A program made the translations under genes and the position numbers. This document shows positions 1 to 64,000 of a stretch of 64,000 nucleotides of DNA, piece by piece. This stretch comes from Pomacea canaliculata (lineage: Eukaryota > Mollusca > Gastropoda > Architaenioglossa > Ampullariidae). Where the stretch lies: contig NC_037596.1 of NCBI RefSeq assembly GCF_003073045.1, positions 28,432,392-28,496,391 of the forward strand, given 5' to 3'. Within the stretch, counting starts at the first letter, position 1; each line of letters begins with the position of its first letter. The notes beneath the pieces are model-generated. The model did not search any database. It was not told where the DNA came from and saw only the letters and a list, made by a program, of their open reading frames with translations.

Positions 1-1521
1 GCCAAATGAAAACGCGGAATCATGGTTGACAGGGTTCGACTGTCACTCCCCACGGCAACCTAATCTTGCATGGGAACAAGATGTACACTAATCAGAATTC
101 AGTCGACAACAGTTTTCTCTTTACGGCTCACATGTGCCCACCCCAGCTCTTCCACGGACAAAAGATTGTATAATGTCTAACATAAAGTAAAGCCATAATA
201 ATGTATTTAACATACAAAAGATACAAATAGAGATAAACAACAAAGTGGCTCATCTGGAGGGGTCCTGTTACTTTACAGCCTCATAAGTCACTGTGGGTGT
301 AGGGGTTTGTCCAGGACGCTCAACTCTGCGAATAGTTTTCAAATATACAGTACTAGGAAAGTTTTACAAGGGAGACAATCCAGTTGAAATGGCCACGAGC
401 TAAGATTTCAATGATTCCACTCTGCTTAAATAATACATATTATATATTAAATATGATTAGTTTTTGTTTAGTATTTATTGATGTCCATGTTATTGTTTTT
501 TTAGTAGGAAACAAGTTTTATTTTTAAGTGATTTTTTTTTTGAGGTAACGGGATTTTCGAAAGTCATGTAACCAAGTCACTTGTTTTCCAGGAAACACGA
601 TACAAGATGAAGAGAGACTCCAGCAATGGGTCTCCTTGCTGTCCGATCTTCTCATGATGTACAGTTGTTAACTCCCAGGTGTCATGATGATTGTCTCTAT
701 GGAAATCTGAAATTGTTCAGCGCCATATTCTGCACAGAATCCAGAAACACCTTCCGACAAGAGAGGTGGAAAAAGCTCACGTGATTTTCTCTGCATTTCC
801 AGAAAAGGCTAATAATTTTTTATTCCACTCCATCAACCATACAGGTGTATGTCTTGTTTTCTTTGACTCCCAACACTGGTTTTTCTAACATAACCTCCTC
901 TCTAACAACCCTCCATCACCCGCCTCCAGCCGTGACACTAAGTGAGCGGAGTTATTTACAGCAGGCGGCAGGTGTGCTTCTTGTTTGCCGAGCTTGGTAT
1001 GATCTGCGGTTCTCTTGCACTTTCTCTCTTTTTTCCAGAATTAATTTGTTACATCTGTCGTTACATGTGTCGTTTTCAGTATAAAAAAATGTGAAAAGCC
1101 ATCATGTTTGCTTTCAATTTTTAATATATTATTATACTGTGATAAATTTTTAATCCTTTCGTCTTGCGTGTTTATGTATGCCTGCGGGTGTGTGTGTGTG
1201 TGCGCGCGTATACGAGCTTACAGAAATATATCAATCTGTGTTTACATGACGAAGGTCGTACTGTTCATATTTTTTTGCTTTAACATTAGTGTGTGTCTTG
1301 AGAAACCTCTCTTCTCTTAAAAATGTCGAAAAAAGGGAAAGAACATTTGTGTAATATTACTGCCACGCTGTCACTCATACCTTGTATTCACCTCAATAAT
1401 CTCAACACAACTTCGATTTCAAGTTGAGCGTGCGGTCACCTGTCAATATCAAATAAGAAGTCTAGTAAACATTAATTATCAAATTTAATCCTGACATATG
1501 TCTGGTTACTCATCCACAGAC

Positions 1522-1605
1522 TATATAAACTGTCCTGCAATCTTCCTAAAACACAACCAGAGCTCAAGCATTCTTTATTCTACTCCCGTTTCTGCACTTT
1601 AAGTG
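1522..1605 (+). promoter_or_regulatory. TATA box and 5' UTR exon of EF-hand gene 1
   Basis: TATATAAA lies at 1522-1529. A non-coding leader exon should start about 30 bases later and ends at 1605 before a GTAAGT donor. It joins an acceptor at 2416, so the second UTR piece is 2417-2431, immediately before the start codon. The same arrangement is kept in the duplicate copy. Confidence 0.65.
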
Positions 1606-2431
1606 GTAAGTATATATATATTTAAAATAGTAAATAAAAGGTGAAGTATTTGTCATGGCATCTAAAAATATAGGTAATGTAGTGTTAAATAATTTGTGTC
1701 AAACTTCCAACAAAGTAAAACTAATTCTTGCTAGATTTTCGAAAAGTGCAAAAAACCATAGCTGATTGATACATTTAATTTAGAGTTATTTATAAATTTG
1801 TTTAAAACTTATGCTTTAAATATTCTCAGATTGAAGAATTAATTATATAAACATTTATATCAGCTTGTACGCATACATCTATTGGCTCTTTGAGCGATTG
1901 AGCTCGTCTGTTAGCGTCCATTAATAAACACAAACACAGATATTACTCGCCGCTTAGGTCATGTTGTAACTAATGGTCAGTAGTTCTGATTGAAGCATCC
2001 GTCTTACTCTTTTTCTTTTGCCATCACTTCACTTTCTTTATCATCGTCGATCCCTATTTTAAACAAATTATCTTATTATAACCATACTTATTAATATTTA
2101 AAATTGTACTGCTCTTTAGAGACGTGTAAATATTTTAAAATAAAACATTTTAATTTTCTCCGACACCAATTCTAAATATTATAGAAAATTACTCATATTA
2201 TTAATAACTGACTTACAGAAGTGTTTAATTTTCATATTAAATAACATTCAAAAATGATCTATAAACACGTTGATTATAAAACTTTGAAGAACCTCATAAA
2301 TACTAAAAATGTCTTAGGTAACTTGTCTCGTTGTAAGAGAAAGTATTTACAGATTAAAATATTTTAAAAAACCATAACATAACAATACTTTTTTTCTGAC
2401 TGCTCGCTTTTTGCAGATTAATCGGATCAGA

Positions 2432-3742
2432 ATGAAAATCATCATCATTTTCGGACTTCTGGCGACTGCTCTTAGCGAAACCATGTTTCAGAGAGGGTAA
2501 AAATTTATGAAAATAGCTAAACATATTATTTTGTTTAAAGAGATGTGGAATAAAATGTTTTCAGGTCTGATCAGATATTATAATGTGAAGACACAAAAAG
2601 CCTTTGTTAAAATGCATCAAAATGATAGTAACACAATTTTAGTTCATTACAGAAATGTAAGAGAAATAAACTGCACACAGACGTATACAAAACACAAATG
2701 AGCACGCAAAAAAAAAAAAACACGAACACACACAAAATATCACTTTCAGTTGCAGAAAAATTAGCTAAGTCCACTTCGTCAAATTTCATGTTATGAAAGT
2801 AATAAAAAAAAACCTTAATTTTTGATATTTTCAGCTTTTCCAACGATGCACAGCTCGCAAATTTTAAAGGTCTGGACCTTAATGGCGATGAAATTATCCG
2901 TATGAGTGAACTGTTCACCATGAGAAGGAGAGCTGATACGAACGGTACTTTTTCGATACTTTCATGTTCGTCAATGTTTGTTTCACTTCTCTTCGTGTTT
3001 CATGAAAAATGTAATACCATATTGAAAGAATTTAATAAATTTTGCAGATGATGGACTGTTGAGCTTTGAAGAGTTTACAAATGACTCTCCTCCAGATCTT
3101 CCTCCTCTTCAAAATCAAATCTTCTTCAACTTTGTGGACAATCTAGACTCCAGCGTCGACGGCGTGATCGATTCCTCGTTCACTTGCATACATTTCAGCA
3201 TCTTGGATGTGGACAGTGAGAAACCCTTCTTCTAAATCAGTTCTATCATTCCTACAATAAAAGGGTATTTAGATACAATAAGAGGTCGTAGGGTAAACTT
3301 TAAATAAGGATTTGTTGTTCGAAACTTATCAATGTTTGAAATATGTTGATCTATGTAAACTGTGTAGCGGTTGAACTATTTTTTTAGGTGCATGTCACCC
3401 TGCCTAAACATCTCGATTGTATTTATCTTTCCAGACAACAGGAAAGTAACTTTTCAAGAATATAAAAACCTCTCCGAGCAGGTAAGCTCATCATATTCTA
3501 GACATTTGGTGACATATAATGACAGAAAAGTCCAGATAGATAAAAAGGTTATACAATTTAGTGAAGGACTAAACTTTTTCCAAAGATATTACTTCTTGGG
3601 CTAGCAGAGGTGAGCTTTAACTGTAATTTGCTGAGTCAAAATCAAAATAACCCATTCTGCGGCCTTCAATGTTTCTTTCCAGGACAAGATCATCTGCACA
3701 TGCTGCTACAAATTGCAAGAAATCTGCATTTTTAGAAACTAA
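2432..3742 (+). CDS. Small secreted EF-hand protein 1
   Basis: Five coding exons: 2432-2496, 2835-2944, 3048-3215, 3435-3481 and 3683-3742, with consistent phases and a total of 450 nt (149 residues). The N-terminus is a hydrophobic signal peptide (MKIIIIFGLLATALS). Four EF-hand positions follow. EF1 is around DLNGDEIIRMSE, EF2 is DTNDDGLLSFEE with all usual calcium ligands, EF3 around DNLDSSVDGVID is degenerate, and EF4 is DVDNNRKVTFQE. The C-terminus is cysteine-rich (ICTCCYKLQEIC). It is probably an extracellular calcium-binding protein. The minus-strand genes near 33 and 62 kb share the first four exon lengths exactly, which supports the model. The precise function is unknown to me. Confidence 0.85.
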
Positions 3743-3825
3743 AGGTTAACTTATAGTCTTCGAAAATTAAAACCACTTTTATGGATTAAATAGTAAATGA
3801 CTTTTAACTAAATATTCACGTGAAG

Positions 3826-4110
3826 ACAGGAAGGCGAATAACCGAGTGGTTAGAGCTCTGGTGTCCGAACGGACAGCGCGCTGGTTTGATGCCTGATTAG
3901 CGCAGCAAACTTCATCAAGTCGATCTAGCTGGCAGAAAAGTGTACCTGACTATATAAGAAGTTAATAAAAGTAAGGCCGGGATGGACAGAAGACAATCAC
4001 AGCCCTCAGAAAAATGTCCCAAAGAATGTGTGTGGTCTCTTGCATCTCACTCTGCTACTACACGTAAAGGTTAAGGGATGGCCTAAGCCTTACCTCTAAG
4101 ACGATATATA
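3826..4110 (+). mobile_element. tRNA-derived SINE, copy in duplication unit 1
   Basis: The head resembles a tRNA gene. An A-box-like sequence (TGGTTAGAGCT) is at 3847-3857 and a B-box-like sequence (GGTTTGATGCC) at 3883-3893, after a Leu/Ser-type start (CCGAGTGGTTAGAG). The body then becomes unrelated to tRNA. The right edge is approximate. The same element sits at the matching place in copy 2, so it inserted before the duplication. Confidence 0.7.
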
Positions 4111-4650
4111 AATGAAATATTCTGAAAGATGCAGATTTGTTTGCATGTATCATTTTTTTATGTTGCCAGATACACAACCACCTTAAAAAAGAGCTGAAGG
4201 ACATCGCGGGATGTTGACAATCTGTTGCAATGATGTGCAAAAGAAGCTCTAAATAAATGCAAATTTGTCGAAAAAAAAGCAAATTTATGTTTGTTTATTT
4301 ATTGTGTCAGTTAGGGGAGTGATGTTTTTTAAACTATATATGCATTTTCATTTCTGATGCTAGTGTTTTTATTTTACTTTTCTAAATTTTCTGTCTTTTT
4401 AATGTCTCTGTAGCATTTCATTCCTAACCTCTGATGTTTTTAGATTATAAAATTACGGTAGCTGAGCTAACAACAAAACTGTTTTTTAAAAATATTTTAA
4501 GCAGTTTACAGCATTAAAATTTTCAACAAAAAAAACAATAACGACACAAATACAACATTGGCATTCACAATAAATTTCACAAAGGAAGTAAAAAGATTAA
4601 AGACTAAAAGAGAGCAGAACACTTTACGTAAGTAAAGTTCTCTAATTTCC

Positions 4651-5149
4651 ACCGGAATTGAAAAAGGCCGCTTACAGCAGACGACGTTTGACGTAATATT
4701 CCAGTGTCATTGTATTTGGCTACTTACTATTAAAATTGTAGGTGCATAGCTTATATGAAATAAAATTTAAAAAAATATTAAGACAGTTTTAAGTAGTTAC
4801 GTTTCCGTAGATTTCAACAATCAAGCAGGCCAATAAACATAACTACTATTTAAGCATACCTGTAATAATACATGCCTTATATTTACTTTGGCTGAGGAAA
4901 TTCATTGGCAAGTTTTATACTCCACTTTCTTTAAAACAAATTAGGATTTTAATAGAGTAAAAATCTCCTTTACCATACTTCTTGTTTGCCACTAATGTGT
5001 GAACTTTAAGTCAAAGTTTTCTAGAAAAGAGTGAGCAAACACATGCTGCCAGTGACAGCCAGGCGGTAACTATCAAGTAATATCTCACCGCCTTCACGTG
5101 TTGTTTGACACTATTTCAATATTTCTGTTTCAATGTTCTGCATTTTTAC
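4651..5149. other. Spacer between duplication copies
   Basis: About 500 bp of AT-rich sequence without a credible exon. It is present once, after the aligned part of copy 1 and before copy 2. Confidence 0.6.
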
Positions 5150-6542
5150 GCCAAATGAAAACACCGGACCCATGGTTGACAGTATTCGACTGTCACTCCC
5201 CACGTCAACCTAATCGTGCATGGGAACAAGATGTACACTAATCAGACTTCAGTCGACAACAGTTTTCTCTTTACGGCTCACATGTGCCAACCCCAGCTCT
5301 TCCACGGACAAAAGATTGTATAATGTCTAACATAAAGTACAGCCATAATAATGTATTTAACATACAAAAGATACAAATAGAGATAAACAACAAAGTGGCT
5401 CATATGGAGGGGTCCTGTTACTTTACAGCCTCATAAGTCAATGTGGGTGTAGGGGTTTGTCCAGGACGCTCAACTCTGCGAATAGTTTTCAAATATACAG
5501 TACTAGGAAAGTTTTACAAGGGAGACAATCCAGTTGAAATGGTAAGTCATGTAACCAAGTCACTCTTTTTCCAGGAAACACGATACAAGATGTAGAGAGA
5601 CTCCAGCATTGCTGGTCTCCTTGCTGTCCGATCTTCTCATGATGTACAGTTGTTAACTCCCAGGTGTCATGATGAGTATCTTTATGGAAATCTGAAATTG
5701 TTCAGCGCCATATTCTGCACATAATCCACAAACACCTTCCGACCAGAGACGTGGAAAAAGTACACGTGATTTTCTCTGCATTTCCAGAAAAGGCTAATAA
5801 TTTTTTATTCCACTTCATTAACCATACAGGTGTATGTCTTGTTTTCTTTGACTCCCAACACTGGTTTCTCTAACCCTAACCTCCTCTCGAACAACCCTCC
5901 ATCACCCGCCTCCAGCCGTGACACTAAGTGAGCGGAGTTCACGCCCCTCAACATCTCACTCCTTCCTTTATTTACAGCAGGCGGCAGGTGTGCTTCTTGT
6001 TTGACGATGTTGGTATGATTTGCGGTTCTCTTGCACTTTCTCTCTTTTTTCCAGAATTAATTTGTTACATCTGTCGTTACATGTGTCGTTTTCAGTAAAA
6101 AATTTGAAAAGTCATCATGCTTGCTTTCAATTTTTAATATATTATTATACTGTGATAATTTTTTAAGCCTTTCGTCTTGCGTGTTTATGTATGCTTGCGG
6201 GTGTGTGTGTGTGTGTGCGCGCGCGCGTATATGAGCTTACAGAAAAATATCGAGATTTTAGTTTACATGACGACGGTCGTACTGTTCATATTCGTTTGCT
6301 TTAACATTGATGTGTGTCTTGAGAAACCTCTCTTCTCTTAAAAATGTCGAAAAAAGGGAAAGAATATTTGTGTAATATTACTGCCACGCTGTCACTCATA
6401 CCTTGTATTCACCTCAATAATCTCAACACAACTTCGATTTCAGGTTGAGCGTGCGGTCACCTGTCAATATCAAATAAGATGTCTAGTAAACATTAATTAT
6501 CAGGCTTAATCCTGACATATGTCTGGTTACTCATCCACAGAC

Positions 6543-6626
6543 TATATAAACTGTCCTGCAATCTTCCTAAAACACAACCAGAGCTCAAGCATTCTTGATT
6601 CTACTCACGTTTCTGCACTTTAAGTG
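6543..6626 (+). promoter_or_regulatory. TATA box and 5' UTR exon of EF-hand gene 2
   Basis: TATATAAA is at 6543-6550 and the leader exon ends at 6626 before a GTAAGT donor. The second UTR piece is 7539-7553. All elements match gene 1, so the promoter was duplicated intact. Confidence 0.65.
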
Positions 6627-7553
6627 GTAAGTATATATATATATTTAAAATAGTAAATAAAAGGTGAAGTATTTGTCATGGCATCTACAAATATAGGTAA
6701 TGTAGAATTAAATAATTTTGTGTCAAACTTCCAACAAAGTAAAACTAATTCTTACTAGATTTTCGAAAGGTGCAAAATTCCATAGCTGATTGATACATTT
6801 AATTTAGAGTTATTTATAAATTTGTTTAAAACTTATGCTTTAAATATTCTCAAACCGGATTTAAAATCATGATTTGTATAAAAGCAGATACGTGTTAACA
6901 GATGTAATGAAAGAATTAATTATATAAACACTTATATCAGCTTGTACTCATACATCTATTGGCTCTTTGAGTGATTTACTCACAGATGATTGAGCTCGTC
7001 TGTTAGCGTCCATTAATAAACACAAACACAGATATTACTCGCCGCTTAGGTCATGTTGTAACTAGTGGTCAGTAGTTCTGATTGAAGCATCCGTCTTACG
7101 CTTTTTCTTTTGCCATCACTTCACTTTCTTTATCATCGTCGATCCATATTTTAAACAAATTATCTTATTATAACCATACTAATTAATATTTAAAATTTTA
7201 CTGCTCTTTAGAGACGTGTAAATAATTTAAAATAAAAACATTTTAATTTTCTCCGACACCAATTCCAAATATTACAGCCAATTACTCATATTATTAATAA
7301 ATGACTTACAGAAGTGTTTAATTTTAATATTAAATAACATTCAAAAATGATCTATAAGCGCGTTCATTATGAAATTTTGAAGAACCTCAATAAATACTAA
7401 AAATGTCTTAGGTAACTTGTCTCGTTGTAAGAGAAAGTATTTACATATTAAAATTAACAAACAAAAAAAACAACAAAAAAAAAAACCCTAAAAACATAAC
7501 ATAATAATACTTTTTTCCTGACTGCCCGCTTTTTGCAGATTAATCAGATCAGA

Positions 7554-8879
7554 ATGAAAATCATCATCATTTTCGGACTTTTGGCGACTGCTCTTAGCGA
7601 AACCATGTTTCAGAGAGGGTAATAATTTATGAAAACAGCTAAACATTTTATTTTGTCTAAAGAGATGTGAAAAGAAAATGTTGTCAGGTCTGATCAGATA
7701 TTATAATGTGAAGACACAAAAAGCCTTTGTTAAAATGTATCAAAATGATAGTAACACAATTTTAGTTCAGTACAGAAATGTAAGAGAAATAAACTGCACA
7801 CAGACGTATACAAAACACAAACGAACACGCAAAAGAAAAAAAGAAAGAAACAAACCAAAAAACACAAAATATAACTTTCAGTTGCAGAAAAATTAGCTAA
7901 GTCCACTTCGTCAAATTTCATGTTATGAAAGTAAGAAAAACACTTAATTTTTGATATTTTTAGCTTTTCCAACGATGCACAGCTCGCAAATTTTAAAGCT
8001 CTGGACCTTAATGGCGATGACAGTATCCGTATGAGTGAAGTGTTCACTGTGATGAGGAGAGCTGATACGAACGGTACTTTTTCGATACTTTCATGTTCGT
8101 CAATGTTTATTTCACTGCTCTTCGTGTTTCCTGAAAAATGTAATACCGTATTGAAAGAATTTAATAAATTTTGCAGATGATGGACTGTTGAGCTTTGAAG
8201 AGTTTAGAAATTTAGATCCTCCAGATGTTCCTCCTCTTCAAACTCAAATCGCCTTTAACCTTATGGACAATCTCGACTCCAGCATCGATGGCCTGATCGA
8301 TTCACCAATCACTTGCATATATTTCAGCCTCTTGGATGTGGACAGTGAGAAACCCTTCTTCTAAATCAGTTCTATCATTCCTACAATAAAAGGGTATTTA
8401 GATACAATAAGAGGTCGTAGGGTAAACTTTAAATAAGGATTTGTTGTTCACTACTTATCAATGTTTGAAATATGTTGATCTTTGTAAACTGTGTAGCAGT
8501 TGAACTATGTTTTAGGTGCATGTCACCCTGCCTAAACATCTCGATTGTATTTATCTTTCCAGACAACAGGAAAGTAACTTTTCAAGAATATAAAAACCTC
8601 ACTCAGCAGGTAAGTTCATCATATTCTAAACATTCGGTGACATATATAATGACAGAAAAGTCTAGATAGATAAAAAGGTTATACAATTTAGTGAAGGACT
8701 AAACTTTTTCAAGAGAGATTACTTCTTGGGCTAGCAGAGGTGAGCTTTTACTATAATTTGCCGAGTCAAAATTAAAATAACCCATTCTGCGGCCTTCAAT
8801 GTTTGTTTCCAAGACAAGATCATCTGCACATGCTGCTACAAATTGCAAGAAATCTGCATTTTTAGAAACTAAAGGTTAA
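7554..8879 (+). CDS. Small secreted EF-hand protein 2, altered C-terminus
   Basis: Duplicate of the gene at 2432. Exons are 7554-7618, 7964-8073, 8177-8344, 8563-8609 and 8814-8879, predicting 151 residues. The signal peptide is identical to gene 1. EF1 is closer to consensus here (DLNGDDSIRMSE), EF2 is unchanged and EF4 is kept. The last acceptor differs: gene 1 reads TTCCAG followed by GACAAG, while this copy reads TTCCAAGACAAG, so the first usable AG is one base downstream. The last exon is then read in another frame and gives TRSSAHAATNCKKSAFLETKG-type sequence instead of the cysteine-rich tail. The frame stays open to a stop at 8877-8879. It could be a functional variant or early decay. 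Confidence 0.78.
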
Positions 8880-8955
8880 CTTATAGTCTTCGAAAATTAA
8901 AACCACTTTTATGGATTAAATAGTAAATGACTTTTAACTAAATATTCACGTGAAG

Positions 8956-9230
8956 ACAGGAAGGCGAATAGCCGAGTGGTTAGAGTTCTGGTGTCCGCAC
9001 GAAACGGTTCGATGCCTGATTAGCGCAGCAAACTTCATCAAGTCGACCTAGCTGGCAGAAAAGTGTACCTGACTATATAAGAAGTTAGGAAAAGTAAGGC
9101 CGGGATTGACAGAAGACAATCACAGCCCTCAAAAAAATGTCGCAAAGAATGTGTGTGGTCTCTTGCATCACACTCTGCTACTACACGTAAAGGTTAAGGG
9201 ATGGCCTAAGCCTTACCTCTAAGACGATAT
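8956..9230 (+). mobile_element. tRNA-derived SINE, copy in duplication unit 2
   Basis: Paralogue of the SINE at 3826. The A-box-like motif is at 8977-8987. The B-box-like motif (GGTTCGATGCC, 9006-9016) is closer to consensus than in copy 1. About 14 bases between the boxes are missing compared with copy 1. Confidence 0.7.
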
Positions 9231-9775
9231 ATAAATGAAATATTCTGAAAGATGCAGATTTGTTTGCATGTATCATTTTTTTTATATTGCCAGATGCACA
9301 ACCACCAAGAGCTGAAGGACATCGGGGGATGTTGACAATCTGTTGCGATGATGTGCAAAAGAAGCTCCAAATAAATGGAAATTTTGTCCAAAAAAATAGC
9401 AAATTTATGTTTGTTTATTTATTTATTGTGTCTTTTAGGGGTGTAATGGATTTTTGAAAAAATATCTGCATTTTCATTTCTGATGCTAGTGTTTTTATTT
9501 TACTTTTTTTAATTTTCTGTCTTTTTAATGTCTCTCTAGCATTTCATTCCTAACCTCTGATGTTTTTAGATTATAAAATTACGGTAGCTGAGCTAACAAT
9601 CAAAACTGTTTTTTAAAAATATTTTAAGCAGTTTACAGCATTAAGATTTTTAACAACCAAAAAAACCCCAATAACGACACAAATACAACATTGGCATTCA
9701 CAATAAATTTCATAAAGGAAGTAAAAAGATTAAAGAGAGTAGAAAACTTTACGTAAGTAGAGTTCTCTAATTTCT

Positions 9776-11349
9776 ACAGCGTTTCTGACCGTGTTTTGGA
9801 ATTTTTGAAAGCTTTGACAGGTTTTTTTTTCATCTTTATCGTCCTAGTCATCATAACTCCTTACATTCTTCGTTTCTCGTGTGATCTTATCAACTTGCCC
9901 TGGTTTTAGTCGTCGCTGAGTTTCTTAAATTTTATCTTTTCTTTTTTCGCTATTTCCGCTCCTGCCTGTGCAAAGTCTCAAATTGAGCAAAGAACAAAAA
10001 AGACCTAAAGCTAAAGAAATATGTTAGAGACAACACTAAGAAAAGACAAATAAATCTCACAAACATTTAGCATAGACTCGTAAGTACTTTTAGTGATTTA
10101 GTGATTCACACAATTTATTCAAGAGAAAGCTGTGCAAACGATAGTTGAATGACAGTTAACAGCAATTATTTGAAAGCCGGTCTTAAGCAATGGCTCCCAT
10201 CTGCTAAATAATATGTACTTTTATTTTTTTCGGGTATCTAAAGCCGTCCCCATAAAGTGAATTTGGGTTTCTTTTAATTGTACCGCCTTTCAACAAGACA
10301 TTCCCATGGGACGCATTTGGGATTCTTCTAATCTGAAATATTAAAATACTATGTACAATAGAACATTTCTGCCTATTTTGTAATACTATAAGAGACAAAA
10401 GAAAAACTGCATTGATATTATTTTTTTTTAGGCCCTTCGCCTACAGGTAACAAAGGTCGCCCACAGAGCGACACATCTCTGACATCTCGGCTCATTGCCT
10501 CACAAGCCTGGTGTACTGTGATGTGGATGCTGTGACAGACCGACTGTGACCCAAGTGACCGAAGAGTGTGCACGTGACAACAGTGAGAACTTAGTCAAGA
10601 GTGAAAATAAACACTAGGAAACCATACTGTGTCTTTGATTTAAAGTTCAACTACCGGTGAACTGTCGACATTTGTTTGCATTTTAATGTAGTTAGAACGA
10701 GTGGTTGGGAAATAGTTAAAATCGACCAAGCATTTTAATGATCGTCAAGCACATTACAGTACAGTATTTTGCTGTTAATGTCTGACCTGGTGACCGAAGA
10801 CTAAACTACACTACCTGCTTTATAGTTATATTCTATTTAAATCACTATATATCATCATGTTAGGAGTCCGTGTATCCACATCAAGAAATCTTTCCAGAGG
10901 GTATGTAAGCACTTTTTCAATTTTCGTACAAACAAGTTCATTGAAGCCTCAAACTTGTGCTCAGCAGCATAAGTTCCCTCTAATTCGCATGTCAACAAAA
11001 CACATCTACAGAATCAATGTCTATCTTTTACAGTGTATTAATAATGTAAACAATACTTTTTTGTATTAGCAGTTAGGTCTTCAGATGCACGAGAAAAGCT
11101 TCGCCTAGGGGAGAAATAAAGGTGCTGTTGAGTTGTGAGGTCACCAGGTCAACTTTTACTTTTACCAGCTGGCACCAGGAACTCTTTCTTTCTCTCCCTT
11201 CGCTCCAACGTAGAGGTATAGAGCCTTATAAGCAAAGTTGCACACTGCACTTTTGTGTGCCTTTACATTAATACTAAGATATACACACTTTTATGCACAG
11301 ATCAAACGGACATTTCCCATTCTATCATTCAACTTATTCACCCAGATTG
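9776..11349. other. Gene-poor region after the duplication
   Basis: I see no supported gene here. A segment near 10434-10620 has slightly higher GC, begins after a pyrimidine-rich AG and ends near an AATAAA-like sequence, so it might be an orphan 3' exon. A short open frame at 10857 reaches a GTATGT donor after 14 codons. Neither can be linked to other exons. Confidence 0.4.
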
Positions 11350-11653
11350 TGAAAGCTACCAACATGGAAGAAGACAGTCCACGCTATAAATGGTATCACT
11401 TAAACGGACTCATTGTGAATGCGGTGTTTTTATTGACAACATGAACAGGATATTGTGATCACGAGGCGCACTGCACAGATCATGCAACGACCTCTCTGCT
11501 CTTAGAAATCATTTATTTGTTAGCCCATTGTACACTTCCTTAGAATTGCGTCTTGTGTAACATATAATGTTTTGTTGTGTTTACTTCATTGCCCATAACA
11601 GCTGTCCTATACCGGTCACAAAACTGTAAACATGTTATTGCTGTCCTACTGGT
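11350..11653. repeat. 304-bp direct repeat, left copy
   Basis: Nearly identical to 12385-12688, beginning TGAAAGC and ending CTACTGGT, with a period of 1,035 bp. Each copy contains a short frame starting ATGGAAGAAGACAG that encodes a hydrophobic stretch with NGLIVNAVFLL before a stop. This faintly recalls one segment of TLC-domain membrane proteins, so the repeat could be a duplicated exon fragment. That reading is weak. Confidence 0.85.
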
Positions 11654-11740
11654 TGTCGAGGGTCGCATGCTGGCTCAGCCCGAGCCTGGGTTCTAGAGGG
11701 GAGGATGGGGTTGCTGCGTCACTGTTATTTGACGCAATTT

Positions 11741-11833
11741 TGCTTTTTTTTTTTTGTTGTTTTTTTTTTTGTTGTTGTTGTTTGTTTGTTTGTTGTTTTT
11801 TTTTTGTTGTTGTTTTTTTTGTTTTTCTTTTTT
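11741..11833. repeat. Poly-T / TTG low-complexity tract
   Basis: A run of T-rich simple sequence with interspersed G. It produces long spurious open frames on both strands (phenylalanine/valine-rich or lysine/threonine-rich), which I reject as genes. Confidence 0.9.
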
Positions 11834-11912
11834 GACGTTTGGGCACGGTTGGAAGAAAGAAAGAGAAGAGAGCGGTCACCAGGGTAAAGAGCTGGAAAAG
11901 GAATATGTTTTG

Positions 11913-12072
11913 AGAACATTCACATAACATCTGTCTATGTGAAAATCCGTTGTAATAACGGAGCAGCGTTTGTCTGAGAGGTATCTGCTTCAAGAACATT
12001 CGAGCAACATTCATGTGTGCGAAAATCCGTTGTGAGAACGGAGCAGCACCTATCTGAGAGGAATCTATTTTG
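11913..12072 (+). repeat. Two-copy tandem repeat, period about 81 bp
   Basis: Two diverged copies begin GAACATTC at 11913 and 11994. Each contains GAAAATCCGTTGT, AACGGAGCAGC and TCTGAGAGG. They lie inside the segment bracketed by the 304-bp direct repeats. Confidence 0.7.
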
Positions 12073-12384
12073 GGTACGAACAGAGAAGGGAGGGAGGGGC
12101 GCTTGGTCGATGTAGGTGTCCCCCTATGTCCCCGACACACTTTTTATTTTTTTTTTTTGTTTCCTCTCTTGTTCCTTTTATTTCATTTTTTTCTGTCTTT
12201 TTTTTGTCTTATTAAATGTGTATTTGTAGCGTTCTCACGTCTGCGTGTCGTTTGTTCTGCAGTTCCTCCCACATTTCAATGGCGTTGTACAATAAAAGGT
12301 GGACGTCAACAGGTCTCGGGTGTTTTAAAGAACCAGAAACTAGATTCACCTAAGGATTTGCAATGGCACTGCCGGTCCCCACAC

Positions 12385-12688
12385 TGAAAGCAACCAACAT
12401 GGAAGAAGACAGTCCACGCTATAAATGGTATCACTTAAACGGACTCATTGTGAATGCGGTGTTTTTGTTGACAACATGAACAGGATATTGTGATCACGAG
12501 GAGCACTGCACAGATCATGCAACGACCTCTCTGCTCTTAGAAATCATTTATTTGTTAGCCCATTGTACACTTCCTTAGAATTGCGTCTTGTTTAACAAAT
12601 AATGTTTCATTGCGTTTACTTCATTGCCCATGAAAGGTGTCCTATATCGGTCACAAAACTGTAAACATGTTATTGCTGTCCTACTGGT
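12385..12688. repeat. 304-bp direct repeat, right copy
   Basis: Second copy of the repeat at 11350, same length, with a handful of substitutions. The 731-bp interval between copies has the low-complexity tract and the 81-bp tandem repeat but no gene that I can support. Confidence 0.85.
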
Positions 12689-14120
12689 AGATACTGAGCT
12701 ATAGCCAGGTAAGGCTGGTGTTGAAAAAAAGAGCTTACATTCTAGATGGAAAGTTACATGAAATTTATGGTTCAAGAGTGCATGTAAGGATAAAAGAGAA
12801 AAGAGTGACCTGAAGAGTATAACGAGTCATCTAAGACAAGATTTTTTGCTGGGGAGATGCGTATAGCTCGAGTCAGAAAGGCAAGGGAATTGTTTGTTTG
12901 CACGCGTGTGTGTGTCGTCGTAGCTATCGTCTTTGAAAAAAAGAACTTAGTCGTCAAAGTATTATCTAAATTAACCCTCTGGAGTAGTAAGTGTAAAGTA
13001 CAGGAGCAGTCACTCCCGAGCTTATAATGTAGTAAACTGCAAACTAACTTGACTCTTAATAGCAATTCCTAATCTCATCGTTAGTTTCTTTCAAACTCCA
13101 GTCTGAATATCCAGTAAGGTTATTATTGCTATTCCCCAACAAAGATGCAAAATATCTAATGTATATTGTTTTACTGACTTGAACAAAGTAACTTATTCAT
13201 GTAAAGATATTAAATGACTATCCATCATGATAGTGATAAAAAGCATTTGGTTCAGTTTAAATAACTGAAAATATTATCTTTCTTCTAGGTTTTAATTTTT
13301 TGTTTCATAAAAGCACGTTTTATCTAGTAATAACATGCCTGTTTTTAATGTGATGAGTGAGAGATATTCTAAACTTTCTGACTCAAATATAGACTTAGGG
13401 TACGTGTCTCATTCACAGAGCTGATCATTGAAAAATGCACTTTTTTTTCCCTCTGGGTTCATTATCTTTTTTACTTCTTATTCCATAAGCTAATATTACT
13501 AGTAATCGCTTTCTTAGGAAAACATTCCACTAACGTATTGTTTGTAACTGCAGTGAACAGCTACACACTTCTGGCTCAAAGCGGCAAAGTAAGTGTTGAC
13601 AATGAATCAGCATAGGTCTGAGGTTTATTGGTCATTCTCTTCAGACATAGATTTGCCTGAGTTATTTTATTTATGACAATAATAAAGGTATGATTATTGC
13701 TTAGGCCTAGTTTGGGTTGTCCGTTTAAAGTTAAAAAATGTCGAAACGATTTTGTTGTTAAACATCACAAAACAAGAAAGATAGAGTTACTAAACTTTCT
13801 TGTTGTTCTTGAAAGTAGGTAGATATCCACATACATGCTAGCAATCCCACTCCTACAACCACCCGTTAACGTATAAAAGAACCCCTTCCAAACCAAACCA
13901 ACTCAAAGCAAAGAAAAAAAAAAATAACACTGAACACTTGAGACGACATTTTTTTCATGAGGGTTGTGGCAACAGGAATTATAAATCGGTTCAAATCTTT
14001 GAACAAGGATATGTTTTATGGTAATGTTCTTGAGAAAGACGAGAATGCTAAATTTACTCACACTTGATGAAGTTAACACCCGGATTAAAATCGTTTTACT
14101 TGCGTGACTGTGTACACTTA
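12689..14120. other. Intergenic region before gene A
   Basis: AT-rich with no exon that I can support. The minus-strand open frames at 12575-13065 show no domain or splice support. Confidence 0.5.
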
Positions 14121-14124
14121 GAGA

Positions 14125-14245
14125 GTCACGTGATCACTGGGCTTCATAATAGTGTCTGTCAGCGCACCCGACGTGCACACACTTCACCAGGATATCCTTC
14201 TGCGCTGGCAGTTTATAAACGACAACATTCTGTACCTCCACTCAG
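14125..14245 (+). promoter_or_regulatory. Gene A promoter: E-box block and TATA box
   Basis: GTCACGTGATCACTGGGC at 14125-14142 contains a CACGTG E-box and is repeated exactly upstream of gene B. TATAAA is at 14214-14219. CCTCCACTCAG at 14235-14245 recurs at the same spacing from the TATA-like box of gene C. The start codon follows 44 bases later. Confidence 0.6.
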
Positions 14246-14288
14246 AGCAATCTTTCCTGTCGTCTGGTTTATTATTTGATAAGCCATC

Positions 14289-17200
14289 ATGATGTTATAT
14301 GTGATTGGTGCCTACGTGTTGTCTGTCCTTTTGTTTCCAGGAGCAGGTAAGTATATTTTTAATATACTCCATTACGTCCTATTAGTAAAACAAATCTTTT
14401 ATAATATTTAAATATTAGAAGTAAAAGCAAACATCTTTAGTTTCATGATGTAGAAGTGTATAACGCAGAAAAATCGAAGAGCAGCTGATTGTTTTAATTA
14501 TTGCATTAAAACAGTAAAATATCATCAAGTAAAAAAAAAGTAATTGTTTTGAAGTATTAAATGAAGGTGATGGATATATGCATGATGGTTTATGACATTG
14601 TTAACATTGCTTGTACAGCCGGACAACTGAGAGCCCGCTTAGTCAACGGGACTTACTATGGGGGGCGCCTGGAGATTCTGTACAATGGAGCCTGGAGCAC
14701 CGTCTGTGATGATTCCTTTGATAACGTTGACGCACAGGTGGCCTGCAGGATGCTGGGATTTTACAGGTTTTAATGCATAGTAACGCTTTTTTTCTGTTAT
14801 TGTTGATTATTATTTGACATATATTGACCATCGCATTCTACTTAACTAAAAAACAAATAACTGAAAAAAATAGTCATGAAAAAAAAACCTACCGTGCTCG
14901 CGTACGTGCGAACATGTAAGTGTTTGAGACTGCACGTGTCTTGAAATCGTTTATTTAATAATTTGTATGAGATTATATTATTAGTACACCTTAATGTGTC
15001 CCAATATTCGAAGTATCATCAACTCTTTCAGCCCTGGTGCTGTAGCTGTGTTGTCCAACATGTACGGCGAGGGTGAAGCAGTATTCTGCTTGATGATGTT
15101 AACTGTCGGGGAACAGAAACCAGCTTGGAGCAGTGCTCACATCCAGGGTACTACCGTCACAATTGTGAACACCAAGAGGACATTGGTGTCATATGCAATA
15201 TCCGTAAGCGATAGTATCTTGTGTCATGTATACTAGAATGTACTCAAATCACATAGGGCAGGTACTTTTGTTTTCCACAACCAGCCATGTAGTAAGCCAG
15301 TCAATAACGTCTTAATCGAAAACATTTATTTGTAAACTACTTATTTCACTTTATTAAAATGCCTCGTAATCGATTTCTTTGTCTTTCCCATACGAACATA
15401 CCCCCAAATATATAAATATATATAAATTTGAAATACATAATTATAATCTTAGAGAGTCAAACAAAGCGTTTGATTATTTAAAATATCTCTACAGGATTTT
15501 TCCCCTCACAATATATACATGTATTTTTCTTTATTATGACAGGTTACTTAGTGATTTTCCTGATGCAATAGGAAAAAACGAGTAAAGAATTAACCTCTCC
15601 AAAGTTATTAATGCTTATCAGATCTCTATGTCAGATGTTTTAAACTTGTGAGTAATTATTCTAACAGCCGGACAGATGACAGCTCGTTTAGTCAACGGAA
15701 CTCAGTGGGCGGGGCGCCTGGAGATCCTGTACAACGGGACGTGGAGCACAGTGTGTGATGATTTCTTTGGAGACGTTGACGCACAGGTGGCCTGCAATAT
15801 GCTCGGCTTTTACAGGTGTTGAGTGATGCGTACTCTGGTTATTAACTTATAACTGCTGGTGTTAAAATATAAAATGTATGCACTCAATGTTGCTTCAGGC
15901 ATTTTCTAAAAAAGTGACTTAATTAGTTCCCAATTTCTCTATGTGTTATTTATTTTAATAATTGCCAGTTTTGTTCTGGAAAAAAACTTGTGTATAAAGT
16001 TTGAGTTTGCCTCGTATCTCAATCAGTACCGGTGCCATGGTCGTGAGCTCTGCCGCATACGGGGCGGGGCAAGGAACTATTTTGCTTGACGACGTGAACT
16101 GTAGGGGGGCTGAGACCAGCCTGGCGCAATGTTCTCATAGCGGATACTACACCCACAACTGTCAGCATAGCGAGGATGTCGGTGTCATCTGTATTGCATG
16201 TAAGAACGCAGATTTTTTGTGTGAAAAAAATTCTCTAGAATTAACTTTGGTTTTTTTCGATAATTCGTAACATTGCTAAAATTAACTGGTTTTTTTTTTC
16301 TATACATAGGAAAGTATGCTATATATTCAGCATCATTAATTTTTTTAAAAGAGTAGTCATATTTAAAAAAACTTTCTTATAAGCAAGATAATTTTGCTGC
16401 TAAATTGTGGGTAATTAGCTGTGTCAAAAACAACCAAAGTATCGGTTAAAACAATGATTGCCGAAGTTGTACAGCTTAGTAAACGAAGGATGACAAAAAA
16501 AAAAAAAAAGACTCCATTAAATAGACACATTTAATAATAGCATCAGGTGGACAGCTAGCTGCTCGTTTAGTAAACGGAAGTCAGTGGGCGGGGCGCCTGG
16601 AGATCCTGTACAACGGGACGTGGAGCACCGTGTGTGACGACAGATTTGACAGCAACGACGCTCAGGTGGTCTGCAGGATGCTTGGCCTTAACAGGTGTTT
16701 GATCAGTTTCTAGCACGTAAGCTTTTATTATATTTTCATGGTTTTCCATAGCTTTGTTAGAATGGTTTTGTAAAAACTATTCTTTAATTTCTACAATAAT
16801 ATCTAAATTCTAAAGTGATGTATTGTTAGCAACATTTTTTAGATAGTAACTAAACATCAGTAGGTGTGTTTGTTCTTGATTTTAATAATCAACATGGAAC
16901 TCCAGTGCTGGAAAGAAGAAAATTGTATCTTAATTAATGAGCAATTATGCTTATTTCTATCAGTGCTAATGCCGTAGCCATAGGCTATGCAGCATACGGG
17001 GAGGGTCAGGGCAGTATTCTACTTGACGAAGTCAACTGCAATGGAACGGAGACCAGACTGGAACAATGTGCTCATAACGGATACTACAATCATGACTGTC
17101 GTCATAGCGAGGATGTCAGCGTCGTTTGTAGTGCTGGTAAGGGACCTTTCGATTAAATATAGAAGTTTGTGCGCTCGCAATAAATGTTGGACACATTAGA

Positions 17201-19184
17201 ACCGATCTAAATAGAAATAAAGCTAAAGACAGAAAAAGACGAACAAGTTAATGCATTTAAACGAGAAAAAAACCCAATGATGATAATATGATAAAATAAT
17301 TGTTTTCATCGGTAAACAGTGAAAAAGACACTCAGAGTAAACATCAGTTTCTTTAGAAATGATCACTTTTTATTTGTGCGAGGATAATAAAAGAAAGATT
17401 TAATTCGATTTACAATTTTTTGACAGCACCAAGCGGACACTTAACAGCACGATTAGTAAACGGATCATTATGGGCGGGGCGGCTGGAGGTTCTGTACAAC
17501 GGGACGTGGAACACAGTGTGTGATGATGATTTTGGAGATGTTGACGCACAGGTGGCGTGCAAGATGCTCGGATTTTATGGGTATTGAGCTTTGCTTAGTA
17601 TGGCTATTAACTTCTCCATTGTATATACTTGTGATTTTGAAAATAAGAATTCTCAAAATTTGAGAGGTATAGCTAAATTTGCTTTCATCAAAAAATAAGT
17701 TTTTCTTTGAAAAATGAAGGATAAAGAGTCCGTAGTATGTGTGTGCGAGATTGGAAGAAATAGAATGCGAGTTCCATTTTGAAACTGAATATCAAATTGC
17801 TAGTGCCATCCTGTAGAATCTTGTGTGCAGTTTATGATGTTCTTTCGTATCTATTTTCAGTCCTGGTGCCATGGCTGTCAGCCCTGCCACATACGGGGCG
17901 GGTCAGGGCAGTATTTTGCTTGACGACGTGAACTGTACGGGGAGAGAGTCCAACTTGGCGCAATGTTCTCATAGAGGATACTACACTCACAACTGTAACC
18001 ATAACGAGGATGTCGGTATCGTCTGTAAAAGAAGTAAGCACTCAGACGTTTTTTGTTTTGCAAAAACATATATTTTCTTTTTGTTAACAGGACTTTCTAC
18101 TAAAATGATTTGAGCGGTCTGCAATAATTTATTTCAGATCATTGGCAATAAATGAATAATGAAAGAGTGGAAAAAAGAAGAAAATACACATAATTAACAA
18201 AATAGCACGTTAAAAAGAGAAAGAAAAGCATCAAACAATGAAAAACAAGGAGTTAACGTGCAACAGAGAACAAACTAAAAGATGTGTATAAATTAATTTT
18301 TGTAACTCTCACGCTGCATCACATGACAAGGTTGAAATTTCAACTTATTTTTTACTACTAAATAAAAGTTCATGAATGCAGCCGTAAAAATTTTCTGAAA
18401 AAAAACAGTTATCACAGTCGTGAGAAAAATAACATTGTAGTTAAATAGCATTTAATTAAAGAGCTATCATTATGAAGGAAATATGGAAAACTGCATTGAT
18501 TACAGCAATCCCACTGCTAGCAGCTCGATTAGTTAACGGAACCCAGAGGTCAGGGCGTCTGGAGATCCTATACAACGGGGTGTGGAGCACCGTGTGTGAT
18601 GATGGCTTTGACAGCAATGACGCTCTGGTGGCCTGCAGGATGCTGGGCTTTAACAGGTGTTTAGCAGTTCCTAGTGTCAAACTCTTTTTAGTTAGCTACG
18701 GTTAGCTCTACATAGATTGCAACAAAATTTTAAGAAGAAGGAAATGAAATTAATTAGGTGAAAACAAGTCATTATTTTTCAAATAGCAAACTATTCGCAT
18801 GTGTGTATGCGTGCGATTGTATGTACAGGTAATATGGTAGTAAAGTTCTTTTTCTTAGCACATGTAGGTAAACAAGTCTGTGTAGGTATTTTACCTCTGT
18901 GTGTGTCTGTGGTTTGTTTGTTCGAGTCCAAGTGATGTGACTTTCGTGGAATATTGTTGTTATAGCAAATAGACGTTTTTTACTGATAATGTGTCTTATG
19001 TATGATTTTCAGTGTTGGGGCCACTGCTGTGGGGTATGCCCGATACGGGATGGGTCAGGGAAATATTTTGCTTGACGACGTCAACTGTATTGGAACAGAG
19101 ACCAGCCTGGCCCAATGTTCTCATGCAGGATACTACAATCACAACTGTAACCATTTCGAGGATGTCGGAATCATCTGCAATTAG
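14289..19184 (+). CDS. Gene A: secreted poly-SRCR protein, five domains
   Basis: Exons: 14289-14346 (signal peptide), then SRCR pairs 14619-14766/15032-15203, 15668-15815/16027-16199, 16547-16694/16964-17136, 17427-17580/17861-18033 and 18506-18656/19013-19184. Each domain shows the group-A pattern: [17 protein letters not shown] and VACRMLGF in the first exon; [16 protein letters not shown] and EDVGVIC in the second, six cysteines in all. Most first exons are 148-154 nt and second exons 173 nt, with phase 1 boundaries. The stop (AAT TAG) directly follows the last cysteine, so there is no membrane anchor. Exon 15032-15203 is 172 nt, one base short, at GAGGGTGAAGCAGT where paralogues read GGTCAAGGCAGT. 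As written, the frame meets a stop early in exon 15668. Skipping the first cassette would restore frame. A pathogen- or debris-binding role is inferred from the family. Confidence 0.82.
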
Positions 19185-22100
19185 TGACAGTTTTGTTAAT
19201 TATGATTAGCTGCGTACAATTATAAAGTTGTCTTTTTCCTTTTACAATTATTTGTAAACATATCATAAACATTCTAGAATATCGCTTTAAGTAATTCTAT
19301 GAATCAAATGTCCTAATAGATCAATGAATAATGAAACGGTATATAGATGACACGATGGAAAGAGAAAATTAATAAAACTAAGAAACCAAGGACTGAATAC
19401 ACACAAAGACGAAAAAAAGCAAAACTATATAAAAAAAAAACACAAAAAACAAAACAAACAAACTTGGATGTGAAAACACTTGAGAGACAAAAAGAACCAC
19501 GTGACTTATTTTACATACGTTAGAACTTATAATGTAAGTAGAAACAGACTCAGTCACCTCATAAGTCATATGTGTTTAACAAAGAGTAAATAATATCACC
19601 TCAAACTTACGTAGTACAGAGGAGTGCTTTATAATAGTTGTGCAAAAAAGAAATAGAAGTGTGTTAGTGTTTAGTCTTTGCTTGTTTTAATATTAATTAT
19701 CCTCTAAGAGTTTAAAAACTGCTTGTGAACTATACGCTGCTTGTTGTTACGTCTTATGCCTACACTTCAGGCATACAGTTGATAAGAAGGATAGCAATGC
19801 AATGAAAGTATAATTTGAATTTCTATAGTTGAAAACAATGAGATTAATTTGACAATAAAATTGAAACAACATCAATTTAGGTGAAAACTTTTAAAGCATT
19901 ATATTTTGCAATGACATTAAGCAATTTATTACGCATATCAACAAAACAAAAACTCATATCAACAGGTCTTTTCTATCCGTTATTGTCACAAAAGTGACTG
20001 ATGAAATGATATACATCTAAGAGTAATTATTATAGCAAAATTAATTCATATCTGATCTTAAAATATTGAAATAGTGCGCTTTTGCTTGTTTCTGCTTTTT
20101 TTCCTGAGATCGTTAAAGTTTTTGTATTTTTAAAATATGATTTAATTAAAGACAGATTAATTAAAGCTGTATATAAACTAAAATGTTTCTTATATATATT
20201 TAGTGATACTATTTTTCTTTTTACCACTCGTGTTTTTGCATATTCTTGCGATGTTTTTACTTTATAGTTTTTTTGATACATTAATTATGCTTTCGGAAAC
20301 TGTTAAGTACGATGGGAATAAACAGTGAAGCTACCTTGTATTGTTATTGTTTTTCTTTGTTCTAAGCATTACTATGATAATCAACTTTGGTGGTTAACAG
20401 TTTATGCAATGAACCCATTTGTGTATGAAAGTAAAGGGAAGCAACAACTGAGATGTAGGCGTTCGATAATGTTTATGCCCCTTTGGACACGTTCTGCAGC
20501 TAATAGCACAGTATCTACACTAACAGTCGTCTAGAAACCTCTACTTTTCTTGCGGATACATGCTAAGAGCACTAAACATATAAAAGTGAATAAATAGTAG
20601 ATAAGTGTCTTTATTTTAAGCAGTTCTACGGTTTGTCTTTCTGCATGCCTGTCTGCCTGCCTGTATGTCTGTCTGTCTTTCTAGAAAAAGATTTTTACAA
20701 GTGGAGCGCTCTGCGGAAAATCAGCAAACAGTTAGATTAGCAGTATGGTATTTAATACAACATTAGGTAAATATAAAGTAGTGAATGACAAAGTTTTGAA
20801 TGTAAATGACAATAAATAAATTGACTTTACGTAGCCTATTTTTTTTTAATTATATTAAATTCTTGCATTGCTTAGTTGTTATAGTAAATCGCTTTCACTG
20901 CATTATATTATAAAACTTATGGTTAGGCTAAGATAGAAGTTAAATGACTAACCCCTGTTATATTAAATATGTTTCCATGGAAATTTTAAAAGAAGTAAGG
21001 TGGCTAGTTTGCTTCACATCTGCTAGTATTTTCGCCATGTAAAAGAAAATGTTGGGTCTAGTGTCTAGAGAGAAGCTTTTTTGACTAATGCTGTCATCAA
21101 ATTTTTATATTTGCCTCAAGATTTCATTTCTCAGTTTATGCTGTACAGGTAATGGAGGTTTAAGTGCTGTCATCACATCGACTTTTGGGGTCAAACCGGG
21201 AACATTTGCATTATCGAAAATGTTGAAACGACAGTGCACCAAACCAAATTGCAAATATTGACAGCAAGAGGTGTGAATATGTTGTGTTTATAGCTGTTAT
21301 TTCTTTATTTTTTGTATGTCGCCAGGTCTATGTTTTGCTAGAAGGGTGTTGGGGAAGTAATATATTTATTAAAAAAATCTGTCTGTATCAGCACATTAAT
21401 TAAGTTGATATGTGAAGCTCGCGACTAAAGCAAACGAGCTTATGGAATATTTGAGACATTTTAAGAAGAAAACGTGTGAAACATACAAAAGAGCAGTCTA
21501 AAATACATCGAGAAATTACCTGCTAAAAATGTTGTCATGAAATAAGAATTATTATGAGCATGATCACTATATTAGTCAACAGCTAGTTTGCTACATCTAA
21601 AATTTTGTCTGTCCACGGTAATGCCTGTAATAACATCTATCCACAGTTTCTCATCAAGTACGTGAGATGCTCAAGGGAAACGATAGTAACGAAACTTTTT
21701 TTTCTATCTTTATTGAACAAATCCTAAAACCATAAATCCTTTATAATTTCTCATCGACTCTCATGTATAACTCATATTTTGAACCGAACTGCACATTCCA
21801 CATAGCTTTTGGGATATTTTTTGTTATTCTTTATGATATGTTTGTGTATGTTTCTATACTTGAGGTATATGCAACACAAGTAATGTTAAAAATACTAAAA
21901 CCTGATGCTGCATTATTTTAAACAATTAATCACCACTGTTTAATAAAAAAAACTATTGTGTCTCAGGTTTGCAGGTTTTGAAACTAGTCTACTTGTATAT
22001 CGATGTTTTTTTTGGAGATTTTTGAGTTTTATCTTCTTGCACCTTTTTGATTTTATAGTGTCATAAACATGTCAAACGTGATTTTACGAAGTACATGGCA

Positions 22101-22620
22101 ACAGCTGAATGTTCAGTATTAAGTATGTATCCCCACCTCGTCATGTATATATTTCGTCTATCCAGCTAGTAATGACACACACTCCAACTCTAGCTTTGGT
22201 AGTCCTGCCGACCTGCTGCTGCTCCAAACGGTAAGTCACTGCAAAAAGTAAAAATTAAATACGCAAACTACCTGCATGATATACAAAGTTTTGCCTGGTA
22301 TAGCCCTGAATGTTTCATTAAAACGATGTCCGGATAAAAATTGTATTCACGTTTGCTTGACAATTGAATCACTTGCTACAATATATTGACATCACCATCT
22401 GGACAAGAGCCTGCCAGGCTTACCACATGGCTAGGTTAGCGAGAGAAGACATCTGTTAATAAATAACAGTACAAAGCGAAAGAGATGAGATAGACTCGGA
22501 TTGTTTATGTGAGCTCAAATATTCAAGTTACAGGTAATTCTTCTGAAAAAGACGAGAAGGATAAATTTACCTAAACTTGCTAACATTTATACGAATTAAA
22601 ATCTCTTTGCCTGTGTGCTT
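19185..22620. other. Intergenic region between genes A and B
   Basis: The first 1.3 kb resembles the 3' flank of gene B (31717-32440), for example AATAAACAGTGAA near 20318 and 32385, so genes A and B were duplicated together with their flank. A CTGT/CTGC simple repeat lies near 20640-20690. No further gene is supported apart from one orphan exon candidate at 22166. Confidence 0.55.
22166..22230 (+). other. Orphan exon candidate
   Basis: A 65-nt open segment sits between a pyrimidine-flanked acceptor (CTATCCAG) and a strong GTAAGT donor. Read after two bases it gives a serine/asparagine-rich peptide ending PADLLLLQT. No partner exon was found. It may be chance or a leftover exon of an older gene. 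Confidence 0.2.
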
Positions 22621-22629
22621 GTGCAGTGA

Positions 22630-22647
22630 GTCACGTGATCACTGGGC
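22630..22647 (+). promoter_or_regulatory. Gene B upstream E-box block
   Basis: GTCACGTGATCACTGGGC is identical to 14125-14142 upstream of gene A. Flanking similarity continues on both sides (CATAATAGTG, CAGGATATCC). CACGTG sites of this kind are bound by bHLH-type factors; which factor acts here is unknown. I see no clear TATA box in this copy. Confidence 0.55.
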
Positions 22648-22772
22648 GTCATAATAGTGTGTGTCAGCACCCCCGACGTTCACACACTTCCCCAGGATAT
22701 CCAGAATATTCTGTTCCCTCAGTCAGTATAGACTTTCCCGTCGTCCAGTTTTGCATTTAACGAACAAGCATC

Positions 22773-31716
<8,944 letters not shown>

Positions 31717-32439
31717 TGGCAAGGGGAGTATCCATATAATTATCTACGAACAATAATAAAGATTCCTGTATTTTTAAAGACTTTTACTGTACCTAAACAT
31801 TAGAAAAATTGTTTAGTAAGTCTACAATCCAAAGTCCAAACAATAATAACATGGCAATGAATGCAGAAGTCACTGCGGTGATAGGTTTAAAAAATGAAAA
31901 CTTAAAAAAGAAATAAGCGTTACATAAAGACATAGAAAATGAAATTACTGTATGTGGAAAAAAACTTCAGGAAAAGAAAGAAGCAGGCTGCTTATTTGAC
32001 AGACAGGAGAAATCTCGTTACTAGCCAAATGTAATTAGTTAAGTCTAAATATCGCCTCAAACATAATTAGTATAGCAAAGTGCTTTTTAAAAGTTGTGGA
32101 AAAACATCTAGCAATATTTTTTTCGTTAGATAAAAGACGATTCCTTATATTATCCTTAGGTCTTTGACATCTTGAAATATTAAAAACAGAAATGCAGTGT
32201 GGAAAAGGGATAAATTGTTGTATAAAAATGCTGGGATTTATTTTTAGTAAAACTATGTGTGTGTATGCTTTTGCCTTTTGACTTTATGTGGAGCTAATTT
32301 ATTTTTTTTTTGCCATTAAAAACTACTGGGTAACAATAATGAAAGATTTACTATGATTTTAAAAACTGTAAAATATGTTTAAAATAAACAGTGAAACCAT
32401 CTTCTTAAATCATTATATTTTATGGATGTAAAATTATTG
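31717..32439. other. 3' flank of gene B
   Basis: No gene seen. Parts are similar to the 3' flank of gene A. AATAAA at 31755-31760 could be the polyadenylation signal of gene B; the matching place in gene A reads ATTATAAAG, a weaker form. Confidence 0.5.
31755..31760 (+). terminator. Putative polyadenylation signal of gene B
   Basis: Canonical AATAAA 39 bases after the stop codon. This would give a very short 3' UTR. Placement is by proximity only. Confidence 0.45.
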
Positions 32440-32997
32440 TGGAACATAAACATCGTCACACGCTTTAATCTCAGTTGTTTCCCTTTTTACAAGACTCGTA
32501 CACAAATCGTTTCTTGCAGAAACTTTATAATGACTTTAATACATTACAAACATACGCCTGGAAGTCATAGTATCGTATTCTCTGCGTTGTGTGTTACAAA
32601 GACATAATAAATGGCTGAGGCCAGTAGTGTTTGTTATAGAAGCCTCTTGTAAACTGTTTAAAAGTCGGCAAGAAGGCATGGAGGTAAAAGTTCAGAGCAG
32701 CATCGTCTGTCAGTACAGAAAAAAAGAGAACATCTTTTGTTATTTAAGATGAAAGAATACACCTTGAACGTAAACTTTTATTAACATTAAAAGTACTTAA
32801 AAATTATTATCTCTACAGACAACAAGTAAAGTGGTCTGTCTGATGTACTACTTTTGTATATACAGTCTAAATACGTGAATGAAATCGTCATCATTGTCAT
32901 AGTGTCAGTACTCGTTTTACTGTATCATAAAAATACAAAAGATACAATACCTCCAAAATCAAAAGTTATTTATAATCTATTCCAAGTATTAGCTCCA

Positions 32998-34611
32998 TCA
33001 GCCAACCAAAGCTATGGCATCTATCTCCTTAGACATATCGTCCAGAACCTGAAAAAAAAAGGCAAAATAAGTGAGATTGCACCTTTATGTTTTCACTGTT
33101 TATAATGCATTATGTCTCCAAATACACAATTCTAATTTCATAACTTACTAATTGTTAGTATTAGCTGTAGTGACGTTTCTTAACACATGATTCAATATAG
33201 TATGCACAGTAATTGCTGGCAACTAAATTATATAAACCTTTCAATACAAACATTTTATTGTTTTGTTTCACGTCTTGATTGCGTTATTTATCTGAATTAT
33301 TTTCATTTACTTAATTATATTGTCTGGTCCGATTCTTATAACAGACCTGACATATTTAAATTAAAAATCAAGTGGTTTTATTGTTTGTTGTACAAAAATA
33401 GATACTTTAAAAAAGGAATGTGGAAAAACTAGAGTTTAAGTATTCTAAACAACACTTGTGTAAATCATCAATGTTTAGGTTAATTTACGAACTCTCAGCA
33501 CATAACGACTGAATCATTCTAAACTTCGTACAGTTATGTATTGTATTCACAAAGACAATCTATGAAGACCTTACATGTGGCAAGACCTTTAGATATTCGT
33601 TAAGTGTGACTACGCCGTCCTCTGCAAAAAAAAAAAATTAAATTAAAGATGATCGATACGTTAACGCAAAAAAATGTGTTTTGAAGCATTTTTAAAATCT
33701 TAAGTTTTACAGCATTTTATACATTTCTGCCTCACAAATAAGTAATATGCTTCATTACACTTACTATTTACGTCCAAGACGTTTATCATGCGAAGAGCAA
33801 CCGACAAAGATATTCTGCCATCGAATTCGCCATCCAGTCTGTCGTAGTAGTTGAACTGTCCTTCGACGACGTTCTTAGGAGTACTTCTGGGTTGACCAAC
33901 TTTGAATTCTCTATAGCTCATAAAACCATCCCCTGTGACCAAGAAAGTGACCACAGTTGACCTGTTCAAAAATTACTAGTTATTATAGCTCCGATGATGG
34001 CCCGTGTAAACAAAGCACAAGGTGTGAAAAGAAAGTTTTCTCATATGGAGTCTCCTTGTTTTGTTTTTTTTTACTTTCGAGCTGCGTTGTTTCAACCATT
34101 ACTCGTTCAGATACATTTTTCAGACTTATAATTAAAATCGTTCTTCTTAAAAATTTCGAGAACCTCAGGAAGCGTTAAATTGCCATCGTGGTTATGGTCA
34201 GCTGCGATGAACCCTTGGCGAATAGCTTCTGGGTCGTAGCTAAGACAAATGAATTTAACTGTCGAATGTTCATAAATGCTTTCGAAAATTTAAATATTTT
34301 TGTCATGGTGAATTTTACTATTAGAATGATTCCAGTTTGTATAGTGCATAACATTTAAACGAATCATTGAATGATTACACACTACCAATTCTTCTACAAA
34401 TGTAAAACAATACAAAAAAACATAAGCGATATGACTGAGTAGTCTGATTTGTAATTTGGTATTTATATTTTTTTATTTTCTAAATCTTAGGTTAGAACTA
34501 TAAAAATCATGCCCATCACATTACTAGTAACTGTTTTGAATGTTACCTTAAATAAGGTGACTGTTGTCCAAACACAACAGCAAGAAGACCAAACAGGATG
34601 AGGATCTTCAT
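32998..34611 (-). CDS. Small secreted EF-hand protein 3 (splice donor lesion)
   Basis: Reading from the right, exons are 34547-34611, 34239 down to about 34130, 33765-33932, 33575-33621 and 32998-33048. The lengths match the other family members (65/110/168/47/51). The N-terminus is a signal peptide (MKILILFGLLAVVFG). EF1 is DHNHDGNLTLPE, EF2 spans the exon 2/3 junction, EF3 is degenerate and EF4 is DVNKDGVVTLNE, a good consensus loop. Where the paralogue at 62208 ends AATG and continues GTAA, this gene reads AATTATAAGT, so the GT of the exon 2 donor is lost. The next in-phase GT, at 34114-34113, would add five codons inside the EF2 loop. The gene may be a pseudogene, may use a cryptic donor, or may contain an error here. 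Confidence 0.75.
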
Positions 34612-34820
34612 GTTGAAATACAAAGGTTAATCTAAGAGATGAAGGGTTAATGTTAAACAGGCTGATATCAGATGTGTCAAGTATTAAAAATCATTGGAAT
34701 ATGTTTCTTCACAACTTTGTTCTATGAAAACACATTTTATCTTACGTTTCAAAAGACACATCGTTCAAATAATTTTTGTATTTTTTTAATTACATGAATG
34801 TTGCATTATTTTGTATTTAC

Positions 34821-34917
34821 CCTTTGAAGCAGGAGACAGCTCAGCACTATCAGGAGTGTTCCAGTCGTAGCGTATGGCACGTGAATAACAGGAAGTGGTG
34901 TCCTCTCTCTTAATATA
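34821..34917 (-). promoter_or_regulatory. Promoter and 5' UTR exon of EF-hand gene 3
   Basis: On the minus strand TATATTA covers 34917-34911 and a leader exon ends at 34821 before GTAAAT. A second UTR piece, 34631-34612, precedes the start codon. The same layout occurs at gene 4 (62819-62907). Confidence 0.55.
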
Positions 34918-35420
34918 CACTTTGTCGTGGAAAACACAATAAGACAAGATTAGGTTATATAAATCTTTACCGACATAATTACTTTGTTGTTATTGACAGC
35001 TGGCCGCTACCTGAACCTTAGATTACAAGTAAGTTAATACCAGCAAAATACTAAGTGTTGGGACAACCTTGCTGTATTTATTATTGTTAATTTGTCAATT
35101 GCAGCGCACTTGCTCGTTAATATCTTTATGGTTAGAATTTTTAGGAAAACAATGATAACAAAATGTATAAAATGTATTTTTCTTAACGGAAACACGTTAA
35201 AATAAGGCCTTGTTTGTTTTTAAAGTTGTTTTTTTATATAAGAATGCGTGTAAGCATGAAGTTGAACATTAAGACAATGCAACTTTTTTCTTGTAATCAC
35301 ATAAACTGTCAGCCTCTGTAATACTGCTAATACCCTACAAGGCAACTCAGTCATTAATTAAAATGTTTATACGATGTCAGGCTGATTCATCACCAGGTGT
35401 GCAGGTGTATAATTAAGAAG

Positions 35421-36320
35421 CTAAAAGAAGAGAGAATAGGGAAAAACTAGAGAGAGAAAACTAGCGTATAGCTATTGGGTTTGATGAACTTCATATGGAA
35501 AACATCAGCTCAGAAACCCTGAAAATACTGATCACATCGTCGAATTTCTGAGTTGTAAATGTAAATAGTAGCTGACTAGATGTGAAGATGAAAACATTGA
35601 CGAATCCAGGTGATGAGGTAAAGAAACTCAAGGTGGGTTTATAATGCAGGCAATACAAAGTACAGTCTGAAGGTTCCAGTGGCAGAACAAAGAAGAAAGA
35701 TGGGGCAGTTACATGCTTCATCTATGGCACTGAAGGTCATATTTTAAGGCGCGGCAATCAGATTTGAAAGGTCATTATAAGGCAACCGACTCAAACATGA
35801 CACTTAATCACTACGCTGCCTCACAAACATTTCTCAGCTATGGTAGCGGGCACAGACAGGAGAAGAAACTACTGGGAGCTTTAGGATTTGAGCTACAATA
35901 GATTACTTCCCTTAGAAAACTAACAATAGCAACAACGATGACGACGACGACGACGACAACAACAACAACAACAAAGAGTCCATCAATCAGGTATAGACTA
36001 TGCTATTCTACTTACGTACTTGAAAGAGATAAACCACTAGGTATTAAATCAAGAGGACAGGTACCTTATCACGGATGTGCATGTAAGTGAAGCGCAATGT
36101 AGTGTGTCGCGTGCGCGTCTCACACGCACACAACTACACACAAACACATGACAGACACTCAAAACTATTCACTACTACAATAAACAAGGCATTCCTGCTG
36201 TTGACCCCCCTTTTACTGTTGGTTTCGGTTTGACTTGATTTCATGGAGGTGTCAGGCCCGCAGTGGTGTTGTACAGTCCTGGTTGCTAACATTCCTATGT
36301 TGTCGGTGATATGCTTCCGC
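35421..36320. other. Intergenic region before gene C
   Basis: No exon found. A GAC repeat followed by an AAC repeat occupies about 35937-35974. The frames at 35491-35721 and 36134-36358 on the minus strand show no support. Confidence 0.5.
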
Positions 36321-36327
36321 GTTGGCG

Positions 36328-36362
36328 CTTTATATGGGAGGCCATTCAGTGCCTCCACTCAG
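36328..36362 (+). promoter_or_regulatory. Gene C core promoter
   Basis: A TATA-like CTTTATATGG at 36328 is followed by CCTCCACTCAG at 36352-36362, the same 11-mer and near-identical spacing as in gene A. The start codon is 46 bases further on. Confidence 0.5.
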
Positions 36363-36407
36363 TACGATCTTTAGGCCACTCGATTTTGTTTCTAGTGAAC
36401 TGAAGTC

Positions 36408-39400
36408 ATGTTATATGTGGTTGGTACCTACGTGCTGTCTGTTTTACTGTTTGCAAGAACAGGTAAATATACTTTCATTATACTTCATTGATATGAGTCG
36501 CCAAAATAATTATTTTATTTATAAAAAGAAGCGAAATTATTTTATTACTTTAACTAATTTTTGACATTAATATCAAATTTCAACCAGACTCACACTGACT
36601 ACTCAAATACTAATATAAAAATATAATCAGGTTACTAGAGATAAAATTATTTATTAATATTAAGTTTATAAATAAACGTGTGACATTATATTTTAAAATG
36701 CATTGCTCGTACAGCCGGACAGCTGACAGCCCGCTTAGTCAATGGAACTAATTATGCGGGGCGCCTGGAGATTCTTTACAATGGAACCTGGAGCACCGTG
36801 TGTGACGATTTCTTTGAAAACATTGACGCACAGGTAGCCTGCAGGATGCTGGGATTTTACAGGTGAGCACGAAAACAAAATTCCTATGATAATTTATTAT
36901 TTTACATACATAAATATATTGACTATTGCGTTTACGTAAGTAAAGGAAATAAATCACTCAGGGAAGTAGGAGAGTTATGTGAAAACGAATTAATCACTGA
37001 TGTGTTGCTTGGTGAGGTGCAATTCATTGTGTCGTGTGCATATGTGTATGTGTGTATGCGCGCGTGATTTCGTAGCGAGCATGTGAATGTGTTTTGATGT
37101 ACATAAGTTGTAGTTTTCATCAACCATGTATTTAATAATTTGCTAGTAGTATTATAGGTAAGGGTGTCTTGCTTTTTGCCTGATGGCGCTTCTGATCTCT
37201 TCTAGCCCTGGTGCTGTAGCTGTGTCGTCCAACATGTACGGCGCGGGTCAAGGCAGTATTTTGCTTGATGATGTTAACTGCTTGGGAACAGAAACCAGCT
37301 TGGAACAGTGCTCACATCCAGGGTACTACCGTCACAACTGTGCACACCAAGAAGACATCGGTGTCATCTGTAATATTCGTAAGCGTGTTATTATACTGAC
37401 CTAATGTGGCTGTTTTTGGTAGTATAATGTGTTAAAAAAAAACCTAGAAATAGTTTTCTTCAGGTTGCAATATCTTATGAGAACCGATTAAGAATCATAA
37501 TGATCAAGAACAATGCTGAAGTAAGCAATAATGAGATAGACATATACATAGCAATTAAAAAGCATAGATGTAAAATTTATTAAATTAACCCTAACCCTAG
37601 ACAAGAGAGAAAACATGCACAAAGACACACATGAAGATTTCATCAGATGTCAATCACTAGAACCAAGAAGGCAAGAGACGCTTGTATCTCCAACTAGCCG
37701 TAAAGTCAACAATGAATATGTTTAAACTGAGTCGTAAACGACAAAGCGATAAAATGGAAGTAATTTGTAACAATAACAATAACAATAACAACAGACTTTA
37801 TTAATCCCAATGGGCAATTTATAACATGGGAGCTGTGCTCTGCGTCCAACATATATGTATATGGATAAAAAAATTGTTTCATTTTATTTAACGCCTTTCT
37901 TTTATATTTTTATGTTTTCCCCTCCCATATAACCCTAAGTCCCGCATAACTTTCTATGATGACTCGAACAAGCGGCGGAGTCTCAAGCTGTGAGAAGGTC
38001 TGAATGAAACCAAGTACAGTTAAACCTGTATCAACCAGTTGGTCTTTCCCCTTATAACTACACTATTGCTGCTTAAATTAAAAAAGCAAATGTTTGCTTA
38101 GGTAAGAAAAACCTTGCTAGTGTCAATGTGAGAACTGCCGTGTTTACGCCAGTGTCTATTCAGTAAATACCCACAAAGGAGGCCAAAAAGCAGTCATTCG
38201 TGACTTCCGTGTTCATTGGTTGGTATGTTTGCATTGAATGCATTTAACAAGTGCGAATGCTGCATATGTTTCAAAAGGCCCCAGTTCTATTGCCCAATGC
38301 CCCGCTTTTATATAGCTTCGTCTCTGAGCTATAGAAAAATTATTTAAACTCTGTCCATTAAAAGGACAGGTTTTTTGAAGAGGTTTGCACCGTAGATTAA
38401 ACTAACGAGCCATTAACGACGACAGAGGTGCAAGAGACTTAAAATAGTCACCACCATCAATATTCAACATTTCATATCCGTCTGCATTCCATATTAGTAA
38501 AGAGTTGACAATGTTAAAAAAAAAAACTAAGAATTACATAAGCTCAACTCATTTCCTTTTATATAAAACGCTAAGCAGCGAAAGCAATAAACTTAGGATT
38601 GAAACATGGCCTTTAAATTTTACGATCAAAAGTCAAAGCAGCAACAACAAGCCTTCAAAACTGCAAGATATAATCGGCAGTACATTAGTGTACACTCGGG
38701 GGAAAAAAATAACCCGCGGACGTGTAGTAACAGGTCGTTCGCCCCAGATGTAAGCTGAAACTCTTGCGTGATTTATATTCCAAACGTCGATACAGATCCA
38801 CCCGATTGTGTCTTCTAATATCAACAAGTACCACTGCTTTTTGCTGGAACAGTGCAGTCGGGTGTGTAATTTGAAACGCTCAAGTAAGTTGCGTTTTTTT
38901 TCTATGCTTGCCACAACCCGACTTAAACAAAATAGGTACGTAACTCCTGTGTAACTAAACAAAATTGTATCTCTAGTCAGTGAAGCAGCCTTAACCGCCA
39001 AAGGTCCCACTAAAATATCCCAGCAGACCATTGCAAATCTCTCTTCAAACGAAAGTTCACCAGTTTCTTCGCTTGGTTTACTCTTAACGCTACACGCACT
39101 CTTCGCCTTCGCTGTTTGTGTTTACTTTGTAGTATACACAAAAGAACAGATGGGAATTTTTTGTTAAAGGTTTTTATACGGAAAGAGGAAAATGAAGGCC
39201 CATGAAAATAGAAATCCAATGAAACTTTAACTGCTTATATTCATTACCCCATGCTGTACTGCATCACCTGATCGTGAACTCGATACTGGACATTAGCGGC
39301 AGGATAATTATTGTCTGCCGCTGACGGAGTCGCGATTGAACTCGCAATGGAGGACCCGGAGAAAGCTATATTTCTTTTACAGCAAGACTCCTATGTGAAC

Positions 39401-42400
39401 CCTATTAAGTTTTTAAAAAAAAGCAAAAAGAAGATAAACACATTCCACGCGAGCCTGACCTCGTTTGTGTTTTTGTCTTCTTTGATACTACCTACCCGCC
39501 CCTTGCACAAGTCGGCTATAAATCTTCATAGTACTGACTGATATTAACTGATAGAATGTTGCAATAACAAATATTCTAGAAACACAATTGTATTAGATGG
39601 GCATTGCCAGTACATGCTTCCAGAAAGAACACAACAGCCTTTAGGGCACTTGAACCAGAAGAAGGTACTGGGTTAGAGTTTGCAATGGCTGCCAATACTA
39701 GCACAGTGTGCTTGGCGTTGCAAATGATTAATGTTTATGATTTTCATCAGGGTAACTAAGATCATGTCTACTTGTATGATTTTTACTCGTGCACATCAGA
39801 ACTTTTATACCAGGAAGTATATTACTGGTTTTTTTTTATACAAGGTTCCCTTTGTTATTTCTTTTCACCTTCTGTTTTGCTCCCTTGAAGGCAAGTTATT
39901 TTTATAAATTATTTTTGTCGGTCAATGCCATTGTAGTGAGAGCATGAAAACAAGTAGAGCTGCACTATTGTATATACGGTATCCAAAATAGTTTTTCGTT
40001 ATATGGCAGTCACAATTTGTAGAATGTAAAAAAGGAAGTAAAAAAAACCCATCCTTTTGAATACAATTCGAGAAACATCGTACCAATAAATCCCCTTTCG
40101 AAAAGTTCCAGTACTAAGTCACAGTACTTTACTTTCATCTTGTATTATTTTGTGTGTGTGCGCATCTTAATTATTTATTATCAGTTTCTGCTACTTCATG
40201 TGACATTTTTTGGTTTATCATACAGTACTTACAAAGCATAAAATACTACTTACATAAAACAATAGTACCGTTATTTAATAAGTCATATGGCTATATGGAA
40301 GCCACTTCTTCAGAAAGGATACGCGTGAGCCATGAGTAAATGCCAATATTGCTCCAATATATATATTATATCAGCCCAGTTACACTCCTTTAAATTCTAC
40401 CTCCCACTTTATGAGTATATATGTGTACACTTTATTGTCTTAAAGATATTTTGAAACTTCTTTCTTCCCCTTTCTAATAATAGCCAATCGCCTATTAACA
40501 GGTTTATTATGAGAGACTAACAGGTAATTACACTTCATTTGATATTGTTTATTGCACTATACCAAGCCCATATAGGTTATGAAATCCGTTGTAGGTTAAG
40601 GTAAAATACTTAACATAGAATTTTTTAAGAGTCAGAAATGTACCATCAACATTATTGAGGTCTCTTTTTTTAAACTTATGCATCCAACCATTTTAATATA
40701 AACTAATTTTCTGCCTCTAATTGAAACTCATTTTGTCTGGAATCTTATGTAATTTGATTTGTTTTTTCCTTCATCATATTGCAAAGAAATGACTTTTAAC
40801 AGCTGGACAACTAACAGCCCGCTTAGTGAACGGCACTCAGTGGGCGGGGCGCCTGGAGATTTTGTACAACGGGACGTGGAGCACAGTGTGTGATGATGAC
40901 TTCGGAAAAGAAGAAGCGAAGGTGGCTTGCAGAATGATGGGTTTTAGCAGGTATTTTGAAAAAAACAAATTAAAGTCTTGAAATCAAGAAATTTTTTCTG
41001 TTTTTACCTTTATTAATATTAGCTGTTTAGTCGACGCCATAACACTGAATTCTACATATGCACTGCTTAAGTCGTTTTAATGGCATAGAATCCAATGTTA
41101 TATTTAATATATATTTAATAATGCAATAAATTTCATTTTTTCGTTTTTTTGAATATCAAATCTTATATAAAAACATCTATACTCTGTTCATTTTGACTGC
41201 TGGTTTTATCACTGTAAATAAGATACTCTTTCCAGGAATTGCCGTTGATGAAAAGAAAGAGTATACCTCTTTTAAAACACTTTTGAATGTAGATCCCACA
41301 CTTCCGAAATTAATGTTTAGATTAATGTAATACTATTTATTACTTGTATCTCAACTGTTTTAATACATGAAACAGAGCAGAGGTCCTACAAGTAGGTTCT
41401 GTAGTGTATGGACCTGGCCAGGGAACTATCTTACTGGACGATGTAATCTGCCAGGGTACAGAGACCAGTCTTGATCAATGTTCTCACCTACCATTCTACC
41501 AACACAACTGTCAACATGTCGAGGATATTGGTGTCATCTGCAGTAACCGTAAATTGACATTTTATAATGGAATATTAAAGGACGTTCTATTATATTTTTT
41601 TAATAGTTATTTCAGCAACTTGTATCCTACCTTAACTTAACATTTGATTTCTCCATCACAGTCTGCTTGACACTCTTTTTAATAGCACTCAAACCGCCCT
41701 GCTTAAGGTGACAAACGACATTTTGTCTGCTCTGGAGAGATGTGACAACTCATTTCTCACCATGTTAGACCTGTCTGCTGCCTTTGATACCATAGACCAC
41801 ACTACTTCAGTTATAGACTCAGTACTCTCTATGGCATCTCAGACTACCCACTAGACTGGTTTCAGTCATATCTCTCAGACAGGACTCAGTCAGTTACAGT
41901 TGATGTTTGCGTTTCTCCACCAGTCTCTATACTCCCACAAGACCCACAAAGGTTCTGTACTTAGTCCCACACTCTTTATCATGTACATTAAGCCACTTAC
42001 TACCCTCAATCTCACTCTATATCTGATCAGTCCTTTGCTAAAGACATTCAGCTGGTCCTCTTCTGAGGTACACGCTACTCTCTTGAGAATCCAAGAGTTG
42101 TACTTCTGATATTAGACTATCGAGGACACACAAGAAGTTAAGTGACGAAATAAAAGCTTTAATTTTTTTTTTCAAAGAGAAGAGACCAGAGTATACCATT
42201 CACTGCCTGTCTCTGTTCCGGTCGGCCAGACCGATGTTACTTTTGTAACTTCAACATGTAACTTAGGTTACATAATGTCTGCTAACATGTTCTTGATAAC
42301 ATGTTTCCTATATTTGCCGTGATGCATACTATGAGCTCTGGAAAATCAGCTCCATTCGTCATTTTTTGTCCATCTCAGCCACCAAAATTCTTATCTGACC

Positions 42401-45400
42401 ATTTGTTCTAAGCTACACTACAGCAACTCTCCTCCTACTGGTTGTACACAGTACCTCATTCACAAGCTTTCTACCCTCCCTCCCACAAAGACAGTCACAT
42501 ACGGACAACGGACGTCCTCCCTATGTGCTGCTAAGCAGTGGAACTCTCTTCTACATCACATTCTCCACACGGACTCCAGGGCTACATTCACACGCTCTCT
42601 GAAAACATATCTGTTCACTAAGTACTATCCTTGAATTACTAGCAGTATTGTCTGTCGTATAAACCATTAGGTACGGCTCCAACTATTTACACTATTTTTT
42701 ATACCTTTATCCATTGCTTTACGCATTGTGCCTGTACGTGTCTCACTGTCCACTATCTGTTTACTTATTATTAGTCTTGCAACGTGAGTGCGATCTATCT
42801 TGGTCGTGATGCTGCGAATAACAGATACCGATTGTTGTTGTTGTTGTTGTTGTTGTTGTTTTGTTGTTGTTATTATTTTTATTAAAATGGTTTCTGGTAC
42901 AAAAGTTTTGACAGCACATTGATTAATATATATATACCCCAGCAACCACTGGGTTGCATTTTAGGACATTTTGATGCTAGCCATTTTTTTACCAGAAGTA
43001 ACTGTCAATATCTCAGAATCTTCCCAACTGCGTTTGGCGGGAACAAGCCAAACTAGTCTGCTCATGGGTCGTCCGGAAATTTTTTTCCGTGAGTGGACTA
43101 TGCTGTGCCTCATTACTAATGAGACTGCCAAAGTCATCTGTAGAACCCTTGGCTTTCCTTCGTATGTACTTTGGTGTCATTAAAAGTATTATAATAATTC
43201 ATCAAATATACTTAACCTCGTCGCTACTTTAGCCCCTGATAAATGAATAACATTAAAAATAATATTTTTTTTAGTATCTATATACTGTAAACTATGTGGA
43301 CGAAGTAAAGTGTGCAGTCCACTTCATGTTTTCATAAGGACTGTATCTGCTGTCATTTGCAAACGTATTGCTTATTTCCAAAATTAATATACGGAAGATT
43401 TAGCATTTGATGTTATTACGACATCCAAAAAATACAGTTTTTGTGTATGTGTGTTTATTGCATGATTTAAACTCGTTCTTATGCAGGACCAATGCAGTTG
43501 TGGTTGCATCCTCATTTGGACCTTTGCAAGGACGCTTTTTGTCAGACAGGGTGGCATGCGTGGGTAATGAGACCAGTCTTTTTAGCTGCATCAGTAGCGT
43601 GACAAGCTACCTCGATAGCTGCACCATACAACGTGGAGTCATCTGCAGTGACTGTGAGACCATTTTACTGTCTTTTACTTCTAATAAAATACACATACTT
43701 TTTGACACTTATTTCATTAAACGATAATATTATTATAGCATAATATCCACCCTATTATGTGACTTAACTCTTTCACTTTTTTTCCAGTAAGTACACATTT
43801 ATTAACAATTGGTGAGATGCATAAGTATGTTTCAAAAATTCAATGTTTTTTTAAGAAAAAATATGAATGTGCGTTGACTGTCGCACTATCTGCAGTATTT
43901 TAACCCATATGATCTACACTATTCGTTCAGACTAAGTATACTACTTAACGATGCTATAAATGACATGCGTATTGTTAATTAAAAAAAGGACAATAACCAT
44001 GATATGCATCTTACCAGATTATGATGTATATAGATAACGATGTATATATCGGCGTTCTAAAGTACAAAATAAGTTTGTGAAATTTTCTCGCAAACGCCTT
44101 CAAGTGATTGACTAGCTTCGATTTTCCTAATTCTCTTCTGAATCTTACTGCAGTTTAGCTTTGTTATATCTTTCTTTCTGTATTCTAGCAATCCAGACCC
44201 TATATATTGTTGCTGGCGCAAATTCTTCGATTACTAGTTATCCGTTTATGGAGGGGACCAAATGTGAGTCTAAAATGTGAAAGTGTACAACGAAACCAGT
44301 TTATCACCCAGTACACATGGCTTGAAACTGCAAGTGGTCGTCCTTCTAACGAATACCTGATTTTTGACAATGTAACTAAAACCCATCAGGGAGGTCGAGT
44401 GAGCTGTGGAACCAGCTTAACTCTAGTGGAATCATTCAATCAGCTGCCAGTGAAACACTACTGATAAATGTTTATTGTAAGTATATCTAAATTAATTACT
44501 TCTTGAACAAAAAAACGAATTGGGGTTTCTTGCTCAGACTACAAACTCAACGTTTAAACTTGTAGTGCATATTGTGATGTTTTAAAATTTCTTTTAAAAT
44601 ATATAAGGGACTACATAAATTTTATGACATATTTTTCTTAACTAAAATATTTAACTTGTCCTGTCAATTTTTTTCAGATATCCCTGTTATAAACATTACA
44701 TCAAACCAGAATGAATGTGAATCAGTACCTTCCTTTCCCAACCATTGTGCTGTGACTGAGGGCCACAATGTCACATTTAGATGTGAAGTCAACAGTAACC
44801 CGCCCCCTGCTGTAATCAGATGGTCTGGAAGCATTTACAGCAATACAAGAGAATTTCAACTAACATCAGTAAACCGACAGATAGGACAGTCTCGGTATCT
44901 CTGTATTGTTACAACACAGTCTGTTGCTGATGACAAGCGCCTGCCTTTGACTTCGTCTCGCTTGCTCACAGTTATAATCAAATGTAATTTTGGACTTTAT
45001 TTTTTATCAAAAAAACTTAGAGCTTTTGCAATTGTCTACCTCACTGTCTTATGTATTAAGCAATTCAATGTTTAGATACGTTCCTGTAACGTGTTTGCTT
45101 CATTTAGCTTTATTTATTGTCAACCTTATGTTATACTGGTATTGAGGGATATACTTTTAAAATCACGTTATCCATTTTTTTTACCTTAGACCCGTCAACT
45201 GTGCTGAGGTTTCAAATGAATGCTGTGGAAAACGAGACAATTATTGTTAATGAAAACTCCAGTATTGAGATGTTGTGTCAGGCGGACGGTAGACCTACAC
45301 CACGGATGTCGCTTGTCATCATCAAAGACAACAACCGTGTGCTTAGCTCTCGGCCTGCAGGTGTAATACAGGTGATGGAGGAGACAGGAGAATTAAGATA

Positions 45401-48400
45401 TTTCATAAGTCATATTCAATGCGAAGATTCCGGTGACTACAAGTGTGAAGTGGATAACGGTGTGGGAATAGACAGCAAGACTGTCAAACTTTTAGTTCTG
45501 TGTAAGTGTCATTTGTGGGTTATGTAAGTGTTTGTCTAACACTCCTTACCTCTCTCTGAGCTACACAAACCCTTAGCAGATCACTGTAGGACAGAAATAT
45601 TAAATAGGTTCTTAACTTTCAATTAAGTGCAAAACACAAATACAAAACTTTTGCAAGTCAAAATTTAAAGTAATCAGTCACTGCTTATAACAGCTTACAG
45701 CAAGAAGCAACGATATATATATATACATTTCCGCAATCGAGCTTTAATTTAATTTACGAAAAAATATATACACAGCCTTAGATTAAATCTCATTCATTCA
45801 GTTTGTGGATTGTACTGCTGGAGGCTTAATAAGACCTTTTGCAAGTGTTCAAAAGATGATACTATATCCATTAATTTGATAGGCTTTTTAATTAAGGTTG
45901 TTGGTAAGTTCCGTCGATGTAAGTCTTAACACATTAAGAAATCTTTTACTATACATAATATTGTAAATTGACAGCTACAATGTGAACAATTTTGTTTATA
46001 GACAAAATAACCAAAGCTGTTTTCTTTAATCTCACGTTTTCTTTTCATCGATTAATCAGTTCATCTTTCCAACTCATGGATTGAAAGTATATATTACAGA
46101 CCGGCCAGTGCTGCATCAGATGTCAATGGTTTTGCTTATTCAGTTTGATTGCCTGATCATGTACTACTTTCAAAAAAAAAAAGAAAAGAAGTAGCTAGCT
46201 TCAGATTCCTATCTGGGAAGATTGATTTAAACACACAAAATTTGAATGGTGCTGTAATTTTAATTAGGAATATTTGTACTGGTTAGAGATAAAATGTGAA
46301 GTAGTATTTACTTCTTTCAATATATGTGTTTATTGAATCTTTGATAGTTTTTAGTGAGTGATGATAATTGGGGTTTTTAGTAATACTTTTAACTGTGCAG
46401 GCGCTCCAAGAATAATTCAGACAGGAGATCACATTATTTCGCTGGATATCGGGGATTCTGAACGCGTTCTGAGTGTTCAACTGAAGTCGTACCCACCACC
46501 AGAAGTAGAAAGTGTGGCTTCTTACCAAACTAAAGTAAACGATGGAAGAGCATACCTACCCGCTTACGACCAAATAAACGCAGTGTGTGTTGAAAACAGT
46601 CTTTCACCAGAACTCGCCACCTGTAACATTACTGTTGACAATGTGACAAAGGCTGATGAAGGATTTTATACTATAACCTTCAGAAACAATCTTGGACAGG
46701 AACATTTTCCTTTCATTATTGTACAGAGTGGTAAGTAGAGCTTATAAGCAGATTTGCAATGTTCATTTATTTTATAAAAGACAAACATAAAACATAAACT
46801 TAAGCAAACTAGATAACACAGAGCGTAGAGTGGTCGAATGTTCTCGCCCACAAACATTTACTTATTTATCATCATCATCATTCCTTGTTACCCCTCGAGG
46901 AGCATAGGGCCGCAACAACTTACAGTGATACCTCGGTTCTCGAACGCCTTGACTTTCGACCAAATCGGTATTCGACCAGGAAATTCGAGAAAATTTTGTC
47001 TTGGAATCCGAACAAATATTTGGAACTCGAACATCCGAACGTCCGAGATGAGCCGAGTTGAGCCGAATGGCGTTCATTCGGCCCAGCGCGCCTTGCTTGC
47101 GTCATCAGTGTGAGTGCAGAGGAGAAAAAAACAGCAAACAATTGACAAATTCTTCCGTAAAGAAATCAGACAAGCAACTGCAGAGCAAGATTCTGATTCT
47201 CCTCAGCAAAAGATAGAGAAAACAGAAACACCCGAAGAGCAGTTACCCTCTGTTTTTATTGAAGAGGACTCCCCTTCAAAACAATAACTATCCCCCTTCC
47301 CTCCTCCCTCCACATTCATTCCCTCCTGCCATAAAGTTTGGTACAGGTACAGTAAATGAAACACAATTTACTGTACTGTACTGTACAGTACATTTTATTT
47401 TTTTGTTTTTGTTTTAATAAATACACTTTTATTTGTTATTTCTTGTTTTTCTACATATTATATACAAATTAGGCCAGTAAATAGGCATTTTCTGGGGCTT
47501 GGAACGAATTAATCCAGTTTCCATTATTTCCTTTGGGTTTCATTGCTTCGGTTCTCGAACAATTTGGTTCTCGACCGTCCTCCCGGAACGAATTATGTTC
47601 GAGAACCGAGGTATCACTGTACTTATTTATACTTGCGATTAATAGTATTCCCATAATGATAATCATTCTTGAGGAAAGATCATTTAATAATAAACTAAAT
47701 TGTTGATGCTTTCATAGCTTTCGAACTGCGTTTGGCGGGAACAAGCCGAACTAGTCCCCACATGGGTCGTCCAGAAATGCTGATTGGTCGTGACTGGACT
47801 ATGCTGTGTGACGTCACTGACGAGACTGCCAGAGTCATTTGTAGACTTCTCGACTATGCTTCGTAAGCTTTCTTTTTTCATTATTTTCCAGTTTTCTTTT
47901 AATTCCCAACTGTTATTACGTAAAGCAATAGTGAAAGTGTGGATCAATCACCTCAATTTACATTTTAGAAAATATTTCAATCCAACTGAAAAAGTATATT
48001 TTGTTATGTAGAAACGAAGCAACGGTGGTTGCATCGTCATTTGGACCTGTGCAAGGACGCTTCCTAAATTCTAGAGTAAGATGTCTTGGCAATGAGACTA
48101 ATCTCATTGTTTGCATTAAGAGTGTGTCGGGTTATATGGATAGTTGCAGTTCCGAACAAGACAGAGGAATCATATGCAACGACGGTAAGAATAACTTCTT
48201 CACATTTAATTTTCTGAGGCGCATTTATCTATTACGTTCATTATAACCACGGGACTTTAAATTTTGATACTTTGATTATGATCTCATTGCATTACTATGA
48301 GTTACAATATATGTGGACCATAAAGTAGCATAAAATTGATTGTCTACAATAAAGACAGCATTATCTACCGAAAGAAAAAATTAGTAACAAGATCGAAGAA

Positions 48401-50977
48401 AAACATAGGACCAGATAATTATGTGAATGTTTCCACATTCGTTCAATAACTAGTGAGCTAAATTGTTTAGCAAAATTGTAGAGGTAGATTAATCACATAT
48501 TCACACTGCTACAAACGGCATTGTACGACATTACCTGTTTCCAAATTTTACAGCACGCCAGTATCTTTATATCGTGGCTGAAACAAACTCAGCAACCATT
48601 AGTTATCCATTTACGGAGGGTACTAATGTCAGCCTGAAGTGCCAAAGTGCTTATCGTAATCAACTCATCAGTCAGTACACCTGGCTGGAGACTGCAGGAG
48701 GTCGTCCTTCCAGGGAGTATCTGATCTTTGACAACGTGACTGGAGAACATAACGGAGGGCGAGTGAAATGTGGGGCTGACTACTACTCGAGTGAACTCAA
48801 CCAGACATTATACAGTGAAACTTTAGTAATGCAAGTTTACTGTAAGTACATCCGTCTGCATGCTGAAAAATGCTTTACTTGAGAAATTAAACTAAATCGC
48901 GTGAAGAGATAGTCACTAAGTTGTAACCAGCAGTTTTCGTCCTCTGTAAGAATTCTTTTTACCTTTGTTCTTTCTCTAGCATCGCCCAATTCCCATAAAC
49001 AGTATAATGCTAGCATAAAACAATCTTTGTTTAGACGTGCTAGGAGATGGTAAGAACAAGTTTACTTACACTTGAAATGGTTTTATATACAAAAAAGAGG
49101 AATTTCACAAGAAATGTAGATTTTTTCATAGGTTCGCCAAGGAGACGTGACACAAAAGAGCAGGTTCCTTTGGTCCAAATCACAGATTCGAAAGGTCTTC
49201 TCACTCTTGAATTGACAGCCTACCCGACACCTCATGTAGCAAGCACAACTTACAATGACAGTAGAGATGGAGCGTCCGTCGAAGATACAGTGAAGATTGT
49301 GTGTGTCGCCAGCAAGATCATACCCGCCTTCGTCACGTGTAACATTACTGTTGTAAACTTGTCACATTCTGCTGAAGGCTTCTATAGTGTCATCTTCAGT
49401 AACAGTCTTGGAAATTTCACTTTTGTATTTAGAACTATTCGCAATAGTAAGTACATTTTAAAGTAAGACGTAAAGCACATTAATCGACATTTAATTGTAG
49501 CATTTTATGGATTAATGGAAATAAAACATGTTAATATTTCTGTATATATTTCATCGTTACAATGCTTGCCCAACTTTCACATTTACTTCTCTCTCTGTTC
49601 TATGTTTTCTTTACTTTCTTTATCTTTTACTTCTTTTGTTTATATTTTCTTTGCTATATTTTTAAAAATTATGAAAAATTAATTCTGTTGATTAGAAATA
49701 TTGTTCTTTTTAATCTAGTCAGATACAGATCAATAATTCATAGCTTTTTTTCCCTTTTATATGGATGGTTTGCAAAATCAAATTACAAATGTTACTATGT
49801 ACCAGGTGTAGGTGGGGAGTCCTCTCCACAAGTGGCAGTCATCGTTGGTGGGTGTGTTCTGCTGTCATCATCATTGCACTCGCCATCACATCATCAATAG
49901 TTCTAATTCGGCGCAAGGTCAAATTAAAAAGTAAATAATTTCTTTTTTCATATCATTTAGTTATTCTATTTGTTTACTTAGGTAATATATATACACTAAA
50001 ATGTTGTATTGAAAGCGACATCGAGTTGGCGAATGAGAGATAACTAGATATGTATTAAGCTATTTATTTACACAAACACGCAAAAGAATATATTTGAATA
50101 TGTAAAATAGTATTCTTGAACTTCAGCTGTCAGCATTATCGTAAAAGCTATTACGATTCGTGTAAGAAAGACTTCAAACTTCGTGCTTATCTGTAACTTG
50201 TAAATATTTTGTAGGCAGTTCCATCCAATTTGTGTAATTTAAGTAATCGTTACTTACATCGGCACACCATTTTTACATTACTTATATCCATAAATCCACT
50301 AATTATACATAATAAATTAATTATTAAAAGAAAACTAAATAAATGAGTAGTTTGTCATTACAAAAAACCGGCCAATGTTGTAGAGAATGAAAACATTTAT
50401 GAGAGACCGGTCATAAGGGAACAGTCTGAAGATCAAACTTATTCCAGACTGCAAGTGAATAGGATGATGACTGCTGAGACCCTTCCTATGAGTGGGATGG
50501 AGAATACAGGGACTGGTAAGAAAATATTAAGACAGAATTAACGTATTAATGCGATTGTTGTTTCCTACTTATCTATTTAGTTTAGCTGCCGTAGCTTTTA
50601 ATAAGATGCCAAGTGTGTGCCGCAAAAAAAACTTCTTAAAGCAATGTGCAGCAAAATTGTAAAAGACAACAACCAAGGGAGTAAACTGGTATCTGACACT
50701 ATATCGTTCTTCTAACGATTCAAGGTACACTTCCTTGGTTTGTAATCTTTAATCTTTTGTTTGTAATATTTTGCAGTATTTTTGTTTAAAATCGGCCTCA
50801 AATATTTTACAAATACTATCCTTAAAAGTCACGATTAAATTAGTTTGCTATAAAGTTAAGCTTGTGTTTTTTGTTGCAGACCGAGTTTACGCCAACACAA
50901 CAGAATTCAGTGTCAGTGCATCTGCCATTTATGATAATGTAGAGTCTTGGGAAGCCACAAGCATACGAAAATATTGA
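36408..50977 (+). CDS. Gene C: SRCR-Ig transmembrane receptor with tyrosine tail
   Basis: Exons: signal 36408-36462; SRCR1 36715-36862/37206-37378; SRCR2 40803-40950/41376-41548; divergent SRCR3 42996-43161/43487-43653; Ig1 44189-44476; Ig2 44678-44983; Ig3 45190-45501; Ig4 46401-46730; divergent SRCR4 47718-47862/48012-48184; Ig5 48554-48841; Ig6 49132-49446; transmembrane 49806-49930; tail 50351-50515 and 50880-50977. About 1,190 residues if unbroken. Ig3 shows DSGDYKC, typical of Ig folds. The tail holds IYERPV, TYSRLQV, VYANT and IYDNV. YxN is a known Grb2 SH2-type motif and YxxL/V resembles an ITIM. Ig1 carries two single-base shifts (near ACCAAATGTGAG and near 44450) that cancel in length. 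The transmembrane exon is one base short near 49860, after which [16 protein letters not shown] reads in the next frame. Confidence 0.78.
37764..37835 (-). mobile_element. Probable LINE/SINE 3' tail fragment
   Basis: An AAC/AATAAC microsatellite runs into ACTTTATTAATCCCAATGGG, a motif like the conserved 3' ends of L2-type LINEs and their SINE partners in other animals. It lies in the long intron of gene C after SRCR1. Family assignment is tentative. Confidence 0.4.
37836..40800. other. Long intron of gene C between SRCR1 and SRCR2
   Basis: About 3 kb without a supported exon. Open frames at 38633-39031 (minus, 132 codons) and 39311-39541 (plus) lack domain similarity that I recognise and lack splice context. 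Confidence 0.45.
41657..42636 (+). mobile_element. CR1/L2-type LINE fragment (reverse transcriptase and C-terminus)
   Basis: Near 41760-41810 the translation reads [13 protein letters not shown], then [12 protein letters not shown], the catalytic-region signature of CR1/L2-group non-LTR reverse transcriptases. From about 42494 to the stop at 42634 another stretch reads [16 protein letters not shown] and [12 protein letters not shown], typical of the C-terminus of such ORF2 proteins. Between them the frame is lost several times and much of the domain is missing. It is an inactive, 5'-truncated insertion inside the intron between SRCR2 and SRCR3 of gene C. Confidence 0.8.
42832..42873. repeat. 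GTT microsatellite
   Basis: A run of TTG/GTT units with one interruption, some 200 bp after the LINE fragment. It may derive from the tail of that insertion. Confidence 0.8.
42996..48841 (+). repeat. Intragenic module duplication in gene C
   Basis: SRCR3 (42996-43653) and SRCR4 (47718-48184) share long stretches: LRLAGTSxTS, [19 protein letters not shown]. Ig1 and Ig5 are both 288 nt and share [20 protein letters not shown] and EYLIFDNVT. Ig4 and Ig6 share TCNITV and the ADEGFYT/SAEGFYS region. The block SRCR-Ig1-Ig2-Ig3-Ig4 was therefore copied as SRCR-Ig-Ig, with loss of two Ig exons in the second module or gain in the first. Confidence 0.82.
46923..47619 (+). mobile_element. Non-autonomous Tigger/pogo-like DNA transposon
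   Basis: Perfect 23-bp terminal inverted repeats start CAGTGATACCTCGGTTCTCG at 46923-46945 and mirror at 47597-47619, flanked by TA on both sides as expected for Tc1/mariner-superfamily target duplications. The 697-bp interior keeps only the tail of a transposase-like frame, 47132-47287, beginning [11 protein letters not shown] and ending in an acidic stretch before TAA. It is thus an internally deleted copy. It sits in the gene C intron between Ig4 and SRCR4, at the junction of the two duplicated modules. Confidence 0.88.
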
Positions 50978-52262
50978 CTTTGTCAAAAAATGAACGAAGA
51001 CTTTTCAAGCGCCTGTAATATAAGCCTGCGTTTAAGCCTATCGGTATTTAAGATCTCATTTTGCAATTTATGTTCATGTCACACACACACACAAATAAAA
51101 AAAACAAAAAAAAAAAACAAAAAAAAAACATAGCTAGTACGACAAAGGGAAAGAACCAAAAGGTTCTGAGTTTTTTCCAATATTTGGCGCACCTAACAGG
51201 ATGGGGATTTTTTTTTTTTTTTTAGGAAATTACACATTCTGTCGTAACAACCGGAAAAGTTCTATTAATATCCTGGTATTCCCACAGTCAGTGCAGTGAG
51301 CTTGGTGCTTGAGTAGCTCTCTCTTTTGCGTGTGTGTAGATGGGCGTTTTAACATATGATCTCAACTTTCCAAGCTGTTATTTCCTTTTTATTCAGGATG
51401 TGACCTCTTTCTTTGAATCCTCATGTTTTGATAACGGAGGAGTGCCATCTGCTCACAATTTAACTAAATGTTACGAGAAAAGAATCCCATAAACCTAGAC
51501 CCAACCTAAAAACAGATTATTTAACATTTTAATTTAAAACTGTTTCTAGAGTTTCTTCAGAATCACGCAAAACCCATTGTTTTACAAAAAATGTACATAA
51601 ATATATTTTTCACGAGTATACATTGGTTCAGCTTTTCTGTTGCTGAGAACAGTATCATGAAGGTCTTTCTCTGCGTTGTAAAGTTTATTTGATGTCTGGT
51701 TATTGTAGCATGTCTATCGCCAAAGCCTGTCAAGTATTTGCAATAAAGGTGTATGTTAATGTTCAGTAGTTCAGTATACACTAGTTATAAGGACTTAACG
51801 TTTAGGCTTATTTAATGATAACTCATTAAAATGAAAAACCAAACACCTCCAGGTTTCATTTTTTTTCTGTTTGAAGTTCTCACTAGAAACACAAGTTCAT
51901 GTCTTCTTGATTTGGCTTAAACACTCATAAAATGCAGTATGAAAGATGCTTATCTTTTCTTGTTTTTGAAATGTTTGGCTTGGAGAACACTGTCTTATGA
52001 CTGCAGGAAGTTTCAAGCAGTTTTTCCATTTGTGAGATACAAGAGGTTACCCGACAGATACAAACAGTTAAAAGCTTGCTACGCTAGCATCTGAAGTTCA
52101 TGCGCTCGACTGCTCTCTGTCGTCAACTCTAAACATTATTTCAATTCCTTGTGCACGTGACAGACCACTCGCTGCCACTCCCCAGTCTTTCCTTCCTTGT
52201 TGATATCTGAGGCTGTTGCTGTAATATTTCATCTGACAAGACGCACTTGATCATCTCACATC
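50978..52262. other. 3' flank of gene C and upstream region of gene D
   Basis: A CA run leads to AATAAA at 51094-51099, followed by poly-A-rich sequence. No other exon seen. About 100 bp before gene D there is CACGTGACAG near 52154, an E-box similar to that of genes A and B but without the longer shared block. Confidence 0.45.
51094..51099 (+). terminator. Putative polyadenylation signal of gene C
   Basis: AATAAA about 117 bases after the stop. The neighbouring A-rich tract makes a chance match possible. Confidence 0.4.
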
Positions 52263-55200
52263 ATGAAGTCTAGTGTACACATTGCCTGTCTTATGCTTGC
52301 CCTTCTCCTTCCAGGCATTGGTAAGTATGCAGTGTATTTTACTGTACTTGCTAACTAATCATGATAATTATTTCTTTACCTCAGATTATTATCTTTTGCC
52401 GAGCCAAAATTTTAATTGCTTACTACCAGGTCCCAGAAACACTTATACCAGTTGAGCCCTTTAGATTAGCTTTAAGCTGTTTGCTTAAATATTGAATTGT
52501 CATTAAAATCTTTAATATGAGAGGGCACGTGTGTGTGTGTGTGTGTGTGTGTGTTGCTCCTGTAGAAACTCTCCTACTGGACAACACATACGTGCCCTCA
52601 AAAAGATGACTAATTTAAAATTTCTCATAATTAATTTACTTTAGACGTAGCAATAAGGCTAATACTATTTGTTCCTAGCCGGTAACACCTGGCTAAGCAA
52701 CATTTTAAATATTGAGATAGCCTGGTTGAACAGACAATTAACTTCGCAATCTTAGGTACTACGAGACAAATTGATATTTTATACAGCTGCAAGATGGATA
52801 AAAAGCGAGAACATCAACTGTTGATCATGTTGAGAACTAAAGCAAGAAAAACCGTAGATTGTGTTTGTAGACTTGAAGTACAGATGTTACAAGCCGTGCA
52901 GAATGTTTTACTGGGATCCACTTTAAGATTCAAGTATAGCCGTTCTTAACAACAGAAAAGATTGTATTTAAATTGCACTCTGCAACGGTCTTGTTTTTGG
53001 CAACTGTTTGACAAATATCTATAACTTGAAGCTAAATAATAAAGATCGCTGAGATGTTACACTGCGTTACTTAATATGACTATGTGGTTATTGACAATTC
53101 CATAAATAAACTTCATTTTGCTTGCAGCTTTAAGTAACGGGCAAATAACTGAATAAATTAATGTGATTTACACATATGCTTTTCATTTTAAAAAGGGTTA
53201 AAACCTATTGGTTGCAATTTCTAACACTTTTTGACAGACGGACAGAGAGCACGATTGGTTAAGGGCACATCACGGTACAATGGACGCCTAGAACTATTTT
53301 ACAATGGAACATGGAACACAGTGTGCAATGACTTATTTGATGCAAAAGAAGCTAAGGTAGCTTGCAGGATGCTTGGATTTAACAGGTGAATCATGTGACT
53401 GTGTTTTATTCCCTGGTTTGTGTACATACACGGACTTCTCTATTTATTACACGTACCGTGAATGTCATTTCGATTGTTCCATCTCTAAACAAAACATAGC
53501 CAGAAGCATGTGGTATGGTAGCAACCGGATTTCTTTATATAACCTTTTAAATATTATATTCAGAAAGACACAAAAATAGGATGTCAATTATTTGTTTACA
53601 ACATACATACACTGGTGTCTTTTACACAAGTTTTGATTTATACACTCTTCGACAGGTTGTTTGTTTTTGCAACACATTTAACAATTTGAGGGCCCTTGTT
53701 CCTTTTACTACTGTTCTTCCTCAAAATACTTTTAAAAGCTTCTTTGACATAAGATTTCTACTGAAACAGGCATTTATTTTAACTTAAGACTTTCCAGTCA
53801 TCAGCCATAATGAAACATCCTTTATCACTACATCTTTCTTCTGAAGACAACGATAGAGCTTTCTCTTTTTTATGAATGAAGATTTATGTCATTTTGTAAT
53901 ATCTAAAATTGCAAACTTTTATTTATATTATTTTCTTATACTTAGACTGTTATTTTTACTTTCTGTACATGGAAGCTCTCGTGCCCTGGCCGTAAGGACA
54001 TCAATGTACGGAGAGGATTCGGCTCCCATTCTGTTAGATAACGTGCGATGTAGGGGATCAGAAGCTACGCTGATGCAATGTCAACACAATGGATTATACA
54101 ACAACGACTGTGGACATCAGGAGGACCTTGGAGTCATTTGCAGCAACCGTAAGACCAATCTTTCATCAGCCTGCTTTAAGGATTGCATTTATTGAAAAGT
54201 ATTTATAATACAACAACAAAAAGGAGTCAGTAAAAGTTGTCGAGCAGTTTGATGCAGATTTTGCACAGGTAAACAAAAGCCGTTTAGCTGCACTGTGATG
54301 TAGGCAAACTTTGCTAAAAATAGAAGTATAATTATTGTTGACAGAACCAGAAGAGCTGCGTTTGACGGGCACTCGTCCAGACATACCTGGTCTGGGCCGC
54401 GTAGAAATAAATCTAGCTGGTGAGTGGTACACAATGTGTATCCCAGAGGTCAACGTTTCCGAAGTCGTTTGTAGACAACTCGGTCTACCGTTGTAAGTAT
54501 TTATTTCTTTTACAGTAAACACAAGAACACGATTTAGTTAGCTGTAAAAGTGTAAATAACTACGGCCTTTGATTAGAAACAATGAACATGCTTTTTAGGT
54601 TTTCTTCAGTTTATGCTTAACATTACAGATTTATTAAAAAAACAATTATTACGACTGAACAAACCACAGCGAGAAAAAGAAGGCGAGAAAGATAAAGACA
54701 TAAGGGTAACACTGCATTCTTCGCCGAGTGCAATAAAACTTGCTAAACTAATATCTTTGAAGCCTGACGGTACGCTTTAAAAAATATAACACAGCGTACT
54801 TTCCAAATAAGTCTTTCTCAATGATTAGTAAGGTCACAGCGGAAGTGTCCTCAAAAGCAAGACTCCATATTAATGTTATCTTTATCATCTTTCTTTTCCT
54901 TTATTTCACTTCAGACGGATGTGAATTCTAAATATTCCACATCTAAAAGCTATGAAAATGACACATCAACATATTTTATGCGTTCTGTTTAGTAAATCAG
55001 CAGTACCTTTGAGGAAATTTTCACTAGGACCACTCAACAAACCAAAGCTATTGACCAGCCTGAAGTGCAAAGGTCACGAAGGCAGCGTCATTGAGTGCGA
55101 TCAGGCGTCTTATAACAATCCATTGGAAATCTTTTTCTCCTGTAATTCAGAATCAGACTATTATGGAGTCTCCTGTGGCATCTGTAAGACATTTTTTTTA

Positions 55201-56979
55201 AATTTATACTTGTATTCAAAACATTTTCTTTGCTAGCTATTCTCTTGGGTAGAACAAGCGCAAGCTATAGACGGGGTATGCGTTGCTTACCATTTACAAT
55301 AATATTTATAGGCCGGAGTTTTATCACACGAAATATCAAATTATTAAATTTAACAAATGGTTAATATAACTTTTGTACTGATTATTAGAGTACTGAACAA
55401 GAATATGATTTTGTTTCTGTCTTCTACAGCCCCTTTGACTTTTATCCAACTAAACGAAGGCCCATATCCTGCAATGGAAGGAACAAATATTACTCTAGAG
55501 TGTATCACCGAACATGCTCTAACCAATTACACCTGGCAAAACAATGCAGGAGGTTTGGCTAATGAAAGCAGCCTCGTTATAAATAATCTGAACAGAACTC
55601 ATAATGGAAAACGAATACAGTGTTTGGCTGTTTCCCGTGATGGTTTGATTGTATCCAGTAATACCCTGAGTCTGCAGGTTTACTGTGAGTGCATTTTTAT
55701 TAACAGAATGAAGATGAAATTACAGAATTGTTTTATAATATACAAGGGTCTTTCAAATAAAAAAAACACCTAAGCCTCAACCAGAAAAATACTTGAACTT
55801 TTACAGGGGGAAAGAATCACAGTTTTTGCAATGTTGTTCCATTGTTTGGCTCACTTGTAGAGGGATAAATCCAGTTTTTATCTTGTGTTATTCATCTGCT
55901 GTGGAAATGCTCATGGTTAGTGAGTCATACGTTTCCTGGAAATTCCCTTTGCAGCTTCTGCTCTGTTGTCAGCACTATTAGGAATTATCTTGAAGACAGC
56001 TTACTCATCTCCAAGACCATAGTTAAAACAATGAGTGAACCAGAATCAATGTATATGAACAGCAATCTGCTGGACAGTAAGACCTCTGTCATCTGAAATC
56101 CTACTGTGAATGGCATTGACGTGACTGTAAATTTCTGATGATTTTGGGCGAAATGATAAAGGATGACCTGTGTGAACCCTACCCCGCTTGAATTCAGTAG
56201 ACCACTTCTTCACAATGACATTGGAAGGGGAGTCCTTAGCAAATATATGTATCACGTCCTTATGGAATTCTGTTAGTGTCATATTTTTTTCGCAGATACT
56301 TTATGACTGCTTCGGGCCCCTGTTTTGTCCGTTTTCATATTTGCTGCATCCCCTTTCACATTTGTGCACAAAATATAAAATAAAAATATGTATTAAATTT
56401 TCTAAAAGTTTTATAAGTAGTGGTAGCTATAGTACTTCTGTCTTGGTGAGGCTTTATAATTTTTTGAGCGACCTTTTATTTATATACATGTTTATGTTGA
56501 GGCTTGTCATCATCTTTGTCAGTAGAAACAGAAGCATGGATGTTGATGGATTGGAAAATTGGGTTGAATGGGTACGACTGACAATTGACTTGATAAGTAG
56601 CTACACATTATATAGGTATACTGTAATAATAAAAATTTATTACAAAAAACTGTTTAATGATCTTAATATTTCAGATAAGCCGGTTATCAGAATCTACTCG
56701 GCCTCCAGTAACCCATATTGGTCTTCTCACAACACTATGAGGTCACAAGAGGTCAAAATGTCACATTTTCCTGTGAAGCTCAAAGCAACCCTCCTCCTTC
56801 TTCCATCACGTGGTCAGGAAGAATGAACAGTACTACTCATGAATTACATGTCCTAGAGGCCGATCAGACAAAACACAATGGAGTCTACACCTGCACAGTG
56901 GTCACTGGAACAGTGGAAGGTGATAACCGTCTACCTCTGATGTCCTCTTACCAGCTGGAGCTAAGTGTCGGATTTCTAG
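52263..56979 (+). CDS. Gene D: SRCR-Ig protein, 3' end not found
   Basis: Exons: signal 52263-52320 (MKSSVHIACLMLALLLPGI); SRCR1 53238-53385/53976-54148; divergent SRCR2 54345-54492/54993-55183; Ig1 55430-55684; Ig2 56675-56979. Order and phases mirror the first part of gene C, and D-Ig2 matches C-Ig2 (NVTFSCEAQSNPPP, DNRLPL). SRCR2 keeps cysteines but lacks the VCDD acidic pair (MCIPEVNVSEVVC). Exon 53976 has a poor acceptor (TACATGGAAG). Ig2 is 305 nt where 306 is needed; the frame changes by one base near ACACTATGAGG. I find no transmembrane or tail exon downstream to 58,900, so the gene is either truncated, a decaying copy, or ends in exons I cannot recognise. Confidence 0.68.
52529..52554. 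repeat. GT dinucleotide microsatellite
   Basis: About 13 uninterrupted GT units in the first intron of gene D. Confidence 0.9.
55744..56290 (-). mobile_element. Mariner-like transposon relic
   Basis: On the minus strand 56046-56282 encodes a helix-turn-helix stretch with KWSTEFKRGR and DDRGLTVQQIA, matching the N-terminal DNA-binding region of mariner-family transposases (KWxxRFKxGR, DRRxTxxELA). Further along, near 55880, WIYPSTSEP recalls the catalytic-domain TWIHHYTPE motif. The middle is missing and frames are interrupted, so it is inactive. It lies antisense in the gene D intron between Ig1 and Ig2. Left edge is set at GGGTCTTTCAAATAAAAAA, a plausible terminal repeat whose partner I did not find. 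Confidence 0.7.
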
Positions 56980-58985
56980 GTAAGCAACTTCAAGAAACAT
57001 TTGTTAGTTTATGACATAGATTTACATACATAAGACATGTTGTCATCAACATTTTATTTATACACTGAAGTCATGAATGGCAAAAAATGTTGGGCAATTA
57101 GTCTGAATGGTTAGTTTTAATGTTTATTACACACAATCGGGTGTAATCAGTTTTAAACAAGAGAAGCCTTAAACATTTTTGGTATTATTATTGTTATTAT
57201 TATAATGTCTTTAGAAAAAATACACAGTTAAAATAGAGTTTTAGGAATATCACAAATTCTGAAAATAAAACAGTTTTACGCTGCAATATATTTAATTTGG
57301 TTAAAATAATTTTCATTATACACCATTTTAATAATGTGGTTGCTAAGCAGCCAGTAATTTTAATTTTTTTGTGCACTTTAATTAAGTTTTGATTTTGATC
57401 TTACTACTATGTCTTTAGCTAATGCAAACTGGACTATCATGGGCTAATAGATTTATTTGAGTTTCCTTCTTCACACAGGCATGCAGACAAACCTCTCCTT
57501 TTACTCATGCACCTGATTTATATAATAGCTGAAGGGGAAGAAATAAGAAAACAATCATTATATACAGATATACATGATTTTTATCTTTTTTAAATTTTTA
57601 TATAGACAATATTGCATTAAGAGATTACCTAGAATACACTACATGCTGCAGTTTTCAATAATAGAAATTAGAGGTATAAATTTTATGAAACAAATAGTTT
57701 TTGAATTTTGATGTTGTTTCTTTCTTGCACTACCCACATTTCTTTAAGGCAGAATTATTCTTATTTATTTCTCACTTTTCTCATCTTTACCTTTGTCGCA
57801 TTGAGCTTCAATATCTCCCTGACCAGAAATGACAAAGCTAAGAAGCTTGCAGGCAGTTTATTTATACATATTTCTTTACCATTTACCGCAACAAAATAAC
57901 AAAATTTAAAACTAAAGCATCATAATTAAATTTTGTTATTTTGTTGCGTTTAAAAAGGAAGAGTTGTAGAAAGGTTGTAAGAAAAATATCTTGTTTACGT
58001 GTAGATTTATGAGCTACCGCCTTTCTTAGCAAGCGCGTACTGTCATGAACGCGCTTTTATAAAATCTCTTTCTCACTCTCACAACACGCACGCGTTCCCT
58101 TGCGTATTCTTTCAAACATATAGCACAAAGATTTGTCGTGGAAACAAAAATAACTTTAAATCAATCCAACATCAACTAAATATATACATATAGTCAGTAG
58201 ATCTTCCACACAGCGATCTTCAACTCTAACAGTTCTCTTACTGTCACTGAGACGGCATACACATGTCCATATCTATATACTTCAATCTGTCATATGTTTT
58301 TGGAATAAATTCATTAGAGTCTTAGTTACTCACACTTGACTGATATCCACCCACACAAACGACTTGAGGCAACCACATATACGTTCCAATGCTTATTAAT
58401 AACAGGTGCTGACTCGGCAGACACCTACAGACGACTCAAAATATATTTGCTGGGGATCACACATGACCCAGGCACCACAAATATACTCCAGGCACCACAA
58501 ATATACTCCAGGGGCTCACACAGATAAACTTGCAGGGATCGACACACACGCAATATCCCAAGCGAACACCACACACACTTTACGTCCGCCTTTCTTCCCT
58601 GCTCACAGCCGTCTGCTTTCTTCCAAATATTTTGTCACTTGCGTCTCTATCCAATTACGTCACTTTTTTGCGTCATAAAATGACGTCGGGTTCTGACGCG
58701 AAACCGCGACGTATCCAACACACTCATAAATGCAAAGCAATAATCTTTAACAAAACGAAAGACAGGGGCAACAACCTCCTGTCCCTAATACTGGTCCCTG
58801 ACACGGACACACAGTGGAGTGTAAACAATAATCTTGAGAGCTGTTTACCTTTTGTGTGTCAATACGCACGACACACACACTACACCAACATCGATGTCCG
58901 TGTTTGACATGGGACATTATAGACCTGCTCACGAGAGATTTCTCTTAATCTTATTTCACATTTAGTGAAAAAATTTTATTATTAT
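56980..58985. other. Region downstream of gene D
   Basis: No Ig, transmembrane or SRCR exon recognised. It contains the inverted repeat at 57887-57948, a near-palindrome of GCGCGT/ACGCGC near 58030, and two direct copies of GGCACCACAAATATACTCCA at 58471-58510. From about 58000 to 58930 base composition is less AT-rich than around it, suggesting an unclassified repeat insertion. Confidence 0.45.
57887..57948. repeat. Perfect 22-bp inverted repeat
   Basis: The arm 57887-57908 (starts CGCAACAAAATAACAAAA) is the exact reverse complement of 57927-57948, separated by 18 bases. It could form a hairpin or be the core of a small foldback element. Confidence 0.85.
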
Positions 58986-58989
58986 TTCC

Positions 58990-59465
58990 GTTCGATACAC
59001 GCCTGTTACTTTTTTCGAGTATTTCCAGGAGCAGATAAGTATATTTTTATTATTCTTTATAAACTTATCCATTTAGTAAAAGTATCTGTCATTGTTATAA
59101 CAAGCAGAACAGTTTCAATAATAGTATCGTGCATAAATGTAAATTCCAATCATGGTGAACATGTCTTTCAAGAGCTAAGGTTTTTAATGCTTACAAAAAC
59201 AAATCAGTGAAATGTACCATGCTTCAGATATGAAGAGTACTGACAGCAATATTGTGTGCTTAGGTGATGGATTGTAGGTGTAGTCTGCTGTTACCTTCTT
59301 CCCATTATTATGATTGGACTGCTGAACAGGGAAAAGCATTCCTACTGAACTGGAAACGGTGGACAAGATGGCTCGATTCTTACAAGGGAACATGGAGCCA
59401 AATCTGTGATAATAACTTTGGAGACATCACAGGTGGTATACGCAACGACTGGCTGAGGCAATATT
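58990..59465 (+). pseudogene. Decayed SRCR gene start
   Basis: The segment 58995-59034 resembles the signal-peptide exon of gene A (TTTCCAGGAGCAG before the donor), but the donor reads ATAAGT instead of GTAAGT. From about 59345, translation gives a worn SRCR first exon: KGTWSQICDNNFGDI against [15 protein letters not shown], followed by ACAGGTGGTATACGCAACGA where paralogues read ACAGGTGGCCTGCAGGATGC. No second exon is visible because a GC-rich segment begins near 59530. It occupies the same place relative to EF-hand gene 4 that gene B has relative to EF-hand gene 3. Confidence 0.7.
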
Positions 59466-59529
59466 CTAACTGATGTTCTCTCTCTCACACACACACAGAT
59501 AGATGATGTCATTCGCAATATATGGCGCG

Positions 59530-60100
59530 TGGACACGTGACCGTGCTGTACCCCGGTTGTGGCCAAGCCTTCCTGCGGAGCTGCTAGGGCGCGAACCTGC
59601 GAGCAGGGATCCTCTAACTAATGGTCTGCCGACATTTCACACCTGCAGAGGGCCCCTGGGGGTGGAGGGCAGTACCTGGACAAGAGGAAGTGGGGTCAAG
59701 GCTGCAGCGCCACAAAAGGTAAGAGGACAAGCTGCAGTCGGCAGACACCTTGACCAACCTACAGACTTGCCACCCCGCAGTGTGTGTGGGTGTAGTGTCT
59801 CCCCCTTCTCTGCTTTTTCTTTCGTTTCCTTTTTATATTTACCCTTTATTTCGGACTAACGGCAGTGATTTTTTATCTTCAGTTTCTCTTTTAAGTGTGG
59901 GTGTGAATAAGTGTTTGAGATATTTTATTAGTATTTTGCGTAATGAATTTATTGTTTAGACATATATGAGTGTGTGCTTAAGTGCGAGTAAACATGAGTG
60001 TAAAATGCTTGTCGCATCTATGGTCATTTTTATGACCCTGTGTTCCAGCTGTTTGTGTCTGCAGAATAGCCACATTGAATAAAATCTCAACTTTCAACTT
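59530..60100 (+). repeat. Unclassified interspersed repeat candidate
   Basis: The first 250 bases are clearly richer in GC than the surroundings (GGGCCCCTGGGGGTGGAGG, GGTCAAGGCTGCAGCG). The segment then becomes T-rich and ends near GAATAAAATCTCAAC, like the 3' end of a retroposed sequence. No protein domain is seen. It may be a LINE 3' region or a retroposed transcript. Confidence 0.4.
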
Positions 60101-61088
60101 CCAAATCTTAATTTCCTCTCATCAACTCACGTAGATGGAGATGGAGTCATCAGTAATGAACAAAAACCGAATATTGTTAAGCCTTGGATAATTAACTGTA
60201 TACAGAGCTGTCACTTAAGGAGGATTTATGACCAGCAGAAAACACCAGTCAGGCTTATACCTATTTATAATTCCTTTTAACTGTTTAGAAATAAAAGTGT
60301 GGAAAGAAATAGCTAATAACAATAATGCACAAAACTTCAAATGTATCATGGAAATTTCAAAAATTATCATTTCATGTTAACGACACAAAAACAAGAAAAC
60401 AGACAGACAGACCATTAATAGAGCAATGCTAAAAAAATTACTGCTAATTTCATACATTTTTTTCTCTTTTTGTGTAGTTGTCCGTGAAAGTGTAGATACT
60501 GTGCTGCTTAATGCTGAATATGGCGAAAGGGGCATAAACATCGTCACATGCTTTCATCTCATTTGTTGTTTCCCTTGTTTAAATACCCGTACACAAAACG
60601 ATTTTGTTTCTTGCAGAATCTTTATAATTCCTTTAGTACATTACATACAATACAAGAATAAGGCAGGAAATCACTGTATTGTATTCTCTGTGTTGAGTAT
60701 TACAAAGACAGATTAAACGGCTGAGACTAATTGTGTTTGTTGATAGTAGCTTGTTGTAAACTCAGTCGGCAGGAGTGAATGGCGGTACAAGTTCAGAACA
60801 GCATAGTATACCTATCAGTACAGAAAAGAAAAACATCTTTTTTAATTAAGGTGAAAAATACCCTGGATCGTGAACCTTTTAACACAAAAAGAATTTACAA
60901 ATTATTGTGTCTACAGACACCAGGTAAAATATCCGGTCTGGTGAACCACTTTCAGTGTATACAGTGAAAATAAATGGATGACATCGTCACCATGGTAATA
61001 GTGTCTGTGCTTGTTTTAATGTGTCATAAATAAACAAAAGATTCAATACCTCTGGAATCAGTATTTTAAATTTCTTCCAAGTTTAAGC

Positions 61089-62659
61089 TTAGCCAACCAC
61101 AGCTAAGGCATTCATCTCCTTAATAATGCCGTCATTAACCTGCAAAAATAAAAACAAAATAAGTTATTTCTGCTTAACTGTTTTCTACCTTTTAAGTCTT
61201 CATATACATACTCATGAGTTCATTAATTACTAGTTGTTATTATCGAATGTAGTAATGTTTCATGACAAATAATGCAATATAGCATGCACAGTAATCACCT
61301 TTTAGGTAATTATACAAACATTTCAATTATTTAAATTACATTGTAATGATTTATGACTTGTCTACGCTATTTATAACATTGTACTTTAGCTTTAATCAAA
61401 GCTAATTTCACCGACTGCACTGATTCTTATAATGCACTTAACGTAATTCAATTGTATAAAAAAGATACTGCACTATTTGTTGTAAAAATATTAGGAATAC
61501 GTAGAAAAAGAACACGAACAAACTAAACACATGACGACTGAATCCTTCTCAGATTCATACAGTTATGTATTCTCTTCATAAAGACAATATGTTAAGACCT
61601 TACCTGCGGCATGTTCTGTGTAAATTCTTCAAGTGTGACTACGCCGTCCTCTGAAAATGAAGAAAGAAAGTTTGTTTCGAAAACATCAAATAAAGATAAT
61701 CGATAGGTTTACACAATAAAACGTGTTTTAAAGCAATGCAAAAATAGCAGTTACCTAACTTTCACAACAGTTTATAAATATTTTTCTTAAGTAACTAATA
61801 TTTTCATTACACTTACTATTAGAGTCAAAGATGTTTCTCAAACGAGGAGCACCCGGGGTAGAAAGTCTGTCGTCTGTCTCACCATCCAGTTTGTCGAAGT
61901 ACTTGAATTGTCCTTTGAGGATTCTTGTAGGAGTATTTTTGGGTTGACTTAGTTTATATTCTTTATAGTTCAAAAAACCATCGCCTGCGACAAAACCGTT
62001 GCACACAGTTGAGCTCTTTTTTAAGTATTTGTAATTATCGGTCCAGCGATGACGTGTGTAATCATAACAAACCGTGTGCAAAGAAAGCTTTCCTATCTGG
62101 AGTTTCATTGCTTTTATTTACTGTTAAGCTGTCTTGCTATAACTTTTTCTCGATTATCTACATTTTGTATAATTATACAAATTTTGGTATTAGAATTAAG
62201 TGGTTACCATTCAGGTCGTATTTTCTGATCCATTCGAGTTGGTCATCAAGCGTCACAACATCATCATGGTTCATGTCAATTGAAATGAACCCTTGGCGAA
62301 TAGCTTCGGGGTCTAAGCTGAAAAATATGAATTTCAGGGAAATGATTCATGTAATAACAATGATTACGGTTTGCCTAGTGCCTAAAGTTTAAACGAATCA
62401 TTAAGTAATTACAAACAACCTACTGTAAAGCAAAACAATAAAAACAATAAGAAATTTTGTGTAGTTTTACATCATATTTTAATTGGTTGGAGCTTTTTTT
62501 CTTTCCTAAATTTCAGGTAAGAATTGGTAAAATAATTTTCATCACATTTCCAGTAGCGCTAAACATTGAATTTATGTACATCTGTAAATGTTACCTGAAA
62601 AAAGATGAGTGTTGTCCAAGCGCAACAGCAAGAAGACCAAAGAGGATGAGGATGTTCAT
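61089..62659 (-). CDS. Small secreted EF-hand protein 4
   Basis: Reading from the right, exons are 62595-62659, 62208-62317, 61817-61984, 61604-61650 and 61089-61139, totalling 441 nt (146 residues) with intact GT-AG sites and phases. Signal peptide MNILILFGLLAVALG. EF1 (DMNHDDVVTLDD) is slightly off consensus with Asp at the last position. EF2 (DLNGDGFLNYKE) and EF4 (DSNKDGVVTLEE) are canonical, and EF3 (DKLDGETDDRLS) is degenerate. The C-terminus ends NALAVVG. Genes 1 and 2 differ strongly in sequence but share exon lengths 65/110/168/47, so all four descend from one ancestor. This is the only one of the minus-strand pair with all splice sites intact. Function beyond secreted calcium binding is not known to me. 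Confidence 0.86.
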
Positions 62660-62818
62660 TTTGAACTAAGAAGGTTAATCTAAATATTGAAGTGTTAATG
62701 TTAGACAGGCTGACATTAGATATGTCCAGTTTTATAAATCAAAACACATCGTTAATATGTGCAGACAAGTATTGTGTTTATACTTTCTAACATAAAAATT
62801 GCATTAATTTATATTTAC

Positions 62819-62907
62819 CGTTTAATCAGAAGGCAGGAAGCAGGAGTGTTCCTGTAGTAGCGTATGGCAGGTGACTGTAAGATAGTGGTGTCCCCTCTCT
62901 TAATATA
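62819..62907 (-). promoter_or_regulatory. Promoter and 5' UTR exon of EF-hand gene 4
   Basis: On the minus strand TATATTA is at 62907-62901 and the leader exon ends at 62819 before GTAAAT. The region between them (GGGACACCACTATC, CATACGCTACTACAGGAAC) is alignable with gene 3. Confidence 0.55.
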
Positions 62908-63430
62908 CTCTTTGTCATAATTAACACATTAAAACAAGATTAGGTGGTAAAAAGATAAAAATCTTAATTGACTATAATTTGTTTCCTTTTATTGACAGGT
63001 GACCGATTACTGAACCTTAGACAACATGTAAGTTAATGCAATCTTAAAAATAAATGTGAAGACATTTTTTGCTTATTTATTTTTGCTGTCAATTACAGTG
63101 CACGTACTCGTTATTTAAAACAATTACTTTCATAATTATAAAGTTTTAGATAACAATGATAACAATATAGATAAATTTATTTTCTTTTACTGAAATATGT
63201 TTAAATCACAAGATGAAGACCTCTTTGTTCTTAAAGTTGTTTATTTTACGAAAAGAATGCGTCAGCCCAGAGGTCAAACTTAGGACAATGCATCTTTTTT
63301 CTCTTTGTAATAAAATAAACAGTCAGCCTCTGTACTACTGCTAATACCCTACTGGGCGACACAATCGTTAATAAAAATGGTTATACGATGTCAGGCTGAT
63401 TCATCGCCAGGTGTGCAGGTAGACATTTAA

Positions 63431-64000
63431 TGAGTTAGAAAACGAGCGAGGGCATAATTAAAGTTTAAAAAAAAAAACCTCTAAAACAATAATTTTAATG
63501 TCGATGAGTTGTGAAAATGCAAGACTTAATTATATTTGTAAATGTTAACTCTGTTACACGAAAAGGGAATACAAATTCTCAACGACACTCTGCATAATAA
63601 TGGACTATAAAACTTAATATCATACACGTAGACAACTAGTTTGTGACACTATACTGAGGCTGCGTTTTATAATATAGCTGGTCCACTGACGATAACATAT
63701 TCATATTCTCCTCATCCCACTTTAAGTGCAGCACATACCCTAAACAAAAAAACTAAACACATAAAAATATTTAGGAAAAGCAATACCAAGTGTGTCTTAC
63801 AAAATTACATCGACCTCAAGAAAAACTTTACAATCCGATGTAACACAGGACGGGAAACAAACGACGAGCGTATAGTCAGTGACCTTAACACATGTGATGA
63901 TTACAATTCCAGAACTTTATGGCAGAAAGTGAAAGTTCTTACGAAAAAATGCTTAAAAAGTTCACAATACAATACCAGACATGGTATGAATACTTAATAA
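63431..64000. other. Right edge of the window
   Basis: Nothing recognisable beyond the end of the duplicated block. Confidence 0.5.

Follow-up and report, generated by a model that had tools for sequence, protein, structure and literature searches.

Does a 64-kb stretch of Pomacea canaliculata DNA (the window, at its full length), in which exons for SRCR and immunoglobulin (Ig) domains follow one another, encode a recognition system, structural proteins or decaying duplicates, and is it complete in itself? Manual placement at AG/GT sites in register with the paralogue alignment gave 55 exons in the window; the presence of AG/GT at every internal exon is therefore partly by construction, such sites having been chosen as borders. 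On the resulting map, each SRCR domain consists of two exons, an A half of 145-166 nt and a B half of 167-191 nt, with phase 1 at the entry, phase 2 inside the domain and phase 1 at the exit; signal exons end in phase 1, and Ig domains occupy single exons of phase 1-1. One repeat family comprises 17 copies by itself, placing the exon and repeat pattern beyond chance. The features are as follows:

Gene 1, 14289..19184, plus strand: soluble poly-SRCR gene with signal exon 14289-14346 and five two-exon SRCR domains (A/B pairs from 14619).
Gene 2, 22773..31716, plus strand: soluble poly-SRCR gene with signal exon 22773-22827 and nine SRCR domains.
Gene 3, 36408..50990 (end approximate), plus strand: SRCR-Ig receptor gene in which the signal exon is followed by three SRCR and four Ig, then by an internal repeat, and finally by a transmembrane exon and a tail with tyrosines.
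Gene 3 signal exon, 36408..36462, plus strand.
Gene 3 SRCR1, 36715-36862/37206-37378, plus strand: type-1 SRCR.
Gene 3 SRCR2, 40803-40950/41376-41548, plus strand: type-1 SRCR.
Gene 3 divergent SRCR, 42996..43653, plus strand: type-2 SRCR of two exons, adjoining the Ig block.
Gene 3 IgV (g3Ig1), 44189-44476, plus strand: carries two frame slips.
Gene 3 further Ig exons, plus strand: Ig2 44678-44983, Ig3 45190-45501 and IgM 46401-46730.
Gene 3 internal-repeat SRCR, 47718-47862/48012-48184, plus strand: type-2 SRCR.
Gene 3 internal-repeat Ig exons (two), plus strand: IgV 48554-48841 and IgM 49132-49446.
Gene 3 transmembrane exon, 49806..49930, plus strand.
Gene 3 cytoplasmic tail exons, 50351-50515 and 50880 to about 50990, plus strand.
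Gene 4, 52263..56979, plus strand: signal exon 52263-52320, two SRCR and two Ig.
Gene 4 first SRCR, 53238-53385/53976-54148, plus strand: two exons.
Gene 4 type-2 SRCR, 54345-54492/54993-55183, plus strand: two exons.
Gene 4 Ig exons, plus strand: IgV 55430-55684 and Ig2 56675-56979.
Relic, about 59028-59465, plus strand: decayed signal exon and SRCR A half.

The first-pass annotation had described two signal-peptide poly-SRCR genes of 5 and 9 domains, two SRCR-Ig genes and one relic, all of them on the plus strand and built from cassettes with phase 1 edges, and the exon map upholds this description; the signal exons, which had been called shared, are similar among the cassette genes. Genes 1 and 2 each stop right after their last SRCR, directly after ICN (at 19184 and 31716), and when the following 3.5 kb and 4.6 kb, respectively, were scanned for transmembrane exons of phase 1/1, none turned up. 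SRCR domains 1-8 of Gene 2 alternate between two types. No transmembrane exon was found by the same scan for Gene 4, the product of which is probably secreted. The exons assigned to Gene 3, which are inferred to belong to one gene, include a transmembrane exon that is open over 111 nt from an acceptor at 49819 and a tail with the motifs YERP, YSRL, YANT and YDNV, followed by a terminal YENI in another frame, bearing out the proposal that soluble arrays are mixed with a tyrosine-tailed SRCR-Ig receptor. The A-half piece of the relic scores 18 bits, and an Rfam scan of the window gave no match at gathering score. Members are composed of phase-1 cassettes, beginning with a signal exon and one to nine type-1 SRCR domains. 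In the Ig-bearing members these are followed by type-2 SRCR of divergent sequence (one or two) and by Ig domains, which number two to four or more. A transmembrane exon with a tyrosine tail closes some members, whereas others have no detectable transmembrane part. At its fullest, the layout runs from the signal through several SRCR, a divergent SRCR and four Ig to a transmembrane exon and a tail with tyrosines.

An SRCR domain counts as group A if it has six cysteines and is encoded by two exons. The SRCR profile (PF00530) was confirmed by Pfam for the one A half (3.5e-11) and the one B half (2e-12) that were tried, and, leaving out four slipped halves and six type-2 halves, two invariant cysteines are present in 15/15 A halves and four in 15/15 B halves. 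By profile, cysteines and exon structure, the domains belong to group A of the SRCR superfamily. The best solved relatives of the spliced Gene 3 SRCR1 in the PDB are CD163, PIT54, CD5L, DMBT1 and MARCO. CD163 and DMBT1 also resemble the snail family in forming SRCR arrays with soluble and membrane forms, and VEVLxxxxW-like and acidic motifs are common to both; however, the vertebrate arrays are group B, with 8 cysteines and one exon per domain, whereas the snail domains are group A and are followed in some genes by Ig domains. With low-scoring matches dropped and types assigned by profiles built from the motif-counted matches themselves, type-1 domains carry the VEVLxxxxW-like motif in 30/33 cases, VC[DN]D in 30/33, LD[DNE] in 33/34 and ED in 31/34, compared with 2/12, 0/12, 0/9 and 0/9 in type-2 domains. 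The acidic and VEVLxxxxW-like motifs are therefore kept in type-1 SRCRs and missing from type-2. Among six Ig exons submitted to Pfam, one passes the cut-off (I-set, 3.7e-11), four match Ig less strongly (2.8e-6 to 0.003), and one, the internal-repeat IgM exon of Gene 3 (49134-49445), gives none. An AlphaFold2 model of that exon (pLDDT 83.8) matches Ig domains, with a best E of 1.6e-3 and none at 0.001 or better among the 50 matches listed; the IgV exon combines the weakest Pfam match (0.003) with a poor model (pLDDT 52). The C-terminal exons are accordingly predicted, in part from modelled structure and for IgV only tentatively, to carry the Ig fold of the immunoglobulin superfamily.

The window proved to be a 64-kb slice of a very large SRCR-Ig family on a single chromosome, and the suggestion of a compact system does not stand. 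Family Ig exons matched only one 30.9-Mb contig (84/84, 72/72 and 150/150 scored matches, the last being the scored portion of 180 candidates) and mark 159-177 loci, the number varying with the gap setting, mostly at 0-3 and 26.4-30.9 Mb. For one SRCR B exon, 587 first-look candidates were obtained, and 146 of the 150 scored, counted by eye, fall on the same contig. Segmental copies of 5-10 kb at 90-91% lie in the 200 kb next to the window, and cassette repeats occur in loci L043 and L044, the latter with IgV-Ig2 twice after the SRCRs; tandem and internal duplication in the family is thus recent. Those 200 kb contain five further SRCR-Ig genes, two with transmembrane and tail exons and three in which the scan found no transmembrane exon. 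On 528 kb of strand (the 264-kb extended stretch), the scan, the donor pattern of which was widened after a stricter first version missed two exons already spotted by eye, returned three transmembrane exons, each just 3' of an SRCR-Ig block. The transmembrane receptor layout is present in Gene 3 and in the genes at 28.65 and 28.67 Mb, and Gene 3 and the gene near 28.65 Mb have tails with a terminal YEN(I/V)DFV.K in common. In the genome, just three matches to the tail exon of the 28.65-Mb gene were obtained, either because tails diverge fast or because they differ, so that tails are demonstrated for a minority of the Ig loci; use of this exon as a counter of membrane receptors was dropped for this reason.

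The Biomphalaria VIgL/FREP proteins are a snail multigene family in which Ig is joined to a recognition domain. FREPs are secreted, with an N-terminal Ig first and fibrinogen last, and VIgLs carry a fibrinogen or C-type lectin domain; in the exon map, by contrast, SRCR precedes Ig, and some members are transmembrane. VIgLs are mentioned in extracts of PMC9334734, which also give 11 SRCR genes for Aplysia. The SRCR plus Ig architecture is not wholly new: a P. canaliculata lectin with two Ig domains and an SRCR, possibly exclusive to Caenogastropoda, is described in a sentence of PMC9178244 (citing Gorbushin 2019) and has the make-up of Gene 4, in which SRCR and two Ig are joined in one gene. 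That sentence is silent on the number of genes, on clustering along a chromosome, on poly-SRCR siblings and on transmembrane forms with four Ig, and the literature searched contained no description of the scale of the family or of tailed SRCR-Ig receptors. The architecture is known for the two-Ig form and undescribed there for the tailed one; what the first pass had noted as less familiar was a cluster producing both soluble arrays and a tyrosine-tailed SRCR-Ig receptor. Extracts on Elysia sea slugs (PMC7663992) report gastropod SRCR proteins joined to other domains in new arrangements and describe no genomic cluster; the legend of the scavenger-receptor figure lists Ig and I-set among the domains drawn, which may or may not share a protein with SRCR. 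Expanded SRCR families are known from sea urchin (357 genes) and sponge (296), with big tandem expansion, variable domain number and duplication units of one and two domains (PMC10855680). In that survey, no tandem cluster of the urchin exceeds 16 genes, the size of the largest, Ig_3 enters the top-five partner table of seven species for zebrafish only, and gastropod numbers are placed below those of bivalves, with Pomacea not named in the main text. On sequence grounds, the snail genes form a large tandem SRCR family of the sea urchin kind, which does not imply a common expansion.

A role in innate recognition fits the SRCR-Ig family best, and the reading of the whole as a family diversified for such recognition, in both soluble and membrane forms, is given a probability of roughly 0.6. 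The soluble members, poly-SRCR as in Genes 1 and 2 and SRCR with two Ig as in Gene 4, would bind polyanionic or glycan patterns of microbes or parasites and, once bound, agglutinate or opsonise them. Membrane members of the Gene 3 type, displayed by blood cells or epithelia, would bind similar ligands, and their tail tyrosines (YxNx, YxxL/V), once phosphorylated, may recruit SH2 proteins and lead to uptake or encapsulation. The repertoire would be diversified as whole genes and SRCR/IgV cassettes are duplicated. It is unlikely, though deserving of consideration, that the family consists mainly of secreted structural or matrix proteins of shell, periostracum, mucus or egg capsule. Many members look secreted, and extracts of PMC7142155 and PMC7736800 report 65-70 tandem DMBT1-like SRCR copies in the scaly-foot snail Chrysomallon, highly expressed in mantle and scale epithelium and thought to have such a role there; extracts of PMC8614816 report an SRCR protein in the Littorina oviduct. 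These uses of SRCR proteins in shell or scale matrix and oviduct count against the recognition reading. The Chrysomallon family is likewise gastropod, tandem and variable in SRCR number (average 2.3), but the extracts do not mention Ig, place expression in mantle and scale and propose a role in armour or immunity. Matrix proteins would not be expected to carry Ig blocks, a transmembrane helix or tyrosine tails, and the type-1 SRCRs retain ligand and cation motifs.

Frame slips, which the first-pass annotation did not describe, bear on whether much of the cluster is instead a graveyard of decaying, functionless tandem duplicates with few live genes. At least six exons carry 1-nt slips, namely g1B1 (Gene 1, 15032-15203), g2A2, g2A5, g2B5, g3Ig1 (two) and g4Ig2 (Gene 4 Ig2), with further slips possible in the transmembrane exon and last tail exon of Gene 3, so that none of the four genes is free of slipped exons in this assembly. 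However, among intronless HSP70 copies in the same assembly, 3/6 are split, with at least seven slips judged from split matches, and decay is for this reason indistinguishable from assembly error. The split HSP70 copies could themselves be pseudogenes. The dN/dS of the family is mostly well below 1. Within the window, the median is 0.21 for A halves (67/105 pairs with dS<1) and 0.41 for B halves (40/105 pairs with dS<1), with none above 1 in either and values of 0.85 and 0.95 for the two closest B-half pairs. Many of the more distant pairs were saturated; between the 28.65 and 28.67 Mb genes, dN/dS is 0.22-0.27 for IgV, Ig2 (main piece) and Ig3, 0.66 for IgM, 0.70 for a second Ig2 piece and 0.98 for one B half, with higher values for an A half (1.01 over 44 codons) and the tail exon (1.85 over 48 codons); in one type-2 A half, dN is 0.061 and dS is 0. 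Positive selection is unsupported, the paralogue values being mostly below 1 with no sign of diversifying selection. The slips were rejected as proof of decay given the HSP70 copies and the mostly low dN/dS, although they may mean that some members are dead. Together with the relic at 59 kb and SRCR fragments at 181-185 kb of the extended stretch they speak for general decay, which is nonetheless quite improbable given the dN/dS, the live alternative of assembly error and the usable splice sites at all 55 placed exons, which were chosen at such sites. A family for self/non-self or gamete rather than microbe recognition, with which a large, chromosome-restricted tandem family of soluble and membrane forms with tyrosine tails would agree, is very improbable given that diversifying selection among paralogues has left no sign and that scavenger receptors are among the closest solved SRCRs.

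The apple snail damages crops and serves as intermediate host to a rat lungworm. As a tentative extension of the innate recognition reading, one chromosome might hold a dedicated and still expanding repertoire, with about 160 SRCR-Ig loci or more concentrated at both its ends, supplying matched soluble and tyrosine-tailed membrane receptors from shared phase-1 cassettes, with diversity arising from copy-number variation between individuals; among lophotrochozoans, this would parallel the SRCR repertoire of sea urchins, with the difference that SRCR is fused to an Ig stalk and a signalling tail. Such a family may escape standard gene models, since the exons of the SRCR halves are short and frame slips are present in the assembly. 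If the reading is true, a large SRCR recognition family would exist in a group surveyed as SRCR-modest (PMC10855680; for Aplysia, extracts of PMC9334734) and would provide a testable case of invertebrates widening recognition by the shuffling of phase-1 cassettes.

The window (C7:28432392-28496391, plus strand) consists of animal DNA rich in split coding exons, and the paired exons that recur in it are the two halves (A and B) of the SRCR domain. In total, 55 exons were placed by hand with AG/GT borders picked to stay in register with paralogues, so that AG and GT at the exon edges are partly a given. Phases are uniform across these exons: signal exons end 3' in phase 1, SRCR domains have phase 1 at both ends and one intron of phase 2 inside, and each Ig domain is a single phase 1-1 exon. 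This bears out the proposal of the first-pass annotation that the genes are built from cassettes with phase 1 edges, an arrangement that allows free shuffling. The exon map also recovers the cluster as it was described:

Gene 1: signal exon, five SRCR domains, stop immediately 3' of the last SRCR
Gene 2: signal exon, nine SRCR domains, stop immediately 3' of the last SRCR
Gene 3: three SRCR domains, four Ig domains, a repeat (type-2 SRCR, IgV and IgM), transmembrane exon, tail exons
Gene 4: two SRCR domains, two Ig domains
59 kb, after gene 4: decayed copy (signal exon and A half)

A transmembrane exon was looked for in the 3.5 kb downstream of gene 1, the 4.6 kb downstream of gene 2 and 2.3 kb at gene 4, and none was found. 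The B halves of SRCR 1-8 of gene 2 alternate between an RHxC..NIR-like and an xHNC-like type, which makes it likely that the gene grew by two-domain units. The ten closest pairs include those between the first-SRCR A halves of genes 1, 2 and 3 (dS 0.22-0.29), and on this similarity the genes for soluble arrays belong to one family with the receptor gene. The exons of gene 3 would all lie in one transcript; its tail exons carry several tyrosines, and one frame of its last exon ends in YENIDFVKK, matching YENVDFVNK of the gene near 28.65 Mb. Other repeats in the window are a 5.1-kb tandem duplication (1-4652 and 5150-9777, about 91-97% identity), a 0.3-kb pair (11350-11653 and 12385-12688, 96% identity) and a unit of roughly 3 kb in two copies (32445-35435 and 60533-63449, 68-73%). 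On its minus strand the last holds an EF-hand-like ORF (33703-33972 in one copy, 61758-62117 in the other), for which a Pfam search returned no EF-hand match; such ORFs occur at eight more places in the 70 kb after the window, a stretch that also holds SRCR-Ig genes.

The next 200 kb were joined to the window, and the resulting 264-kb stretch was scanned with profiles of the window exons, which located the following (positions within that stretch):

93-102 kb, minus strand: SRCR-Ig gene
107-116 kb: SRCR-Ig gene
132-141 kb, minus strand: SRCR-Ig gene
181-185 kb: SRCR fragments
208-219 kb: SRCR-Ig gene (208k)
233-242 kb: SRCR-Ig gene (233k)

The 208k gene has the fullest layout: five type-1 SRCRs, one type-2 (divergent) SRCR, IgV, Ig2, Ig3, IgM, a transmembrane exon and a tail. 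A scan of 528 kb of strand for phase-1/1 exons that encode a hydrophobic helix plus a basic stop-transfer, its donor pattern widened after a first scan, found three transmembrane exons, one each immediately 3' of the Ig block in gene 3, 208k and 233k, and none in the other three further genes. Elsewhere on the same contig (C7, NC_037596.1), locus L043 (30.16 Mb) reads SRCR-SRCR2-IgV twice and then Ig2-Ig3, and locus L044 (30.08 Mb) reads SRCR-SRCR2 and then IgV-Ig2 twice, resembling gene 4; exon profiles found neither Ig3 nor IgM in L044.

The whole genome (440,159,624 bp in 24 contigs) was searched with single exons as queries. All 84 matches to IgM, all 72 to Ig3 of L043 and all of the best 150 of 180 candidates for IgV lie on C7, as do 146 of the best 150 of 587 candidates for one SRCR B exon (tallied by eye), the other four being on C11. 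Merging of Ig positions at 3-, 5- or 8-kb gaps yields at least 177, 167 or 159 loci, counts from which IgV members are missing (best 150 of 180), yet fragments are surely counted among the loci, of which only 57-58 hold both Ig3 and IgM. The earlier interpretation is thus supported in part: the SRCR-Ig family stands, but not its extent of 45 kb, as the actual family is larger and the window is a slice of it. At the 5-kb gap, at least 24 loci fall in 0-3 Mb of the 30.92-Mb contig (18 on the minus strand), at least 133 in 26.4-30.92 Mb (116 on the plus strand) and at least 10 in other parts; the loci near both ends face mostly outward. Clusters at both ends could reflect a true subtelomeric arrangement or an error of Hi-C ordering or scaffolding. 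Outside C7, split SRCR exons occur at C11 12.6-13.5 Mb and C1 3.01-3.07 Mb, and separate clusters of single-exon SRCRs, as opposed to the two-exon domains of the window, at C1 7.75-7.99 Mb and C13 13.77-13.84 Mb; among the matches listed, none to the three Ig exons searched falls in these C11, C1 and C13 regions.

Within the window, median dN/dS is 0.21 for A halves and 0.41 for B halves over pairs with dS below 1 (67/105 and 40/105, slipped exons and type-2 domains excluded), and no such pair exceeds 1, which argues for constraint on the SRCR halves; the two closest B-half pairs give 0.85 and 0.95. Between 208k and 233k, dN/dS is 0.22-0.27 in IgV, Ig2 and Ig3, 0.30 in a type-2 B half and 0.40 in a further B half; IgM reaches 0.66, an A half and another B half lie near 1, and the short tail exon has 1.85. 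The ratio is undefined (dS 0) for a type-2 A half and the transmembrane exon, the latter being identical between the two genes. Segmental copies of 5-10 kb at 90-91% identity show that there has been recent tandem duplication.

Single-base slips relative to paralogues occur in the B half of the first SRCR of gene 1, in A2, A5 and B5 of gene 2, in the first Ig exon of gene 3 (two) and in the second of gene 4. The transmembrane exon of gene 3, which is open with an acceptor further in, and its last tail exon each have a possible slip. Six intronless HSP70 copies from the same genome, judged from split matches only, served as a yardstick: three copies are intact, two are broken at one point and one is in six pieces, which suggests residual indel errors or pseudogenes in the assembly. 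Breaks in the split copies (C1:13863214-13870090 and C1:14727105-14728920) are apparent frame slips. The assembly is described as long reads with short-read polishing from a highly heterozygous animal (PMC6129957) and, since HSP70 copies are split too, the slips were dropped as proof of decay.

A P. canaliculata lectin with two Ig domains and an SRCR has been described as possibly exclusive to Caenogastropoda (PMC9178244, citing Gorbushin 2019), and Elysia joins SRCR with other domains, a figure legend listing Ig and I-set (PMC7663992). A survey of 29 species reports 357 SRCR genes in a sea urchin and 296 in a sponge, with gastropods lower than bivalves; its top-five partner table for seven species gives Ig_3 for zebrafish only, and its main text does not mention Pomacea (PMC10855680). 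For the scaly-foot snail, 65-70 tandem SRCR genes are reported and connected with armour or with immunity (PMC7142155, PMC7736800). The expansions named in a 2026 genome paper on Ampullariidae are those of C1q, kelch-like and ficolin, and the words 'SRCR' and 'scavenger' are absent from its main text (PMC13336756). In the literature searched, which covered few subscription papers, no description was found of this chromosome-scale SRCR-Ig cluster, nor of an SRCR receptor with four Ig domains and a tyrosine tail.

Among type-1 SRCRs, a VEVLxxxxW-like stretch is present in 30/33, VC[DN]D in 30/33, LD[DNE] in 33/34 and ED in 31/34, and the corresponding counts for type-2 SRCRs, which adjoin the Ig block, are 2/12, 0/12, 0/9 and 0/9; low-scoring hits and loci inside the extended stretch are left out, and the types were called with profiles made from those very domains. 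In DMBT1, CD163 and MARCO, bacteria and cations bind to the VEVLxxxxW stretch and to acidic clusters. PDB neighbours of the family SRCR include CD163, PIT54, CD5L, DMBT1 and MARCO, and the structure matches of the Ig3 exon are many Ig domains, including those of titin and adhesion receptors. Type-1 SRCRs would bind ligand, type-2 SRCRs and Ig domains may form a stalk and, in membrane forms, the tail tyrosines may recruit SH2 domains. The SRCR-Ig family is probably immune in role.
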